A DNA stretch of 64,000 nucleotides from Pseudovibrio brasiliensis (GTDB lineage Bacteria > Pseudomonadota > Alphaproteobacteria > Rhizobiales > Stappiaceae), in assembly GCF_018282095.1 (NCBI RefSeq), contig NZ_CP074126.1, forward strand, positions 2,056,501-2,120,500, written 5' to 3'. Made by a program: the position numbers and the translations under genes. The notes beneath the pieces were generated by a model. It was not told where the DNA came from and did no database searches. It was given only the letters and a program-made list of their open reading frames with translations. Positions 1-64,000 of the stretch are shown in pieces (the first letter of the stretch is position 1; each line of letters begins with the position of its first letter).

Positions 1-489
1 CATCATGCCCATGGAAGCTGCGTAAGGGCGAAGCTGATCGATTTCCTCGTCGTTCAGCGTACCTGCATTCACGTGGGGCAGGAGGGTTGTCTCCTGCAAC
101 ACCATCTCGCAGGTGTCTGCCAGATAGCTGACCATGGAGCCGTAACCCAGCTGTGCCAGAGCAGCTTTCGCCTGTTCGTAGCGCAGCTCAGGCTTCTCAC
201 CCAGGCTGAAGAGGAGTTCTTTGCAGCCGGTCTCTTCACCCTGACGTGCCGTCCGCATCACCTGCTCAGGTGTCATGATGTTAGCTTCAGGCGAGCTGGG
301 GTGTTTGACAAATGTGCAATACGTACATGTATCTCGGCACATGTTTGTCAATGGTACAAAAACTTTACGGGAGTAGGTGACAGTATCGCCCCAATACTGG
401 CGCTTTACTGTAACAGCCTGTTGCATCAGATCCCGAAGATCTGAGCCTCGCACTTCCCCCAGGTGTCGCGCTTGGTCAGCAGTCAGCAT
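1..489 (-). CDS. cofG: CofG/FbiC-type radical SAM enzyme (F420 chromophore synthesis), N-terminal part
   Basis: The reading frame starts at ATG 489 behind the purine-rich site GAGAGGT and stays open to the left window edge, giving 163 N-terminal residues. It holds the radical-SAM cluster motif CRDTCTYC (CX3CX2C) inside VFVPLTNMCRDTCTYCTF, then a GCKELLFSLGEKPE stretch and a GYGSMVSYL..LLPHVNAG..SMGMM stretch. These match the CofG half of FbiC, which with CofH joins a tyrosine-derived radical to a diaminouracil to make the deazaflavin Fo, precursor of coenzyme F420. The C-terminal part lies outside, so I cannot tell a single CofG from a CofG-CofH fusion. F420 genes are known in some proteobacteria but are not universal. 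Family call is firm; the pathway in this host is inferred. Confidence 0.85.
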   Translation of the reverse strand, partial: MLTADQARHLGEVRGSDLRDLMQQAVTVKRQYWGDTVTYSRKVFVPLTNMCRDTCTYCTFVKHPSSPEANIMTPEQVMRTARQGEETGCKELLFSLGEKPELRYEQAKAALAQLGYGSMVSYLADTCEMVLQETTLLPHVNAGTLNDEEIDQLRPYAASMGMM

Positions 490-895
490 AATTTTTTACC
501 TCTCGGTCAAAAAAATATCTGCAACTATCAGTTAGTCAAGCGTGAAATATCTCTTGGGTAGAATAATTATGCTGCAATGCAAATAAAGCAAGCACAATAA
601 AAGGCGTATTTGAGCAAAGAAAAGCTTTATTTTGCAACGCATTCTGTAAAGTTGCTCTGCAATATTTATGAAGTTTAAGCTCATTTGCGCAAAAGTTTAG
701 CAGTACATGCAAAAATATGCGCCTTTCCAGATTGCTATTTTCTTTTGTAAGCAAATGAGGTGGTTTTGATTCCGATGGATCGGATATTTTCATCAAAAAA
801 CCTTAGGAACCTGTGGAGTTTTCTTGTCTGCAACACGCTTATTCTCTGGATTCTGCAGGGCTTCTAAGTGTTTTACCTATTGGAATATCAGGAGA

Positions 896-939
896 ATTTT
901 TGAAGTTGGCTGGTGAAATTGATCCATTTTTGAAGGTGG
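896..939. repeat. Direct repeat pair ATTTTTGAAGKTGG, 30 bp apart
   Basis: ATTTTTGAAGTTGG at 896-909 recurs as ATTTTTGAAGGTGG at 926-939, 13 of 14 bases identical, with starts exactly 30 bp apart (about three helical turns). That phasing is typical of tandem sites for a dimeric regulator. No regulator gene is adjacent, so the role is open. Confidence 0.4.
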
Positions 940-1105
940 GTTGACAGATAATTGACTGTTTGGTCCAATTTACCCCAAGTTTTGGGAGGGGAATATCCAA
1001 GATTTAAGCTGAGTTAAGCTGTTGCTAGAGCGAAAGATCTCTGCAAACTACATCTATCTGTTCCAAATGGGAAAAATAACCCTGCGGGAAATCTAGAAGA
1101 TTGAA

Positions 1106-1169
1106 TTTTTGACATAATTTGCCTGCAACCTGTCTTTACGCGGTTGTAGACCGTCAGGCATGTCAAAAA
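1106..1169. promoter_or_regulatory. Large imperfect dyad (possible structured leader or operator)
   Basis: TTTTTGACAT (1106-1115) is perfectly inverted as ATGTCAAAAA (1160-1169). Inside it GCCTG (1121-1125) pairs with CAGGC (1155-1159), leaving a five-base bulge, and CAACC (1126-1130) can pair with GGTTG (1142-1146). The stacked arms could form a long bulged hairpin in RNA or bind a protein in DNA. It sits about 160 bp upstream of the amidohydrolase start. There is no U-run after the stem on the plus strand, so it is not a standard terminator in that direction. Confidence 0.4.
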
Positions 1170-1226
1170 AGAGATAGAGCTTGAATCCTGCGAATATCCT
1201 CATCGGTTTTATCAGTTTTATGCTCC

Positions 1227-1300
1227 CTCGGGAGATTAAATAACGACAGCTAACCCGTTGTATTTCAGAAGAAGATTTCTCGGGAAAGTTAAATAAAACG
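1227..1300. repeat. Direct repeat pair in the promoter region of the hydantoinase operon
   Basis: CTCGGGAGATTAAATAACG (1227-1245) recurs as CTCGGGA-AAGTTAAATAA-AACG (1279-1300). Both copies share a CTCGGGA core followed by TTAAATAA. The second ends 29 bp before the start codon at 1330. The position suggests operator sites for control of the operon; no cognate regulator is visible in the window. Confidence 0.4.
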
Positions 1301-1329
1301 GCGTTGAAAAGACGTTATCGGAGAGACCT

Positions 1330-2601
1330 ATGAGTAAACTTGGCTCAAATCATCGTATTAATGGTGACAGACTGTGGCGTAGCCTGATGGATATGGCTCA
1401 GATCGGACCCGGCGTCCGTGGTGGCAACAACAGACAAACGCTGACAGATGAAGATGCCGAGGGCCGTAAGCTTTTCACCAGCTGGTGTGAAGCCGAAGGC
1501 ATGACAATGCACGTCGACACAATGGGCAACATGTTCGCCCGCCTTGAAGGGGAAGACCCAAGTCTCGATCCGATTATGATTGGCTCTCACCTGGATACGC
1601 AGCCAACTGGCGGCAAGTATGATGGTGTGCTTGGTGTCCTTGCAGGTCTGGAAGTGATCCGCTCTATCCGTGAGCGTGGCATCAAAACCAAACGTCCAAT
1701 CGAAGTGGTCAACTGGACCAATGAAGAGGGCACCCGCTTTGCCCCGGCTATGCTTGCTTCCGGCGTGTTTGCAGGCATGCATACCCAGGATTGGGCTTAT
1801 GATCGTGAAGATGCGGAAGGCAAGAAGTTCGGTGACGAACTCAAGCGCATTGGCTACGTCGGTGAGGAGCCTGTCGGTCAGCGCAAGCTGCATGCCATGT
1901 TTGAGCTTCACATCGAGCAGGGGCCAATCCTCGAAATTGAGGAAAAAGACATCGGTGTTGTCACCCATGGTCAGGGTCTCTGGTGGCTGCAGGTCACGCT
2001 CAGCGGCAAAGACAGCCATACCGGCTCAACCCCAATGCCAATGCGCAAAAACGCAGGTCTTGGCATGGCGCGCATTACTGAGCTGGTGCACCAGATCGCC
2101 ATGGAAAACCAGCCGGAAGCTGTAGGCGCCATTGGTCATTGCGATGTCTATCCAAACAGCCGTAACGTGATCCCCGGTAAAACCGTCTTCACCATCGATT
2201 TCCGTTCCCCACATCAGGATGTTCTGGATGGAATGAAAGCCAAGCTGGAAGCGGAAGCACCAAAAATCGCAGAAGAACTTGGTCTTGGCATAGAGATTGA
2301 AGCTGTTGGTCACTTTGATCCGGTCACCTTCGATGAAGGCTGTGTCTCCGCCGTACGCAATGCAGCAGAACGCCTGAGCTATTCTCACCGCAACATCATC
2401 TCCGGTGCAGGCCACGATGCCTGCTGGATCAACCGTGTTGCGCCTACAGCCATGATCATGTGTCCATGCGTGGATGGTCTGAGCCACAACGAAGACGAAG
2501 AAATTTCAAGAGAGTGGGCAACTGCAGGTGCCGACGTGCTGTTCCATGCAGTGCTTGAGTATGCCGAGATCGAGCAGGATACCACAGAGCCAGCCGAATA
2601 A
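1330..2601 (+). CDS. M20-family Zn amidohydrolase (N-carbamoyl-amino-acid hydrolase / beta-ureidopropionase type)
   Basis: A 423-residue cytosolic hydrolase of the HyuC/PydC/AllC branch of peptidase family M20, which cleaves N-carbamoyl groups to release ammonia and CO2. Visible metal-site residues are H87 (IGSHLDTQ), D98 (KYDGVLG), E132/E133 (NWTNEEGTRF), H194 (ELHIEQG) and a C-terminal His in LSHNEDEE; the dimerisation domain is inserted in the middle as usual. Length is normal. The start at 1330 follows GGAGAG. The dihydropyrimidinase gene begins 31 bp downstream, so ring opening and decarbamoylation are encoded together. Sequence alone does not separate beta-ureidopropionase from L-carbamoylase; the neighbour and the NCS1 permease favour dihydropyrimidine or hydantoin breakdown over allantoate. 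Confidence 0.88.
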   Translation: MSKLGSNHRINGDRLWRSLMDMAQIGPGVRGGNNRQTLTDEDAEGRKLFTSWCEAEGMTMHVDTMGNMFARLEGEDPSLDPIMIGSHLDTQPTGGKYDGVLGVLAGLEVIRSIRERGIKTKRPIEVVNWTNEEGTRFAPAMLASGVFAGMHTQDWAYDREDAEGKKFGDELKRIGYVGEEPVGQRKLHAMFELHIEQGPILEIEEKDIGVVTHGQGLWWLQVTLSGKDSHTGSTPMPMRKNAGLGMARITELVHQIAMENQPEAVGAIGHCDVYPNSRNVIPGKTVFTIDFRSPHQDVLDGMKAKLEAEAPKIAEELGLGIEIEAVGHFDPVTFDEGCVSAVRNAAERLSYSHRNIISGAGHDACWINRVAPTAMIMCPCVDGLSHNEDEEISREWATAGADVLFHAVLEYAEIEQDTTEPAE

Positions 2602-2632
2602 CCCTTAGATCTGAAAGAGTTGAGAGACCAAA

Positions 2633-4087
2633 ATGTCTACAGTGATTAAAGGCGGCACAATTGTAACTGCCGATAGAACCTACAAATCCGACGTCCTTGT
2701 GGATGGTGGCAAGATCATCGAAATCGGTGAGAACCTCTCCGGTGACGAAACGCTGGATGCCTCTGGCTGTTACGTCATGCCGGGCGGCATTGACCCGCAC
2801 GTGCATCTGGAAATGCCGTTTATGGGGACGCATTCCGCAGACAACTTCGAGATCGGCACAAGAGCAGGCCTTGCAGGCGGCACCACCATGGTGGTGGATT
2901 TCTGTCTGCCATCTCCTGGCCAATCCATGATGGAAGCACTTGCCATCTGGCAGCAAAAATCTGGCGCAGCATGTTCTGACTATTCCTACCACATGGCTGT
3001 GACCTGGTGGGGTGAGCAGGTCTTCAATGAAATGCAGGAAGTGGTTGATCGCGGTATCAACACCTTCAAGCACTTCATGGCCTACAAAGGCGCTCTGATG
3101 GTGGATGACGACGAAATGTTTGCCTCCTTCCAGCGCTGTGCTGCCCTGGGTGCAATGCCGCTTGTGCATGCTGAGAATGGTGATGTGGTCGCCACCATGC
3201 AGCAGAAACTGCTGGCGGAAGGCAACAACGGACCAGAAGCGCACTCATACTCCCGTCCGCCTGAAGTGGAAGGCGAGGCAGCCAACCGCGCTATTATGAT
3301 CGCGGATATGGCAGGTGTGCCGCTCTACATCGTGCATACCAGCTGTGAGCAGGCCCATGAAGCCATTCGCCGTGCCCGCCAAAAAGGCATGCGCGTCTAT
3401 GGTGAGCCGCTCATCCAGCACCTGACACTGGATGACAGTGAATACTCCAACCCAAGCTGGGATCATGCCGCACAGCGCGTCATGTCTCCTCCATTCCGCA
3501 GCAAACAGCATCAGGACAGCCTCTGGGCTGGCTTGCAGTCTGGTTCCTTGCAGGTGGTGGCAACGGACCACTGTGCCTTCACAATGGAGCAGAAACGGTT
3601 CGGTGTCGGCGACTTCACTAAAATCCCGAATGGTACAGGCGGTTTGGAAGACCGCATGCCAATGCTCTGGTCAACCGGTGTGCGCACAGGCCGGCTGACC
3701 ATGAATGAGTTCGTAGCTGTCACTTCCACCAATATCGCCAAGATCCTGAATATGTATCCTAAAAAGGGTGCAATTTTGGAAGGGGCGGACGCAGACATTG
3801 TTGTCTGGGATCCGAACCGCTCAAAAACAATCACTGCAGCCAACCAGCAGTCCTGCGTTGAATACAATGTGTTCGAAGGCAGGGAAGTGGTCGGTCTGCC
3901 ACGCTTCACACTCACCCGCGGCAAAGTCGCGATTGAGGAAAGCACGGTCAAGACTGAACCTGGTCACGGTGAGTTCGTTGGTCGCGAGCCAAATGCTCCG
4001 GTCGGCGCAGCTCTGTCAAAGTGGAAAGAAATCACAGCGCCGCGCAAAGTTGAGCGTCGGCCAGAATTGATGCCAGCAGGCGTATAA
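2633..4087 (+). CDS. hydA: Dihydropyrimidinase / D-hydantoinase
   Basis: A 484-residue cyclic amidohydrolase that opens 5,6-dihydrouracil, dihydrothymine or 5-substituted hydantoins to N-carbamoyl acids. The binuclear metal site is complete: H56 and H58 (DPHVHLE), the lysine to be carbamylated K146 (TFKHFMAYKG) with catalytic Y151, H179 (LVHAENG), H235 (IVHTSCEQ) and D312 (ATDHCAF). Length is typical. Its product is the substrate of the preceding gene, and the permease follows 212 bp later. I saw no dihydropyrimidine dehydrogenase (PreA/PreT) in the window, so either the first reductive step is encoded elsewhere or the natural substrate arrives already reduced or as a hydantoin. Confidence 0.93.
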   Translation: MSTVIKGGTIVTADRTYKSDVLVDGGKIIEIGENLSGDETLDASGCYVMPGGIDPHVHLEMPFMGTHSADNFEIGTRAGLAGGTTMVVDFCLPSPGQSMMEALAIWQQKSGAACSDYSYHMAVTWWGEQVFNEMQEVVDRGINTFKHFMAYKGALMVDDDEMFASFQRCAALGAMPLVHAENGDVVATMQQKLLAEGNNGPEAHSYSRPPEVEGEAANRAIMIADMAGVPLYIVHTSCEQAHEAIRRARQKGMRVYGEPLIQHLTLDDSEYSNPSWDHAAQRVMSPPFRSKQHQDSLWAGLQSGSLQVVATDHCAFTMEQKRFGVGDFTKIPNGTGGLEDRMPMLWSTGVRTGRLTMNEFVAVTSTNIAKILNMYPKKGAILEGADADIVVWDPNRSKTITAANQQSCVEYNVFEGREVVGLPRFTLTRGKVAIEESTVKTEPGHGEFVGREPNAPVGAALSKWKEITAPRKVERRPELMPAGV

Positions 4088-4212
4088 GCCTGACCACAGA
4101 GCGAACGGCGTATCTCCGAAAAGAGGGCACTGGCTTTCGGAACCAGATGCGCCGGGAAGCAAAAATTTAGAGCATGTCGCGGAGCTGCAAAGCATTGCGA
4201 TATGCCATCAGG

Positions 4213-4222
4213 CCCACGTGGG
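4213..4222. promoter_or_regulatory. CCCACGTGGG palindrome upstream of the permease gene
   Basis: A perfect 10-bp palindrome with a CACGTG core lies 78 bp before the NCS1 permease start, in the only gap of any size inside the operon (4088-4299). It may mark an internal operator or promoter. Nothing else is recognisable in that gap except a GGGGG Shine-Dalgarno run before ATG 4300. Confidence 0.3.
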
Positions 4223-4299
4223 GTACGCGGGCTGGTCATTAATCGCAGCGGTATTTTTAGAGGGGATCTGCTGCTTTTAAGCTGAGGGGGTAAAACTCA

Positions 4300-5799
4300 A
4301 TGTCGGATTCAACTCTAGGCTCAACCGGGAATGTAGTACCGGACGAGTTTGGTATTATCCATCAGGAACTTGTCGGAATTGATGCTGATCTTTACAACGA
4401 AGATCAGTTGCCAACCGCACCTGTTGCACGCACATGGAACTGGGTTTCCATTTCCGCGCTCTGGGTCGGTATGGTGGTCTGTATTCCAACCTACTTGCTC
4501 GCGTCCTATCTGATTGGCGCTGGTATGAGCTGGGATCAGGCGGTCATGACAATCCTGCTCGCCAACGCAATCGTTCTTATTCCAATGGTTCTGATTGGCC
4601 ATGCAGGCACCAAGTACGGTATTCCGTTCCCGGTCCTGCTGCGCTCGTCCTTCGGTCCAGCTGGCGCGAAATTTCCAGCGGTTGCCCGTGGTATCGTGGC
4701 ATGTGGCTGGTTTGGTATTCAGACATGGGTCGGCGGTTCCGCGATCTACGTGATCCTGAACACGCTCATGGGTGGGGGTCTTGCAGGTGATCCGCTGCCA
4801 ATCCTCGGCATCAACGCAGGCCAGTTTGCCTGCTTCATGGCGTTCTGGGCACTGCACCTGTACTTCATCAAAAACGGCACAGAATCCATCCGCTGGCTGG
4901 AAACCTATGCAGCACCATTCCTGCTCGCAATGGGTCTGGCTCTGCTGGCATGGGCCTACGTCAACGCAGGTGGTTTCGGCGCAATGCTCTCCACTCCGAG
5001 CCAGTTTGCTGAAGGTCAGCCGAAGGAAGGCCAGTTCTGGTCCGTCTTCTGGCCAAGCCTGACAGGCATGGTCGGCTTCTGGGCAACACTTGCTCTGAAC
5101 ATTCCTGACTTTACGCGTTATGCGAAGAGCCAGAAAGACCAGTTCATGGGACAGGCTATCGGCCTTCCAATCCCAATGGCACTGTTCGCGTTCATCGCGT
5201 CTGCTGTGACGTCCGCAACCGTGGTGATCTTCGGGGAAGCCATCTGGGATCCAATCGCGCTGGCTGAGAAAATGGGCGGCATGAGCATTATCATCGCTCT
5301 GTTTGCGCTCATCGTTGCAACGCTGACAACTAACCTGGCAGCAAACGTTGTCGCTCCGGCGCACGGGTTCTCCAACCTGGCACCAAAAGCCATAAACCTG
5401 CGCATGGGTGGCTACATCACCGCAGCGATCGGTTTGGTGATGTTTCCATGGATCCTCGTGAACCACATCATCGGCTGGCTGATTGCCTACTCAGCACTGC
5501 TGGGTCCAATTGCAGGCGTGATGCTGGCAGACTACTACCTGCTGCGCAAAACCAAGCTCAACGTGGAAGACCTATTCAAGCACAACGGCATCTATGCTGG
5601 TTCCAACGGCTGGAATTGGGCAGGTGTGCTGGCACTGGTCATCGGTATCCTGCCAAACCTTCCAGGCTTCCTGGCAGGCGTAGGTCTCACTGGTCCGGCA
5701 TCTCCACTGTTCGCAACCATCTACACATATGCATGGTTCGTCGGCCTGTTTGTGGCTGGCATCGCTTATCTTGCTCTGGCAAAAATCCTGAACAAGTAA
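4300..5799 (+). CDS. NCS1-family nucleobase/hydantoin permease
   Basis: A 499-residue polytopic inner-membrane protein of the nucleobase:cation symporter-1 family (cytosine, uracil, allantoin and hydantoin transporters such as Mhp1 and PucI). About 12 hydrophobic segments are visible, beginning near residue 48 (WVSISALWVGMVVCIPTYLL) after a soluble N-terminus. Family hallmarks include PFPVLLRSSFGPAGAKFPAVARG near residue 105, WFGIQTWVGG and the NIPDFTRYAKS stretch. Its place behind the amidohydrolase and dihydropyrimidinase genes suggests it imports their substrate, a pyrimidine, dihydropyrimidine or hydantoin; the exact ligand cannot be read from sequence. Confidence 0.9.
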   Translation: MSDSTLGSTGNVVPDEFGIIHQELVGIDADLYNEDQLPTAPVARTWNWVSISALWVGMVVCIPTYLLASYLIGAGMSWDQAVMTILLANAIVLIPMVLIGHAGTKYGIPFPVLLRSSFGPAGAKFPAVARGIVACGWFGIQTWVGGSAIYVILNTLMGGGLAGDPLPILGINAGQFACFMAFWALHLYFIKNGTESIRWLETYAAPFLLAMGLALLAWAYVNAGGFGAMLSTPSQFAEGQPKEGQFWSVFWPSLTGMVGFWATLALNIPDFTRYAKSQKDQFMGQAIGLPIPMALFAFIASAVTSATVVIFGEAIWDPIALAEKMGGMSIIIALFALIVATLTTNLAANVVAPAHGFSNLAPKAINLRMGGYITAAIGLVMFPWILVNHIIGWLIAYSALLGPIAGVMLADYYLLRKTKLNVEDLFKHNGIYAGSNGWNWAGVLALVIGILPNLPGFLAGVGLTGPASPLFATIYTYAWFVGLFVAGIAYLALAKILNK

Positions 5800-5825
5800 C
5801 AGCGAACTAAGCCAAATAACGAGAA

Positions 5826-5863
5826 GAGGAGGCGGCGTATCAAGCGCCGCTTCCTCCTGTTTT
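5826..5863 (+). terminator. GC-rich hairpin after the permease gene
   Basis: AGGAGGCGGCG (5827-5837) pairs with CGCCGCTTCCTCCT (5845-5858) apart from a two-base bulge, followed by GTTTT. It lies between the permease stop and the DUF1330 gene only 14 bases further on, so it may be a partial terminator that lowers expression of the last gene. Confidence 0.55.
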
Positions 5864-5876
5864 AAAGGAAGAGAAA

Positions 5877-6164
5877 ATGCCAAAAGCCTATTGGGTCGCT
5901 CACGTCACAGTCACAGATCCTGAGCCATACAAGCTCTACGCAGACGGAGCCTCTGCCGCTTTCAAAAAGTACAACGCCAACGTTCTGGCGCGCGGCGGCA
6001 AGTTTGAGGATCTGGAAGGCACCAACCATTCCCGCAACGTGGTGATTGAGTTTGCCGACATGGAAACTGCCATGGCTTGCTACAACAGCGAAGAGTATCA
6101 GGCAGCCAAAAAGCACCGTGAGAATGCAGGCATTGCCAACATCATCATTGTAGAAGGCGCATAA
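5877..6164 (+). CDS. DUF1330 family protein
   Basis: A 95-residue protein starting MPKAYWVAHVTVTDPEPYKLYADG, with the DUF1330 signature: ferredoxin-like dimeric alpha/beta barrel fold, RGGKFEDLEG and a conserved FAD-Mxx-A-xx-CYxSxEYQ-A segment (DMETAMACYNSEEYQAAKKHR). No catalytic function is established for the family. Start 5877 follows AAAGGAAGAGAAA. It closes the hydantoinase operon and is bounded by hairpins on both sides. A role in the same catabolic route is only inferred from position. Confidence 0.85.
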   Translation: MPKAYWVAHVTVTDPEPYKLYADGASAAFKKYNANVLARGGKFEDLEGTNHSRNVVIEFADMETAMACYNSEEYQAAKKHRENAGIANIIIVEGA

Positions 6165-6193
6165 TGCCCACCTACATCAAATGAAACGAAAAA

Positions 6194-6223
6194 AGCCGCA
6201 GCGATCAAACTGCGGCTCTTTTT
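6194..6223. terminator. Bidirectional rho-independent terminator
   Basis: AGCCGCAG (6194-6201) pairs perfectly with CTGCGGCT (6210-6217) around an 8-base loop, with CTTTTT after it and AAAAA before it. It can end the rightward DUF1330 transcript and the leftward fadD transcript, whose stop codon is 20 bases away. Confidence 0.85.
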
Positions 6224-6242
6224 ATGTCGTGTGACAGGAAAC

Positions 6243-7877
6243 TTACTTCTCTCGCAACTCCCGACGCAAGATCTTGCCCACGGTGGATTTCGGCAGCTCT
6301 TCCAGAAACTCCACGTGTTTCGGCACTTTGTAAGCCGCCATCGCTTTGTGGCAGTAGTCCTGCACTGCCTCTGGCGTAACTTCTTCGCTGTTGCGCACCA
6401 CAAAGGCCTTCACAGCCTCACCTGTCCGCTCATCGGATGTTCCTGCAACGGCCACTTCAACCACGCCTGCGATCTCGGCAATCACTGCCTCAACCTCAGC
6501 CGGATAAACGTTAAAGCCGGACACAAGCACCATGTCCTTCTTGCGGTCCACGATCTTGAAGTTGTTGCGCTGGTCCATGATCGCAATGTCACCGGTGCGG
6601 AAGAACCCGTCCGGGGTCATCACAGTAGCTGTTGCCTCCGGCTTGCGCCAGTATCCCTGCATGATCTGCGGACCGCGTGCACAAAGCTCACCCGGTTGGC
6701 CAAGCGGAACTTCATTGTCCTCCGCATCCAGCAGCTTGATCTCCGTCATCGGCATGGATTGACCAACAGTCTCGGTAAACTCGGTGCTGTCAAAAGGGTT
6801 CACAGAAAGGATCGGCGACGTCTCACTCAGGCCGTAGCCCTCAATGATGTGATGACCGGTCACCTGTTTCCACTTATCCGAAATTGCACGCTGAATGGCG
6901 GAACCACCACCCATGGCGAACTTGTAGTTGCTGAAGTCCAGCTCATCAAAGCCCGGTGTATGCAAAAGACCGTTGAAGAGCGTGTTCACTCCGGTGATCA
7001 CGCTGAATTTCCAGTTCTGCAGTTCTCCCACAAACCCCGGCATGTCACGCGGGTTGGTGATCAGAACGTTCTGAGAGCCTAGCCAGTAAAACGACAGGCA
7101 GTTCACCATCAACGCGAAGATATGATAGAGCGGCAGCGCCGTAATCACGATCTCTTCGCCCGCCCGCATAAAACCATCGGTCGCGGCATCAAACTGTGCA
7201 ATGTTAGCCACCAGATTGCCATGGCTCAGCGCGGCACCCTTGGAAAGGCCAGTCGTGCCGCCTGTATACTGCAGGTAAATCAGATCGCTTGGATTGATCT
7301 GCGGTGGCGTAAACTCCAGCTGCTCGCCTTTCGCAAGAACGTCTTTGACCGTCAAACGATCCGCAAACATCTCATGCACAGGCGGTGAGGGCATATCCAC
7401 CCTGGTGGCATCCCCCACATTCGCGATCACCACATTCTTAACCGGCGTATCAGCAACCACTTCTGCCAGAGTTGGGCTGGAACCGGAGAAAATGAAGATT
7501 GTGTCGGTGTCTGCATCATTCAGCTGATGCTTCAACTCACGCGGAGTGTAGAGAGGATTGACGTTCACCTGCACCAGTCCGGCGCGCAATATGCCGAACA
7601 TGATAACCGGAAACGCCAGAATATTCGGCAGCATAATGGCGACTCGGTCGCCTTTTTTCAGGCCCAGCTCATTCTGCAAATAGGCAGCAACTGCGCGTGA
7701 CTTCTCATCAACATCTTTAAATGTAAGTGACTGACCAAAGTTGGTGAAGGCTACATTATCTGCGAAGCGGTCATTTGCCTCCTCAAATATTTCCACGACA
7801 GATCTGTAGCCGTTCACGTTAATTGGCTTGGTAAATACAGTAGGTGTCCACGCCGGAGCACTAAGTGTATCAGTCAT
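6243..7877 (-). CDS. fadD: Long-chain acyl-CoA ligase (FadD family)
   Basis: A 544-residue adenylate-forming enzyme that activates carboxylic (fatty) acids with ATP and CoA. The ATP/AMP motif YTGGTTGLSKGA lies near residue 205, GYGLSETSP near 350, a TGD motif and the hinge DRKKDM near 430, and the catalytic lysine in STVGKILRRELR at the C-terminus. I chose ATG 7877 because GGGAGG sits directly upstream; an in-frame TTG at 7889 lies inside that site. A TetR gene precedes it by 59 bp in the same direction with a dyad between them. Chain length preference is unknown; short or aromatic acids are possible. Confidence 0.88.
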   Translation of the reverse strand: MTDTLSAPAWTPTVFTKPINVNGYRSVVEIFEEANDRFADNVAFTNFGQSLTFKDVDEKSRAVAAYLQNELGLKKGDRVAIMLPNILAFPVIMFGILRAGLVQVNVNPLYTPRELKHQLNDADTDTIFIFSGSSPTLAEVVADTPVKNVVIANVGDATRVDMPSPPVHEMFADRLTVKDVLAKGEQLEFTPPQINPSDLIYLQYTGGTTGLSKGAALSHGNLVANIAQFDAATDGFMRAGEEIVITALPLYHIFALMVNCLSFYWLGSQNVLITNPRDMPGFVGELQNWKFSVITGVNTLFNGLLHTPGFDELDFSNYKFAMGGGSAIQRAISDKWKQVTGHHIIEGYGLSETSPILSVNPFDSTEFTETVGQSMPMTEIKLLDAEDNEVPLGQPGELCARGPQIMQGYWRKPEATATVMTPDGFFRTGDIAIMDQRNNFKIVDRKKDMVLVSGFNVYPAEVEAVIAEIAGVVEVAVAGTSDERTGEAVKAFVVRNSEEVTPEAVQDYCHKAMAAYKVPKHVEFLEELPKSTVGKILRRELREK

Positions 7878-7899
7878 AATTCCTCCCAAAATTAAAACT

Positions 7900-7923
7900 T
7901 ATACGCGTATATTAGAATATTCT
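7900..7923. promoter_or_regulatory. Two palindromes between tetR and fadD, candidate TetR operator
   Basis: The perfect palindromes TATACGCGTATA (7900-7911) and AGAATATTCT (7914-7923) lie back to back in the 59-bp gap upstream of fadD. Palindromes of this size are typical TetR-family sites. The position suits control of fadD by the TetR protein encoded next door. Confidence 0.55.
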
Positions 7924-7936
7924 TTCAGCTTACGCT

Positions 7937-8605
7937 TTAGGAATATCGGTCATCCTTCAATATCTGATGAATTTTCTCTTTTTGGCTCTCAAACTCTTTT
8001 GAAGGAGTACGGCCCAGCACGCCCATAGCGGCCAGGAAGAGCATGTCGACCATCGCTTGAGACCCAAAATGGGCAGGGCCAGCATTGCGGATCGCTTGAT
8101 TGGCAGTAAAACCGGTGATCAGCTGAATCGCCTGACGCACCTGAAGCTGCCAATCCTCAAAGGGGATCTCGTCTTTATAAGGCTCACAGAGGGTCAGAAT
8201 GCGCTCTGCAGTGGCCAGAGTCAGCTGTTGGAATCGCTTCCAGGTTTCAGGCTCTTTGGCGGAAACTTCATGGGCAGCACGGTAAAGCCCGACATTTTCC
8301 TGAAGCAATTGCTGGTTCAGGGCTGTGACAAAGTAAATGGTGCTCTCCAAAGACCCCAATGGGTCTTGCAAGTCCTGAATAAGGCCTTGCGCATGCTCTT
8401 CGTATATTTCAAAAAGGCGCTCGAACAACATTTCTTTGTTCTTGAATCGAAAGTAAAAATTGCCCGTTGAAGAGCCCGCGAGTTGAACGATATCTGAAAC
8501 CCGCGCCCGTGCCACACCTTCCTTGGCAAAAATCGTTTTTGCAGCTTGCAGGAAATTCTGCTCCGCCTCATAGCCTCGTTTTTGTTTTGGCTTATAAGAT
8601 TTCAT
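7937..8605 (-). CDS. TetR/AcrR family transcriptional regulator
   Basis: A 222-residue protein with an N-terminal TetR helix-turn-helix at about residues 10-56 (FLQAAKTIFAKEG..ARVSDIVQLAGSSTGNFYFRFKNKEMLF) and an all-helical ligand domain after it. Start ATG 8605 has only a weak upstream purine stretch. It is transcribed toward fadD and away from the TRAP genes that start at 8739. Fatty-acid or acyl-CoA responsive TetR proteins often sit beside fadD genes, so control of the ligase is the natural guess. The TRAP-amidase operon on the other side is an alternative target. Confidence 0.88.
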   Translation of the reverse strand: MKSYKPKQKRGYEAEQNFLQAAKTIFAKEGVARARVSDIVQLAGSSTGNFYFRFKNKEMLFERLFEIYEEHAQGLIQDLQDPLGSLESTIYFVTALNQQLLQENVGLYRAAHEVSAKEPETWKRFQQLTLATAERILTLCEPYKDEIPFEDWQLQVRQAIQLITGFTANQAIRNAGPAHFGSQAMVDMLFLAAMGVLGRTPSKEFESQKEKIHQILKDDRYS

Positions 8606-8738
8606 TTTACACTCAAACTAGACGATAAGTTCTGTTTTTGATAATGAGAATAGAGTTGCCAAACTATAGCATCTCTCAGGTTGGGGCCACCGATAATAGC
8701 AGAATGCATGTGTGATTTGGGAACATATAGGGGGGACG

Positions 8739-9737
8739 ATGAAAATACATGGTTTATTGCTGGGTGCTGCCGCATCTTTCGCTGCGTCAGTTGGGAGCGC
8801 TGAAGCCGCAAAAGAACTGAAGTTTGCAACAAGTGCACCTCTGGGTACCCCTTGGGTAAAACATGTTGATGCCATCGCCGAAAAGATCAGCGCCAACTCT
8901 GACGGTGAAATAAGCGCGAAATTATTTCATGCAGGCCAGCTCGGTACCGAACCTGTGATGGTCCAGAAAACTATCCGCGGACGCATTGATATTCTCGGCT
9001 CTTCCATGACAGCATTTTCAACTGTGGTGCCTGAAATGGCGCTCATGGGTGTCCCGTTCCTCTGGGACAGTTACGCCCAGATTGATTGTGCCATGGACAA
9101 GCACCTGACATCTGTTTTTGAGCCGCTTTTTGAAAAGAAAGGCCTGAAGTTCCTCCAGTGGAATGAACTCGGCTGGATCCACGCATTCGGGACCAAACCA
9201 TTGGTCACGCTGGACGATGTCAAAGGCGTCAAAGTCCGTGCTGCTCCGGCAAAATACTCTGCCAACTTCTGGCAGGGTATGGGCGCAAACGGGGTTGTGT
9301 TGCCGCTGGCGGAAACCCCATCGGCCATCCAGACCGGAATGGTAGAAGGCGGAACTCTGCCAGCCATGACCTACGTGGCCATGGGTATGGGCAAACTGGC
9401 TCCCCATCTCACTCTTTCTGCTCACCTGCATCAGTCTGGCGCGCTCGTTATGAGCATGCGCACCTGGAAGAAGCTGAGCGCAACGGAGCAGGAGAGCATC
9501 ACCAACGCACTGGTGCCTGTTCAGGGCTTGCGGGATGAAGTGCGCAACATGGCAGATGGCATGGTCGCTGGTTTTCAGGAAAACGGTGGTCACGTCCATA
9601 AGCTGTCATCGGAACAGCGCGAAGCGTGGAAGACAGCCGTTGTGCCTCTGCGAGAGCAGCTGGTCAGCTCAATTGGTGGTCAGGCAGAAGAAATCTGGCC
9701 GAAAATTCTGGAGGCAAGACAAGCCTGCACACTCTGA
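8739..9737 (+). CDS. dctP: TRAP transporter substrate-binding protein (DctP family)
   Basis: A 332-residue periplasmic solute-binding protein. ATG 8739 follows a strong GGGGGACG; an earlier in-frame GTG at 8712 has no site. The signal peptide MKIHGLLLGAAASFAASVGSAEA is followed by the mature start KELKFATSAP. The conserved Arg that binds the ligand carboxylate is in GVKVRAAPAK. Genes for the DctQ and DctM membrane subunits follow after a hairpin. TRAP ligands are usually organic acids; the amidase at the operon end suggests that the ligand, or its product, bears an amide. Confidence 0.9.
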   Translation: MKIHGLLLGAAASFAASVGSAEAAKELKFATSAPLGTPWVKHVDAIAEKISANSDGEISAKLFHAGQLGTEPVMVQKTIRGRIDILGSSMTAFSTVVPEMALMGVPFLWDSYAQIDCAMDKHLTSVFEPLFEKKGLKFLQWNELGWIHAFGTKPLVTLDDVKGVKVRAAPAKYSANFWQGMGANGVVLPLAETPSAIQTGMVEGGTLPAMTYVAMGMGKLAPHLTLSAHLHQSGALVMSMRTWKKLSATEQESITNALVPVQGLRDEVRNMADGMVAGFQENGGHVHKLSSEQREAWKTAVVPLREQLVSSIGGQAEEIWPKILEARQACTL

Positions 9738-9754
9738 CCTGAACCAGAAAGGAA

Positions 9755-9781
9755 GAGCCCATCCGTTTTAAGGGCTTTTTT
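9755..9781 (+). terminator. Hairpin with U-run between dctP and dctQ
   Basis: GAGCCC (9755-9760) pairs with GGGCT (9772-9776), followed by a run of T to 9781. It stands between the binding-protein gene and the membrane-subunit genes and probably acts as an attenuator that gives more binding protein than permease. Confidence 0.65.
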
Positions 9782-9789
9782 CATTTTGC

Positions 9790-10278
9790 ATGAAGCGATT
9801 TTTCCATCTGCTCTACCGCTTTGAAGCGACCTTTGGGGCTCTGGCCTACATCATTGTTGTAGTGGCCATGCTGGCGGATGTAGTCGCGCGCGAGTTCTTT
9901 GAGACCTCGTTGATGCACAGCAGCAAAATCGCTTTGTTCTCCGCCATTTTCGCCGGCATGCTTGGCCTCGGTCTGGCAACGTCCTCCGGCACTCACATCC
10001 GCCCCAAGTTCACAGACAATGTGCTGCCACACGCATGGCAGGCCCTGCTACAAAGGCTGGGAGATGCCTTGAGCGGATGCCTTTTCCTGCTTGCTGGCTA
10101 CATCTCCTTTGAGCTTGTGCGCTCGTCCTATGAGATCGGCTTTCTCGTGCCCGTTGTGGATTGGCCATTGTGGTGGTTCCAAACCATCATGCCCTATGCC
10201 TTCTGCTCCAATGCGCTCCGCCATTTTGGCTTTGCCGTGATGCCCTCGTTGAAACCAGCGGAGGCTGATCTGGAATGA
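9790..10278 (+). CDS. dctQ: TRAP transporter small permease (DctQ family)
   Basis: A 162-residue inner-membrane protein with four hydrophobic segments (for example LAYIIVVVAMLADVVAREFF near residue 17), matching the small TRAP subunit. The VVAREFF and HSSKIALFSAIFAGMLG stretches are typical of the family. No clear Shine-Dalgarno site precedes ATG 9790, but no better start exists. The stop overlaps the dctM start by four bases, so translation is coupled. Confidence 0.85.
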   Translation: MKRFFHLLYRFEATFGALAYIIVVVAMLADVVAREFFETSLMHSSKIALFSAIFAGMLGLGLATSSGTHIRPKFTDNVLPHAWQALLQRLGDALSGCLFLLAGYISFELVRSSYEIGFLVPVVDWPLWWFQTIMPYAFCSNALRHFGFAVMPSLKPAEADLE

Positions 10279-11537
10279 GCACCGCTGTCCTTCTTACACT
10301 CGCTGTCATCCTCATGCTGGTGCTGCGCCAGAACCTGATCGTGATCCTGATGGTTCTGGGCGGTGCTGTGCAGCTGCTTTACAGCGACGGCGAGCTGATG
10401 TTCATGGCAGAAGACTTCTGGGCCGCGCTCGACCGTGAAGCACTACTCTCAATCCCGGTCTTCCTGCTCTGCGGGTCCATCATGAGTCGCGGTGCCATCG
10501 CAGAACGCCTTGTAAACGTACTTAAGCAGCTCACGGGCTCGCTGTCCGGTGGCCTTGGTGTGGCAACCATCCTGTCCTGCGCGTTCTTCGCAGCGATTTC
10601 CGGTTCTTCCATGGTCACACTGCTGGCCGTAGGTACAGTCCTTTATCCGGCGCTGAAAGATCAGGGATACTCAACCCCATACGCCCTTGGAGCGCTCTCC
10701 AGTGCAGGCACACTGGGTGTCGTCATTCCGCCAAGCATTCCGATGATCATCTATGGTCTGGTCACGGAAACGTCGATCACGGATATGTTCCTGGCCGGGA
10801 TTGTTCCAGGTTTGCTGCTCACACTCATTCTGGCCTCTTATTCGGCATGGGTGAACAGAACCATACCGCGCATCGGCTTTGATCTGGCAGACGCAGGCGC
10901 TGCTATATCTAATGGCATCTGGTCATTGCTCATGCCCGTCATCCTGCTCGGCGGCATCTACTCCGGCTACTTCACCGCAACTGAAAGCGCGGCCATTGCA
11001 CTGGCATATGCGCTTGCCGTTGAGCTGTTCATCTACAAGGAACTAACGCTGACGCAGCTTTGGGATGCTGTCATTCACACCACCCAGTTGCTCGGTGGTC
11101 TGCTGCCCATCGTTGCTATAGCAGCAACCCTGAACATGGTGCTGACCACGGAGCAGGTGCCGGGCCAGCTAGCAGCTTGGTTGTCTGCCCATGTTGAGGA
11201 AAAATGGCTCTTCCTGATTGGCCTCAATATCCTGCTTCTGCTGGTTGGTTTCTTTATGGAAATCATCTCAGCACTGCTGATCATGGCGCCAATCCTGCTG
11301 CCCGTTGCCGTCGCTTACGGCATTGATCCGGTGCATCTGGGCATCATCATGATCATCAATCTGGAGATTGGCCTACTCACACCACCCGTCGGCATCAACC
11401 TTGTAGTGGCCTCGCAGGCCTTCAAGGAAAGCTTCTGGACAGTCACCAGATCTATCGTGCCATTTGTCCTGCTTATGCTCATTGTCCTGCTGCTCGTCAC
11501 TTTCCTGCCAGAACTCTCCCTGATCTTCGTTAGCTGA
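10275..11537 (+). CDS. dctM: TRAP transporter large permease (DctM family)
   Basis: A 420-residue polytopic membrane protein, the sodium-coupled channel subunit of a TRAP importer. Family hallmarks are SIPVFLLCGSIMSRGAIAERLV near residue 59, the FAAISGSSMVTLLAVGTVLYPAL stretch, GTLGVVIPPSIPMIIYGLVT, and a C-terminal EIGLLTPPVGINLVV. It overlaps dctQ by four bases, and the amidase follows 12 bases after its stop, so all belong to one operon. Confidence 0.93.
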   Translation: MSTAVLLTLAVILMLVLRQNLIVILMVLGGAVQLLYSDGELMFMAEDFWAALDREALLSIPVFLLCGSIMSRGAIAERLVNVLKQLTGSLSGGLGVATILSCAFFAAISGSSMVTLLAVGTVLYPALKDQGYSTPYALGALSSAGTLGVVIPPSIPMIIYGLVTETSITDMFLAGIVPGLLLTLILASYSAWVNRTIPRIGFDLADAGAAISNGIWSLLMPVILLGGIYSGYFTATESAAIALAYALAVELFIYKELTLTQLWDAVIHTTQLLGGLLPIVAIAATLNMVLTTEQVPGQLAAWLSAHVEEKWLFLIGLNILLLLVGFFMEIISALLIMAPILLPVAVAYGIDPVHLGIIMIINLEIGLLTPPVGINLVVASQAFKESFWTVTRSIVPFVLLMLIVLLLVTFLPELSLIFVS

Positions 11538-11549
11538 GGAACCTGCAAA

Positions 11550-12971
11550 ATGACCGACAACATCTTCAAACTGACAGCTACCGAAGTCGCAGCCGCGATC
11601 CGCAACCGCCAGATTTCAAGCGCTGAGGTGATTGATCAGCATCTGGCCCGCATCGATGAAAAAGCTCATCTGAATGCAGTGACCACCAGATATGACGATA
11701 AGGCCCGTAAAGCAGCTGAACTGGCAGATCAGGCAGTTGAACGCGGCGATGAACTTGGTCCGCTCCACGGCGTACCCGTGACTATCAAGGAAAATGTTGA
11801 TCAGGAAGGTGCTTCAACCAACAACGGTGTCAAAGCCTTCGCAGGCTTGATTGCCAAACAGGATGCACCTCTGGTCGAGCGCCTGAAACGGGCAGGGGCC
11901 ATCCCTATTGGCCGCACCAACACGCCGGAAATGTCTTGGCGCTTCCATACAGACAACGTCCTGTTCGGCCAGACACTGAACCCGTGGAACCCGGCCCTTA
12001 CACCAGGTGGTTCAAGCGGCGGAGCAGGCAGCTCTCTGGCTGCGGGTATCGGCTACATCGCTCACGGCTCAGACCTATCTGGCTCCATACGTCTGCCAGC
12101 CTTTTGCTGCGGTGTCCTCGGACTGCGCCCATCCCATGGCCGCATACCGTTTTACAACGCCACCAGCCCGGCAGAGCGCCCGATGACCATCCAGTTGTCA
12201 TCCGCCCAGGGCCCGCTCGCACGGTCCGTCGATGACCTCAAACTCGCCTACAATGTCATGCGCGGTTATTCCGATCTGGATACGTGGTCTCTGCCAGACA
12301 TGGACGAGGATAAGTCCTATCCCAACACCGTCGCACTCATCACACCACCTGATGCCGATCCGAAAATCAATGAGGTGCTGAAACAGGCCGCAGAAGTGCT
12401 GGCGCAGCGGGGATACAAGGTGGAGAACACCTCGATCGACTTCATTCAGGAAGCCTTCGATCGCTACTCCTCTTTGCTCATCACCGAAGTGGCGCTGCAA
12501 AAAGAGACAATCATCGACAAGTTCGCCTCAGACCAATTGCGCACCGTATTTGAGTACTACACACAACTGGCACCGCCTATGGACTATCACGGCTATGCAC
12601 GCGCTTTGGCCTCCAGATCCCACTACCACCGCCTGATTGACCAATTTCAACGCAAATATCCCGTAATCATCGCACCCGTTTGCACAAAAAACGCATTTGA
12701 GGCAGGTGCCGACGTTAAATCGGTTGGGAGCCTTGAAGAGATCATAAAAACAACCACTTACCTCGGATCGATGAATTTCCTCGACCTGCCGTCCATGAGC
12801 ATCCCAAGCAAAGAGAAACACGAGGGTGTTCCAATTGGCATCCAACTCATTGGCCCGCGTTACGGCGAAGAGCATTTATTCAAAACTGCTAAAGTACTGG
12901 AGCAAAACGGCTTTATCTCTTCACAGCTGGCAAGTGAAGACGCTGCGTCAAGCATGGCTGATACTGCGTAA
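11550..12971 (+). CDS. Amidase signature family hydrolase
   Basis: A 473-residue amidase with the complete Ser-cisSer-Lys triad: K80 (VTIKENVD), S155 in the glycine-serine loop (TPGGSSGGAGSS) and nucleophile S179 (GSDLSGSIRLPA; the usual form is GSDGGGSIR). Family members hydrolyse amides from aliphatic amides to aryl amides and glutaminyl-tRNA; this one is not part of a gatCAB set. It ends the TRAP operon, so it probably hydrolyses the imported compound in the cytoplasm. A gap of 185 bp with no clear terminator separates it from melA. Confidence 0.88.
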   Translation: MTDNIFKLTATEVAAAIRNRQISSAEVIDQHLARIDEKAHLNAVTTRYDDKARKAAELADQAVERGDELGPLHGVPVTIKENVDQEGASTNNGVKAFAGLIAKQDAPLVERLKRAGAIPIGRTNTPEMSWRFHTDNVLFGQTLNPWNPALTPGGSSGGAGSSLAAGIGYIAHGSDLSGSIRLPAFCCGVLGLRPSHGRIPFYNATSPAERPMTIQLSSAQGPLARSVDDLKLAYNVMRGYSDLDTWSLPDMDEDKSYPNTVALITPPDADPKINEVLKQAAEVLAQRGYKVENTSIDFIQEAFDRYSSLLITEVALQKETIIDKFASDQLRTVFEYYTQLAPPMDYHGYARALASRSHYHRLIDQFQRKYPVIIAPVCTKNAFEAGADVKSVGSLEEIIKTTTYLGSMNFLDLPSMSIPSKEKHEGVPIGIQLIGPRYGEEHLFKTAKVLEQNGFISSQLASEDAASSMADTA

Positions 12972-13156
12972 CTTCCCTCATTTGCCGTGGTTTCCGGAAA
13001 TTTAGAATAGAAAACGGGAAGAAATAGACGCCGCTGCCCCATAGGTTTTGCTCAAAGGTGAGCTGCAGGACGTTCGTCTCAAGGCTTTCCGGTTATCCCC
13101 TCAAGAACTATGCAACCTGAAGCGCTGGCGAGCTCTTCGGGAAATGGGAGAAAAGC

Positions 13157-14527
13157 ATGGCCCGAAACCCCAAAATTACCTTTGTTGGTGCCGGTTCGAC
13201 CACCTTCATGAAGAACATTATCGGTGATATCCTGCAGCGTCCGGCGCTGTCTGGAGCACACGTTGCTCTCATGGATATCAACGAAGAGCGTCTTGGTGAA
13301 TCTGAAATTGTTGCCCGCAAACTGATTGCGACACTGGGAGTGAGTGCAACTGTTTCAACTCACACCAACCAGATGGAAGCGCTTGATTCCGCTGACTTTG
13401 TTGTTGTTGCTTTCCAGATCGGCGGCTTTGAACCTTGCACCGTCACTGACTTCGAAATTCCAAAGAAATACGGCCTACGCCAAACCATCGCCGACACCCT
13501 CGGCATCGGCGGCATCATGCGCGGCCTGCGCACCGTCCCGCACCTCTGGAGCATCTGTGAAGATATCCTCAAAGTATGTCCTGAAGCGGTCATGCTGCAG
13601 TACGTGAACCCGATGGCGATCAACACTTGGGCCATCGCGCAAAAGTACCCACAAATCAAACAGGTAGGCCTCTGCCACTCTGTTCAGGGTACGGTGAAAG
13701 AACTGGCTCACGACCTTGATCTGGATCCTGCAAATATCCGCTATAGATGTGCAGGTATCAATCACATGGCGTTTTACTTGTATCTGGAAGAGATCAAGGA
13801 AGACGGAACTTTCGAAGACCTCTACCCACGCCTGATGGAAGGCTATCGCGAAGGTCGCTATCCAAAGCCATCCACCTGGAATCCACGCTGTCAGAACGTG
13901 GTGCGCTACGAAATGCTCACCCGCCTCGGCCACTTCGTAACTGAAAGTTCGGAGCATTTTTCTGAGTATGTTCCGTGGTTTATCAAGCGTGATCGCCCTG
14001 ATCTTCTCGAAAAATTTTCCATCCCGCTCGATGAATATCCAGTCCGCTGCGTAGAGCAGATCGAACGCTGGAAGTCTCAGGTGGAAGACTATAAGAACGC
14101 CGAGAGCATCGAAGTGGAGCGCAGTCAAGAGTACGCCTCCACCATCATGAACTCCACCTGGACCGGCGAACCATCTGTAATCTACGGAAACGTTCAGAAC
14201 AAAGGCTACATCACCTCTCTGCCTCAGGATTGCGCAGTGGAAGTGCCTTGCCTCGTTGATCGCAACGGCATCCAGCCAACGCATATCGGTAAGCTGCCTG
14301 CGCAATTGGCGGCGCTTATGCGCACGAATATCGGCCCTCAGGAGCTCACAGTTGAAGCTCTCATGACCGAGAACCGGGAGCATATCTACCATGCAGCCAT
14401 GCTGGATCCGCACACCGCAGCGGAGCTGGATCTTGAACAGATCTGGGCCATGGTGGATGAGCTACTGGAAGCGCACAAGGACTGGTTGCCAGCATGGACG
14501 CAGAAGCAAGTGCTTGAAACTGCGTAA
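13157..14527 (+). CDS. melA: Alpha-galactosidase, glycoside hydrolase family 4
   Basis: A 456-residue cytosolic GH4 enzyme that uses NAD+ and Mn2+ to hydrolyse alpha-galactosides such as melibiose. The N-terminal Rossmann motif is KITFVGAGST (residues 6-15). The metal ligands are C173 (GLCHSVQGT) and H203 (GINHMAFYL). NPMAINTW near 151 and RCAGINH are family hallmarks. Similarity to the E. coli MelA sequence as I recall it is very high along the whole length, so alpha-galactosidase is preferred over alpha-glucosidase. Start 13157 follows GGGAGAAAAGC. The MelR-like regulator and ABC importer downstream support the assignment. Confidence 0.93.
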   Translation: MARNPKITFVGAGSTTFMKNIIGDILQRPALSGAHVALMDINEERLGESEIVARKLIATLGVSATVSTHTNQMEALDSADFVVVAFQIGGFEPCTVTDFEIPKKYGLRQTIADTLGIGGIMRGLRTVPHLWSICEDILKVCPEAVMLQYVNPMAINTWAIAQKYPQIKQVGLCHSVQGTVKELAHDLDLDPANIRYRCAGINHMAFYLYLEEIKEDGTFEDLYPRLMEGYREGRYPKPSTWNPRCQNVVRYEMLTRLGHFVTESSEHFSEYVPWFIKRDRPDLLEKFSIPLDEYPVRCVEQIERWKSQVEDYKNAESIEVERSQEYASTIMNSTWTGEPSVIYGNVQNKGYITSLPQDCAVEVPCLVDRNGIQPTHIGKLPAQLAALMRTNIGPQELTVEALMTENREHIYHAAMLDPHTAAELDLEQIWAMVDELLEAHKDWLPAWTQKQVLETA

Positions 14528-14560
14528 AAAGAACCTGTGCTTGTTAGAGTAATGCGATGA

Positions 14561-14596
14561 CATAAGCGGTTGTCTGGAACGAGGCAGCCGCTTATG
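14561..14596 (+). terminator. Strong hairpin after melA
   Basis: CATAAGCGGTTG (14561-14572) pairs with CAGCCGCTTATG (14585-14596), 12 pairs including one G-U, loop of 12. There is no proper U-run after it (TATATTCT follows), so it may be a weak terminator or an RNA-processing and stability element between melA and the SDR gene. Confidence 0.5.
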
Positions 14597-14646
14597 TATA
14601 TTCTGATATATCAAAGAAGAGTGCCAAGCACTCCCTGGGGGAACAA

Positions 14647-15417
14647 ATGTCTGGGAATGTCACCTTTCATGATCTGAAGGACGCAAGTGTATTCATCACG
14701 GGCGGCGGAGCAGGGATCGGCGCAAGCCTCACTGACGGTTTCATGCAACAGGGCGCCAAAGTCGCTTTCGTGCAGCGCTCTGATGCCTCCGAGTTTGCCG
14801 AGCAGATGAAAGAAAAGCACGGCTTCGCACCTTTGTTCATCAAGTGTGATGTCACCGATGTTGATGCTCTGCAGGCTGCCATCAAACAGGCTGAAGAAGT
14901 GCATGGTCCAGTCACCGTGCTGGTCAATAATGCTGCAAACGATACCCGCCACAGTCTGGAAGAGTTCACACAAGATCAATGGGATGCATCCATGAACGTG
15001 AACCTGCGCCCTCACTTCTTCACTGCTCAGGCAGCAGCAGCTGGTATGAAAGCGGCAGGTGGTGGTTCAATCATCAACTTCTCCTCCATCTCTTACATGA
15101 TGGGCAACGCAGGTTATCCGGCCTACGAGACGTCCAAAGCAGCGATCACCGGCCTGACACGTGCGCTGGCCCGTGAGCTGGGGCCAGACAATATCCGCGT
15201 CAACGCTCTGATGCCGGGTTGGGTACTCACACAGCGCCAGAAGGACCTCTGGGCAACACCAGATGACCTGAAGGCGCATTTAGGCCGTCAGTGCCTGAAG
15301 GAGCATCTGGAACCAGATGATATCATTGATGCAACGCTGTTTTTGGCGTCCAAAGCCAGCCGCATGATGACCAGTCAAGCGCTTGTGATTGATGGCGGTG
15401 TCGTCGTCACGGGCTAA
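14647..15417 (+). CDS. SDR family oxidoreductase
   Basis: A 256-residue classical short-chain dehydrogenase. The cofactor motif is GGGAGIGASL (residues 18-27), NNAAN follows, and the active site is complete with S in NFSSIS and YETSK (YxxxK). A C-terminal SQALVIDGGVVVTG closes the fold. The acidic patch after strand 2 is absent, so NADP or NAD cannot be chosen. Its position between melA and the MelR-like gene suggests a role in sugar oxidation, for example a galactose dehydrogenase, but that is inference. Start 14647 lies after GGGGGAACAA. Confidence 0.85.
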   Translation: MSGNVTFHDLKDASVFITGGGAGIGASLTDGFMQQGAKVAFVQRSDASEFAEQMKEKHGFAPLFIKCDVTDVDALQAAIKQAEEVHGPVTVLVNNAANDTRHSLEEFTQDQWDASMNVNLRPHFFTAQAAAAGMKAAGGGSIINFSSISYMMGNAGYPAYETSKAAITGLTRALARELGPDNIRVNALMPGWVLTQRQKDLWATPDDLKAHLGRQCLKEHLEPDDIIDATLFLASKASRMMTSQALVIDGGVVVTG

Positions 15418-15425
15418 AAGCAAAG

Positions 15426-15455
15426 AGCGGGTGGGAAACTGCCCGCTATATTTTT
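15426..15455. terminator. Terminator between convergent SDR and melR-like genes
   Basis: AGCGGG (15426-15431) pairs with CCCGCT (15442-15447), followed by ATATTTTT. It serves the rightward SDR transcript and overlaps the stop codon of the leftward regulator gene. Confidence 0.65.
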
Positions 15456-16333
15456 CCAATATTACGCGCCTGTTTGCGAAACGCAGCAGGTGAGGTGCTG
15501 AAGTGGTTCTGAAACGCCTCATAAAAGCTGGAGAGCGAGCGGAAGCCGGAATCCATGGCAATGGAGAGGATCTTCATTTCAGACTCTGCAAGCAGCATGC
15601 GCGCATGAGAAAGCCGCACGCGGGTCAGGTGCTCTTTGATAGGCAACCCCACGATCCGCTTGAACAGCGTCATTGCATGGCTTGGCGATAAGCCAACAAA
15701 CTCAGCAACATCAGTAACAGAAATATCGGAGGTGTGGTTCTCGGATATGAACCGCAACATCTCTTCCACATGCAACATCGACTTCCCACGCCCCACCACC
15801 GTGCTTGACTGTCGGTAGTCGTGATGCAGCGTGTTCCAGCCATCCAGTGCCAGTCTGGTAAAACGCGATGAGATCTCGCTCAGCACCAGTTTGCGCCAGT
15901 TGATGTCATCTCTTTTAAACTCGTTTGCCCAATGTCCAAAACGAACAGCATCAATCGGGCAGGGTGCCTTATTGCAAATCACATCTCCGGAAATGAGTGC
16001 ATCTGTGATGCGCGTTGGCAGCCCCCACTGCAATATTTGTGCAAAGGAGATGTAGATATTCACCATATCACCGCTGCCACGCACATTGACCACCCCATGC
16101 GGTGCAGCCCCCCAGAAGCAAATCATGTAACCGGGATGTACCGTCACATGACTTCCGGAAAAGGAGTAATCCATTTCGCAGTCAATCAGGAAGTTGACTT
16201 CAATAGAGGCATGGTGATGGTACGGTCTTTTGGAGAAGACATTAGGTTTATGACGCATAATTAAGAAATTATCTGTCGAGGGGATAACGCTCTGGTCCAG
16301 ATATTGGCGATATAGATCGTCGCTAATACTCAA
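15446..16333 (-). CDS. MelR-like AraC family regulator
   Basis: A 295-residue regulator with an N-terminal cupin-like sugar-binding half (HASIEVNFLIDCEMDYSF..GYMICFWGAAPHGV) and two C-terminal helix-turn-helix motifs (DISVTDVAEFVGLSPSHAMTLFKRIVG and KILSIAMDSGFRSLSSFYEAF). Both halves resemble E. coli MelR, activator of the melibiose operon. The start is TTG 16333: AGGAGG lies 8 bases upstream, and the only nearby ATG reads into a stop after two codons. It is transcribed divergently from the importer operon and lies downstream of melA, so it probably activates both in response to alpha-galactosides. Confidence 0.88.
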   Translation of the reverse strand: MSISDDLYRQYLDQSVIPSTDNFLIMRHKPNVFSKRPYHHHASIEVNFLIDCEMDYSFSGSHVTVHPGYMICFWGAAPHGVVNVRGSGDMVNIYISFAQILQWGLPTRITDALISGDVICNKAPCPIDAVRFGHWANEFKRDDINWRKLVLSEISSRFTRLALDGWNTLHHDYRQSSTVVGRGKSMLHVEEMLRFISENHTSDISVTDVAEFVGLSPSHAMTLFKRIVGLPIKEHLTRVRLSHARMLLAESEMKILSIAMDSGFRSLSSFYEAFQNHFSTSPAAFRKQARNIGKI

Positions 16334-16555
16334 TTATACATCCTCCTCTTACGTCAATATTCAAAGGGCCTAATGAATCGATATTTATACGAGAGTTTGG
16401 CTCTCTGTTTTCTCCCATGTGTATAGTATAGAGAAATACGCAGTTTAAAAGCATCTACGAAGAAAATCGGAATTTTTGAGTAGAAAGCCGGAGGAAAATG
16501 AACTGCACCGGTGGCCATGATGGTGTTGGGAGTAACGTAAAAGGGGGAGGAATTG
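16334..16555. promoter_or_regulatory. Divergent promoter region, regulator / ABC importer
   Basis: About 220 bp between two divergent genes must hold both promoters and the regulator sites. I note an inverted repeat GAGAG-TTTGG-CTCTC (16391-16405). I could not identify 18-bp MelR-type sites with confidence. Confidence 0.4.
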
Positions 16556-18580
16556 ATGTCTTCAACAAACCTTGTGTCTAAAATTTGCTTAGCTGCAGGC
16601 GTAAGCCTCTGCGCTGTCATGGCAAGTTCGGCACTGGCCGATAAGATGCCGGTTGAGCAGTCCATGTCCACATTGGAGTATGAGCTGCTGTCGCGCGGTG
16701 ATCTGTGGACCTACAAAAAGCTGGATGGGTACAGCGAAGCACCATTCCTGAATGATCTGGTCAAAGCAGGCAAGCTGCCACCAGTTGAAGAGCGCTTGCC
16801 GGCAGAACCACTCGTCATGAAAACCATGGCAATGTCCGACGGTATCGGCGTTTACGGCGGCGTGTTCCGCCATGTAATCGGTGGTCGTCCGGAAGGCTGG
16901 AACTGGCTCGCTGGTCAGCATCAGGGCTGGGGTGGCATTAACATGGCCATTCAGGAGTGTCTCGTTCGCAATGGACCACTCTGGCAGGTCAAAGCAGAAG
17001 AGCAGTCCGGTCCACTACCCAACCTTGCTAAAAGCTGGGAGTGGAGCGAAGACAAGACCGAGCTGACCATGCATCTGGTTGAAGGCGTCAAATGGTCTGA
17101 CGGTGACCCGTTTGATACAGAAGACATTCGGTTCTGGTGGGAAGACAACGTTCAGGATGAAAACGTTGCATCCCGTTTGCCAAAAGGTGGCCTTGGCGAC
17201 GGAACCACTCTTGAAGTGATTGATGCTTACACATTCAAGTTCACCTTCACCAAGCCGCAAGGCCCGGAAATCCTGAAGTCTCTGGCATATATTCAGGGCT
17301 GCCCGGGGCCTGCACATGCTTTGAAAGCAAAGCATCCGAAGTACAATAAGGATGCATCCTACGAAGAGTACCGCAATGCAATGCCAGCAGACGCGGTGCC
17401 GCCAGTTGTTCTTGGCGGTTGGGTGCCGGTGCGCCACAAAGCTGATGAGCTGGTAATCCTACGTCGCAATCCGTATTACTGGAAGACAGATGAAGCAGGC
17501 AATCAGCTGCCGTACATCAATGAGATGCACTTTAAACTGACCACATGGTCGGATCGCACCACGCAGGCCGTGGCAGGAACAGCTGACTTCTCGAACATGG
17601 AAAATCCGGGCAATTACGTTGAAGGGCTCAAACAGACCTTATCCGCAGATGCACCGGTAAAAGCCAACTTCGGACCACGTGTTCTGTCATGGCGTTTGGA
17701 ACTAAATTTCTCGGAGACAAACGGTGTTCAGGATGAAGTGGACGCTGAACTCCGCAAGTTCTTCAGGCAAAAAGACTTCCGTGTTGCTCTCAGTCATGCG
17801 CTTGATCGTCAGGCGATCGGCCAGTCAGTAGCCCGCGGTCCGTTCATGTATCCGTACTCTGGCGGCTTCTCCAACGGGTCTCCGTATTATGATTACGACA
17901 GCACTGTCTACTACCCGTATGACCTGGCAAAAGCCAATGCCATGCTGGATGCTTTGGGCATCAAAGACACAGATGGCAACGGCATTCGCAACATGCCGGG
18001 TTCAGGGGCTGATCTTGAAATCGACATGACGACGGATCGTAGGCAAGTCACTGATAAAAAACAGGCTGATGCTATCATCCTGATGTTGGCAGAAGCAGGT
18101 GTCCGTGTGCTTATCCGCAACGTGGATACCATCGATACTGCGTCGAAAAATGGCGACTTCAACATGTTGATCCGCCGGAAAGAGTGGGCACTGCCAACAC
18201 GTGAAACCTGTTTCCATCTGCCAATCGCGAACAGCTGTCCTGATCGGCACCTTCCTGGTTCAGATGGTACTCGCAATCTGATGGACTTCGAAGTTGAGAT
18301 GGTCGACGCCTACAACACCATCCTGTCCAGCTGGGATGCCGTTGAAGCAGCTGAAGCTGCCAAAACAATCCAGCGTCTGTGGACCGAAAATGCCTACACC
18401 ATTGGCACCGTTCAGGCTCCTGCTGCGCTACTCGTCAACAAGCGCATCAAGAACGCTCACCCCGGCACACCAGTCAACATGTTCGAATGGGCAGAAGACG
18501 GTGTGGTGCGTGAGCGCCTCTGGACACCAAAGGATCAGCAGTTGAAAGAACTCCTCCCAGGAACAATCGCTGAATACTAA
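16556..18580 (+). CDS. ABC transporter substrate-binding protein, family 5 (alpha-galactoside/peptide type)
   Basis: A 674-residue periplasmic binding protein of the SBP_bac_5 family, the class that binds peptides, nickel and, in rhizobia, alpha-galactosides (AgpA). ATG 16556 follows GGGGGAGG; an in-frame TTG directly before it is not needed. The signal peptide ends near AVMASSALA at residue 29. The family core appears around LAKSWEWSEDKTELTMHLVEGVKWSDG (near 155). It is longer than dipeptide-binding proteins (about 530), as AgpA-like proteins are. A stem-loop separates it from the two permease genes. With melA and a MelR-like regulator alongside, alpha-galactoside uptake is favoured over peptides. 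Confidence 0.85.
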   Translation: MSSTNLVSKICLAAGVSLCAVMASSALADKMPVEQSMSTLEYELLSRGDLWTYKKLDGYSEAPFLNDLVKAGKLPPVEERLPAEPLVMKTMAMSDGIGVYGGVFRHVIGGRPEGWNWLAGQHQGWGGINMAIQECLVRNGPLWQVKAEEQSGPLPNLAKSWEWSEDKTELTMHLVEGVKWSDGDPFDTEDIRFWWEDNVQDENVASRLPKGGLGDGTTLEVIDAYTFKFTFTKPQGPEILKSLAYIQGCPGPAHALKAKHPKYNKDASYEEYRNAMPADAVPPVVLGGWVPVRHKADELVILRRNPYYWKTDEAGNQLPYINEMHFKLTTWSDRTTQAVAGTADFSNMENPGNYVEGLKQTLSADAPVKANFGPRVLSWRLELNFSETNGVQDEVDAELRKFFRQKDFRVALSHALDRQAIGQSVARGPFMYPYSGGFSNGSPYYDYDSTVYYPYDLAKANAMLDALGIKDTDGNGIRNMPGSGADLEIDMTTDRRQVTDKKQADAIILMLAEAGVRVLIRNVDTIDTASKNGDFNMLIRRKEWALPTRETCFHLPIANSCPDRHLPGSDGTRNLMDFEVEMVDAYNTILSSWDAVEAAEAAKTIQRLWTENAYTIGTVQAPAALLVNKRIKNAHPGTPVNMFEWAEDGVVRERLWTPKDQQLKELLPGTIAEY

Positions 18581-18587
18581 GGCAGAA

Positions 18588-18613
18588 AGGGCGGGCCGCT
18601 TCTGGCCCGCCCT
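18588..18613 (+). other. Very stable intra-operon hairpin after the binding-protein gene
   Basis: AGGGCGGGCC (18588-18597) and GGCCCGCCCT (18604-18613) form a perfect 10-bp GC stem with a 6-base loop and no U-run. It probably protects the upstream mRNA and sets a high ratio of binding protein to permease. Confidence 0.6.
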
Positions 18614-18658
18614 CGCAATAATAAGCAAAAAATGCTCATAGCTGGGAGGGCTAGATAG

Positions 18659-19684
18659 ATGGGCCTGTTACGCTTTTTGGCGCAACGTGCAGCTGCAACA
18701 CTGGTCTTGTTGATTGGGATCTCCATTGTATCCTTCGCAATCATACAAGCCGTACCGGGCGACTACGTTGACATGTGGATGTCTACCACTGCCGCACAAA
18801 CCGGGCAATCCCGTGCAGTTTTGGAACCTCAAGCAGAAATTCTTCGCGCACAGCTAGGGCTGGATCAGCCCGTTGTCGTGCAGTACTGGCGCTGGATCGT
18901 CGGCATCGTCTCCGCTGGTAATTTTGGAGATTCGTTCTTCTTCTCCAAACCAGTCACGGAAGTCATCGGCCTGCGTCTGCCACGCACATTGGCTCTGGCA
19001 TTCACTGCAATGGTACTCGCCCAGTTCATCGGTGGAGCGCTTGGTGTTTACGCAGCAATGAACCAGTACAAGCTTGGCGACACCATTTCGACTATCGTTG
19101 CTTTTCTCGGCATCGTCATCCCGAAATTCGTGGTCTCGCTGATCATTTTGTATTATCTGGCCTTCGTCTGGCACTCACCCTACATCGGCGCACTTCAGTC
19201 GCCTGAGTACCTTCTGCAGGACCATTGGTCTCTTGATAAGCTCTGGGACTTCCTCAAACACGTCTGGCCAATCTTGCTCATCTCCATCTGGGCAGGGCAG
19301 GCATACACGCTGCGCATGATGCGCGGAAACCTGCTGGATGTGATGAAATCCCAGTACATTGAAACCGCGCGCGCCAAAGGCTTGTCCCGCCGTCGCATCA
19401 TTATGGTGCACGCCATCCCGAATGCGCTGCATCCCGTCATCATGAACATCGGCAGCCGCTTTGAGTACATGATCAAAGGTGAAATCGAGATCGCCATCGT
19501 TCTTGGCGTTCCGACAATCGGTCCGCTGATCCTGTCTTCAGTTGCTGAGCGCGATATGTATGTGGTCGCTGCAATCTTCATGCTCGTCGCCACCATCATG
19601 GTGGTCGGAAATCTGGTCGCTGACCTGCTTCTGGCTGTTGTTGACCCACGTGTCCGTCAGGCTGCTATGGAAGGAAACACGTGA
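18659..19684 (+). CDS. ABC transporter permease, DppB/AgpB type
   Basis: A 341-residue inner-membrane subunit of an oligopeptide-type importer. An N-terminal signal-anchor (LVLLIGISIVSFAIIQAVPGDY) is typical of DppB/OppB proteins, and five more hydrophobic segments follow. The cytoplasmic loop that docks with the ATPase is ETARAKGLSRRRIIMVHAIPNALHP near residue 238. Start 18659 lies after GGGAGGGCTAGAT. The next permease gene overlaps its end by four bases. Confidence 0.9.
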   Translation: MGLLRFLAQRAAATLVLLIGISIVSFAIIQAVPGDYVDMWMSTTAAQTGQSRAVLEPQAEILRAQLGLDQPVVVQYWRWIVGIVSAGNFGDSFFFSKPVTEVIGLRLPRTLALAFTAMVLAQFIGGALGVYAAMNQYKLGDTISTIVAFLGIVIPKFVVSLIILYYLAFVWHSPYIGALQSPEYLLQDHWSLDKLWDFLKHVWPILLISIWAGQAYTLRMMRGNLLDVMKSQYIETARAKGLSRRRIIMVHAIPNALHPVIMNIGSRFEYMIKGEIEIAIVLGVPTIGPLILSSVAERDMYVVAAIFMLVATIMVVGNLVADLLLAVVDPRVRQAAMEGNT

Positions 19685-20826
19685 TGACCCAGATTGAGAG
19701 CGATGCAATTGAGCACGGCAGTGTAGACGCACAGCAACTGGCAGAAGACCGGCCTTCCATTTCTTACTGGGGCCTCGTTGTTCGCCGCTTCGTCCGCAAC
19801 AAATATGGCATGGTGGGCTTCATCGCCTGCACGCTGATTTTCCTGACGGCCATTTTCGCGGGCTTCATCGCGCCATATGGACCGCAAACTGCCAACCGTG
19901 CGGCGCTGTATTCACCGCCGCAAACACTGCATTTCTTCACACCAGAAGGTAGCTTGACCACGCCATACGTCACCGGCTTCAAAGAAGAAATGAACATGCA
20001 GACCTTCGAGATCACTTTTGTACCTGATCTCGATAAGATCTCCTACGTCGCTCTGTTTGTGGAAGGGGAGCCCTGGCAGTTTCTGGGCATGACCTTCAAC
20101 ACCCACCTGTTTGGCACAAAAGACGGCAGCAAGTTCCACATTCTGGGTACGGACAATCTGGGCCGTGATGTGTACTCCCGTATGATCTACGGCACTCGCA
20201 TCACATTGCTCATGGCGCTGTTGGTGATGGGCTCCGCTTGCGTAATCGGCATCATTATGGGCGTCAGCTCAGGCTACTTCGGCGGTCTTTATGATCTGGT
20301 CGTCCAGCGACTGGTGGAGTTCATCAAAGCGTTCCCGGATCTTCCGCTCTATCTGGCCTTAGTTGCCTTGCTGCCGCGCCGCGCTGAACCGATCACCATC
20401 TTCATCATGTTCGCATGTATCCTCGTGCTGCTGAGATGGGCGGACCTCTGCCGTGAGCTGCGCGGCAAAGTTTTCTCCATGCGCAATCTGGAGTATGTCC
20501 GGGCCGCTGAAGCTGTGGGGGCATCCAACAGCCGTATCATTGGCGCCCATATCGTGCCGAATACGTCTTCGCACATCATCGTCTGGGCGACCTACCAGTT
20601 GCCGGAAATCATCTTGCTGGAGAGCTTCTTGTCATTCCTCGGAGTGGGCATTCAACAGCCAATGGTGTCCTGGGGCAGCATGCTCAATCAGATCCTCGAC
20701 TTTCAGTCCTTCAGCGCTGCGCCATGGATGATGGCACCAGTTGCGATGATCATCATTTCTGTACTCGCCTTCAACGCCGCTGGCGATGGCCTTCGTGATG
20801 CAATGGATCCCTACAGCAATGCCTAG
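19681..20826 (+). CDS. ABC transporter permease, DppC/AgpC type
   Basis: A 381-residue partner permease. The first membrane segment is at about residues 42-64, then a long periplasmic insertion of about 100 residues, and the DppC hallmark LGTDNLGRDVYSRMIYGTRITL near residue 153. The ATPase-docking EYVRAAEAVGASNSRIIGAHIVPNT lies near 270. It is longer than ordinary DppC (about 300) because of the insertion, as in the opine and alpha-galactoside branch. It overlaps the upstream permease by four bases and the ATPase gene by eight. Confidence 0.9.
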   Translation: MMTQIESDAIEHGSVDAQQLAEDRPSISYWGLVVRRFVRNKYGMVGFIACTLIFLTAIFAGFIAPYGPQTANRAALYSPPQTLHFFTPEGSLTTPYVTGFKEEMNMQTFEITFVPDLDKISYVALFVEGEPWQFLGMTFNTHLFGTKDGSKFHILGTDNLGRDVYSRMIYGTRITLLMALLVMGSACVIGIIMGVSSGYFGGLYDLVVQRLVEFIKAFPDLPLYLALVALLPRRAEPITIFIMFACILVLLRWADLCRELRGKVFSMRNLEYVRAAEAVGASNSRIIGAHIVPNTSSHIIVWATYQLPEIILLESFLSFLGVGIQQPMVSWGSMLNQILDFQSFSAAPWMMAPVAMIIISVLAFNAAGDGLRDAMDPYSNA

Positions 20827-22441
20827 TATCGACCAAACACAACACAAAGACCTTCTCACCATCCGCGACGTGGCCGTCAGCTTCAAAACCGTGACGGGAA
20901 CAGTGGAGGCGGTGAAGGGCGTCAGCTATTCCGTAGCAAAGGGCGAAACGCTGGCCGTAGTGGGCGAGTCTGGCTCTGGCAAGTCCGTCACCGCCCGTGC
21001 GATCATGGGTATGCTGGCAGAAAATGCTACTCTGGCGGAAGGCTCGCACATCGAGTTTGATGACCGTGATCTGGCGAGTATGAGTGAGCTGGAGCTGCAA
21101 AAGATCCGTGGTAATCGCATCTCCATGATCTTTCAGGAACCGCTCACCAGCCTCAATCCGGTCTATCGCATTGGCGATCAAATCATCGAGATGATCCGCT
21201 CTCATCGAAAAATCTCCAAGGCAGAAGCCAAAACTGAGGCCATCCGCATGCTGGATGAGGTGAAGATCCCGGATCCGGAAATCCGCTTCAGCCAGTATCC
21301 GCACCAGCTCTCAGGTGGCCAGCGCCAGCGTGTCATGATTGCAATGGCACTGGCAAACGAGCCGGACCTTCTAATTGCAGATGAACCAACCACGGCGCTG
21401 GACGTTACCGTACAGGCCGAAATCCTGAAGCTCATGAAAGAGCTACAGCAACGCCACAACATGGCAATCATCCTTATCACCCACGACCTTAACGTGGTGC
21501 GTCAGGTGAGTGATCGGGTGTGCGTTATGCGGGCAGGGAAACTTGTGGAGACGGGGACGACCAAAGAGGTCTTTGAAACGCCATCTCACCCGTACACCCG
21601 GCACCTGATCGCCAGTGAGCCAACAGGCTCGCCAGATGAGCTAGAGGAGGGGCTATATGACCTGCTGCAGGCAGATAAAGTGCGGGTCACGTTCAAATCC
21701 AAACACGGTAGCTTCTTCAGCCGTAAAACCAAGGAACTGGTCGCGGTCAATGACATCTCCCTAAAGATCAGATCAGGCGAAACGCTTGGGATCGTAGGGG
21801 AGTCTGGATCAGGCAAGTCCACTCTGGGCATGTCGATCCTGCAGCTTCTCAAGGCGGATGCAGGCGCCATCACCTTTGATGGTGACCGGATCGATAACCT
21901 AACCAAGAAGGAGCTGAAACCGCTCAGAACTGACCTGCAAGTGGTCTTTCAGGACCCATTCTCTTCGCTTAACCCGCGTATGGTCGTGGGAGAGATTGTG
22001 GGCGAGGGCCTTAAGGTCAATGGCATCGGCGGCAGTCATAAAGAGCGGCAGTCCATGGTCGCAGAAGCTCTGGACGCGGTGCAGATGCCACGCAGCACCA
22101 TGGATCGCTTTCCCCACGAGTTCTCTGGCGGACAGCGCCAGAGGATCGCCATTGCGCGCTCCATCGTTTTAAAGCCTAAGTTCATCCTGCTGGATGAGCC
22201 AACGTCTGCTCTCGATCTGTCCATTCAGGCGCAGATCATCGACCTGCTGAAAGACCTGCGCGACAAGCTGAAGCTGAGCTATCTCTTCATCAGTCATGAT
22301 CTGAAGGTCGTCAAAGCCTTGTGCCATAACGTGATGGTCATGCAGCACGGCAATGTGGTGGAAGCTGGTAAAACGCTGGATGTCCTGCACAGACCACAAA
22401 CCGAGTACACGCAGCGGCTGGTTTCTGCGGCGTATCTCTAA
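20819..22441 (+). CDS. ABC transporter ATPase with two fused nucleotide-binding domains (DppD-DppF type)
   Basis: A 540-residue cytoplasmic protein holding two complete ATPase domains: Walker A GESGSGKSVTAR, signature LSGGQRQR and Walker B LLIADEPTTALD in the N-terminal half; GESGSGKSTLG, FSGGQRQR and ILLDEPTSALD in the C-terminal half. The C-terminal extension of the oligopeptide family (HPYTRHLIASEP) follows the first domain. I place the start at ATG 20819, which overlaps the permease stop and is close to the natural N-terminus; in-frame ATGs at 20786 and 20798 lie deeper in the permease gene. It energises the preceding permeases. Confidence 0.9.
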   Translation: MPSIDQTQHKDLLTIRDVAVSFKTVTGTVEAVKGVSYSVAKGETLAVVGESGSGKSVTARAIMGMLAENATLAEGSHIEFDDRDLASMSELELQKIRGNRISMIFQEPLTSLNPVYRIGDQIIEMIRSHRKISKAEAKTEAIRMLDEVKIPDPEIRFSQYPHQLSGGQRQRVMIAMALANEPDLLIADEPTTALDVTVQAEILKLMKELQQRHNMAIILITHDLNVVRQVSDRVCVMRAGKLVETGTTKEVFETPSHPYTRHLIASEPTGSPDELEEGLYDLLQADKVRVTFKSKHGSFFSRKTKELVAVNDISLKIRSGETLGIVGESGSGKSTLGMSILQLLKADAGAITFDGDRIDNLTKKELKPLRTDLQVVFQDPFSSLNPRMVVGEIVGEGLKVNGIGGSHKERQSMVAEALDAVQMPRSTMDRFPHEFSGGQRQRIAIARSIVLKPKFILLDEPTSALDLSIQAQIIDLLKDLRDKLKLSYLFISHDLKVVKALCHNVMVMQHGNVVEAGKTLDVLHRPQTEYTQRLVSAAYL

Positions 22442-22448
22442 CGGTTCC

Positions 22449-22473
22449 GATGGCGGCGTTCATCGTCGCCATC
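22449..22473. terminator. Hairpin between convergent genes
   Basis: GATGGCGGCG (22449-22458) pairs with CGTCGCCATC (22464-22473), one G-U pair, loop of 5. No U-run on either side. It sits in the 41-bp gap between the converging ATPase and DUF3422 genes and could stop both transcripts. Confidence 0.5.
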
Positions 22474-22482
22474 ACTAACCAT

Positions 22483-23793
22483 TCAGTGCGCTACTTTGAG
22501 TTTTCGGAGGAAGTACCAAAGCACTCCAACCACCAATGGCACGGATGCGGCCATGCCCACAGCGGGATCAATCGGCGACCCAAGCGTCTTGGCACCTTTC
22601 AATGCGTACCCAATCAGACTGATTACATAATACGAGATCGCCGCGACGGAGAGGCCTTCTACGGTCTGTTGCAGACGCAGCTGAAACGTGGCGCGCTGAT
22701 CCATCGAGCTCAACAGATCCCGGTTCTGCCGTTCCAGCTCCACATCCACCCGAGCCCGCAGCAAACCCACTGCGCGCGTCAACTTGCGGGATAGGTTAGC
22801 CTGTCGCTCCTCAATGGCCCGGCACGTCTGCATGGCAGGGGCGAGCCGGCGGTTCAAAAAGCGTCCGATCATGTCGTAACCAGAAACGCTGGCCTCTCCC
22901 AGTGTCTCAAGACGACGTCTCACAATGTCAGAGTAAGCTCGCGTCGCCCCAAACCGAAAAAGGCTCTCCATGGCAGAGGCCTCCAGATCGGCTGCAAGTG
23001 AGGAAAGGTCTGACAAAAGTTCCTCGTTTTGAGCCAGCGACTGTGGCTTAGCACTGCCGGAACTGCGAAGTTGCGAGGTAATCTGAACCAGCTCATCCTC
23101 AATCCGGCTGACGATGACCTGCTGCTTGCGCGCTTCATAAAGCCCTAGCAGAGATAGTGTCTTGTAGGTTTCCAATTCCAACACCCGCCGCACAGTTGCG
23201 CCGAGTTCCAATGGAGAAAGCCCATAATCCAGCAGCAGAAAGGAAACAATGCCTTCCTCATTGGCCCGAAAGTCAGTCACCAATGTCGCCCGCCCTTCAA
23301 TCACCTCAGAGACACTAAGACTTGCCGGGTCAAACTCCTCAAATAGGTCTTCTGAGAGTGGAGAGACTGCGGTTTTTACGGTGAGCTGAACGGCAGCAAT
23401 CAGCTCTCCGGGAGGCGAGAGTTTACCTTCTGCAAATAGGGAAGAACTGATTGATCGATCATCACAGAGAGCTGCTTTCAGAGGCTTTTCAATGGCATAG
23501 GTGGAGAACTCGCTGTGTTGCTCCCAACGCAGTGAATAGCCCTCAAAGGCATGGTGCAAATAATGCTCTGAAACCTCATCGGCATGCTCACCTGTGAACA
23601 TGGAAAGCGCCTGTCGCTCCGCGTGTTTGCAGTCCTGATCCACGATGAATGCATACTGCAAAATCTGCCATTCACCGTGGAACGGCACAAAAGGACGAGC
23701 ATGGACTTCTGCAAGAATAGCTTGCCGAAGTGGATGTTCAGGAAATGGTAGAGCCTCTGGTGTCGCCTCCAACAGATCGTCTAGTTCACTCAA
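22483..23793 (-). CDS. DUF3422 family membrane protein
   Basis: A 436-residue member of DUF3422, recognised by the N-terminal HPLRQAILAEVHARPF (residues 20-35) and RFGATRAYSDIVRRRLETLGE near 285. A helical, partly coiled-coil middle (about 300-370) leads to two predicted membrane segments near the C-terminus (SVAAISYYVISLIGYAL and GMAASVPLVVGVLWYFL). The family is common in alpha- and betaproteobacteria and has no known function. The frame begins at TTG 23793 with GAGG six bases before it; no in-frame ATG lies nearby. It stands alone, converging with the ABC ATPase gene. Confidence 0.85.
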   Translation of the reverse strand: MSELDDLLEATPEALPFPEHPLRQAILAEVHARPFVPFHGEWQILQYAFIVDQDCKHAERQALSMFTGEHADEVSEHYLHHAFEGYSLRWEQHSEFSTYAIEKPLKAALCDDRSISSSLFAEGKLSPPGELIAAVQLTVKTAVSPLSEDLFEEFDPASLSVSEVIEGRATLVTDFRANEEGIVSFLLLDYGLSPLELGATVRRVLELETYKTLSLLGLYEARKQQVIVSRIEDELVQITSQLRSSGSAKPQSLAQNEELLSDLSSLAADLEASAMESLFRFGATRAYSDIVRRRLETLGEASVSGYDMIGRFLNRRLAPAMQTCRAIEERQANLSRKLTRAVGLLRARVDVELERQNRDLLSSMDQRATFQLRLQQTVEGLSVAAISYYVISLIGYALKGAKTLGSPIDPAVGMAASVPLVVGVLWYFLRKLKVAH

Positions 23794-24004
23794 TGCGCCC
23801 TCATGATCTTCATGCCCGAAAGGTTGAGTGTGAAGCAGACTGCTTTTGTGATCTACATAAAACTACGTATTGCGCGCGATTGTCGCAGGGCAGTCGTTGC
23901 AAACAATACGAAATCTAAGTCGAATCCTTCAGGTTCATCATAGTGAACTCTAAGACTTGGAAACTACACACTGTGCCCAAAACATCATCTGTTGAGGGCT
24001 GAAT

Positions 24005-25501
24005 ATGAGAGTGCCACTTGCTGCGGTCCTGTTGACCTGTTCTACCGCTCTGGTTTGGGCAGAGCCTGATTTTCCTCAAAAAAACAATCGATGGTTTGAA
24101 GCTGCGGAAGCTGAAATCCAGAGTAAACTGGCTCAGCAACCCATTACAAAACCTGCCAAAAACATAATTCTGATGATCGCGGATGGCAATGGCATCGCGA
24201 CCAATTACGCCACGCGCATCTTTCAGGGCCAGCAAAACGGTTTGCTGGGGGAAGAAAACGTTCTGCCTCAAGAGGCCTTTCCTCACAGCGCACTGGTTAA
24301 AACCTACAACGTTAATGCGCAAACACCAGATTCTGCAGGAACCGGCACGGCCTTTCATTCAGGGGTCAAGACCAAATCCGGTGTGCTGGGCGTCGATGAA
24401 ACAGTGAACTTTGCCGATTGCTCAGCAGTCGAAGCAGGCAGTGTCGCGACCATTGCCGAAGTTCTGGCTGCCCTGGGCAAAGCTGTCGGCATCATCACAA
24501 CGGCCAGCCTGACCGATGCAACACCGGCCTCCGCCTACGCTCACGTGGCCTCAAGGCGCTATGAAGATGATGCCAGCGTGCCGGAAGGTTGTGATGTTCC
24601 GGATATCGCTGTGCAGCTGCTGGACCAGATCAAAAACGGCACCATCGATATCGCCATGGGAGGAGGGCGCCGCCATATGCTCCCTGAAGCGGCAACAGAC
24701 AAAGACAGCAAAGATCGAAACCGCAGAGATGGCCGCAATCTCATTGACGAAGCCAAAGAGTTTGGCGCCACCTATGTGTGGGATGAGAAGTCTTTCAGTG
24801 AACTTGATCCCTCAGCTGGCAAGCCAGTGCTTGGTGTTTTTAGTTCAGGTCACATGGATTACAACTATGACCGAAAAGACCAGCCATCCCTCGCAGAAAT
24901 GGTGAAACTGACCATTGAATCGCTGCAGGATAATGAAAATGGCTTCTATATGCTGGTGGAAGGAGGTCGTGTTGACCACGCCAATCATGCCGGAAACCTC
25001 TTCCGTGCGCTGACGGACGGCGTTGCTTTTGCAGAGGCTGTCGCCATGGCAGAGCAGATGACCAGTGATCAGGATACGCTGATCATCGTGACAGCAGACC
25101 ATGCTCACACGCTCTCTTTCAATGGTTATTGTGGTCGCGGTTCACCCATCAACGGCCTGTGCATGGGGATCGACAACAACGGCGTCAAACACACTGACGA
25201 AATGCTTCTGGGACTGGATGGCAAGCCATACACCGTTGCGAGTTATCTGAACGGCACGGGATCCATTCTAACAGAAGAAAATAACTGGTTCGGCACGCGT
25301 TCTGTCGTCTCTCAGGAAGAAGCGCTGGACCCAGACTACAAACAGCAATCGCTGCTTCCGCTGGACAAGGAAACACATGCCGGAACGGATGTTGCGGTCT
25401 ATGCCAAAGGCCCATGGGCGCACCTGTTTGATGGCACGATTGAACAGAACTACATCTTCAACGTCATGAACTACGCCGCTAACGCTAAAGAAGAGGAGTA
25501 A
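24005..25501 (+). CDS. phoA: Alkaline phosphatase
   Basis: A 498-residue exported phosphomonoesterase. The signal peptide MRVPLAAVLLTCSTALVWA is followed by the mature protein. Metal and active-site residues are visible: D60 (MIADGNG), nucleophile S110 (PDSAGTGTA), the LVEGGRVDHANHAGN metal segment near 320, VTADHAHT near 362 and a C-terminal H in THAGTDV. It frees phosphate from organic esters in the periplasm. I looked for a Pho box in the 211-bp upstream gap and found only weak matches, so phosphate control is not shown by sequence. Confidence 0.92.
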   Translation: MRVPLAAVLLTCSTALVWAEPDFPQKNNRWFEAAEAEIQSKLAQQPITKPAKNIILMIADGNGIATNYATRIFQGQQNGLLGEENVLPQEAFPHSALVKTYNVNAQTPDSAGTGTAFHSGVKTKSGVLGVDETVNFADCSAVEAGSVATIAEVLAALGKAVGIITTASLTDATPASAYAHVASRRYEDDASVPEGCDVPDIAVQLLDQIKNGTIDIAMGGGRRHMLPEAATDKDSKDRNRRDGRNLIDEAKEFGATYVWDEKSFSELDPSAGKPVLGVFSSGHMDYNYDRKDQPSLAEMVKLTIESLQDNENGFYMLVEGGRVDHANHAGNLFRALTDGVAFAEAVAMAEQMTSDQDTLIIVTADHAHTLSFNGYCGRGSPINGLCMGIDNNGVKHTDEMLLGLDGKPYTVASYLNGTGSILTEENNWFGTRSVVSQEEALDPDYKQQSLLPLDKETHAGTDVAVYAKGPWAHLFDGTIEQNYIFNVMNYAANAKEEE

Positions 25502-25653
25502 AGGCGCTTGGTACCTCGGTGTATCATCCGCATTGTCGACTTTAGCTTCTCTTTGATCTCGCGAAAATTTGTCGGGGGATCAGATCAGTTTAACCTCGAA
25601 ATGCACACTGACCTGACGTAGGTTTCGGGCTCATTTTGCAAAAGTGAGTTCCG

Positions 25654-26346
25654 ATGATTGAGTTCGAAAAGAAGTTGGAAGCCGCGCTGAAAGCGCATGA
25701 TCAGAGCGATGATGCCAGTCATGACCTCTACCACGCCCGCCGCGTAAAATTGGCTGCGCTGGATATCGCTGCACGCCGTGGCGAAGGGGACGAGGAAGTG
25801 CTTGTCGCTGCAGCCTATTTGCATGATCTGGTCAACGTTCCCAAGAACTCTCCAGACCGAGCAAAAGCCTCCAAACTGTCCGCAGACGCAGCTGAACCCA
25901 TCCTTCAGGAACTCGGCGTTTCTGCTGACAAAATCGAACGTATCAAACACGCCGTCGAAGCGCACAGCTTCTCAGCGGAAATCGAGCCACAAACCATCGA
26001 AGCCAAGATCCTGCAGGACGCAGACCGGCTGGAGTCCCTCGGTGCTATCGGCATCGCACGCACGTTCTACATCGCCAAAACCATGAACTCCAACCTGTTC
26101 CATGGTGGTGACCTGTTTGCCAGTGAACGTGAGCTTGATGACAAGACCTTCGGTGTCGATCACTTCGCGCTGAAACTGCTGAAACTGCACAAGACCATGC
26201 AGACTAAGGAAGGTCGTGAAGTCGCGCGCGAACGTACCGACTACATGATCGGCTTCCTAAAGCAACTGGCCGCTGAAACAGGCTTCACCTATCCAGAAAA
26301 TCACGATCTCTGGATCGAAGAAGAAGCGCCGAAAGTCACCTCCTGA
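25654..26346 (+). CDS. HD-domain phosphohydrolase
   Basis: A 230-residue cytosolic metal-dependent phosphohydrolase. The HD motif residues are H27 (HDLYHARRV), H57-D58 (AAYLHDLVN) and a distal D in LQDADRLESLGAIG near 123. The layout matches the stand-alone HD proteins of the YedJ type rather than RelA or GGDEF-linked forms; the natural substrate is unknown, perhaps a nucleotide. Start 25654 follows GTGAGTTCCG. It ends three bases from the stop of the convergent LacI gene. Confidence 0.85.
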   Translation: MIEFEKKLEAALKAHDQSDDASHDLYHARRVKLAALDIAARRGEGDEEVLVAAAYLHDLVNVPKNSPDRAKASKLSADAAEPILQELGVSADKIERIKHAVEAHSFSAEIEPQTIEAKILQDADRLESLGAIGIARTFYIAKTMNSNLFHGGDLFASERELDDKTFGVDHFALKLLKLHKTMQTKEGREVARERTDYMIGFLKQLAAETGFTYPENHDLWIEEEAPKVTS

Positions 26347-26349
26347 ACC

Positions 26350-27402
26350 TCAGTCCTGAAAGGACTTGAGAGACGGGAAAATGATATCCGGATCCTGGAT
26401 GGTCTGCTCAAATGGGCCATCCGGATGATCCATGGTTTTCAGCAGGTTAGTACCCAGCAGAACCCCAGCCTCCTGAATGTCTTCGCTGATGTTGTCGATG
26501 TGCGGATCAATCTGATGCAGTGTCTGCGAGCTTGATTTCACCACCGCATCAAAATCCAGCCCACGTGCTTTCCCAGCCTGACGATAGCCGTTTGCAATCG
26601 CAAGGAACGAAGTTTCACCCGGACAGATGAACCCATCCGGCGCTTCCGGTGAACTGGCGATATTCTTTGCCCACTCAAACACCTCCGGCATATCCGAATC
26701 CAGACTGATCCCGCCCGGAATATAGCTTTGCAGCCCTTCCTGTCGGATGGCGCGCATATAGCCGTAATTCAGATGCTGGTGAAACGTGAAGTGGTTAGGG
26801 GGCAGGATAATGCAAATCCGCCGCCGCCCTTTTTGCATCAACCGAAGCACGGATTCGTAAGCAAACTTCTCGTTGTTATAGTCAACGTAGGAGTGCTGAT
26901 AGCCGAACTCAGTCCGTCCATGCGTGGTGAACGGAAAACTGCGCTCCCGAAGAAACCGCACCCGCTCATCAAAAGGCCGCGTCCGCGAGAAGATGATTCC
27001 GTCCGCCAGCTTATTGCGCACGATGTACTCAACCGGCTCAATCGGATCACCGCCAAGAAACTGCGGTGTCACATTCAGATGATAATCCGTCCCTGCCAAA
27101 GCATGGGCCACACCAGTGATCAGGGAGTTCCCAAATCCGAGGATTTCGTTGTGTGGGTCAAGAATCAGCGAAACAACTTTGGTTTTGCCCGTACGCAATC
27201 TTTGAGCGGCGCGATCAGGAACATAGCCAATTTCTTCAGCAACTTTACTTACGCGCAGGCGGGTTGCCTGTGCAATCTTTTCATCCCCCTGAAGCGCCCG
27301 CGAGACAGTTGTCACCGCAAGACCGGTGATTTCCGCAATTGTCTTCTGCGTCGGTTTCGAAGCGGAGTGAGAGGAGGAAATTGTTGGTTTTTTCGTCGGC
27401 AT
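26350..27402 (-). CDS. LacI family repressor of the sugar ABC operon
   Basis: A 350-residue repressor. The helix-turn-helix is at about residues 20-42 (KTIAEITGLAVTTVSRALQG), then the hinge helix (DRAAQRLRTGKTKVVSLI) and a periplasmic-binding-protein fold for the inducer. I start it at ATG 27402 because GGGAGG lies 12 bases upstream and the length is then normal; an upstream extension to 27498 would run into the promoter. It is divergent from the importer operon, and a LacI-type operator overlaps the importer promoter, so it very probably represses that operon until sugar is present. Confidence 0.9.
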   Translation of the reverse strand: MPTKKPTISSSHSASKPTQKTIAEITGLAVTTVSRALQGDEKIAQATRLRVSKVAEEIGYVPDRAAQRLRTGKTKVVSLILDPHNEILGFGNSLITGVAHALAGTDYHLNVTPQFLGGDPIEPVEYIVRNKLADGIIFSRTRPFDERVRFLRERSFPFTTHGRTEFGYQHSYVDYNNEKFAYESVLRLMQKGRRRICIILPPNHFTFHQHLNYGYMRAIRQEGLQSYIPGGISLDSDMPEVFEWAKNIASSPEAPDGFICPGETSFLAIANGYRQAGKARGLDFDAVVKSSSQTLHQIDPHIDNISEDIQEAGVLLGTNLLKTMDHPDGPFEQTIQDPDIIFPSLKSFQD

Positions 27403-27520
27403 ATGAAACCAGTTTACCTCCCGTAAGTCAGCCAGATCTTCATTATAACGATGCAACAAATTCAGTGAGTAACATTTGATACAAAAAAGATCATTCAAGT
27501 CAATGGCTTCACTTTTAGCA

Positions 27521-27549
27521 TTGACAGATCCGATATTTGTAACGTTATA
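27521..27549 (+). promoter_or_regulatory. Sigma70 promoter with overlapping LacI-type operator
   Basis: TTGACA (27521-27526) and GTTATA (27544-27549) are spaced by 17 bases. The dyad TGTAAC|GTTATA (27538-27549), centred on CG as LacI-family operators are, covers the -10 box. It lies 60 bp before the binding-protein start, next to a divergent lacI gene. Confidence 0.65.
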
Positions 27550-27608
27550 AGTACTATGTTAGTCGTATTTTTGTGTAGAAATTTTAAGTTGTGATCGGGA
27601 GGCAACAC

Positions 27609-28859
27609 ATGCACAAACTACTAGTGAAAACCACATCCGCTCTGGCATTGCTGGCTGCAACAGCAACCACATCCGTAGCGGCAGACGTGGAAGTTCTGCA
27701 CTGGTGGACTTCAGGCGGTGAAGCGGCTGCGCTTAACGTACTGAAGAAAGACTTGGAATCTCAGGGCATCGGTTGGGCTGATATGCCTGTAGCAGGCGGC
27801 GGCGGTGAATCCGCAATGACCGTTCTGCGTGCACGCGTAACAGCTGGCAACGCGCCAACTGCAGTTCAGATGCTCGGTTTCGACATCCAGGACTGGGCGA
27901 AAGAAGGCGCTCTGGCTGACCTGAACGCAGTTGCTGCAAAAGAAGGCTGGGACAAAGTTGTTCCTGCTGCTCTTCAGCGTTTTGCGAAGTACGATGGCAA
28001 GTGGATCTCCGCGCCAGTAAACGTACACTCCACCAACTGGGTATGGGCAAACAAAGCAGTGCTGGACAAGCACGGCATTGCAGCTCCAACCACTTGGGAA
28101 GAGTTCACCGCAGCGCTTGATAAGCTGAAAGCAGCTGGCGTTACTCCACTGGCACACGGCGGTCAGGCTTGGCAGGACGCAACCTTGTTCGACGCAATCG
28201 TCATGAGCACCGGTGGCGCAGACTTCTATAAAGCTGCATTCATCGATCTGGACGAAGCTGCTCTTGGTTCTGACACCATGAAAGAAGCGTTTGACCGCAT
28301 GGGTGTACTGCGCGCAAACGTTGACGAAAACTTCTCCGGTCGTGACTGGAACCTTGCAACTGCAATGGTCATCAACGGTGAAGCTGGTTTCCAGATGATG
28401 GGTGACTGGGCAAAGGGTGAGTTCCTCGGCGCTGGCAAAAAGCCAGGCGAAGACTTCCTCTGCTTCCGCTTCCCAGGCACGCAGAACCAGGTCACCTTCA
28501 ACGCTGACCAGTTCGCAATGTTCGATCAGGGCGGTGAAGTGTCCAAAGAGCAGGCTGCTCTGGCAAGCGCGATCCTTTCTCCAACCTTCCAGTCCGCGTT
28601 TAACGTTGTGAAGGGTTCAGTTCCTGCACGTACCGACGTTTCCGATGAAGCGTTTGATGCATGTGCAAAACAGGGCATGAAAGATCTGGCAGCAGCTGCA
28701 GCAAGCGGCAACCTCTTCGGTTCCATGGCGCATGGCCACTCTGCACCTGCATCCGTGAAAAACGCCATTTATGACGTTGTAACTGCACACTTTAACGGTG
28801 AGTACGACTCCGCTACCGCTGTTGAAGAGCTGGTAGACGCTGTCTCCATCGCGAAGTAA
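27609..28859 (+). CDS. Sugar ABC transporter substrate-binding protein (GtsA-like, CUT1)
   Basis: A 416-residue periplasmic binding protein of family 1. ATG 27609 follows GGGAGG; in-frame starts further up are inside the leader. The signal peptide ends at TTSVAA (about residue 25), and the mature protein starts [18 protein letters not shown]. This start, with [23 protein letters not shown] at about 55, resembles the glucose/mannose-binding GtsA proteins. The codon use is regular and the gene is probably highly expressed. A strong hairpin follows it. The exact sugar is inferred; glucose, mannose or a small glucoside are possible. Confidence 0.88.
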
Positions 28860-28866
28860 TTTTAAG

Positions 28867-28893
28867 TGGGGCCGATGCGTCGGCCCCATTTTT
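28867..28893 (+). terminator. Terminator-like hairpin after the binding-protein gene
   Basis: TGGGGCCGA (28867-28875) and TCGGCCCCA (28880-28888) form a perfect 9-bp stem with a 4-base loop and a following T5 run. Being inside the operon, it should let through only part of the transcription to the permease genes. Confidence 0.8.
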
Positions 28894-28926
28894 CCCAAAA
28901 CAACATAAAATCTGGGGGCAGGGATC

Positions 28927-29868
28927 ATGGTCGACCAGACCACTTCATCCGTTGCCATGGCCGCTGACTATCAAGCGCCAACGGCAGTAAAACCGGACCT
29001 GCGGACAAGACTCCAAAATCTCATTCCAAAACTGGTGCTTTCACCCTCCTTGGCTCTGATCTTGGTCTTTGTCTATGGATTTATCATTTTCTCCGTGTAC
29101 CTCTCCTTCACAGGAAGCCGCATCCTGCCGGTTTATGACTGGGTAGGGCTGGAGAACTATGAAAAGCTATTCCGGCTGCGGCATTGGTCCATTGCCATCA
29201 AAAACCTTGGCATCTTCGCCGGTCTGTACATCGCAATCTGTACAGCCATTGGTTTGAGCCTTGCGGTTTTTCTGGACCAGAAGATCCGCGGTGAGGGCTT
29301 CTTGCGTCCAATCTTCCTGTATCCGATGGCGCTGAGCTTCATCGTGACAGGTACAGCGTGGAAATGGTTCCTCGATCCGGGCATCGGCCTTGAGCACACC
29401 ATGCACTTGTGGGGCTGGGAAAGCTTTGAGTTCGACTGGATCAAGAACCGCGACTTTGCAATCTACACCGTCGTGATTGCAGCTGTTTGGCAAACATCTG
29501 GCTTCGTGATGGCCATGTTCCTAGCTGGTCTGCGCGGCATCGACAACGAGATCCTCAAAGCAGCTCAGATCGATGGTGCATCCAATTGGAACATGTACCG
29601 CCGCATCATCATTCCGCAGCTGCGTCCGGCATTCCTTTCAGCCTTCGTGATCCTGTCACACCTCGCCATTAAGTCCTACGACCTTGTCGTAGCATTGACT
29701 GGTGGTGGACCGGGCCGGGCTACTGAGGTGCCAGCGACCTTCATGTACTCGTACACCTTCACACGCAACCAGATGGGCATCGGCGCCAGTTCCGCTGTTA
29801 TCATGCTCATGACCATTGCCGCGATCATGGTGCCGTACCTCTATGCCGAACTGCGGGAGAAAAAATAA
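28927..29868 (+). CDS. Sugar ABC transporter permease (MalF/UgpA type)
   Basis: A 313-residue inner-membrane protein with six hydrophobic segments, the first at about residues 39-61. The ATPase-docking EAA loop is EILKAAQIDGASNWNMYRRIIIPQLRP near 210. A typical ALTGGGPGRATEVPATFMY follows. Start 28927 lies after GGGGGCAGGGATC. Its stop shares one base with the next permease start (TAATG), so the two are translated together. Confidence 0.92.
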   Translation: MVDQTTSSVAMAADYQAPTAVKPDLRTRLQNLIPKLVLSPSLALILVFVYGFIIFSVYLSFTGSRILPVYDWVGLENYEKLFRLRHWSIAIKNLGIFAGLYIAICTAIGLSLAVFLDQKIRGEGFLRPIFLYPMALSFIVTGTAWKWFLDPGIGLEHTMHLWGWESFEFDWIKNRDFAIYTVVIAAVWQTSGFVMAMFLAGLRGIDNEILKAAQIDGASNWNMYRRIIIPQLRPAFLSAFVILSHLAIKSYDLVVALTGGGPGRATEVPATFMYSYTFTRNQMGIGASSAVIMLMTIAAIMVPYLYAELREKK

Positions 29869-30749
29869 TGTCCGTAGCCTCGACAGACAATGCCATCAAC
29901 ACAGGGCGTATCACGCGCGCGTTCATCTACCTGATGTTGATCCTGTTCGCCACGTTCTACCTGCTGCCATTCGGCATCATGGTGATCAACTCCGTGAAGC
30001 CGCTCTCTGAAATCACAGGCGGCAACATGATGGCGCTGCCTCAGGCCTTCACGCTGGAACCATGGCTGAAAGCCTGGAACAGCGCGCAGATCGGTGTTGA
30101 ACCAACAGGCCTGAAGCCATACTTCTGGAATTCCCTGAAAATGGTGTTCCCAGCTGTTGCAATCTCAACCGTTCTGGGTGCTTTGAATGGTTACGTGCTG
30201 ACCAAGTGGCGCTTTAAGGGTGATACGATCCTGTTCGGTCTGATGCTGTTTGCCTGCTTCATTCCGTTCCAGATCGTGCTGATACCAATGGCACGTGTGC
30301 TTGGTTTCCTCGGTATCGCGGGCTCCACGCCGGGTCTTGTTCTGGTGCACGTGGTCTATGGCCTTGGCTTCACCACGCTGTACTTCAGAAACTACTATCA
30401 GGTGTTCCCGACAGAGCTGATCCGCGCAGCACAAATTGATGGGGCAGGGTTTTTCCGCATCTTCTGGCGCATCATGCTGCCAAGTTCAGGTCCAATCATC
30501 GTGGTTTCCGTCATCTGGCAGTTCACCAACATCTGGAATGACTTCCTGTTTGGTGCGTCTTTTGCGGACCTTGATAGTCAGCCAATGACCGTGGCTCTGA
30601 ACAACCTCGTCAGCTCTTCAACGGGCGTCAAAGAATATAACGTTCATTTTGCCGGAGCGATCCTAGCCGCATTGCCAACACTGCTCGTGTACATCGTGGC
30701 TGGCCGCTACTTCGTAAGAGGCCTGATGGCCGGATCGGTGAAGGGATAA
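29868..30749 (+). CDS. Sugar ABC transporter permease (MalG/UgpE type)
   Basis: A 293-residue partner permease with six membrane segments, the first at about residues 17-40. The EAA loop is ELIRAAQIDGAGFFRIFWRIMLPSSGP near residue 184. The C-terminal YFVRGLMAGSVKG is a family signature. It pairs with the preceding subunit, and the ATPase gene begins five bases after its stop. Confidence 0.92.
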   Translation: MSVASTDNAINTGRITRAFIYLMLILFATFYLLPFGIMVINSVKPLSEITGGNMMALPQAFTLEPWLKAWNSAQIGVEPTGLKPYFWNSLKMVFPAVAISTVLGALNGYVLTKWRFKGDTILFGLMLFACFIPFQIVLIPMARVLGFLGIAGSTPGLVLVHVVYGLGFTTLYFRNYYQVFPTELIRAAQIDGAGFFRIFWRIMLPSSGPIIVVSVIWQFTNIWNDFLFGASFADLDSQPMTVALNNLVSSSTGVKEYNVHFAGAILAALPTLLVYIVAGRYFVRGLMAGSVKG

Positions 30750-30754
30750 GTACT

Positions 30755-31870
30755 ATGAGCTTTCTGAAAATCAATAATGCGACCAAGTCTTACGGCTCTA
30801 CAAAGGTGCTTCACAACATCGATATCGACGTGGAAGAAGGTGAGTTCCTTGTTCTCGTCGGGCCGTCCGGTTGCGGTAAATCTACTCTGCTCAACATGAT
30901 CGCTGGTCTGGAGGACATCACCTCTGGCACCATCGACATCAAAGGGCAGACCATGAACGGGGTTCACCCGTCCAAGCGTAACATCGCTATGGTGTTCCAG
31001 TCCTACGCGCTGTATCCAAACATGACCGTAGGCCAGAACATCACGTTCGGTCTGGAAATGCACGGCGTAGCCAAGGCCGAGCGCGACAAGTCCATGAACG
31101 AAGTCGCTGAGATGCTGCAGATCAAGCAGCTGCTGAACCGTAAACCGGGCCAGCTCTCAGGTGGTCAGCGCCAGCGTGTGGCTATGGGCCGTGCGCTTGT
31201 GCGTGACCCGGACGTGTTCTTGTTCGATGAGCCGCTTTCCAACCTTGATGCAAAGCTGCGCGTTGATATGCGCACTGAGATCAAGAAGCTGCACCAGAAG
31301 CTTGGCACCACAATTGTCTACGTGACCCACGACCAGATCGAAGCAATGACGCTGTCCACGCGCATTGCTGTGATGAACGGCGGTTACGTGCAGCAGTTGG
31401 GCACGCCAAAAGAGATCTATGACACGCCTGCAAACCTGTTTGTGGCAAGTTTCATGGGTTCTCCAAGCATGAACCTGGTGCCAGCAAAGGTTGTTGCCAA
31501 CGGCGACGGTATCTTCGCGCAGCTGCCAACCGGTTTGAGCGATCAGGTGAACCTCAAGTTCTCCAACCCAACTGAAGCTCTCAAAGGCTTTGATCAGAAG
31601 GAAATCGTGCTGGGCATCCGTCCGGAAGCGATCACCGATCCTGAAGGGGCGGACCGCAAGGCCAAGCACATTGAGCAGATAACCAACCGCGTTATCGTCA
31701 CCGAACCAGCGGGCTCAGACACTTACGTGATGTCATCTCTCGGCGGCAAAGACTGCAACGCGCGCATGCGGGCGGATGCACAGGTCGTTGCCGGGCAGGA
31801 TGTGCCATTTGCGATCAACATGGATAAAGCCATCCCATTTGATCCTTCCTCAGAAATGCGCATCGCATAA
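30755..31870 (+). CDS. Sugar ABC transporter ATPase (MalK/UgpC/MsmX type)
   Basis: A 371-residue ATPase. Walker A is GPSGCGKSTLLN (residues 37-48), the signature LSGGQRQRVAMGRAL near 134, Walker B VFLFDEPLSNLDAKLR near 154 and the switch THDQIEAM near 190. The C-terminal 130 residues form the MalK-type regulatory OB domain. It completes the operon begun by the binding protein. No catabolic enzyme is included, so the sugar must be processed by enzymes encoded elsewhere. Confidence 0.93.
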   Translation: MSFLKINNATKSYGSTKVLHNIDIDVEEGEFLVLVGPSGCGKSTLLNMIAGLEDITSGTIDIKGQTMNGVHPSKRNIAMVFQSYALYPNMTVGQNITFGLEMHGVAKAERDKSMNEVAEMLQIKQLLNRKPGQLSGGQRQRVAMGRALVRDPDVFLFDEPLSNLDAKLRVDMRTEIKKLHQKLGTTIVYVTHDQIEAMTLSTRIAVMNGGYVQQLGTPKEIYDTPANLFVASFMGSPSMNLVPAKVVANGDGIFAQLPTGLSDQVNLKFSNPTEALKGFDQKEIVLGIRPEAITDPEGADRKAKHIEQITNRVIVTEPAGSDTYVMSSLGGKDCNARMRADAQVVAGQDVPFAINMDKAIPFDPSSEMRIA

Positions 31871-31892
31871 ATCTCAGGAATGCAGAATTCTA

Positions 31893-31922
31893 AAAGCGGG
31901 GGTGGAAACACTCCGGCTTTTT
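31893..31922 (+). terminator. Terminator of the sugar ABC operon
   Basis: AGCGGGGGTG pairs with CACTCCGGCT across a GAAA loop, with one mismatch and one G-U pair, followed by TTTT. It lies in the 138-bp gap before the convergent aromatic operon. Nothing else is seen in that gap. Confidence 0.6.
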
Positions 31923-32008
31923 GCTTGGAAGGAGGAAGGGGTGACTCAGCGGCATCAATTATCTGCAGTCATGACCTGAATCTGATTCAGAACTTTAACT
32001 GCACGCAA

Positions 32009-32737
32009 TTACAGCAGAGCAGTCCCCACGCTCATCCCACCACAAACAAACAGCGTCTGTCCGGTGATGAAACTGGACTTGGGGTCCGCAAAGAACATAA
32101 AGGCATTGGTGATGTCCTCCACCGTGCCAATGCGGCCAACGGGGATGCCATCGGCCAGCTTCTGCTCCTGCTCACTGCCCTTGGGAATGATGCCCCAGAA
32201 ATTATCTGTCTTCACCGGACCAGGCGCCACCACATTCACCGTAATCTGATGTTGCGCCAATTCCAGCGCCCACGTCCGCGCCATCCCGATCATACCAGCC
32301 TTGGATGCACTGTAGGCCGTCCGTGTCTTCGCTCCCAAAGCAGCGCGGGAACCGTTAAACAACACCCGTCCGAACTGCTTCGCCTTCATGCTTGGCAAGA
32401 AGGCTTTGAGCAGCGTCAGAGCTGATCCCAGATGAAGCTGAGCAAGGCCAGCAATGTCATCCGCGTCGGCCTCTTCAATCAGATTGGGAAAGATCAGCCC
32501 CGCATTGTGAATGAGGTGTGTCACCTCATGCTCACCAGCAATCGCATCCGCTGCTGCACTCACTTGCGCCTGATCCAGTAGGTCCGTCTGATGGAAGTGG
32601 AGCTTTGGGTGCTCAAACTCAGGTGCCCGGCGCGACAGGCAAATCACCGTATAGCCAGCCTCTAGCATCTCCTTCGCCAAAGCCGCACCAATACCCTTGT
32701 TGCCACCTGTAATGACCGCAGTGAATTCTTCTGACAT
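32009..32737 (-). CDS. SDR family oxidoreductase, last gene of the aromatic operon
   Basis: A 242-residue short-chain dehydrogenase. The cofactor motif is TGGNKGIGAAL (residues 10-20), NAG is in LIHNAGLI, and the active site is intact with S in FNGSRAAL and YSASK (YxxxK). The start overlaps the cyclase stop by one base (TGATG) behind GGGAGGTCGCTG, so it belongs to the aromatic operon. In an indole-acetate pathway it could interconvert an alcohol and a ketone, for example dioxindole and isatin. That is inference; the sequence shows only an active SDR. Confidence 0.85.
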   Translation of the reverse strand: MSEEFTAVITGGNKGIGAALAKEMLEAGYTVICLSRRAPEFEHPKLHFHQTDLLDQAQVSAAADAIAGEHEVTHLIHNAGLIFPNLIEEADADDIAGLAQLHLGSALTLLKAFLPSMKAKQFGRVLFNGSRAALGAKTRTAYSASKAGMIGMARTWALELAQHQITVNVVAPGPVKTDNFWGIIPKGSEQEQKLADGIPVGRIGTVEDITNAFMFFADPKSSFITGQTLFVCGGMSVGTALL

Positions 32738-33543
32738 CAGCGACCTCCCTTTGGCACAAGCGCCAGCACGCGTAACGGACTGCCAGTCCCGCTTTTAATC
32801 TTAAGTGGCGCGCACAGGATCATGGCGCCTGTTGCTGGTAACTGATCCAGATTGCACATGCATTGCAGTCCATACTTGCCAGCGCCATGCAGATAAAAGT
32901 GAGCCGGATAGGGCGGTGTATAATGCGCACCTTGGCCCGCATCCGTCCCCACAGTCTCCGTACCAAATCCGCGGATACTGCGTTCATCAATTAGAAACCG
33001 GATCGCCTCTGGCGTTGGCCCCGGCGAATGCGGCCCATCATCCCGCATATTCAGGTAAGCCGCACCGCTGCGCTTACTCCAGTCCGTGCGCATGAACACC
33101 CAGCTGTCTGCTGGAATACGCCCGTGCTCGACCTCCCAAGCTGCAATAATCTCCGGTGTCAGCTCAAAGTCATCATCCTGCGCAGATCCTTGCGAGCAAT
33201 CGATCACCACCACCGGACCAACAAAGTGCTCAGGCGGAATGGAATCCACCGTGTTGTTGGGCAGATCCTTGCCGGAAATCCAATGAATCGGTGCATCAAA
33301 GTGAGTGCCGGTATGTTCTGAGCAGGTGAAGGTGTTCCACTTCCACGCCGGACCACGATGATCATAGGCAGAAATCTCTTCCATCCGAAAGCGCGCGCAC
33401 TGTCCAAACTCAGGCGGCAGCACGATCACCGGAAAGTCCGGATCAAGCGTGTGCGTCAGGTCCACCACCTCCACACCGCCAGAAAGCAAAGCAGAGCTGA
33501 GCAGTTCAACTGGGTTCACCAGTTTCTCCTTCAAGGCTTCCAT
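32737..33543 (-). CDS. Cyclase-family metal hydrolase, isatin hydrolase candidate
   Basis: A 268-residue member of the cyclase/kynurenine formamidase family. The metal motif HxGTHxDxPxH is complete: H77, H81, D83 and H87 (SEHTGTHFDAPIHW). ATG 33543 follows GGAGG; an in-frame TTG two codons earlier overlaps the upstream stop. The family includes Mn-dependent isatin hydrolase, described from the related marine genus Labrenzia, which opens isatin to isatinate. Kynurenine formamidase is the main alternative, but no kynurenine-pathway gene is near, while a Rieske dioxygenase, CoA ligase, retro-aldolase candidate and indolepyruvate oxidoreductase are. Family call is firm, isatin specificity moderate. 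Confidence 0.75.
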   Translation of the reverse strand: MEALKEKLVNPVELLSSALLSGGVEVVDLTHTLDPDFPVIVLPPEFGQCARFRMEEISAYDHRGPAWKWNTFTCSEHTGTHFDAPIHWISGKDLPNNTVDSIPPEHFVGPVVVIDCSQGSAQDDDFELTPEIIAAWEVEHGRIPADSWVFMRTDWSKRSGAAYLNMRDDGPHSPGPTPEAIRFLIDERSIRGFGTETVGTDAGQGAHYTPPYPAHFYLHGAGKYGLQCMCNLDQLPATGAMILCAPLKIKSGTGSPLRVLALVPKGGR

Positions 33544-33545
33544 GG

Positions 33546-34805
33546 TCAAAGCGCCTCCAGACTTGTCATTTCTTTTTCAAGCACCTTTGGGCTTTCCATA
33601 AATTTACGCCGGATGTCCTTGGCAACGTCGCCCACATACACATCCTCCAGCCCCGCTTGCAGCGCCTTCACCAACTCTCGTGCCAGCGCACCAGCAGGTA
33701 CCTTGGGTGGAGGCAAAGGCTGATGCCATTCATCCTCAGTCGGCCCGCAATACACATTCACCACCCGCACACCAGACGCCGCCATCTCCGCCCGCAAGCA
33801 CTGCGAGAGGGAATGCGCGGCGGCATTGGAGGCGGAGAAACTGCCAAAGCCGGGATTGCTCACCAGCGAGTAGATTGAAAGCACATTCACCCATGCAACA
33901 GCGCTGTTCACCCCATCTGCACTACGACCCGCCATAGCAGGAGCAAAGGCCTGCGCCAGACGCATCATGCCGAAATAGTTGACCTGCATCTCATCCATAG
34001 CAAAGCCCACATCCCCACGACCCTGAATGCCACCGGGGCGCACAAAACGGGCATTGTTGATCAGAATGTCGACCTTGCCGCCAAACTCACCAGCAAGCTC
34101 CTGAACTGAGGTGGTGTCAGTAACATCTAAAGAAACCAGCTCAACGCCTTGAAGAGACTCAAGTTTAGGTCGGTCAGAGTAGGGGCGCCAACCCTCAGAC
34201 TCCCCAACAAACACCGCAGAAGCCCCAGCCTCTAGCAGGCTCTTCGCCAGCGCATAAGCATTCGGATTGCGTGCATCCGTAATCAGAATACGACGGAACT
34301 TCGGGTCACACGTAAGCTCGCGAAGCTGCATATCATCCTCCTGCAACTGGGCTCTTTCCATGGGCAACGCTAGCAAAACGCTCTGTCCGGACTTATCAAG
34401 CCGATTGATCAGCTGAACCTTATCACCAACTGTCACTTCACTGTGCAGATGGCACATAACGGAAGGCCCAATATCCAAATGCACCGTTCCAAGCCGCCAT
34501 GGCGTACGCTCACGGAAATAAGTGTTCGTGCTCGTGCGCACCGTGGATGTCGCAATCAGCTTCCCGTGCGGCGAAACATCCTGCCAAACCAACCGATCAG
34601 ATAAACAACAGGCACAAGCATCCCGCGCAGGGTATTGAACTGTTGAGCAATCAGGTTCTGCACAGACCTGTAGCATAAACCGCCCTTCAGCTGCGGCAGC
34701 TGCTATAAACAGAGCAGAACGGCTTCGATAATGGGATGGCAACGTTGGCACACGGGTGCGCACCTGCGGGTTCTTTTTCGGCGGTTTTTGAAGTGGTGTC
34801 ACCAT
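33546..34805 (-). CDS. DUF35 OB-fold/zinc-ribbon domain fused to a degenerate SDR domain
   Basis: A 419-residue fusion. Residues about 20-160 are a DUF35 acyl-CoA-associated domain: cysteines C48, C53, C64, C66 and C67 form the zinc-ribbon region, and an OB fold follows (GKLIATSTVRTSTNTYFRERTPWRLGTVHLD). Residues about 170-400 have the SDR fold (DILINNARFV..MDEMQVNYFGMMRLAQAF), but the cofactor glycine motif is replaced by TDARNPNAYAL and the YxxxK pair reads FSASN, so dehydrogenase activity is unlikely. DUF35 proteins partner thiolase-fold enzymes, and the thiolase-like gene is directly upstream with a one-base overlap. ATG 34805 follows GGAGG. The fused inactive SDR may be structural. Confidence 0.8.
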   Translation of the reverse strand: MVTPLQKPPKKNPQVRTRVPTLPSHYRSRSALFIAAAAAEGRFMLQVCAEPDCSTVQYPARDACACCLSDRLVWQDVSPHGKLIATSTVRTSTNTYFRERTPWRLGTVHLDIGPSVMCHLHSEVTVGDKVQLINRLDKSGQSVLLALPMERAQLQEDDMQLRELTCDPKFRRILITDARNPNAYALAKSLLEAGASAVFVGESEGWRPYSDRPKLESLQGVELVSLDVTDTTSVQELAGEFGGKVDILINNARFVRPGGIQGRGDVGFAMDEMQVNYFGMMRLAQAFAPAMAGRSADGVNSAVAWVNVLSIYSLVSNPGFGSFSASNAAAHSLSQCLRAEMAASGVRVVNVYCGPTEDEWHQPLPPPKVPAGALARELVKALQAGLEDVYVGDVAKDIRRKFMESPKVLEKEMTSLEAL

Positions 34806-35983
34806 CAGCTTACCCCCTCCAGAAGTGCTGCACTGGTGCAAACGCCGCGATCATAGTTGATCACTCCAAAGCCGGAAACCAGCGCACGCTTGGCACCTAT
34901 AACCTGCGTCGCGCCAGCCGTGCCCGTCACCTGCCGGATTGCTTCCACTAAGCCGATAAACCCACCAGCAGCCCCGGCCTGACCAGCTGAAAGCTGCCCA
35001 CCAGAGGTGTTGTGCGGAAAGTCACCGGAAACCGTCAGGTCTTTGCCTGCAATGAATCGCGCCGCTTCACCCTTTGCGCAAAAGCCAAGGTCTTCCATCT
35101 GCATCATCACAATGACCGGATAGTCATCATAGGTCTGCAGCAGGTCTACGTTCTCCGGTCCATGCCCCGCCATGCCATAAAACTCATCAATATCCATCGC
35201 CCAGCCACCACGCATCTGGATCGGGTCTTCAGGAAACGCATTGTGTCGCTCGATGGTTGCGCTGATGTGGGCGTAAGGAATGCCAGCAGCCACCGCATCT
35301 TCCTCCCGCATCACCAAAAACGCCTCAGCTCCTGCCACCGGCATCACACAATCAAACAGGGTGATCGGATCGCTGATCTCACGGCCCGCCAGATAGGCGT
35401 CCATCGTCAGCGGCTTCTTCATCACCGCATTCTCATTGCGCAAAGCATTGTCGCGCTGAGAAACGCAGATCCGTCCAAAGTCCTCGCGGCTTACCCCAAA
35501 CTCGCGCATGTAATAGTCGGTGAGCAGCGCAAAACAGGCATTCGGCCCGCCAGCGCCATAAGGGTAGGAGGCATCCTGAGCAAACCGAGAAAAGCTGGAG
35601 AGCATACGGCGGAAGCTGTCTACGTGGTTGGTGTCTCCGGCAACGCAAGCTACCACAGAGGCATCCCCGCATTGCACCGCCCGTGCAGCCCGGCGCAGCG
35701 CACTCGGCCCACTGGCACCGCCCTGCGGAATATGATCCAGCCAACGCGGAACCAGCCCCAGATGCTGTGTAAGACCCACTGCGGTATCTGGAAACAACGA
35801 GAAACTGGCGACAGAAAACCCATCAATATCGCGCGGTATCAGTCCAGCAGCCTTAATGGACTGCCGTAGCGCCTTGGCAATCCACCAATGAGCTGTTTCA
35901 GTTGAATAGCGCTCATAAGGCGTGCTGGCTGGTGCCGCCACCACAACCCCATCATACCCCATGCGTTTGCGCGGCTTGATCAT
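34805..35983 (-). CDS. Thiolase-superfamily protein without the nucleophilic Cys (Ltp2-like retro-aldolase candidate)
   Basis: A 392-residue thiolase-fold protein of the SCP2/lipid-transfer branch. At the usual place of the acyl-accepting cysteine it reads PQGGASGPSAL (residues 87-95), with no Cys, so normal thiolysis is unlikely. Other family parts remain: NTSGGQLSAGQAGAAGG near 335, and LQTYDDYPVIVMMQMEDLGFC near 287. Actinobacterial Ltp2 enzymes of sterol breakdown share this pattern: they need a DUF35 partner and cleave tertiary beta-hydroxyacyl-CoA by retro-aldol. A DUF35 gene follows here with coupled translation. In this operon the substrate may be dioxindole-3-acetyl-CoA, giving isatin and acetyl-CoA; this is inference. 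Confidence 0.8.
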   Translation of the reverse strand: MIKPRKRMGYDGVVVAAPASTPYERYSTETAHWWIAKALRQSIKAAGLIPRDIDGFSVASFSLFPDTAVGLTQHLGLVPRWLDHIPQGGASGPSALRRAARAVQCGDASVVACVAGDTNHVDSFRRMLSSFSRFAQDASYPYGAGGPNACFALLTDYYMREFGVSREDFGRICVSQRDNALRNENAVMKKPLTMDAYLAGREISDPITLFDCVMPVAGAEAFLVMREEDAVAAGIPYAHISATIERHNAFPEDPIQMRGGWAMDIDEFYGMAGHGPENVDLLQTYDDYPVIVMMQMEDLGFCAKGEAARFIAGKDLTVSGDFPHNTSGGQLSAGQAGAAGGFIGLVEAIRQVTGTAGATQVIGAKRALVSGFGVINYDRGVCTSAALLEGVS

Positions 35984-37599
35984 GAAACCAACTGCCTTCG
36001 CTTCAGGTGGATGGTGTCGAATGCTTCAGATTTCTCCAGAAGTTCCAACGCCATCTGCTTTTGCGCGGCCCTCTGGATCTTCTGCGTGCCAGTCAGCTTC
36101 AATGAGCTGCAAAACGCGATGTAACCGGGCACTTTGTAATAGGCCATGCGTTCCAGCCCCCAGCGTACAATCGCCTCTGCCGCGTCCTTGGTCTGCTCGC
36201 CGCGCCAGACGATAGAGGCAAACACCTCATCGCCGCGCATAGCATCGGGTACCGGACAAACAGCCACCGCTTCAACATCCGGGTGCTGCATAAGAACGGA
36301 CTCCACATCCACCGCAGCAATATTCTCACCACTGCGCCGGATCACGTTCTTCTTGCGGTCTACAAAGAAGAAGTCACCATCCTCATCCCGGCGAACAATA
36401 TCACCCGTATGGAACCAGCCGTCCGCCCAAGCCTCGTTGGTAGCTGCATCATCCTTGAAGTAATGCGAGAAAAACCCGACGCGCGGATCATCTCCCTTGC
36501 GCCGCACCAGCAACTCACCGGGCGCGGTCCCCGTAACCGGCTCACCATCATCGCCCATGATGCACACATCCATCTCAGGTCCGGGCTTGCCAAGGCAGTT
36601 CATGCCACGCTTGCGCGGCTCCTGATTGGCGGCAATCACAGAGCCAGCACCTGTTTCTGTCATGGCCCAGGCTTCCACCAGAGGAATGTCAAAACGCTCC
36701 TCAAACGGAATATGCAGCTTGGCATCAATGCCAGCGCCAAAACCAAAGCGAACCGAATGTACATTATCTTCCGGCGCTTCCGGCAGGCTCATCAGAATGG
36801 ACGGCATCACACCCAGATAATGCAGGCAGGTTGAGCGACTATCTCGCACACTCTGCCACCAAGATCGCGGATGGAAACGGTCCAGAACCGTCAGACAGCC
36901 GCCAACGGCCACCATAGCCATCGCCGAATACGCCATCGCATTCATATGGAAGATTGGCAGTGGCGTTATCATCCGCTCACCATCATCCTTCAGCGTGCAC
37001 GTGCCACCAGCATTGGCGTACCAGTGACCCGCCTCCAGAAAATACCGATTGGCCAACACACACCCTTTGGGACTACCTGTCGTGCCCGAGGTGTAAAGCA
37101 TCGCTGCCGGATCATCCTGCGCGGCGGAATAGTCTTCAGAGGCAGCAGAGCGCAAAACGGGCAGGGCACCTGCAAGTGTTACACAGGCAAAGCCTTGGCC
37201 GCTGTCGCGGGCAGCCTGTTCCATATCGGCTTTACGTTCAGGCGTGGAGACCGCCAGAACTGGCTCAGCATGCCTGCCGATATACTCAAGCTCAGAGCTT
37301 TGCAGGTCTGGATTGATCGGCACAATCACCACGCCAAGGGCATTCAGCGCCAGCCAATGCAGGAAGAAGGCAGGGCGATTTTCCAACAGCACCAGAACCC
37401 TGTCACCAGCCTGAAGCCCCGCTTGCCGATAGCGCTCCTGAGCACTTCGTGCCTGCGCCAACGCCTCAGCGTAAGACGTTTCACATGATGCAATCCCGTA
37501 GACCTTTGCGGTTTCCGGCAAAACATTCACAAATGGTCGCTCCGGCCACTTTTCAGCAGCGGCACAAAACGCACCAAAAACAGATTTATGCTCAATCAT
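35980..37599 (-). CDS. AMP-forming acyl/aryl-CoA ligase
   Basis: A 539-residue adenylate-forming CoA ligase. The phosphate-binding motif is MLYTSGTTGSPKGC near residue 187, followed by EAWAMTETGAG near 315, WFHTGDIVRRDEDGDFFFVDRKKNVIRRSGENI near 415, and catalytic K in TGTQKIQR near 510. The layout resembles CaiC and aryl-acid ligases. It overlaps the thiolase-like gene by four bases and follows the dioxygenase beta gene by 17, so it probably activates the dioxygenase product as a CoA thioester for carbon-carbon cleavage. The substrate is not readable from sequence. Confidence 0.87.
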   Translation of the reverse strand: MIEHKSVFGAFCAAAEKWPERPFVNVLPETAKVYGIASCETSYAEALAQARSAQERYRQAGLQAGDRVLVLLENRPAFFLHWLALNALGVVIVPINPDLQSSELEYIGRHAEPVLAVSTPERKADMEQAARDSGQGFACVTLAGALPVLRSAASEDYSAAQDDPAAMLYTSGTTGSPKGCVLANRYFLEAGHWYANAGGTCTLKDDGERMITPLPIFHMNAMAYSAMAMVAVGGCLTVLDRFHPRSWWQSVRDSRSTCLHYLGVMPSILMSLPEAPEDNVHSVRFGFGAGIDAKLHIPFEERFDIPLVEAWAMTETGAGSVIAANQEPRKRGMNCLGKPGPEMDVCIMGDDGEPVTGTAPGELLVRRKGDDPRVGFFSHYFKDDAATNEAWADGWFHTGDIVRRDEDGDFFFVDRKKNVIRRSGENIAAVDVESVLMQHPDVEAVAVCPVPDAMRGDEVFASIVWRGEQTKDAAEAIVRWGLERMAYYKVPGYIAFCSSLKLTGTQKIQRAAQKQMALELLEKSEAFDTIHLKRRQLVS

Positions 37600-37616
37600 T
37601 CAAAAAACCTGTTTTC

Positions 37617-38099
37617 TTAAATGAACAGCTGAATGTTGCCAAAGGCAGCATCACAGTTGAGCAGATCTACCCGCTTCAGCTTAATCTTCAGCTCATCCTC
37701 AACCATCTCAAAATGGTGGTGAACGGTCGCTGCCAGCAAAAACTGGTCATCCAGCCGCGTCTCCACATAATGAACGGCAGTACGGGTTACGAACTCCCCC
37801 GCCTTTGGATCAAAAGCCTCGACACTTGGGCGGTTGAGAACGTGAGAACAGCGGCTCTTTGGTTTTTGAGAGAAAGTACGCAGGCCCTTGAGCCGCTCAA
37901 CACGAAGCTTTCGCAAAAACGCATCCTCATACATAAGAGAGGTCATGTTTTTCGGGTCTTCTTGCTGATAGTCCAGCGGCATCCAGTAGTAGCTGTCCGC
38001 AGCCCACAGCTCCAGCCACTCGTCAAAGCGGCCTTCATCAATCACACGGGCTTCATGGTAGACAAGGTCGATCAAATCATCACGCGTCGGCAAGGTCAC
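37617..38099 (-). CDS. Ring-hydroxylating dioxygenase, beta subunit
   Basis: A 160-residue small subunit of an aromatic-ring dioxygenase with the cystatin/SnoaL-like fold (VYHEARVIDEGRFDEWLELWAADSYYWMPLD). I place the start at GTG 38099 because GGAGG lies nine bases before it, inside the end of the alpha gene; the longer frame begins only at a TTG. It overlaps the alpha gene by 20 bases. The beta subunit has a structural role in the alpha3-beta3 enzyme. Confidence 0.88.
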   Translation of the reverse strand: MTLPTRDDLIDLVYHEARVIDEGRFDEWLELWAADSYYWMPLDYQQEDPKNMTSLMYEDAFLRKLRVERLKGLRTFSQKPKSRCSHVLNRPSVEAFDPKAGEFVTRTAVHYVETRLDDQFLLAATVHHHFEMVEDELKIKLKRVDLLNCDAAFGNIQLFI

Positions 38100-39435
38100 G
38101 AGCTTCGGCCTCCATGCTTTCAACGGTAAACTTCTTCCAGGCGTGGAACTGATTGCGCATCTGCCGTTCCGTGGTACCGTTCTCTACAGCCTCAAGGTCA
38201 AGGTCTTCGCCTTCCTCATAAAGGCGCTGCACATTCACCCACTCAAGCTCCTGACAATGCAGGCCTTCCTGCGCGCGCTCATACATCTCCAGATCATCGT
38301 GCCCCACAATGGAGGTTGGTGCGTTGATCAAGCGGTTGTACATGGCCGTGCGCTCCAGCAGCATGTCCGGCGCCCCCACAAGGCGGAAGATGTAACTCTC
38401 CACCAGCGTTTTGTTGGCAGCTAGCGGAATGAACACACGCAGCTGCTGGATAGGACCCTTAATCATGATGTTCGGGAAATAGACCGTGTTATGCCGGTTT
38501 TCGCCCAAAATGGCCTTGGCCCGTTCCTCACCATAAGCCTCCGCCATCATCTCCAGATAACCGGGAATAGCGGAGTAATCAGAATGAATGGAGTGATGTA
38601 CACCTGTATGGCCATGCCCATTCGGCCAGGTGCGAATGCCCATGTCCTCAAAAAACTCATAGGGCGACATGAACGGCGCAATCACCTCCATCGCCATGGG
38701 CGTTTTGGTGTTCTCGTCCTTCTCTAGGGATTCCCAGATTTCAACGGCAGTACCTGCGGAGCTTTCATGGGCAACCATCGGGTGGCAGGTGTCGGTCTGA
38801 TTATCGACCAGCATCTTCCAATTGCAACTGTGCATGTAGCGCAATGGCGGGCCGGCCACCTCCAGCTTTCCAACCGGAGAGCGGTCAATCATGTTGTCCA
38901 AAGAGGAGAGGGAACCTCCGAAGAAGTCTTCGAAGCTGATACCTTCCTGCTTCATGCGCACAAAGATAAAGCCGCGATAATTCTTCACCGCACCCACAGG
39001 CGGCAGACCGCTTTGTCCGGCCTCGCTCTGCTCAAAGCCGGTGTCTTTGTAGCCCTTCTTCAAAGGGATCGCGAGCAGCTTGCCATTGGTGCGGAATGAC
39101 CACGCATGGTAAGGGCAGCGGAAAAACTTGCCCGTGTTACCAGCACGATCAATGACGATCTTGGTGCCTTTGTGCGGGCAGCGATTGTGCAGCACATACA
39201 CTTCGCCATCCGTATGCCTAGCCAAAAGAATAGGCTGAGCAGCCACTTCAGTCGCGAAGTAATCGCCCGCATTTGGCACCTGACTTTCATGCCCCACATA
39301 AACCCATGTGGAGGCAAACAGATGCTTCATTTCAAGTTCAAAAACTTCATCGTCAATATAAAGGTCACGATGCACTTCGGCAGGGCGCACAAGATCAGCC
39401 ACCGCCTGCGGGTTATCTTTGTATTTCATGGTCAT
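38080..39435 (-). CDS. Rieske ring-hydroxylating dioxygenase, alpha subunit
   Basis: A 451-residue catalytic subunit. The Rieske 2Fe-2S ligands are C86 and H88 (NRCPHKG) and C107 and H110 (RCPYHAW). The mononuclear iron ligands are H218 and H223 with bridging D215 (DNQTDTCHPMVAH). ATG 39435 follows GGGAGGGAAGCTT. Together with the beta subunit and the reductase upstream it makes a complete two-component system adding O2 to an aromatic ring. The following genes (CoA ligase, retro-aldolase candidate, isatin hydrolase candidate) suit an indole-3-acetate dioxygenase that gives dioxindole-3-acetate. Benzoate-like substrates remain possible. Confidence 0.92.
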   Translation of the reverse strand: MTMKYKDNPQAVADLVRPAEVHRDLYIDDEVFELEMKHLFASTWVYVGHESQVPNAGDYFATEVAAQPILLARHTDGEVYVLHNRCPHKGTKIVIDRAGNTGKFFRCPYHAWSFRTNGKLLAIPLKKGYKDTGFEQSEAGQSGLPPVGAVKNYRGFIFVRMKQEGISFEDFFGGSLSSLDNMIDRSPVGKLEVAGPPLRYMHSCNWKMLVDNQTDTCHPMVAHESSAGTAVEIWESLEKDENTKTPMAMEVIAPFMSPYEFFEDMGIRTWPNGHGHTGVHHSIHSDYSAIPGYLEMMAEAYGEERAKAILGENRHNTVYFPNIMIKGPIQQLRVFIPLAANKTLVESYIFRLVGAPDMLLERTAMYNRLINAPTSIVGHDDLEMYERAQEGLHCQELEWVNVQRLYEEGEDLDLEAVENGTTERQMRNQFHAWKKFTVESMEAEARDLADA

Positions 39436-39516
39436 AAGCTTCCCTCCCAAAAAGCTTAAATCACTGACCCCAGAGCTAAAATCGCGTCCCTCCGAAGCCT
39501 GCGAGAAAAATGTCTT

Positions 39517-40476
39517 TTACAAATCCAGCACCAGTCGTTTGGACTTGGCGCGCGACACGCAAATATGCATCACGTCACCAGCCGCTTTTTCATCATCTGT
39601 CAACACCACGTCCCGGTGGTCCGGCTCACCTTCCAGCACATCCACCTGACAAATCCCGCAATCACCACGCTGACAGTCATAGACAAGGTCCACGCCGCCA
39701 TCTTCCAGCACATCCACGATGGATTTATCCTGCGGCACCCAGAACACTTCGCCAGAAGACTTCACCTCCACCTCAAACCCACCTCCCGCATCATCACCGG
39801 AAGGAGCAGGGCTTGCAAACAGCTCAAAGTGGATCTGCTCTTTGCCAAACCCGGCGTTCAACGCCTGCTCGCGCACCGCTTCAATCATGCCTTTGGGGCC
39901 GCACACATAAATGTGGCTGGACGTGTCAAGCGTTGGAATGAGAGCACCAAGGTTAAGACAGCGGGCAGGATCATCATCGCAATAGAGGGTCAAAGCCTCA
40001 CCGCACAGCTCGGTGAGTTCCTCTTTAAACGCCATAGTCTCAAACGTGCGGCCAGAGTAGTGCAGGGCATAAGGTTTGCCTGCACGCTTTAGCGCAGCTG
40101 CCATGCTGATGATCGGCGTTACACCAATGCCGCCTGCGATCAGAACAACCGGTCTGTCGTCCTCAATCAGCGGAAAATCGTTCTTTGGGGCCTCCACCTG
40201 AATCGCATCTCCCACCTGCAAAGAGTGCATGAAAGCCGAACCGCCACTTCCGTCTTGCTCCAAAAGTATACCAAGAGTGTATCGTTGATTCTCGTAGGGT
40301 AAGTTTTCACCAAAATCGATCAGAGAATATTGGCGTGAGGAGCCATCCTTAAGTTGAACTGCGAAATGTGCACCAGCTTCAAATTGTGGGAGCGGCCCAT
40401 TATCTTCGGCTTTAAGATCAAATCTTTTGATTTCCGGGGCAACCGTCCGAACCCCCTCAATAATAAGTGTTTTCAT
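39517..40476 (-). CDS. Oxygenase reductase, flavin and 2Fe-2S (PDR/VanB type)
   Basis: A 319-residue electron-transfer protein of the phthalate dioxygenase reductase family. In order: FMN domain (RQYSLIDF near 69), NAD domain (LIAGGIGVTPIISMA near 112 and YVCGPKGMI near 208) and a C-terminal plant-type 2Fe-2S ferredoxin with C-x4-C-x2-C (YDCQRGDCGICQVDV near 270) and a last Cys in MHICVSR. It passes NADH electrons to the Rieske subunit encoded next. ATG 40476 follows GGGAGGAC. It is the first gene of the leftward operon and lies opposite the TRAP transporter. Confidence 0.92.
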   Translation of the reverse strand: MKTLIIEGVRTVAPEIKRFDLKAEDNGPLPQFEAGAHFAVQLKDGSSRQYSLIDFGENLPYENQRYTLGILLEQDGSGGSAFMHSLQVGDAIQVEAPKNDFPLIEDDRPVVLIAGGIGVTPIISMAAALKRAGKPYALHYSGRTFETMAFKEELTELCGEALTLYCDDDPARCLNLGALIPTLDTSSHIYVCGPKGMIEAVREQALNAGFGKEQIHFELFASPAPSGDDAGGGFEVEVKSSGEVFWVPQDKSIVDVLEDGGVDLVYDCQRGDCGICQVDVLEGEPDHRDVVLTDDEKAAGDVMHICVSRAKSKRLVLDL

Positions 40477-40542
40477 GCTTTTTGGCGTCCTCCCTCAGAG
40501 CCAAAACAAGGAGAGTCTCCTCTCGCATAAATGATAAATATA

Positions 40543-40571
40543 ATATGCGATATCATATAAAACGATGTCAA
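40543..40571 (-). promoter_or_regulatory. Promoter of the dioxygenase operon with MarR-type dyad ATATG-N6-CATAT
   Basis: The 16-bp dyad ATATG-CGATAT-CATAT (40543-40558) lies in the 199-bp gap between divergent reductase and TRAP genes. On the minus strand TTGACA (40566-40571) can serve as the -35 box, with an AT-rich -10 region falling at the dyad. The same dyad architecture recurs upstream of the second marR gene, so this is a strong operator candidate. Confidence 0.65.
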
Positions 40572-40675
40572 TGCATGAATCGGAATTAGTTTCCATTTCA
40601 TATTTGTGCTTGATTAACCTACGGTATGTGTGCACATTTTTCTCATTCATCCTGTATTCTCTGGGGAGGGAGAAC

Positions 40676-41704
40676 ATGAATAAGAAATTCAAGATATTTG
40701 CAGCTGCAACTATTGCCGCGCTCTCCGTCAGCGCATCTGCCATGGCGCAGGAAACAGTATTGCGTATGTCCAGCTGGCTGCCACCGGCACACCCGATCGT
40801 AAAGGGCATGATGGTGCCTTGGGCAGCCAAAGTAAAGGAAGTGACAGAGGGACGCGTCTCTGTTCAGATCCTCGACGCGCCGCTTGGCCCGCCACCAGCG
40901 CACTTCGATCTCGCTGCCAACGGCATTGCAGATCTCACTTACGGCGTGCATGGCTACACACCAGGCCGCTTCAAACTCACTCAGATAGCAGAGCTGCCAT
41001 TCCTCGCTAAGGATGCCACCAGCTTGTCCGTGGCGTACTGGCGTCTCTATGAAAGCACACTGGCAAAAGCCAATGAGCACCGTGGTGCCAAGGTGCTGGG
41101 CGTTTTCACCCACGGCCCGGGCCTGCTCTACACCACTGATCGTGCTGTCTCGCCTCTGAGTGAGCTGAAAGGTGCAAAGATCCGCGTAGCTGGGAGCATC
41201 ACCAACCAGCTGGTTCAGACCATGAACATGGTGGCCATTCAGGCGCCAGCCCCGCAGTCCTATGAGATCCTCTCAGGCGGCATTGCGGACGGCATCGTGT
41301 TCCCGACAGAATCCATCCCGTTCTTCAAGCTGGATGGCTTGTTGAGCAATGGCCTGCGCGTAGACGGTGGCCTGTACAACGTCTCCTTTTTCTTCATCGC
41401 CAACAACGCCAAGTTCTCCAGCCTGTCAGAAGCGGATCAGAAAGCCATTGAGGCGATTTCTGGCGAAGCCTTCTCCCGCCTTGCTGGTGCAGCCTGGGAT
41501 GCAGCAGATGCTTGGGGGCTGGAACAGATGCAGGGCAAAGTGACCATTCACGACGCCACCGCAGAAGAACGTGCTCAGCTGGAAGAAGCCACTCGTCCAA
41601 TGTTTGACGGTGTTGCCAAATCCTACGGCGAAAAAGGCATCGACTTCGAAGTTGCCATGGACATGCTCCAGAAAGAAGTTGCAGCGGTTGCCTCTGAAAA
41701 ATGA
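40676..41704 (+). CDS. dctP: TRAP transporter substrate-binding protein of the aromatic region
   Basis: A 342-residue periplasmic protein. ATG 40676 follows GGGAGGGAGAAC; frames further up have no site. The signal peptide MNKKFKIFAAATIAALSVSASAMA precedes QETVLRMSSWLPPAHP. The ligand-binding Arg is in GAKIRVAGSITNQL near 178. Membrane subunits follow with overlapping reading frames. It is divergent from the dioxygenase operon across a shared operator, so an aromatic acid is its likely ligand, perhaps indole-3-acetate. The ligand is inferred from context only. Confidence 0.9.
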   Translation: MNKKFKIFAAATIAALSVSASAMAQETVLRMSSWLPPAHPIVKGMMVPWAAKVKEVTEGRVSVQILDAPLGPPPAHFDLAANGIADLTYGVHGYTPGRFKLTQIAELPFLAKDATSLSVAYWRLYESTLAKANEHRGAKVLGVFTHGPGLLYTTDRAVSPLSELKGAKIRVAGSITNQLVQTMNMVAIQAPAPQSYEILSGGIADGIVFPTESIPFFKLDGLLSNGLRVDGGLYNVSFFFIANNAKFSSLSEADQKAIEAISGEAFSRLAGAAWDAADAWGLEQMQGKVTIHDATAEERAQLEEATRPMFDGVAKSYGEKGIDFEVAMDMLQKEVAAVASEK

Positions 41705-42210
41705 GTGGGAATCTGGTTGATATAGCAGCGCGCGCCCGGCGAAAACTTCGCTCGGGCGCCTCTGTTCTCTGCGGACTACTGCTTCTGGCGCTGGTAGCTG
41801 TAACGGTGATCGACGTAATCGGTCGGTACCTGTTTGCAAGCCCATTGCCCGGAGCACCGGAATACACCGAGCTGCTGCTCATGGCGGTGATCTTCACCGG
41901 TCTGCCTGCGGTTTGTCTGGATGACGGCCACATCACAGTGGATCTGTTTACCTCCAAGTTCAGAGGTGGCCTGGCCTCTCTGCAGCTGTTCTTCTCCCGC
42001 ATCTTCGTCGCCATCGTACTGGCGGTGGTGGCGTGGGAGCTGTGGAAGCATGGAAACCAGCTGGCGAGCTATCAGGAAGTCACGGTCTATCTGCGTGTAC
42101 CACTGGCGCCGTTTTCCAAAGCAGCCGGTGTCATCAGTGCCTTTTGCGCATTCATCACATTTGTGCTGGCAGTTCTTAAAATTCCAAGAGGTGTTGGGGG
42201 CGGTTCCTGA
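41701..42210 (+). CDS. dctQ: TRAP transporter small permease (DctQ family)
   Basis: A 169-residue inner-membrane protein with four hydrophobic segments; VTVIDVIGRYLFASPLPGAPEYTELLLMAVIF near residue 38 is a clear DctQ signature. It overlaps dctP by four bases and shares its last base with the dctM start, so the three subunits are co-translated. Unlike the other importers in this window, no hairpin separates the binding protein from the permease genes. Confidence 0.88.
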   Translation: MSGNLVDIAARARRKLRSGASVLCGLLLLALVAVTVIDVIGRYLFASPLPGAPEYTELLLMAVIFTGLPAVCLDDGHITVDLFTSKFRGGLASLQLFFSRIFVAIVLAVVAWELWKHGNQLASYQEVTVYLRVPLAPFSKAAGVISAFCAFITFVLAVLKIPRGVGGGS

Positions 42211-43496
42211 TGGAATGGTATTTGGGTCTTGCCATCCTGATGGCATTGATTTTTGTGGGCGTGCCCATTGCCTTTGCAATGGCAGCCGTTGGTTTCTTCG
42301 GAGTGGCCTCCATCATCGGCCTTCCTCCGGCATTTCACCTTGTCGGGCAGGTCTATTTTGACAGTGGCCGCAGCTACACCTTGTCTGTGGTGCCGCTGTT
42401 CCTGCTTATGGGCAATCTCATCGTACAGTCCGGCATCGCCAGTGACATGTACACGGCAGCGAACGCGTGGCTGCGTCACCGCAAAGGCGGTCTGGCCATG
42501 GCAACAATCGTGGCCTGTGGTGGCTTTTCTTCCGTTTGCGGATCATCTTTGGCAACCACCGCGACCATGGCCCGCGTCTCGCTGCCCGCCATGCGCCGTT
42601 TCGGCTATTCTGATCGTCTGGCCGCATCCTCGATCGCTGCAGGCGGAACACTGGGTATTCTGATCCCGCCTTCCGTCATTCTCGTCATCTACGGCATCCT
42701 CACGCAGCAAAACATCGGTGCGCTGTTCCTGGCAGGCATTCTGCCGGGCCTCGTTGGCGTCATCGGCTATATGCTCGCTGTACGCCTGTCCCTTGTCATG
42801 TACAAGGAAGAACTGGAGGTTCAGAGCAAACTGCCATTGATAGAGCGCATCATCGCACTGCGTGGTGTTTCCTGGGCTCTGCTGCTGTTCATCTGCGTGC
42901 TCGGCGGTATCTATCTTGGCGTCTTCACCGCAACCGAAGCTGCTGGCATCGGAGCAGGGGGTGCACTGGTGCTCACGGCAATGCGAGGCAAGCTGACGTA
43001 TCGCGATACGCTCAACACCCTGTTTGAGACAGCAAAAACCACCGCAGTGATGTTCTTCATCCTGTTTGGAGCGCTGTACTTCCTCAACTACGTCAACATC
43101 TCTGGCCTCACCACCGATCTGCGGGGCTGGGTCAATGCGTTGGGTGTGGGGCCATACGCCATCATCACCATGATCGTGCTGATCTATCTGGTGCTGGGAT
43201 GCCTGCTGGAAAGCCTGTCCATGGTGACACTCACCGTGCCGATTCTCTTTCCAATCGTAACAGGCCTTGGGTTTGACCCGATCTGGTTCGGCATCTTCGT
43301 CATTATTGTTACGGAAATGAGCTTCATCACGCCTCCAATCGGCATGAATGTCTTCGTTATGCGCTCGGTTGCCCCTGAAGTGCCGGTCGAGAAGATATTT
43401 GTCGGTGTAGTTCCGTTTGTAGCTATGGATGTTGTGCGCTTGATCCTGCTAATTGCAGTTCCGGGACTCGCACTTATTATTCCGTACTCAATGTAG
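42210..43496 (+). CDS. dctM: TRAP transporter large permease (DctM family)
   Basis: A 428-residue polytopic membrane protein with the DctM hallmarks VVPLFLLMGNLIVQSGIASDMY near 60, CGGFSSVCGSSLATTATMARVSLP near 105, GGTLGILIPPSVILVIYGILTQQNIG and the C-terminal MSFITPPIGMNVFVM. It forms the sodium-driven import channel with the preceding subunits. A marR gene begins 32 bases after its stop in the same direction. Confidence 0.93.
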   Translation: MEWYLGLAILMALIFVGVPIAFAMAAVGFFGVASIIGLPPAFHLVGQVYFDSGRSYTLSVVPLFLLMGNLIVQSGIASDMYTAANAWLRHRKGGLAMATIVACGGFSSVCGSSLATTATMARVSLPAMRRFGYSDRLAASSIAAGGTLGILIPPSVILVIYGILTQQNIGALFLAGILPGLVGVIGYMLAVRLSLVMYKEELEVQSKLPLIERIIALRGVSWALLLFICVLGGIYLGVFTATEAAGIGAGGALVLTAMRGKLTYRDTLNTLFETAKTTAVMFFILFGALYFLNYVNISGLTTDLRGWVNALGVGPYAIITMIVLIYLVLGCLLESLSMVTLTVPILFPIVTGLGFDPIWFGIFVIIVTEMSFITPPIGMNVFVMRSVAPEVPVEKIFVGVVPFVAMDVVRLILLIAVPGLALIIPYSM

Positions 43497-43528
43497 CGCG
43501 GCGCAAAAACAAAAGAAGAGGTAGGCCG

Positions 43529-44002
43529 GTGGACGCAGACCTGAAAGAGATCGAAGCTCACGAAAAGGAGCCCGGCTTTGTTGATGGATACCTTTTGTAT
43601 CTGTTGGCATCTGCAAGCCATCTGGCTTCCGGGCAATTTCATGAAGAACTCCGGGGCGCAGGCATACGCGTCCCGGAATGGCGTGTGCTGGCCTGTCTGC
43701 GGGATGATGACGGGCAGATGGTCACCCAGCTGGCACGCTTTGCTCTGATGGAGCAATCTCACCTGACCAAAACCATTGATCAGATGACGGAGCGCGGACT
43801 GGTCACACGGCGCTCTGATGAGGTGGACCGCCGCCGCGTGCGCATCTTCCTCAGTGATAAGGGCAGGGAGCTGGCCAACGGGTTGGTGTCACAGGCCAAA
43901 GCCCATGAGGATCGGCTGGTCCGGCAACTGGGGGCAAATGACATTGCTCAGATCAAAAGTTTTCTCTCTCATATGGTTGAGACTCTCGAAAACAATGAAT
44001 GA
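43529..44002 (+). CDS. MarR family transcriptional regulator 1
   Basis: A 157-residue winged-helix regulator starting at GTG 43529 behind AGAGGT. The DNA-binding part reads MVTQLARFALMEQSHLTKTIDQMTERGLVTRR followed by wing DEVDRRRVRIFLSDKGRELA. It lies 32 bases after the TRAP genes, likely in that operon. MarR proteins commonly repress aromatic-acid catabolic genes until the acid or its CoA ester binds; known auxin-degradation clusters also use MarR regulators. Confidence 0.88.
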   Translation: MDADLKEIEAHEKEPGFVDGYLLYLLASASHLASGQFHEELRGAGIRVPEWRVLACLRDDDGQMVTQLARFALMEQSHLTKTIDQMTERGLVTRRSDEVDRRRVRIFLSDKGRELANGLVSQAKAHEDRLVRQLGANDIAQIKSFLSHMVETLENNE

Positions 44003-44036
44003 TCACATATTTAAGCTATAATCTACAGGATTGCAG

Positions 44037-44064
44037 TTGCTATAAATATGTAAATGCATATAAT
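44037..44064 (+). promoter_or_regulatory. Promoter with MarR-type dyad upstream of the second marR gene
   Basis: TTGCTA (44037-44042) and TATAAT (44059-44064) are spaced by 16 bases. The dyad ATATG-TAAATG-CATAT (44046-44061) covers the spacer and part of the -10 box. It has the same arms and spacing as the site at 40543-40558, pointing to one regulator acting on both, probably including autoregulation. Confidence 0.65.
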
Positions 44065-44121
44065 AAACTTCAAGCTTCATGAAGCAGATGGAGCTTGTTC
44101 AAAAAAGAAAGAGTGCACCTC

Positions 44122-44643
44122 ATGAACGAGATTCTCGGTGATCAAGCTCCCGAAACTGAACAGGACGGACAGCACGCAAAACCGGTAACAGCACCAAGAA
44201 CTCTGGGCGAGGTCGGGCTCAATCATTTTGCGCCTTATCTGATGAACCGGATCATGGGCAGGTACAATGAGAGTTTGCGTGAAAAACTGACACGATCAGG
44301 GTTGTCGGTCGCCAAAATGAGAGCCTTGGCTGTGTTGTCAGTAGTGGACGGACTGATGATCAACGAGCTCTCTGTCTATTCGGTGATTGAGCAATCAACC
44401 CTGAGCCGCACGCTGGATGCCATGGAAAAGGAAGGCCTGATCCATCGCAAGGCCAGCGAGCAGGACAACCGCGTGCGCCATATCTTCCTGACGGAAGCTG
44501 GACGCGCAGCGTTTGCGCAGATGTGGCCGCATATGCGCGACGAGTACACCGCAATGTTTGAGGGCGTCTCGCAAGCCGAGCATGATGCCTTTCTGATGAC
44601 ACTGCGCAAGGTACTGACAAACATTCGAAAGCACGACTTCTAG
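44122..44643 (+). CDS. MarR family transcriptional regulator 2
   Basis: A 173-residue winged-helix protein. The N-terminal 30 residues are variable; the DNA-binding part reads MINELSVYSVIEQSTLSRTLDAMEKEGLIHRK with wing SEQDNRVRHIFLTEAGRAAF. ATG 44122 is preferred over a TTG at 44095. It has its own promoter with a dyad covering it, so it is probably autoregulated and may also control the dioxygenase promoter. The iorAB genes follow after 62 bases. Confidence 0.88.
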   Translation: MNEILGDQAPETEQDGQHAKPVTAPRTLGEVGLNHFAPYLMNRIMGRYNESLREKLTRSGLSVAKMRALAVLSVVDGLMINELSVYSVIEQSTLSRTLDAMEKEGLIHRKASEQDNRVRHIFLTEAGRAAFAQMWPHMRDEYTAMFEGVSQAEHDAFLMTLRKVLTNIRKHDF

Positions 44644-44705
44644 GGCGCGGACCTCCTAACAAAGTTCGCGTTCACGGGATCTGTCACGCTTTCACGGGAG
44701 GGAGT

Positions 44706-46859
44706 ATGGCAGAAAGATCCTTTGTAAAAGAGGTCGAGAAACTTCGCGCAGGCGAGGGCGAGGTTTTCCGCGGTGAAGGTATTCTGGCCATCACCAAAGC
44801 ACTGCTGGAAAATGGCGTAGGCTATGTGGGCGGCTATCAGGGCTCTCCCATCAGCCACCTCATGGATGTACTAGCCGACGCGCAGGATATTCTGGGCGAG
44901 CTGGGTGTGCATTATGAGGCCAGTGCTAGTGAAGCCGCCGCCGCTGCCATGCTGGCCGCCTCAGTTCATTACCCCATCCGTGGCGCCGTCACGTTCAAAT
45001 CAACAGTGGGCACCAATGTGGCCTCCGATGCTCTGGCGAACCTGTCATCAGGCGGCGTCACCGGTGGCTCGCTCGTGATCGTGGGTGAGGACTACGGCGA
45101 AGGCTCCTCAATTATGCAGGAGCGCAGCCACGCCTTTGCCATGAAGAGCCAGATCTGGCTGCTTGATCCACGCCCCAACCTGCCATCCATCGTCAAAGCC
45201 GTAGGCGATGGGTTTGAACTCTCCGAAGCTTCAAACACGCCGGTCATGCTTCAGGTCCGCATCCGCAGCTGCCATGTGCATGGGGAGTTCACCACCAAAG
45301 ACAATGTGCGCCCGTCCATGACAGTGGCTGATGCACTGGAAAATCCCCGGCGCGACCTCAATCGAATCGTCTTGCCACCAGCTTCTTTCTTGCATGAGCA
45401 GGAGAAGGTGACCAAACGCCTGCCAGCAGCGCTGAACTACATTCAAAAACATAAGTTGAATGAACTCTTCGGGCCTCAGGATCGTAAGGTCGGCATTGTA
45501 CTGCAAGGCGGCATGTATAATGGCGTGATCCGTGCACTGCAACGCCTTGGGCTGGCAGACATCAACGGTGAAACCCAGATCCCGCTCTACGTCATGAACG
45601 TGACCTATCCGCTGGTTCCCGCAGAACTCATGGATTTCTGCAAGGGCAAAGACGCAGTGCTTGTGGTGGAAGAGGGTTACCCTGACTACATCGAACAAGC
45701 CATTGGCGCCATGCTGCAAAAAGAGGGCGTCAACACCAAACTGGAAGGCAAAGGCCCATTCCCGGAAGCTGGTGAGTATACCGGACAAGTGATGCTGGAC
45801 AGCATCCAAACCTTCCTTGCAACGCATTCCGATGCATTGCCCGGCAAAGGCCGCGCCCCAAACACACCGGGACCGCTGCCGGATGTGGAGCAGCTGAAAG
45901 ACGTCGTCCCCATGCGCCCGCCAGGGTTCTGTGTTGGATGCCCGGAACGCCCAATCTTCGCCGCGACTAAGTTGGTGGAGAATGAGCTTGGCCCGCACCA
46001 CATCGCCTCTGACATTGGCTGTCACCTGTTCTCTATCATGCCGCCCTTTGGCATCGGCTCAACAACCATGGGGTACGGACTGGGGCCAGCGTCTGCCTCA
46101 GCCTTCAATACCAATGAAACGGATCGCCGCTCCATTTCCTTCATCGGCGACGGTGGTTTCTGGCACAACGGCCTGACCACCTCCATCGGCAATGCGGTCT
46201 TCAACCAGAATGACGGCGTGATCGTTGTCGTCGACAACTACTACTCTGCAGCCACCGGCGGGCAGGACATCCTGTCTTCACGGGCAAACAACAAGAGCAA
46301 GTCCACCAAGCACCCCATTACAGAGGCTGTAAAAGGTGTGGGCGTCAAATGGGTCCGCCAGATCAATCGCACCTATGATGTCACACAAATGCAGTCTGTG
46401 CTGAAAGAGGCACTGACCACGGACGTCAAAGGCCCGAAGGTCATCGTTGCTTCCTCTGAATGCATGCTCAACCGTCAGCGCCGCGAAAAGCCAATCATCA
46501 ATCAGGCCGTCAAAGAGCAAAAACGTGTGGTGAAAACCCGCTTCGGCGTTGATGAAGATGTCTGCACCGGCGACCACGCCTGCATGCGCTTGTCCGGTTG
46601 CCCGTCTCTGACAGTCAAAGAGTTGGATGACCCACTGCGTGATGATCCGGTCGCTCATATCGACCAAAACTGCGTCGGCTGCGGCAACTGCGGGGAAGTG
46701 GCAGACGCCGCCATCCTTTGTCCATCGTTCTATCAGGCCGACACCATCCATAATCCAAGTAAGTCTGAGCGGTTCTTCCGCAGGATACGTGACCGTATTA
46801 TCAACGCCCTGCAAAACTGGCGCGAACGCCGCACTCTGATCATTGAGGAGGTAAACTGA
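44706..46859 (+). CDS. iorA: Indolepyruvate:ferredoxin oxidoreductase, alpha subunit
   Basis: A 717-residue thiamine-diphosphate enzyme subunit that with IorB converts indolepyruvate (or another aryl pyruvate) plus CoA to the arylacetyl-CoA, CO2 and reduced ferredoxin. The pyrimidine-binding domain is N-terminal (GYQGSPISHLMDVLADAQ near 40), the diphosphate domain holds FIGDGGFWHNGLT..VVVDNYYSAATGGQ near 480, and the C-terminus bears Fe-S cysteines (CTGDHACMRLSGC and CVGCGNC near 655). ATG 44706 follows GGGAGGGAGT. A direct repeat TTCACGGGA (44671-44679 and 44691-44699) lies just upstream. It fits an indolic function of the region. Confidence 0.92.
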   Translation: MAERSFVKEVEKLRAGEGEVFRGEGILAITKALLENGVGYVGGYQGSPISHLMDVLADAQDILGELGVHYEASASEAAAAAMLAASVHYPIRGAVTFKSTVGTNVASDALANLSSGGVTGGSLVIVGEDYGEGSSIMQERSHAFAMKSQIWLLDPRPNLPSIVKAVGDGFELSEASNTPVMLQVRIRSCHVHGEFTTKDNVRPSMTVADALENPRRDLNRIVLPPASFLHEQEKVTKRLPAALNYIQKHKLNELFGPQDRKVGIVLQGGMYNGVIRALQRLGLADINGETQIPLYVMNVTYPLVPAELMDFCKGKDAVLVVEEGYPDYIEQAIGAMLQKEGVNTKLEGKGPFPEAGEYTGQVMLDSIQTFLATHSDALPGKGRAPNTPGPLPDVEQLKDVVPMRPPGFCVGCPERPIFAATKLVENELGPHHIASDIGCHLFSIMPPFGIGSTTMGYGLGPASASAFNTNETDRRSISFIGDGGFWHNGLTTSIGNAVFNQNDGVIVVVDNYYSAATGGQDILSSRANNKSKSTKHPITEAVKGVGVKWVRQINRTYDVTQMQSVLKEALTTDVKGPKVIVASSECMLNRQRREKPIINQAVKEQKRVVKTRFGVDEDVCTGDHACMRLSGCPSLTVKELDDPLRDDPVAHIDQNCVGCGNCGEVADAAILCPSFYQADTIHNPSKSERFFRRIRDRIINALQNWRERRTLIIEEVN

Positions 46860-48421
46860 TGGAGATCGACACTCAATGGCAGGAGATGGGCACAGGCGAA
46901 GACGCAACCCGCACCATCACCAAGATCGCCATCTTCGCCGTCGGCGGGCAGGGCGGCGGTGTGCTGACGGACTGGATCGTCAATCTGGCCGAAGCCAACG
47001 GCTACAAAGCCCAGTCCACCTCTGTCGCAGGGGTCGCCCAGCGCACAGGCGCCACCATCTACTACGTGGAAATGGCACCTGATAACGGCAAAGCCCCGGT
47101 CTTCTCGCTCAGCCCGTCACAAGGCGATGTCGACATAGTCATCTGCGCAGAACTCATGGAAGCAGGCCGCGCTGTCATCCGTGGTTTCGTGACCGCTGAC
47201 AAGACAACGCTCATCGCGTCTTCCCATCGCATCCTCGCGGTTTCAGAAAAGATCGTGCCGGGCAAAGGCGAGCAGGACAGCAACGCTGTTCTCTCCCGCC
47301 TCGGCAACGCCTCGCAAAAGTTGGTCGCCTTCAACATGGAAGACGTTGCCGCAGAAAACGGCAGCGTCATTTCCTCCAGCCTCTTCGGTGCTCTTGCTGG
47401 TTCCGGCGCTCTACCGTTCCCCAAAAGCACCTATGAAGAAACAATCCGCAAAGGTGGCAAAGGCGTCAACGCAAGCCTGGCCTCTTTCAATGCCAGCTTC
47501 ACTCATGCTCAATCTGCAGGAGTTGCCGGATCGTCTGTTACCAAGCGACCAGAACAACCAAGGCCAATAACTTCGCTCACAGCACGCGGACCAGCTCGAA
47601 AACTGGCCGCCTGGCAACTGCTCTTATCCCGCATCGAAGCTCTTCCGGAACAGACCCGCGAGATGGCTCTGGCAGGTCTTCGTAAGACGGTTGAGTTTCA
47701 GGATCTGGAGTACGGCGAAGAGTATCTCAACCACCTCGAAATCGTGCTCGCCAGTGATACTGAAAGTGAGAGTTGGGAGCTGACCCGAACAGCAGCCAAG
47801 TATATCGCAAATGCTATGTGTTATGACGACACGATCCGGGTCGCCGACATAAAAACGCAAAAAACACGCTTTCAACGCGTTCATCGGGAAGTGGGCCCAG
47901 CGGCGGGTAGTCAACTGGAGCTGACTGAGTATCTTCACCCCCGCATGGAGGAAATCTGCGGCACACTGCCAACACGGCTTGGCAGATGGATCGAAGCGCG
48001 GCCCGTAGTCTTCAACTGGCTGGACAAGCGCGTCAACAAAGGTCGCCGCATCAGAACCCGATCCATTCGCGGGTTCCTAAGTCTCTGGCTCATCAGCAGC
48101 TTAAAGCCGTGGCGCCGTAGTTTCCTGCGCCATCAGATTGAGACGGACCACCTGCAAAGCTGGCGCGATCTTGTGCTTAAGACAGTCCACTCAGACTACC
48201 AGCTTGCCGTTGAAATCCTCAAATGCCGCCGTCTCATCAAGGGGTATTCAGATACACATATCCGCGGTCACTCAAAATTTGACCGGGTTTTGTCCTCCCT
48301 TGCCCTGCTGAAAGAGCGAAAAGACGCCTCAGATTGGCTCAGACGGCTCCGGGAAGCTGCTTTGCTGGATGAAAAAGGGGATGCTTTGGAAGGTGCATTG
48401 AAGACAGTTCAAACCCTCTGA
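46859..48421 (+). CDS. iorB: Indolepyruvate:ferredoxin oxidoreductase, beta subunit with C-terminal extension
   Basis: A 520-residue subunit. Residues about 20-210 are the gamma-type pyruvate-ferredoxin oxidoreductase domain (IFAVGGQGGGVLTDWIVNLAEANG..STSVAGVAQRTGATIYYVEM). The remaining 300 residues, largely helical and basic, match the extension seen in long IorB proteins of proteobacteria (DUF6537-like), of unknown role. It shares one base with the iorA stop behind GAGGAGGT, so production of the two subunits is coupled. Confidence 0.88.
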   Translation: MEIDTQWQEMGTGEDATRTITKIAIFAVGGQGGGVLTDWIVNLAEANGYKAQSTSVAGVAQRTGATIYYVEMAPDNGKAPVFSLSPSQGDVDIVICAELMEAGRAVIRGFVTADKTTLIASSHRILAVSEKIVPGKGEQDSNAVLSRLGNASQKLVAFNMEDVAAENGSVISSSLFGALAGSGALPFPKSTYEETIRKGGKGVNASLASFNASFTHAQSAGVAGSSVTKRPEQPRPITSLTARGPARKLAAWQLLLSRIEALPEQTREMALAGLRKTVEFQDLEYGEEYLNHLEIVLASDTESESWELTRTAAKYIANAMCYDDTIRVADIKTQKTRFQRVHREVGPAAGSQLELTEYLHPRMEEICGTLPTRLGRWIEARPVVFNWLDKRVNKGRRIRTRSIRGFLSLWLISSLKPWRRSFLRHQIETDHLQSWRDLVLKTVHSDYQLAVEILKCRRLIKGYSDTHIRGHSKFDRVLSSLALLKERKDASDWLRRLREAALLDEKGDALEGALKTVQTL

Positions 48422-49001
48422 TTGAAAACAGGGGGAAAGAATGTCTCATTTGAAATTTTTCCTCTGATTATAATTAATGTATGCATTTGTGTGCCTTAGC
48501 CATTTGGGGTGATTTTGCCGGGCGCACAGAATGCGCACGCAAGAGGCATATTGTCGTCTTATGAAGGAAAGTAAGCGCGCTTGTTTAAAGCATACACCAG
48601 CATGCAATACTACGTAGTTTCAATACTACAGATGCCTTAAAGTACCTCTAGGTCAGTGATATACCGTTGCGAAACAGTATGTTGACTGCATATATTAGCA
48701 GAGCGTCATATTTAAGTAATGTGAAGTCTTCAGTGACGCAAACGGCATTTAATCAGGTTTCCGTGAAAAATAGTATTTAATCGAGTGATTTACGCGTCCG
48801 CGGCAGATTGTTGCACGCTTCATGGTGCTCCACGCTATTAAACGGAAGTCGTATCTTGTATCGCTGCGTTATTATGGCGCGCGTGATGTGTATTTAAACG
48901 TATGGTCTTAAAATTTTAACATAAGTATATCAGGTCCCCGTCCTAGAGAGACTGGGAAATTCTCCTAGGGCACATGAGTGGCACATGGGGATATAAAAGA
49001 A
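48422..49001 (+). other. Intergenic region of 580 bp upstream of the serine genes
   Basis: AT-rich region without a recognisable gene. Near its end CCTAGAGA (48942-48949) pairs with TCTCCTAGG (48961-48969) with a one-base bulge, a leader hairpin 33 bases before the permease start. I looked for a glycine riboswitch, which sometimes precedes serine/glycine genes, and did not see its core. The iorB terminator must also lie here, but no clear hairpin with a U-run is visible. Confidence 0.5.
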
Positions 49002-50279
49002 ATGTCAAGCATTAATGCGACCGAAGTCGAAGTCGCCCCTAAAGAAACGGCAAAGTTTACAAAAGAAGATCTTACCTGGTCTTTGTCCATGTTCGGTACC
49101 GCAGTAGGTGCCGGCGTTCTGTTTCTTCCAATCCGTGCAGGTCTTGAAGGCTTCTGGCCGCTGATCCTGATCGCAGCTCTCGTAGGTCCGATGACCTACT
49201 TCTCTCACCGCGCACTGGCTCGCTTTGTTCTCTCCTCCAAGAACAAAGACGCAGACATCACTGACGTGGTTGAAGAGCACTTTGGTAAAACAGCAGGTCT
49301 GCTGATTACCTTCTTCTATTTCTTCGCGATTTACCCAATCGTGTTGATCTACGGTAACGCGATTACCAACACCATCGACAGCTTCATCGTCAACCAGCTC
49401 GCAATGCCTGCAATCCCACGCTGGCTCCTGTCTGGTATTCTCGTTGCAATGATGATGGGCGTGATGATCCTGGGCCGCCGCCTGATGCTCGTAGCAACTG
49501 AGCTTCTGGTGTACCCACTGGTTCTCATCCTGTTCGGTATGTCCGTTTACTTGATCCCATCCTGGTCTTTTGAAGCAATGAGCTTCGACAACATTCCAGA
49601 AGTTGGAACTCTGCTGACAGTGGTGTACCTCACCATTCCGATGCTTATCTTCTCCTTCAACCACAGCCCAGCCGTCTCCTCCATGGCTCTGGCTCAGCGT
49701 GAAGCGCATGGTGATAATGCAGTTGCAAAGTCCGACATCATCCTGAAGCGCGCTTCTGTGATGCTCCTTGGCTTCGTTATGTTCTTCGTATTCAGCTGCG
49801 TTCTCGCACTGTCTCCTGAACAGCTGATGGAAGCAAAACAGCAGAACCTCCCAGTCCTGTCTTACCTTGCAAACGTGTTTGACAGCCCACTGATCTCCTT
49901 CATGGGTCCACTGGTTGCGTTCCTTGCAATCTTCTCCTCCTTCTTCGGCCACTACCTTGGTGCAAAAGAAGGTCTTGCAGGTATTGCGAAAAAGGCTGCT
50001 CCAAAGGCTGTTGAAGGCCTCGGCGAAAAGAAATTCAATACTCTCCTCGTTGCATTCTTCTTCTTTTCCGTCTGGGGTGTTGCAATCATCAACCCATCCG
50101 TTCTTGGCATGATTGAATCTCTGGGTGCTCCGTTCATCGCAGCAATCCTGTTCTTGATGCCAATGTACGCAATCAAAAAAGTCCCAAGCATGAAGAAGTA
50201 CGATGGCGCGCTGTCCAACATCTTCATCACCGTAATGGGCATCATCGCAATCTCTGCGATCGTAAAAGGCCTCATCTAA
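49002..50279 (+). CDS. sdaC: Serine permease (SdaC-like, HAAAP family)
   Basis: A 425-residue inner-membrane amino-acid:proton symporter with about 11 membrane segments. The first, [26 protein letters not shown] (near residue 27), is the hydroxy/aromatic amino acid permease signature. I chose ATG 49002 behind GGGG; an in-frame GTG at 48978 would extend it by eight residues. The serine dehydratase gene follows across a terminator-like hairpin, so serine uptake for use as carbon and nitrogen source is the likely role. Threonine permease is an alternative within the family. Confidence 0.88.
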
Positions 50280-50301
50280 GAAGGTCTCCAACAAAAATGA
50301 G

Positions 50302-50326
50302 CCGGTGTCTTCGGACACCGGTTTTT
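50302..50326 (+). terminator. Rho-independent terminator after the serine permease gene
   Basis: CCGGTGTC (50302-50309), TTCG tetraloop, GACACCGG (50314-50321), then T5: a textbook terminator. As sdaA starts only 23 bases later and has no obvious promoter, partial read-through is likely. Confidence 0.88.
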
Positions 50327-50348
50327 CTCTCCCACTGAGGTTCACGTT

Positions 50349-51719
50349 ATGTTCAGCGTTTTTGACATCTTCAAAATCGGTGTAGGTCCATCCAGCTCCC
50401 ACACAGTCGGGCCTATGAAAGCGGCAAAGCAGTTCATTGATAGTCTGCGTGCTCAGGATAAACTACGTGATGTGACGCGTATTGCAGTCGACATATATGG
50501 CTCGCTGTCTTTGACAGGTAAAGGTCACCATACAGACACCGCGATCATTATGGGACTTGGTGGAAACTCTCCGGAAACCGTTGATATTGACAGCATTCCA
50601 GAGTTCATCCAGCGCGTAGAACAGACAGGACGCCTTCCGGTTGGCATGCACTGCCATGTGGTTGACTTCCCAAATGATGCAATCACATTCCATCGTCCAG
50701 CGCTGGAGTTGCACGAAAACGGCATGCGCATTCATGCCTTTGCAGGTGGAGAAAAGATCTTCTCCAAAACATACTATTCCATCGGCGGTGGTTTCATCGT
50801 TGATGAAGAGAATTTCGGCAAGGAAGCAACCAACGAAGTTGCTGTCCCTTACCCATACAAATACGCAGCTGAACTGCTCGACCACTGCCGCCAGAACGGC
50901 ATGAGCATTTCTGCTTTGGTTCTGGAAAACGAGAAGGCATTCCGCAGCGAAACAGAACTGCGTGAAAGCTTTGGTCGTGTCTGGAACGTCATGCGCGATG
51001 GTATCGAACGTGGCAGCAACACGGAAGGTCTTCTGGCTGGTCCTTTGAAAGTGCCACGCCGCGCAGCAGCTTTGCGCCGTCAGCTCACAGCAACAGAGCG
51101 CAGCAGCAACGATCCAATGGCGACTGTCGACTGGGTCAACATGTTCGCATTGGCGGTATCTGAAGAAAACGCTGCTGGTGGCCGTGTCGTAACAGCCCCA
51201 ACCAACGGCGCAGCAGGCATCATTCCTGCGGTTCTCGCGTACTATGATAAGTTTATCGAACGCCTAGAGCCAGAGCACTACACCAAGTTCTTCCTCGCCT
51301 CAGGCGCCATTGGAGCGCTTTACAAGACCAACGCATCTATCTCTGGTGCTGAAGTCGGTTGTCAGGGTGAAGTTGGTGTTGCCTGTTCTATGGCAGCAGC
51401 AGGCCTTGCAGAGCTTCTGGGGGCGAGCCCGGCGCAGGTCTGCATCGCAGCTGAAATCGGCATGGAGCACAATCTGGGCCTCACATGTGACCCGGTTCTG
51501 GGGCAGGTGCAGGTGCCATGTATTGAGCGCAATGCGATTGCCTCTGTCAAAGCGATCAACGCAACCCGCATGGCAATGCGCAGAAACTCAGATCCATGTG
51601 TTTCCCTTGATAAGGTCATCGCGACCATGTACGAAACTGGCAAGGACATGCTGGCCAAGTACCGCGAAACTTCTCAGGGCGGTCTTGCGCTGAAAGTCGT
51701 GCCGGTAGCAGCTGAGTAA
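50349..51719 (+). CDS. sdaA: L-serine dehydratase (L-serine ammonia-lyase), iron-sulfur type
   Basis: A 456-residue single-chain enzyme that converts L-serine to pyruvate and ammonia with a 4Fe-4S cluster, not PLP. The N-terminal domain starts [23 protein letters not shown]; the catalytic domain has [17 protein letters not shown] near 280, [21 protein letters not shown] near 335 and Cys residues C346-region, NLGLTCDPV and NSDPCVSLD as cluster ligands. Length is typical. It works with the permease upstream. Confidence 0.95.
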
Positions 51720-51743
51720 TCACGGCAGTTAAACCTATGAAGA

Positions 51744-51770
51744 AAGCTGGCCCTCGGGTCAGCTTTTTTT
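51744..51770 (+). terminator. Rho-independent terminator after sdaA
   Basis: AAGCTGGCCC and GGGTCAGCTT pair with one G-U, followed by a run of T to 51770. It ends the serine operon. Confidence 0.85.
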
Positions 51771-51874
51771 GTGTTTGAGCCTTCAATTTCCTGAAACATT
51801 TAAAACTGCACAGGCACTCGGAACCGGCCACTAACTCCTGTTTGGTACTCCCAAAAGAAAAAAGGGAGAAACCC

Positions 51875-52963
51875 ATGAAATCCTTGTTATTGGGCGCAAC
51901 GATCCTGGGGCTGGCGGTACCGGCAGCATATGCCCAAGACAAACCCGTCACGGTCGTCAGTTACAACGTCCAAAATCTCTTTGATACGATCGACGATGAG
52001 AACAACCCACAAGATGATACCTATCTCTCCAAGGAAGAGAAAGAAGCTCGTGGCAAGGAACATGAGGAAGCTTGTGAAAGCTACAACGAAAAGGGCTCCC
52101 ACTATTACAAACAGTGCATTGAGCTGAACTGGGGGGAAGAGAGCTACTCAAAAAAGCTGATGACACTTGGAGAAGTCATCCGCTCGTTCCCGGAAACGCC
52201 GGACATTCTCGTTTTACCTGAAACAGAAAACAAACAAGTGCTGGATGATCTGGTCAACAAGGCTCTCTCAGGATTGGACTACAAGTCTGTCATTCAGTTA
52301 GACACCTCTAACAACGAGCATAACCGCGGTATCGATGTCGGCATCATCTCCCGCCTTCCGTTGAAAGGCGAACCGGAAACCATCACCGTGTTCGGGGAGG
52401 GAGATGAGAACACTCATGATTGTAAGCCAACCCGAGACATCGTAAAGGCAGAGTTTGAAATGCCGGACGGTGAAAGCATGTACGTCTTCGGTGTCCACTT
52501 CCCATCAGGTGCTGCTTATCAATGCCGCAAAGATGCGATGGAAGTGCTCAACAAAGAGCGAGCAAAGCTACCAGAAGATGCCAATGTGGTGGCCGCTGGT
52601 GATTTCAACTTCAACTGTACCGACGTGCAAAATGGCGAGTTTCAGGCCTTGGCGCGGGAAGGGCACTGGAGTTATCCGCCCGAGATTGTCGGCTGTGCAG
52701 CGCCCGGCAGTGCGTTCTACTACAGGGACCAGAGCTGGTCGTTCCTGGATATGATCCTCGTCTCCAGCGCTTTGCGCCCTGACCAGGACAGCAACAGCAC
52801 ATGGTTTGCAGACCTAGGCAGCTTCCACACAGTCGTCACCCACCCAAGCCAATACGCGCAGGATGCCCGCAACAAAGTGCGCCCCAAGCAATTTGATGCG
52901 GACAACAATCAGGGAGCCAGCGACCACTGGCCAGTCCTCATGCGGTTTCTGAGGCGCTTCTGA
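51875..52963 (+). CDS. Exported endonuclease/exonuclease/phosphatase (EEP) family protein
   Basis: A 362-residue protein with signal peptide MKSLLLGATILGLAVPAAYA and the EEP fold: VTVVSYNVQNLFDT (first strand and Asn), E in LVLPETENKQVLDD, HNRGIDVGIISRLPL, GDFNFN near 245 and the C-terminal SDHWPVLMRF Asp-His pair. An acidic, lysine-rich insertion lies at about residues 45-95. ATG 51875 follows GGGAGAAACCC. It is likely a periplasmic or secreted nuclease or phosphodiesterase; with alkaline phosphatase elsewhere in the window it could help scavenge phosphate from DNA. The substrate is not shown by sequence. Confidence 0.87.
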   Translation: MKSLLLGATILGLAVPAAYAQDKPVTVVSYNVQNLFDTIDDENNPQDDTYLSKEEKEARGKEHEEACESYNEKGSHYYKQCIELNWGEESYSKKLMTLGEVIRSFPETPDILVLPETENKQVLDDLVNKALSGLDYKSVIQLDTSNNEHNRGIDVGIISRLPLKGEPETITVFGEGDENTHDCKPTRDIVKAEFEMPDGESMYVFGVHFPSGAAYQCRKDAMEVLNKERAKLPEDANVVAAGDFNFNCTDVQNGEFQALAREGHWSYPPEIVGCAAPGSAFYYRDQSWSFLDMILVSSALRPDQDSNSTWFADLGSFHTVVTHPSQYAQDARNKVRPKQFDADNNQGASDHWPVLMRFLRRF

Positions 52964-52994
52964 TAGCTTCTCTCAACTGATACAGACATAAAAG

Positions 52995-53023
52995 AACCGG
53001 CCTGAAAGTTCAGGCCGGTTTTT
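52995..53023. terminator. Terminator shared by the EEP gene and the type VI-linked operon
   Basis: AACCGGCCTGAA (52995-53006) and TTCAGGCCGGTT (53009-53020) are perfectly complementary, with T5 on the plus strand. Read on the minus strand the structure is followed by only TCTTTT, so it can also end the leftward transcript. Confidence 0.85.
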
Positions 53024-53043
53024 ACATGCCGGATTTTTGGATT

Positions 53044-56000
53044 TTATGCGGTGCTATAGAGCTTCAGGTCAGCGGTGATCTCACGGTGCACCAACTCAAT
53101 CTGCGCTGACATAGCATCCACAACAGCTTCCATCTCTGAATGACGCTCACCTGCAGTCCACTTTTCAACCTTCGGATCTGTCGGTTTGTCAGCTACAGGT
53201 GAGTAGGCATCCAGAGCTTTCTTCAGATTTTCCAGTTCAGTGTCCACCTGAGTGGCATACTCAACAACAGCCTTCATGCCATCAGGCTTGCTCAACTGTT
53301 CATCGCGCACTTCTGGGTACTTAAATGGATCACCATGACACAAATTGTGCAGCTCTTTGATGGACCGATCAATGTTTGGTGTCAGACAGCTATCCCGTGA
53401 CATCCGAGGATAAGCACGCACCGTCGCTGCTTTCTTGAACAAGAACCAGGACTTCAGCGTAAGATCCGGTGTGCAGGGATGCCAGTTCTCGACCTTCGGA
53501 ACACGGCGCAAGACTACAGGATCATCGCTGTATAGCGTTTCAAAGTACCGTACCACAGCGGAGCAAACGTCTGTGTTTGAGACCAGAACCTCCGGTGTCA
53601 GGCCGCAGTTACGACCAACCTGCCGGGCGATTGGGTCTTTCTCCTCTACAATACCATAGGCAAGCACACACTTAGCGAGTGTAGAGTTACCGGCAATCGC
53701 AGCACGAGCCGCTTTACGGTTGGCAGGATCTTTGCGGGCTTCCTGATACTTCCTCCAACCGTAAATAATCTTTGCACGGCCATAGGTTTTGTAACCGAAG
53801 TCAGATAGCGCACGGCCCATGTTCATACCGGCAGAAATGCCGGCTGAGGCTTGGGTTGCGTCAGCCAAACGTGCGATCTCGGCAGCCACACCAACAACAG
53901 AGAAGAACGTGTTGAGTGTCTTTTGGCTCACCTGAATGGCAGCCTGCGTATGGCGTTCTTTGATTGCATGGTAGTAAACCGAGTTACTGGCTTCCGCGAG
54001 ATTGACGTTCTTCCGCCATTTCTCAACTTCCGCTGACTTTTTAGCTAATGCAATCGCATCCATTGTCAGCTTGCGGATGGATTCCGCCAGACCTGTGACT
54101 GGGAAGATGGTTGTAACTGCTTTTACACCGCCATTGGCGATGGTCTCGATCATTTTCATCTTCATCTGAGAGGCTTTGATATCCGCAAGCAGGATATCGA
54201 TTGCCTTCAATGATTTTTCAACGGCCTTCTCATCATTTGGGTCGTCAGGAGAGGACGCTTCTTCAATCAGCTCTTGCAGAGCTTTGTGCTCTTTCTCAGC
54301 TTCCTTCTCGATCTTATCCATATATTCTTTGCGTTCTTTTGGATCAGCGAGTTTCTGCTTCAGGTCTGCAAGCGCGTTGCCTGTCTTCTCTTCTTCGATT
54401 TTTTTCAGTGCAGCAGCCGTGTTTTTCTTGACGATTTCTGCGTCTTTCTCATCACGGCCTGGCTTCTGCAGTTTGCCGATACCACCAGTCAGCAGCGCAT
54501 TGACATTTGCCATGATGTCATCGTCAGAAAGCAACGACATACTCTTTTCAACGCTCTGCACGCCAGCACTAGGCCCTGCCAACTTCAACTTTTTCTCAAG
54601 AATTTGCTGTGGGGTCAGGCCTTCTGTTTCTGCTTCGCCTTTTTCGGTCAGCTCACCTTGGTCAGGTTGGATCTTCCCGGAGACAGCATCTCCAATGGCA
54701 TCAGACCCAGTTGCGCTGGCAAGGTTTGCAAGGCCACCCGTCAGCGCTTCAGCAAAGGCCTGATAATCACCATCAATCAATGCTTTCGTGGCTGCCCCGG
54801 CATCCGTCGTGGCAATCATCGCGGCTTTGAGTGCTTCACCAACGATCTCAGGTGTTGAGGACTCAGTTCCGCTCAGTTGTGCACCGGAAGAAATCGTCGT
54901 GCTCAAAGAATCTGCCAGTGTTCCAATAATGGACATAACAGCTTCCTGTGCACCTTCTTTATCCGGTGCCTGAGTGGCCTGAAGGATCTTTTCAGAAACG
55001 CGACCACCTGCCATAGCAACGTCAATCAGGCCGGAAACGCCTTCAAAAATATCGCCGTGATCGTCTTCGCCTTTTCTATCTGAGGCAGATTTGTCAAAGG
55101 CAGCACCTGCAGAAAGAACATTCTTGATCTGTTCACCAATCAGCTCTCCCGCTTCATTGGCAAAACTCAGCTTATCCGCAGCGGTCTTACCTTTCTGTTC
55201 GGAAAAGACGATACCTTTTTCAGCAGCCGCCAAACCAGTGTCGAGTAGGGTGGTCGTTGCGGTGAACAAAGCACGCTGTTCGGCAACCCAGTTGGCATCT
55301 TTGGAAAGGTTGTCACTCAACGAGTTCAAGGCATTGTCGATATTGGAGACCTTCTGAAGCTGGTCTCCATAAGATCCGGCTTCCTTCGCGGCCTTTAACA
55401 CATCTTCTGAACTCGCATTCGCATCCATGTTGAGCGATTTTCGCAGATCTCCGGTCACCTGACCTTTCTGATTGTTCAGAACTTCCTGCTTCGCAGAAAT
55501 CTGGTCTTTGTCTGGTGCACCTTCTGCTACTGTGTTCAGGTTGGCCAAGGTGATAGCATTGGACCCGATGGATGTAGCAAGGGTAACCACATCACGCGCA
55601 AATCCAATCGCCTCAAGCGCATTCTCGTGTTTGGAGGCCGTCTCGCTATGCTCTTCAAGCTTTTGCTCGTAGATCTTGGAGCCGCCTTTGAACATCTTCT
55701 CAAACTGGCTGTATCTGGAAGGCACCAGATTGGATGGAATAATCCCTTCACGCACCAGAGGTGTCCAAAGCTCCCGTGTTATGTCCTCTTCAGAGAACAT
55801 ATCGTTACCGTCTTTGTCTTTTGCGGCGATCATTTCAGCCTGACGTGCCAAAATGCGCTCAAAAGCAGCATTTAACTTCTTAAGCGTTTCAGCATTGATC
55901 TCGCCGCTATCGGCGCGGATGTCAGCACGGGTGTCAATCTCGGTCTGCATATCCCCGGTCATCCAGGGCATCTTGGTGCCGGAGCCGGGAAGTTTGAACC

Positions 56001-56193
56001 ACTTCTCATTACGGGCCAACGTGACTTCAAAATTCTGGGCCTCGCGAATGGTTTCTTTATCCCCATCCAGCTTGGTCATAATGTCATTCAATCGGCCTGC
56101 TTTGGCGGCAACGCGTTCGGAGTTCTGTTCAAAATCCCCGGCGCCTTGTTGCGCTGTTTTGAGCCAATCAAGCTGTTTAGAAGTAAAAGTCAT
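53044..56193 (-). CDS. Large protein of unknown function, type VI-linked paralogue B
   Basis: A 1049-residue protein I do not recognise. ATG 56193 lies seven bases after GGAG; the frame also opens at a TTG four codons earlier inside that site. No signal peptide; mostly helical, rich in Ala, Lys and Glu, with a likely coiled coil at about 600-650. The N-terminus carries FTSKQLDWLKTA (residues 3-14). It is a tandem paralogue of the next gene upstream: residues 718-935 are very similar, and from NSTLAKCV to LTLKSWF I count only seven differences in 82 residues, including conserved Cys in AKCVLAYG, GRNCGL and NTDVCSA. The middle third is divergent. It is the last gene after tssM, 30 bases from its paralogue. 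It may be a type VI effector, adaptor or immunity partner; function is unknown. Confidence 0.85.
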   Translation of the reverse strand: MTFTSKQLDWLKTAQQGAGDFEQNSERVAAKAGRLNDIMTKLDGDKETIREAQNFEVTLARNEKWFKLPGSGTKMPWMTGDMQTEIDTRADIRADSGEINAETLKKLNAAFERILARQAEMIAAKDKDGNDMFSEEDITRELWTPLVREGIIPSNLVPSRYSQFEKMFKGGSKIYEQKLEEHSETASKHENALEAIGFARDVVTLATSIGSNAITLANLNTVAEGAPDKDQISAKQEVLNNQKGQVTGDLRKSLNMDANASSEDVLKAAKEAGSYGDQLQKVSNIDNALNSLSDNLSKDANWVAEQRALFTATTTLLDTGLAAAEKGIVFSEQKGKTAADKLSFANEAGELIGEQIKNVLSAGAAFDKSASDRKGEDDHGDIFEGVSGLIDVAMAGGRVSEKILQATQAPDKEGAQEAVMSIIGTLADSLSTTISSGAQLSGTESSTPEIVGEALKAAMIATTDAGAATKALIDGDYQAFAEALTGGLANLASATGSDAIGDAVSGKIQPDQGELTEKGEAETEGLTPQQILEKKLKLAGPSAGVQSVEKSMSLLSDDDIMANVNALLTGGIGKLQKPGRDEKDAEIVKKNTAAALKKIEEEKTGNALADLKQKLADPKERKEYMDKIEKEAEKEHKALQELIEEASSPDDPNDEKAVEKSLKAIDILLADIKASQMKMKMIETIANGGVKAVTTIFPVTGLAESIRKLTMDAIALAKKSAEVEKWRKNVNLAEASNSVYYHAIKERHTQAAIQVSQKTLNTFFSVVGVAAEIARLADATQASAGISAGMNMGRALSDFGYKTYGRAKIIYGWRKYQEARKDPANRKAARAAIAGNSTLAKCVLAYGIVEEKDPIARQVGRNCGLTPEVLVSNTDVCSAVVRYFETLYSDDPVVLRRVPKVENWHPCTPDLTLKSWFLFKKAATVRAYPRMSRDSCLTPNIDRSIKELHNLCHGDPFKYPEVRDEQLSKPDGMKAVVEYATQVDTELENLKKALDAYSPVADKPTDPKVEKWTAGERHSEMEAVVDAMSAQIELVHREITADLKLYSTA

Positions 56194-56223
56194 GACAAAC
56201 TCCAAATCACAAGGGAAGACGGG

Positions 56224-59200
56224 TTAGGCTGTGTAGGCTTTTAGATCTGAGTTCACATCTCGAAGGATCAGTGTTGCCTGCGCTTTCAAAGCATCAGCAA
56301 CTTCCGTCATCTCGACATGCAATCTTCCACCTTGCCATGCCTGAGTTTTGGGATCTGTCGGCTCAGCGGTAACCGGCCGATATCCTTTGAACTCTTTCTC
56401 GAGGGTTTCCAGGTGCTTCTTCACATCCGTTGCCAGAGCGACGGTTTTTTCCTGCCAGGCTTCATCGGACATCAGATCATCGCGCACAGATGGATAGTTG
56501 AAAGGATCACCCCCACAAAGCGTGTGGAGCCCCTTCAAGGCCTGATCAATAGCAGGTGTCTTACTGGATGCCTTGGCCATGAGTGGATAAGCCTTTTTGG
56601 AAGCCGCACGCTTGAAGCTGAACCAGCTTTTAAGAGTGAGGTCAGGCGTGCCGGGATGCCAGTTGGCGACCTTTGGAACACGGCGAAGAACGACAGGATC
56701 TTCGCTGTAAAGCGTCTCGAAGTAGCGAACTACTGCTGCGCAAACATCTGAGTTGGATACCAGGACCTCAGGTGTCAGACCGCAGTTCCGGCCAACCTGT
56801 TGTGCAATCGGATCACGCTCCTCTACGATGCCATAGGCCAGCACGCACTTGGCGAGCGTGGAGTTCCACGCAATAGCTTCACGAGCCTTCTTGCGGTTCT
56901 CAGGGTTCTTGCGCGCATCAAGATACTTCCGCCAACCAAAGACAATCTTTGCACGGCCATAGGTCTTATATCCGAAGTCAGAAAGAGCCTGACCCATGTT
57001 CTTAACCATCGACATGCCAGTGGCAGCCTGTGTTGAGTCCGCGAGACGGGCTGCTTCGGTTGCAACACCAATCATGGACAAGAACGTATTGATCGTCTTC
57101 TGGCTAACCTGAACAGCCGCTTGCGTATGGCGTTCTTTACAAGCATGGTAGTACGGCGAGTTAGAGGTTTGCGCCATTTTCACATTGCGGCGCCATTTCT
57201 CAACCTCAGCCGCCTTCTTACCAAGGGCGATTGCATCAAAAGCAAGCTTCCTGCAGGCTTCAACCATGCCCGTGGCTGGCACAACGCGCACAAGCACTTG
57301 AACACCGCCCTTGGCGATTTTCTCAATCAACTTATACTGCATCTCAGAAGCCTTGATGTCTGCAATCAGCTTCTCAACGGCTTCCATCGATTTGGCAAGC
57401 GCTTTCGTATCTTCAGGATCGGGAGGAGGAGAAGCTTGCTCGATCAGGTTCTTGAGAGCCTTCGTTTCTGCTTCCACGTCCGCTTCGAGTTGCGCCATGA
57501 ACTCTTCACGGTCTTTCTTATTTGATTGCTTCTTTTTGAAGTCAGCAAGAGCATCCCAGGATTTCTTGGCTTCAAGTTTCTGGATCGCGGCATTGGTGCG
57601 TTTCAGCGTTTCCGCATCCATCTTCTTCTTTTCATTCGCCTCGCGAAAAGCGTCCTGCATCTCACGCATATTGTTGGTGATTGTGTGCAGGTAGCTTGGA
57701 TCCTGAAATCCATCGAGAAACTTTTCTCGCTCCGTTCGCTCAAAGGCACAACCAGATCGATCTAACTTCCTTGCCATAAGTTCACGGGGAGTGAGATTGC
57801 CGAGCTCTTCTTTTTCTTCTTCTGTGTTAAGCGCGAGGTCAGGCTTAGCCATAGCGGCGAGGGGGCCTGTAGTCGCAGATGAGGCAGCCTGCATGAGGCC
57901 CAGAACAAGAGATTCTCCGAAGGCCTTGTAATTTTTATCTTTTATCGCCTTGATGGCTGTGCCGACATTAACGCCTGCTACAAAAAATGCCTTTATTGAA
58001 ACACCGATGAGCTCGGTCTGGTCAGCTGCATTTCCAGGACCTGGACCGGAATCGGGATCGCCATAGGCGAGAGTCTTACTCTCGTCTTTGAGAGTGTTTT
58101 TTGAATCTTGTTTGCCGGTGTCGACGTATCCCTGAACATCACCTGCTGTAAAAAGCGCTTCAGCGATTGTATCGGCAACTGAACCAGCAATCTGCAAAAC
58201 AGCATTTTCTATTTCTTTAGTGGTTTTTGCTTGTGTTGCTAATGCAATTTTCCGCGCAATCTGATTGACCTCAATGGCTGCAGTGATAGCACCAGATGCG
58301 TAAGACAGGTTCTGGAGAGTTTCCTTATCAGCTGCGCCTGCAAACTCAATTTTGTCTGTTGTTTGATGTTCCTCGTGTTCATAGGTTTTGCTGGTTGCTT
58401 CCAATGCAAGCTTTACCTGACTGGCAACGACATCTGCCGCATCTTGTGCAAATGCAAGAGTGTTCCTCGCATTCTTTTGCCGCTCTGAGAACTGGATGCC
58501 TTTCTCAGCCATGGCCAGACCACCATCTAACAATGAGGTGGACATGGTCAGCAAAGCTTTCTCTTCTTCGAAGAGCTTGGTTTGCCCCATCAGCTGTTCA
58601 ACCAGCTGTGTTTGAGCGAGTTCAACATTCTGGTAGCTTTGGATTTCACAGGCATACTTGCCATCCGGTGCCGCCGCAGCAGCATCCAGGACTTCTCCGT
58701 CTGTCGTATCCGGTCCGAGTTTCAATCTGGTGCGAAGATCACCTGCGATCTGATCTTGCTTGCTTTTAAGAACCTGACGCTTAGCTGCAATCTCGCGCTT
58801 TTCTGCTAAGGACTGAGATTGGTCCTCAAAGTTTGCAATTGTAATTGCTGTACTGCCAACGGTTCCAGCCAGAGAGACCACGTCCCGCGCAAAGCCAATG
58901 GCCTCGAGGGTATTCTCATATCTGGAAGCTGTTTCACTGTGCTGTTCAAGCTTGTTCTCGTAGATCTCCGAAGCGCCCTGAAACATCTGCACAAACTGGC
59001 TGTATTTATCCGGAACTAAGTTGGACGGGATGATCCCTTGACGAACCAAAGGCGTCCAAAGCTCACGGGTGATGTCCGCATCCGTGAAAAGACGCGTCTT
59101 CCCATCCTTCTTTTTGGCTGCGATCATTTCCGCCTGTCGTTGAAGGATCTTGTCAAACGCAGCATTCAGCGCATCAACATTGTCTGGAGGAATGAGGGGT

Positions 59201-59487
59201 GTCTCAGAGGTTACATCCGCGTAGGTGTCGACCTCTGTCTGCATATCACCCGTCATAAAGTCCATTTTGGTTTTCTGCAGTTTCCGCTTGAAGAAACCGG
59301 GATCACGGGCGAGTTCAATCTGGAAATCCTGAGCCTTTTGAATGACTGCTTTGTCTGCATCCAATTTGGCTAAAATATTGGTCAGTTCTGCAGATTTCTT
59401 CTCGTCGTTTTCGCTATCTGCTTCGAAGCTTTCAACACCGCCCTGGGCTTGAGAAAGCCATTCGATCTGGGAGGGAGTTAAAGACAT
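56224..59487 (-). CDS. Large protein of unknown function, type VI-linked paralogue A
   Basis: A 1087-residue protein, unrecognised, paralogous to the downstream gene over most of its length. ATG 59487 lies seven bases after GGAG, the same arrangement as in both neighbours. The N-terminus has LTPSQIEWLSQA (residues 3-14). A shared N-terminal block includes FTDADITRELWTPLVRQGI and KYSQFVQMFQGASEIYENKLEQHSETASRYEN; the shared C-terminal block starts near KKAAEVEKWRRN. The segment at about 470-640 (for example SGPGPGNAADQTELIG and the EREKFLDGFQDP region) differs from the paralogue. No enzyme motif, signal peptide or clear membrane helix is visible; alanine- and glycine-rich amphipathic stretches could insert in membranes, which is speculative. 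Confidence 0.85.
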   Translation of the reverse strand: MSLTPSQIEWLSQAQGGVESFEADSENDEKKSAELTNILAKLDADKAVIQKAQDFQIELARDPGFFKRKLQKTKMDFMTGDMQTEVDTYADVTSETPLIPPDNVDALNAAFDKILQRQAEMIAAKKKDGKTRLFTDADITRELWTPLVRQGIIPSNLVPDKYSQFVQMFQGASEIYENKLEQHSETASRYENTLEAIGFARDVVSLAGTVGSTAITIANFEDQSQSLAEKREIAAKRQVLKSKQDQIAGDLRTRLKLGPDTTDGEVLDAAAAAPDGKYACEIQSYQNVELAQTQLVEQLMGQTKLFEEEKALLTMSTSLLDGGLAMAEKGIQFSERQKNARNTLAFAQDAADVVASQVKLALEATSKTYEHEEHQTTDKIEFAGAADKETLQNLSYASGAITAAIEVNQIARKIALATQAKTTKEIENAVLQIAGSVADTIAEALFTAGDVQGYVDTGKQDSKNTLKDESKTLAYGDPDSGPGPGNAADQTELIGVSIKAFFVAGVNVGTAIKAIKDKNYKAFGESLVLGLMQAASSATTGPLAAMAKPDLALNTEEEKEELGNLTPRELMARKLDRSGCAFERTEREKFLDGFQDPSYLHTITNNMREMQDAFREANEKKKMDAETLKRTNAAIQKLEAKKSWDALADFKKKQSNKKDREEFMAQLEADVEAETKALKNLIEQASPPPDPEDTKALAKSMEAVEKLIADIKASEMQYKLIEKIAKGGVQVLVRVVPATGMVEACRKLAFDAIALGKKAAEVEKWRRNVKMAQTSNSPYYHACKERHTQAAVQVSQKTINTFLSMIGVATEAARLADSTQAATGMSMVKNMGQALSDFGYKTYGRAKIVFGWRKYLDARKNPENRKKAREAIAWNSTLAKCVLAYGIVEERDPIAQQVGRNCGLTPEVLVSNSDVCAAVVRYFETLYSEDPVVLRRVPKVANWHPGTPDLTLKSWFSFKRAASKKAYPLMAKASSKTPAIDQALKGLHTLCGGDPFNYPSVRDDLMSDEAWQEKTVALATDVKKHLETLEKEFKGYRPVTAEPTDPKTQAWQGGRLHVEMTEVADALKAQATLILRDVNSDLKAYTA

Positions 59488-59533
59488 AACAAACTCCACG
59501 ATGAGGTCGTTTTCGACCCTTCTTGGTTATATA

Positions 59534-62272
59534 TTAGCCGCCAAGCGACAGAAGTTTCACTTCAAGCTGAACCAGCTCTGGACGCAGAATGTTCAGATCA
59601 TTCGGCAGGTCACTGAACGGATGCCGCATGTAAAGCTGAATGGCCTTGCTGTTGTCGAGCTGCGCGATCAGTGGCCGCACTTGCCGAAGGGCGTTCTCGC
59701 GCGCCTTCTTGCGCTCTTTCAAGTCTTTTGACTTGTCTGCAATAACAGCAACGTTCTTCGGTAACTCCGCAAGCGCTAAAGGTTGAGAAATGCTAGAGGT
59801 AAACTTACGTAGTGCCGCTACATCTACAGCTTCTTCGCCTTTATCCTGTTTATCTTTCACAGCATTCACAAATGTGCCGTCAATGTACTTTTTGGCTTTT
59901 TCCAGACGCGTTATACAGTTGTCAGAGAACTTGGAAATGTCCTTGGCAATATCTTCGCGGAAGCCAGTGATTTCACCGCGCATTGCATCCAGCGCACTTT
60001 CCAACTCTTTCAATTTTGCAAGGTTTTCTTTGTGTGAATGAGCCGCATCAGAATTCTCTTCAAGATCAGCAATTTCCAACCGAAGCTCTTTCAGGCGTGA
60101 TGTATCAAACTTGCTTGGATCCACACGCTCAACACCCTTGTAGTAAGCAAGGATACGCTTGATGGAGATGTCTTTCGACGTCATCATATCCAGCTCGTCT
60201 TTGAGTGGGCCAGACTTGGCGAGGAAGGCTTCTTTTGCTTCCTTCTGCTCTTTCTTGCGGGCTACACCTTTCTTGTAATCGTCTTCCAGCTTCTTGAAGT
60301 GTTTCAACTCCTCCGCACTGAAACGATCTGCATCGGTGATCTTTTCACCCTTGGCTTCCATTTCTGCAAGTTTATGCAGGTGGCTCAGCTGACCTTCCAG
60401 CTCAAGCACGAAACGATCAACACGGAAAATCAGGCGATTTGCCAGATCTAGCGAGTGTGCAAGCTCGTCGTTCGTGGTTGCATTGTAGGCAAGGTCTTTC
60501 GCTTGGTCGAAGTAAAGATCCAGTTCTCCGTGATACTGCTTGACCTCATCAGGGGCGAAGAGAGAACCAATCATTTTCGCCAGCTTTGGATCAGCCTTAC
60601 CCATTTGAGATAGAAGCTTAGGTATCTCCGTAAACTGGCTTTCGATTATCTTAACCTTGGTGTCGAACAGCTCGCGGTTCTTCACGGCTTTCCGAACACC
60701 TTCCTCAAGTGGATGAAGCTGCTTGGCTTCCATATCGGTACAAGCCGTCAAAGCCTTCTCAATGTTCATGGAAAGGGCTTCATCTTCCAGCTCATCAATG
60801 TCATCCTTCAGGCGCAGGCGTTCTTCAATGTAGTAAGCGCCTTCTTTGCCTTTCGAGATTTTGTCGATCTTTTCTCGTAGCTTGTCGAGGTTCTTCGTGA
60901 GCTTCTTATAGCCACCAGGATCTTTCTGAATGCCAGAAAGGATGGCTTCAGCTCTCAAAAACTCTTCAACAGCGACATCTTCCACACCAGTAATGCCAGA
61001 GGCCTTCAACTCATCCAGGAAGTCAAAGGTTTCAAGGAGGCTATCGATAGTCTTGCGAGGAATTTCTTTGGCATCTTTCGGGCGGCGTGGAATCTGGATC
61101 ATCACATCCTTATCCAGACCGGGAACATCTCCCGCGCGCTTAACCGCGCGGCGCTCATCCGGTTTTGTGACCAAGTTGCCTTCCTTGTCATACAAAACCA
61201 GCTTCTTTAAATCATTGCGGAAACGCTCGGTCCGTTCACTCAGTTGAGCTGCATCCCACTTTTCTTCCTTCCGCATGCTGTTCTTGTGCGCTGCAGAAGC
61301 TTTAAGTGATGTCAATAGACTACGAATGGTTGGAACCGTGTGAGCAGAGTCAGCCATATATTTGTCGAGGTCAGACTCAACATTCCCAGCCGCATCCGTC
61401 AGACCTGAGTTTCTCAAGCTGGTTGAAAGCTTCTGAATATGAGTTTTGAGCTGGTTGAACTCAACAACGGCTGCAACTGCCATTTCAGTCTCATAGAGTA
61501 GGATTTCCCATGCAGGATCATCTTTCCCGAGTTTTGCAGCTCTCACATCCTTCAAGGTCTTGCCAAGTCGTTCTGCCGGACCGGAAAAACCGATGGCAGT
61601 CATGGCCTTGATGCCATGGCCAACTTCCATCACATTTTGCTTCAGCTCTGCTGGAACTGGCGGCTCGGCAGGCTGGCTCTTGGCGGCTGCAACAACGCCT
61701 TGCCAAAGCCTCTGCATGTCATCAATGGTAGATTCAGCATCCAACAGGCTGTTGTGCGCACCGTCTGTATCTTTGGTTTTGATTTCCAAAGCAGCGGTCT
61801 GGATAAGCGCTTTAGCGTTCTCATAGCTCTTATCAAATGCAATCGCTTCACTTGGATACTTCTCAAAATCCTTCTTATGTCCATAAACAGAGTTCAGGCG
61901 TTCTAGAAGCTGCTTGCTTTGAGTTGCAAGCGCTGCCATCGCGTCTGAATCTGTATCTTCATTTTCATGAACAAAGTGATCTTTGACGTCTGCTTTGAGG
62001 TCGGTGAGCTGAGCAGTAACGTCTTTGAGCTTTTCATCACTCTCTTGCTTAATGCGCTCAGCAGTTGCTTCAGTAACTGCTGCGCCGATCTTCTTGTCGT
62101 CTTCAGCTTTGGTTTTGGCAGTGGCCTGCGCAATCTCTTTTTCTTCTTTTTCTTTGATTGCGGCAACTGTCTCACGTTCAGCCTCTTCCTTTTCCTTAAA
62201 GGTCCAGCCAAGAGCTTTATAAACCGCTTGCACCCATTGGAGTTGTTCGGGTGTTAGTTGATCGTCAGACAT
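59534..62272 (-). CDS. Large coiled-coil protein of unknown function, type VI-linked
   Basis: A 912-residue protein, unrecognised. ATG 62272 follows GGAG. The N-terminus holds LTPEQLQWVQAV (residues 6-17), the same motif as in the two downstream genes. Residues about 20-95 are a highly charged stretch of Glu/Lys/Ala heptads, a likely coiled coil; more coiled coil is likely at 440-480 and 640-760 (KKLEDDYKKGVARKKEQKEAKE). No signal peptide or membrane segment. It begins 51 bases after the tssM stop, so it belongs to the type VI operon. Beyond the N-terminal motif I see no similarity to the paralogue pair. It could be a structural accessory protein or an effector. Confidence 0.85.
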   Translation of the reverse strand: MSDDQLTPEQLQWVQAVYKALGWTFKEKEEAERETVAAIKEKEEKEIAQATAKTKAEDDKKIGAAVTEATAERIKQESDEKLKDVTAQLTDLKADVKDHFVHENEDTDSDAMAALATQSKQLLERLNSVYGHKKDFEKYPSEAIAFDKSYENAKALIQTAALEIKTKDTDGAHNSLLDAESTIDDMQRLWQGVVAAAKSQPAEPPVPAELKQNVMEVGHGIKAMTAIGFSGPAERLGKTLKDVRAAKLGKDDPAWEILLYETEMAVAAVVEFNQLKTHIQKLSTSLRNSGLTDAAGNVESDLDKYMADSAHTVPTIRSLLTSLKASAAHKNSMRKEEKWDAAQLSERTERFRNDLKKLVLYDKEGNLVTKPDERRAVKRAGDVPGLDKDVMIQIPRRPKDAKEIPRKTIDSLLETFDFLDELKASGITGVEDVAVEEFLRAEAILSGIQKDPGGYKKLTKNLDKLREKIDKISKGKEGAYYIEERLRLKDDIDELEDEALSMNIEKALTACTDMEAKQLHPLEEGVRKAVKNRELFDTKVKIIESQFTEIPKLLSQMGKADPKLAKMIGSLFAPDEVKQYHGELDLYFDQAKDLAYNATTNDELAHSLDLANRLIFRVDRFVLELEGQLSHLHKLAEMEAKGEKITDADRFSAEELKHFKKLEDDYKKGVARKKEQKEAKEAFLAKSGPLKDELDMMTSKDISIKRILAYYKGVERVDPSKFDTSRLKELRLEIADLEENSDAAHSHKENLAKLKELESALDAMRGEITGFREDIAKDISKFSDNCITRLEKAKKYIDGTFVNAVKDKQDKGEEAVDVAALRKFTSSISQPLALAELPKNVAVIADKSKDLKERKKARENALRQVRPLIAQLDNSKAIQLYMRHPFSDLPNDLNILRPELVQLEVKLLSLGG

Positions 62273-62323
62273 TCGAGGCTCCACTCAGTATTGTTATTTT
62301 TGAGAACCACTTAACCTGGTGTT

Positions 62324-64000
62324 CTAGGTGTTGAGCTCCTTGGGGCAGGTAAAATTCTGAAGTAGCCTTGCGGAGAATGGATTGTTCACGCTGTTTGCGA
62401 TGAGATTGAAGGTGGCAAAACGATTTCCAAGTGAAAATCTCACCTTGTATTGATCAGGTATATCGGTCTTCGTTACGCGTGCCTTTTCCAGTAATCTAAA
62501 GAGGGACCAGGGTCCGCTGAGATTGATGGAGTTAGCTTCTCCGGCAATCTCAGGAAAAAATGCCAAGCTAGCAGAAGGGACGCCATCGCCGGGCCAACTC
62601 AGTTCAATGGGGCGAGACGGACCATGTGCATAACTCACTGTTGTCCCATCCACGGTGAGCGCGACACGGGTAGATCCGATATCCAGATCCAGTGGGGTCA
62701 TCGTGAATGCAACAGATGGTTTATCCCCCCCATTTGCGAAATATGCGTTGCGAATATCGTTAGCTTTTTCGAAGACTTGAAGGCTGTCTTTGGAGACACC
62801 AATCCGCGCGTTCTCGCCATCTCTCCATTTCCATGGTGTACTGGAGGTATCGACGAAGGATTTGATGTTGGTATTGAAAAACGCTTCAATCTTACCGCCG
62901 GGTTTAAACAGGGTCGAAAAGTCATCCAGCATGACAGAAGCTTTTTGCCCATCAGCCACCGGATATCGGTTGGTCAAAGCTGTGCTGCAAAGTGGCAGAA
63001 CCTCAGAATCCCAGGCTGCGTTGATTGCTTTTTGCGCGTCATTGGAAGTTACCTGAGATGAAAACTGAAGCATCTCCTGTATCCAGCTCTGCAACGGCAT
63101 TGGCAGGTTAGGAGCCTCATCTTTAAGCGTCTTAACCGCATCACTACCGCCACCCAAAATGTAGCTAAGTGCATCCTGCTGACTGTTGTTGGCGAGTAGG
63201 ATTCGGTTTAATTCACGATAAAGATCAGTGACCTGCATCAACAGGGCATCCAAGGGCGTTGTTCCGCTGCCGCTGCCCAATGTGTAGTTATCAAGGGCCT
63301 CAAAGCGGGCCTGAACGGAGGACCCTGGAGGTGCCGTTCTTGGACCACCTTCACTGGTCGGGACAGCTTCACCAAGAACTTCAACCAGCTGCTGTTGTCT
63401 CAGGTTGGTTGTTGCACGGGCTTCTTCCTGTGCAATCCGCGCAGCGCCACCAGCCACGTTCTGAGCAATGCCAGTGGCGCTGGAGGGGGCTTCAGTACGG
63501 GTTAGCTGAGTCTGCTCTGCCACAGAAACAAGCATATTACGGATTGGCGAGTTCGGACCGGACGCGGTGTTAATGACGTCAGTGGCTTGTGCGAGACTGC
63601 CGAACTTCACGATCCGAAGGTCTGCCAACATCGCATCCCACATACGTGCATAGTCATCCAGATAAAGCCCGAGGACACCGCGTTCGATACGGGTAACCGT
63701 CTCTTCCTTGTTCTCAAGCTGCCCGTTGGGACCCAGCACCCAGCTTTCTCGAACGAAGCTCTGAATGCTGTCCACCAGTTGAGGCAGGAAGACTCCGTGG
63801 AAGCCATCATAGGTGTAAAGCCCAGGTATTCCTTCGGTCAACGGTTTCCCAGAGGAGCGCGTAAACACACGTGTCGTGGCAGAACCACCTGCTTCATCAG
63901 GACGCCATTCCGGCAGATTCTGAGCAGCTTGTCCGGCCTTTATGAAGGAGTAGGCGAGTTCTGCAATCGGTTGAGCGTTCAGGATTTCTCGAACCTGACT
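62324..64000 (-). CDS. tssM: Type VI secretion protein TssM (IcmF), C-terminal part
   Basis: The frame is open from the right window edge (no stop in 63869-64000) and gives the last 558 residues of TssM, the inner-membrane and periplasmic scaffold of the type VI membrane complex. Family marks are RSSGKPLTEGIPGLYTYDGF (beginning near 63862), LRIVKFGSLAQATDVINTASGPNSPIRNMLVSVAEQT, the LEWP-like ELSWPGDG segment, and the C-terminal FATFNLIANSVNNPFSARLLQNFTCPKEL. The N-terminal membrane and GTPase regions lie outside. Three large unknown genes follow in the same direction at gaps of 51, 46 and 30 bases. Confidence 0.93.
   Translation of the reverse strand, partial: SQVREILNAQPIAELAYSFIKAGQAAQNLPEWRPDEAGGSATTRVFTRSSGKPLTEGIPGLYTYDGFHGVFLPQLVDSIQSFVRESWVLGPNGQLENKEETVTRIERGVLGLYLDDYARMWDAMLADLRIVKFGSLAQATDVINTASGPNSPIRNMLVSVAEQTQLTRTEAPSSATGIAQNVAGGAARIAQEEARATTNLRQQQLVEVLGEAVPTSEGGPRTAPPGSSVQARFEALDNYTLGSGSGTTPLDALLMQVTDLYRELNRILLANNSQQDALSYILGGGSDAVKTLKDEAPNLPMPLQSWIQEMLQFSSQVTSNDAQKAINAAWDSEVLPLCSTALTNRYPVADGQKASVMLDDFSTLFKPGGKIEAFFNTNIKSFVDTSSTPWKWRDGENARIGVSKDSLQVFEKANDIRNAYFANGGDKPSVAFTMTPLDLDIGSTRVALTVDGTTVSYAHGPSRPIELSWPGDGVPSASLAFFPEIAGEANSINLSGPWSLFRLLEKARVTKTDIPDQYKVRFSLGNRFATFNLIANSVNNPFSARLLQNFTCPKELNT

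Follow-up and report, generated by a model that had tools for sequence, protein, structure and literature searches.

Does this part of the Pseudovibrio brasiliensis genome encode the breakdown of the auxin indole-3-acetic acid (IAA) and, if so, by which chemistry is the side chain removed? In the window, i.e., the whole 64,000-nucleotide stretch of DNA analysed, positions 32009-48421 run from the lowest-numbered base of iadJ, an SDR gene, to the last base of iorB, with iadJ-I-H-G-F-E-D-C reading leftward and a TRAP importer, two MarR genes and iorAB reading rightward (Table 1). The eight leftward open reading frames of the initial annotation are all in place and give clear family matches, namely to an SDR, a PF04199 cyclase, a DUF35+SDR fusion, a thiolase-fold protein, an AMP-binding ligase, Rieske beta and alpha subunits and a flavin/ferredoxin reductase, and the rightward genes for TRAP DctP/Q/M, two MarR proteins, IorA and IorB were likewise confirmed. 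The flanking genes it described all exist, except that the MarR genes sit between the TRAP genes and iorAB; it gave the eighth gene of its route, an SDR, no role, although iadJ is a pathway enzyme in Variovorax.

The locus very probably serves the inducible import of IAA and its degradation to isatinate and then, presumably, to anthranilate, with release of acetyl-CoA, and by its sequence looks like a complete, switchable set for auxin import and breakdown, whose pathway would be that of root bacteria. This reading is supported by family membership, active-site residues, gene order and importer clade, from which we infer every activity in Pseudovibrio itself. In the proposed course of events, the TRAP transporter would import IAA or a related indole acid, while IadR (MarR1) would occupy the candidate operator between iadC and trapP until it binds IAA. 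IadC would pass electrons to IadDE, which would oxygenate IAA at the indole ring, IadJ would complete the oxidation to dioxindole-3-acetate, and IadF would form the CoA ester of this product. IadG, with the DUF35 domain of its putative partner IadH, would then cleave the ester in a retro-aldol reaction to isatin and acetyl-CoA, Tyr285 of IadG acting as the base and Asp287 lying in the proton-donor slot, and IadI would open isatin to isatinate.

Table 1. Features of the iad locus, with positions in the window
Feature	Position	Strand	Evidence
iadC, flavin/ferredoxin reductase of the IAA oxygenase	39517..40476	-	best PDB match 7ylr (presumably Variovorax IadC), E 4.5e-81; 46% to the reductase beside iadD in Variovorax-type L138
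iadD, Rieske oxygenase alpha subunit, IAA-binding type	38080..39450	-	9o71 Variovorax IadD, E 9.4e-171
iadE, Rieske oxygenase beta subunit	37617..38123	-	7yls_A (sequence equals 9o71 beta chain), E 3.3e-46
iadF, AMP-forming acyl-CoA ligase	35980..37599	-	PF00501/PF13193; same place and 53% identity in Variovorax-type L138
iadG, putative thiolase-fold retro-aldolase subunit	34805..35983	-	best PDB match 9myr, Sal aldolase
iadH, DUF35 (zinc ribbon + OB fold) fused to degenerate SDR	33546..34841	-	PF12172, PF01796, PF00106
iadI, isatin hydrolase A	32737..33549	-	5nnb Labrenzia isatin hydrolase A, E 1.5e-149
iadJ, SDR dehydrogenase, active site intact	32009..32737	-	PF13561
operator candidate ATATGCGATATCATAT in iadC/trapP divergent promoter	40543..40558	.	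ATATGN6CATAT palindrome
TRAP solute-binding protein DctP, aromatic-acid clade	40565..41704	+	
TRAP small permease DctQ	41701..42210	+	PF04290
TRAP large permease DctM	42210..43496	+	PF06808
MarR1 = IadR, predicted IAA-sensing repressor	43529..44002	+	3cdh (R. pomeroyi IadR), E 3.1e-46
second operator candidate ATATGTAAATGCATAT, upstream of marR2-iorAB	44046..44061	.	
MarR2, IadR2-like, IAA triad not kept	44095..44643	+	best PDB match 3cjn
iorA (iadA), indolepyruvate ferredoxin oxidoreductase alpha	44706..46859	+	TIGR03336 E 4e-87, under curated cut-off; 63% to Variovorax-type locus
iorB (iadB), indolepyruvate oxidoreductase beta family	46859..48421	+	NF006179 687.9 bits vs cut-off 348

The entry into the pathway is marked by the adjacent genes iadD and iadE, which encode a Rieske oxygenase of the IAA type, as expected of a member of the iad group. 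IadD has a 99% identical counterpart in Pseudovibrio, in keeping with the source of the DNA. It is 56.6% identical to the solved Variovorax IadD and agrees with it in 13 of 14 residues of the cluster, the iron site and the IAA pocket; the sole change, pocket Leu211 to Gln, would count against the IAA reading, and this position is Gln in 82 of 83 aligned rows, the exception being the Variovorax-type row. The Rieske dioxygenase and reductase were first proposed to take IAA to dioxindole-3-acetate; the Variovorax enzyme is reported as a monooxygenase, and dioxindole-3-acetate is reached there only after a further oxidation by the SDR IadJ (PMC12633357). By analogy with Variovorax IadJ, this second oxidation step would fall to IadJ here as well. 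Its T10, G11, G15, I16, G17, S130, Y142 and K146 are kept in 71/71 rows, and in the rearranged loci iadJ stays with CDE, adjoining iadE, in 11 of 15.

The removal of the side chain would involve two proteins with altered active sites. In IadG, Gly89 at the thiolase Cys site, the Y285-D-D-Y motif and Q335 are each invariant across all 65 rows, every one of which also has Gln at the thiolase His site. In IadH, C60, C65, C76 and C79 are present in the 64 rows that cover them (66 rows in total), the SDR catalytic Tyr and Lys occur together in none of the 66, and the Lys is retained in a single row, that of the Variovorax-type genome L138, with Phe at the Tyr position; repeating the residue counts without an identity cut-off confirmed that no row had been dropped by the cut-offs. 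Since IadG is devoid of the thiolase nucleophile and the dehydrogenase domain of IadH is degenerate, the pair looks like a retro-aldolase yielding isatin and acetyl-CoA, and this idea, already put forward in the initial annotation, agrees better with the residues of the two active sites than the annotation in the literature.

Known systems with a comparable architecture are the steroid side-chain aldolases Sal/Shy and Ltp2/ChsH2 (9myr, 6ok1), with which IadG shares the thiolase fold and DUF35 partner, Gly in place of the thiolase Cys and the conserved Tyr base of a YDxF/Y motif; its Gln335 furthermore matches Sal. It differs in Asp287, a position occupied by Cys in Sal and by His in Ltp2, and with Asp287 and Gln335 it has neither of the known proton donors, Sal Cys304 or Ltp2 Tyr344. 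Because the proton donor differs, IadG was not filed as Sal or Ltp2. In addition, the DUF35 part of IadH is fused to a degenerate SDR and not to a hydratase, and the predicted substrate is an indole. On balance we lean towards the view that IadG-IadH represent a DUF35-dependent retro-aldolase of a new class, characterized by a Tyr-Asp dyad and by a dead SDR domain that serves as structural partner. This enzyme would convert 3-hydroxy-2-oxindole-3-acetyl-CoA directly to isatin and acetyl-CoA in iad loci generally, including that of Variovorax, and would replace the ketothiolase/alcohol-dehydrogenase assignment.

According to that assignment, made for Variovorax, IadG is a ketothiolase and IadH an alcohol dehydrogenase, and the two together take off the side chain in a reductive route that leaves dioxindole. 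It agrees with the observation that C8H7NO2, the formula of dioxindole, and not isatin, accumulated without iadI, and C8H7NO2 also accumulated in a strain in which iadCDEFGH were expressed together with J and K2 (preprint PMC12633357); a redox-neutral retro-aldol step does not directly explain the accumulation without iadI, which counts against such a step, and the SDR Lys kept in the Variovorax-type IadH likewise speaks for the reductive route. However, the roles of IadG and IadH were inferred from annotation by the authors' own statement (PMC12633357), and the replaced thiolase Cys and His in every IadG row and the broken Tyr-Lys pair in every IadH row make reductive removal unlikely. Under the retro-aldolase reading, side-chain removal, a step whose assignment has come from annotation, would gain a defined mechanism.

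The isatin hydrolase candidate proposed at the outset matches its published counterparts closely. IadI carries the three published isatin-hydrolase motifs HTGTHFDAPIH, WKW and GLQC, and the general forms HxG[T/A]HxDxPxH, WxW/FxW and GLQC/GLAS are kept in 63/63 rows. The metal motif, WxW pocket and GLQC signature are shared with isatin hydrolase A of Labrenzia aggregata (5nnb), which, in the accessible part of its description, differs in having been studied as a single enzyme; a plasmid of Roseibium aggregatum bears a full iad cluster with a cyclase gene 77% identical to IadI. The predicted conversion of isatin to isatinate is supported by these likenesses. For the following step, from isatinate to anthranilate, no gene at the locus was assigned, and no anthranilate 1,2-dioxygenase (TIGR03228) scored above the cut-off in this genome.

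As for import, DctP places among the aromatic-acid (TarP-like) TRAP proteins by structure as well as by sequence clade, and this clade includes binders of cinnamates and hydroxyphenylacetate. The structural list obtained with the DctP model indicates a clade, not a ligand, five of the top 15 titles showing no aromatic ligand (one a ligand-free TarP, four ending before the ligand). The ligands of 4p56 and 4nap are mandelate and D-tryptophan, respectively, and an IAA-bound TRAP protein is known from Desulfovibrio. In contrast to TarP-type transporters, the importer is here genetically tied to iad genes, and its ligand is putative. MarR1, whose best PDB match is the IAA receptor of Ruegeria pomeroyi, a protein with published IAA binding, keeps the carboxylate triad Ser28/His32/Arg46 together with Tyr15 and Trp45, with Ala18 changed to Tyr and Val65 to Phe; by similarity and residues it would be an IAA-binding-type MarR (IadR). 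MarR2 has Asn/Arg/Arg at the triad positions; for IadR2 of Variovorax, PMC9613470 reports no DNA site to which it binds.

The palindrome ATATGN6CATAT lies in the iadC/trapP divergent promoter and again upstream of marR2-iorAB, where it may act as an operator. It is not rare as such, being found at 3 places genome-wide against 2 for a backward-read control; it is notable, however, that two of the three places fall in the iad locus. The third lies inside an ORF for which NCBIfam gave no match at E 1e-10. If one mismatch is tolerated, 3 matches occur in the window against 0.99 expected, which for the window alone is not significant (6 of 100 shuffles reach 3). Motif discovery at width 20, based on the 61 of 75 promoters that were left once near-duplicates were removed, gave 10.88 for promoters, 10.35 for the coding control and 0.56 for shuffles; since iadC itself is conserved, the coding-sequence control is unfair, and we therefore relied on the pattern counts with permuted controls. 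Counting against the operator, the palindrome was not found in the Variovorax-type locus at up to two mismatches or in the surroundings of R. pomeroyi iadC; the R. pomeroyi stretch holds two-mismatch versions and none with 0-1 mismatches.

Of the 70 named relatives whose downstream sequence extends over 7.5 kb or more, 55 keep the order C-D-E-F-G-H-I-J, so the arrangement is not due to chance. The order equals that of iadCDEFGHIJ in the experimentally dissected Variovorax locus, and the iac gene set was not found among the 15 cluster genes by Pfam. At the level of sequence the initial reading of IAA degradation through isatin is borne out, in that IadD/E, the MarR of the IAA-sensing type and the isatin hydrolase each match a protein with published activity on IAA or isatin. 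The locus of Variovorax paradoxus CL14 (PMC9613470, PMC10374108, PMC12633357) likewise includes iorA and iorB, the IAA-pocket residues, a MarR regulator beside the operon and an IadH that aligns across both the DUF35 and SDR parts, and iorA, iorB and iadCDEFGHIJ are 45-63% identical to the Variovorax-type genome. It differs in having the ABC-type IAA-binding protein IadK2, in place of which the Pseudovibrio locus has the TRAP importer, and in the position of iorAB, which here lie on the opposite strand to iadC-J behind their own operator-like site and marR2. IadK2 was not treated as defining because a preprint calls it not essential in Variovorax (PMC12633357). Ruegeria pomeroyi DSS-3 (NC_006569), also a marine alphaproteobacterium and among the strains reported to degrade IAA, has iadC-J in the same order, but its IadD is only 65.5% identical, and with the thresholds applied no TRAP, MarR1 or iorAB homologue turned up within 12 kb. 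Published work on relatives covers the action of IadCDE on IAA, the consequences of deleting iad genes and isatin hydrolase activity, and the accessible part of the published account reports conversion of IAA to anthranilate by Variovorax in culture.

The physiological entry could instead be tryptophan or indole-3-pyruvate, IorAB making indole-3-acetyl-CoA and IAA being an internal intermediate of a tryptophan-catabolic route. The iorAB genes are also part of the Variovorax-type locus, and their operator-like site and their persistence, together with marR2, in one Pseudovibrio devoid of iadC-J fit such a role; yet only 12 of 64 well-flanked relatives yielded iorA at a threshold of 60%, against 60 for DctM and 59 for MarR1, and the dedicated importer and IAA-type receptor point to IAA from outside, which renders an entry through tryptophan rather doubtful. 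A benzoate- or anthranilate-type dioxygenase operon with no auxin link is highly improbable and was rejected, for the general NCBIfam BenA/AntA models, although the best named families for IadD, score far under their cut-offs (BenA 198.5 of 780.95 bits), IadD reaches 571.9 bits with Variovorax IadD against 129.5 for the next PDB family, and the cluster also encodes an isatin hydrolase as well as a MarR of the IAA type. A catechol-forming IAA locus of the iac type has next to no chance and was rejected too, since there is an isatin hydrolase, iadFGHIJ are complete and Pfam detected no IacA-type flavoprotein, IacA being of the acyl-CoA dehydrogenase type, in the 15 cluster genes. It would draw on the distant relationship of IadD and IadE to IacC and IacD given in the accessible part of PMC9613470.

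As iad loci have already been published, including that of the marine R. pomeroyi, the locus is less novel than the initial annotation suggested. In titles and abstract openings, with most subscription journals outside the coverage, we found no prior report of an iad locus or of IAA degradation in Pseudovibrio and no report of iad in Roseobacter, and iadD was in none of the phytoplankton/Rhodobacteraceae matches listed. Added by the present analysis are the active-site case for IadGH as a retro-aldolase, the position of IadJ beside CDE, the importer clade, the shared palindrome and a relative that is devoid of exactly the 16.9-kb unit. The cluster occurs in many alphaproteobacteria, mostly with the TRAP importer and in large part marine or saline by record names, and its carriers could remove auxin released by algae or neighbouring bacteria, as Variovorax does at roots.

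The locus was also compared with three iad-minus Pseudovibrio stretches. In one of them (G422) exactly the 16.9-kb unit is missing, whereas the gap is larger in G412, where it takes in the sugar ABC operon, and smaller in G418. This operon, to the left of the locus, is present in 2 of the 3 iadD-minus stretches and was rejected as a member. The neighbours on the right are a Trp_Tyr_perm-family permease and an L-serine dehydratase, both of which occur in all three of these stretches and were likewise rejected.

The window carries an indole-3-acetate (IAA) degradation (iad) locus with a TRAP importer. The eight leftward genes of the initial annotation, with the TRAP, two MarR and IorAB genes, were all confirmed by the ORF list and family matches, several of the listed start codons being TTG and possibly placed too far upstream. 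The proposed gene-by-gene comparison with iad loci bore the annotation out: a Variovorax-type genome, whose IadD is 94% identical to 9o71, carries, in matching order, marR, iorA, iorB and iadC through iadJ, with enzymes 45-63% identical to those of the window and a MarR protein 37% identical, and the Ruegeria pomeroyi megaplasmid shares the iadC-J order. PMC9613470 includes R. pomeroyi in its figure on growth and IAA degradation, and its text states that every tested strain with IAA loci degraded IAA. Since the R. pomeroyi and Variovorax loci are already known, the gene set is known as well, its marine case included; what would be new here is the reassignment of the IadG/IadH step, which is open to test. 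The ORF overlapping iadJ is probably not a gene.

Coordinates of the iad locus and an overlapping ORF (window positions)
Feature	Position	Orientation	Basis or remark
iadC-J, eight genes	32009-40476	leftward	ORF list, Pfam/NCBIfam matches
DctP-DctQ-DctM, two MarR genes, IorA-IorB	40565-48421	rightward, divergent from iadC-J	
ORF opposite iadJ, overlapping	31880-32425	+	without Pfam match

The best solved relatives of the window alpha subunit are the Variovorax IadD structures 9o71 and 7yls, that of the beta subunit is IadE (7yls_A, equal in sequence to that in 9o71), and that of the reductase is 7ylr, which we take to be Variovorax IadC. Window IadD is 56.6% identical to Variovorax IadD across 435 residues and keeps 13 of 14 named residues: four ligands of the Rieske cluster, three of the iron and, in the IAA pocket described in PMC10374108, all but Leu211, which is Gln. 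This Gln recurs in 82 of 83 IadD rows, R. pomeroyi among them, the exception being the Variovorax-type locus. In a tree of 43 rows thinned from 96 sequences, window IadD clusters with its Variovorax counterpart, outside of which three oxygenases of about 41% identity, which might be IacC-like, are placed at 100/100. By sequence, the assignment of a Rieske oxygenase acting on IAA holds up, but the term dioxygenase does not sit well with the Variovorax enzyme, reported as a monooxygenase (PMC12633357, seen in part). The Variovorax-type genome has a second IadD/IadE pair about 10 kb from the first (L137:7200-8968), and this second IadD shares 58% identity with Variovorax IadD.

The subsequent removal of the side chain is where the published labels and the sequences disagree. 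The best solved relative of IadG is the Sal bile-acid aldolase 9myr, followed by 4u4e (a chain named thiolase) and, third, Ltp2 (6ok1). At the positions which we take, from general thiolase knowledge, to be the catalytic Cys and His of thiolase 7yvy, IadG has Gly89 and Gln335 in 65/65 rows, and Sal likewise has Gly and Gln. Y285, the base in the YDxF/Y motif, is retained, as is Asp287, each in all 65 rows, which are related and not independent of one another; the latter position is Cys in Sal and His in Ltp2. Wherever rows cover them (64 of 66), IadH keeps its four DUF35 zinc cysteines, and its SDR part appears degenerate, with Phe replacing Tyr in 57/66 rows, Lys in only one, Tyr together with Lys in none, and Asp in place of the cofactor motif's first glycine in 64. 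A thiolase fold that lacks its nucleophile, with DUF35 as partner and a beta-hydroxy acyl-CoA as substrate, points to a redox-neutral retro-aldol step yielding isatin and acetyl-CoA, in line with the retro-aldolase initially annotated. The alternative, given in PMC12633357 and annotation-based in its own words, is a ketothiolase IadG with an alcohol dehydrogenase IadH; the word stem 'aldol' is absent from that preprint. In favour of this alternative, C8H7NO2 rather than isatin accumulates in Variovorax without iadI; other cell enzymes might, we propose, reduce isatin and so account for this, and we consider the alternative unlikely.

Retro-aldol cleavage would supply IadI with isatin, its known substrate. 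The window cyclase, suggested earlier as an isatin hydrolase candidate, is by sequence an isatin hydrolase A: its best match is Labrenzia 5nnb (E 1.5e-149), and 63/63 IadI rows keep the features defined in PMC6117287, namely the metal motif, the WxW pocket and GLQC. The home genome encodes two further cyclase-family relatives of IadI, 51% (G000:C3:283837-284604) and 42% identical, the former with the metal motif, FAW and GLAS of the isatin hydrolase B signature.

Gene order was compared among the best 80 of 152 relatives found in genome contigs. Of these, 70 loci have at least 7.5 kb downstream, and 55 show C-D-E-F-G-H-I-J in order; in 64 loci well flanked on both sides, TRAP DctM (at least 40%) occurs in 60, MarR1 (at least 40%) in 59 and iorA (at least 60%) in 12. 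Among the 15 rearranged loci, 11 have iadJ directly behind iadE, FGHI missing between, one reads C-D-E-F-J and three are without iadJ within the stretch. IadJ, reported in Variovorax as the dehydrogenase completing dioxindole-3-acetate (PMC12633357), has an intact SDR site (T10, G11, G15, I16, G17, S130, Y142, K146) in 71/71 rows, and the comparison supports the Variovorax pairing of IadCDE with IadJ. Displaced genes were sought in 13 genomes (10 of the 15 with rearranged loci, one with a contig-end locus, two standard); IadI (best 58-79%) and IadG (best 59-75%) relatives occur in all 13, so that the route there is split, not lost. A same-order genome (7.15-Mb contig, L140:3875-11110) reads iorA-iorB-iadC-D-E-J, FGHI being absent from the 20-kb stretch covered. 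On a Pantoea plasmid (L087:11039-18083), iadCDE-like genes are followed not by iadFGHIJ but by a different set, namely an FAD oxidoreductase, an amidase and an aromatic amino acid transporter. Downstream of the iad cluster on a Roseibium aggregatum plasmid (L086:19515-23200) lie a gene of the thioesterase family and a TRAP set of lower similarity.

Numbered on 7kki, a structure of the IAA-site paper and not MarR_73 itself, MarR1 retains five residues of the published IAA site (Ser28, His32, Arg46, Tyr15, Trp45), with Ala18 changed to Tyr (as in R. pomeroyi IadR, reported to bind IAA with a KD of 0.237 uM) and Val65 to Phe (Leu in R. pomeroyi); MarR2 keeps Arg46 alone. ATATGN6CATAT, a palindrome, is found in 34 of the 80 loci (the best of 152), at 42 places in all, with 0 or 1 occurrence for each control (five rearranged half-sites, the backward pattern, four other spacings). 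Thirty-five of the sites lie upstream of the start of an iad, TRAP, marR or iorA gene, at a distance of at most 250 bp, and two of the three exact copies in the home genome fall within the iad locus. G418 is a Pseudovibrio genome without iadC-J, TRAP and MarR1 in which marR2-iorAB persists together with its candidate site, about 30 bp being identical and the flanks differing. This hints that MarR2 may read the site.

IadD is present in 6/16 Pseudovibrio genomes; the home genome (6.03 Mb) has one of the IAA type, besides three partial matches at 25-31%, and a P. denitrificans protein is 99% identical to it. Stretches from three genomes without IadD were compared. G422 aligns to the window through 31918 and resumes from 48861, so that precisely this 16.9-kb unit is missing; the block missing from G412 is larger, and G418 lacks only 31923-44017. 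Next to the left junction, G418 retains 43 residues of MarR1 (G418:C1:141558-141686), which makes it look like a case of secondary loss of the cluster, which may be recent and thus weakens the MarR2 hint. In the thinned IadD tree, the nearest rows after Pseudovibrio are Nitratireductor and Mesorhizobium, not Roseibium of the same family, and horizontal transfer of the locus would fit.
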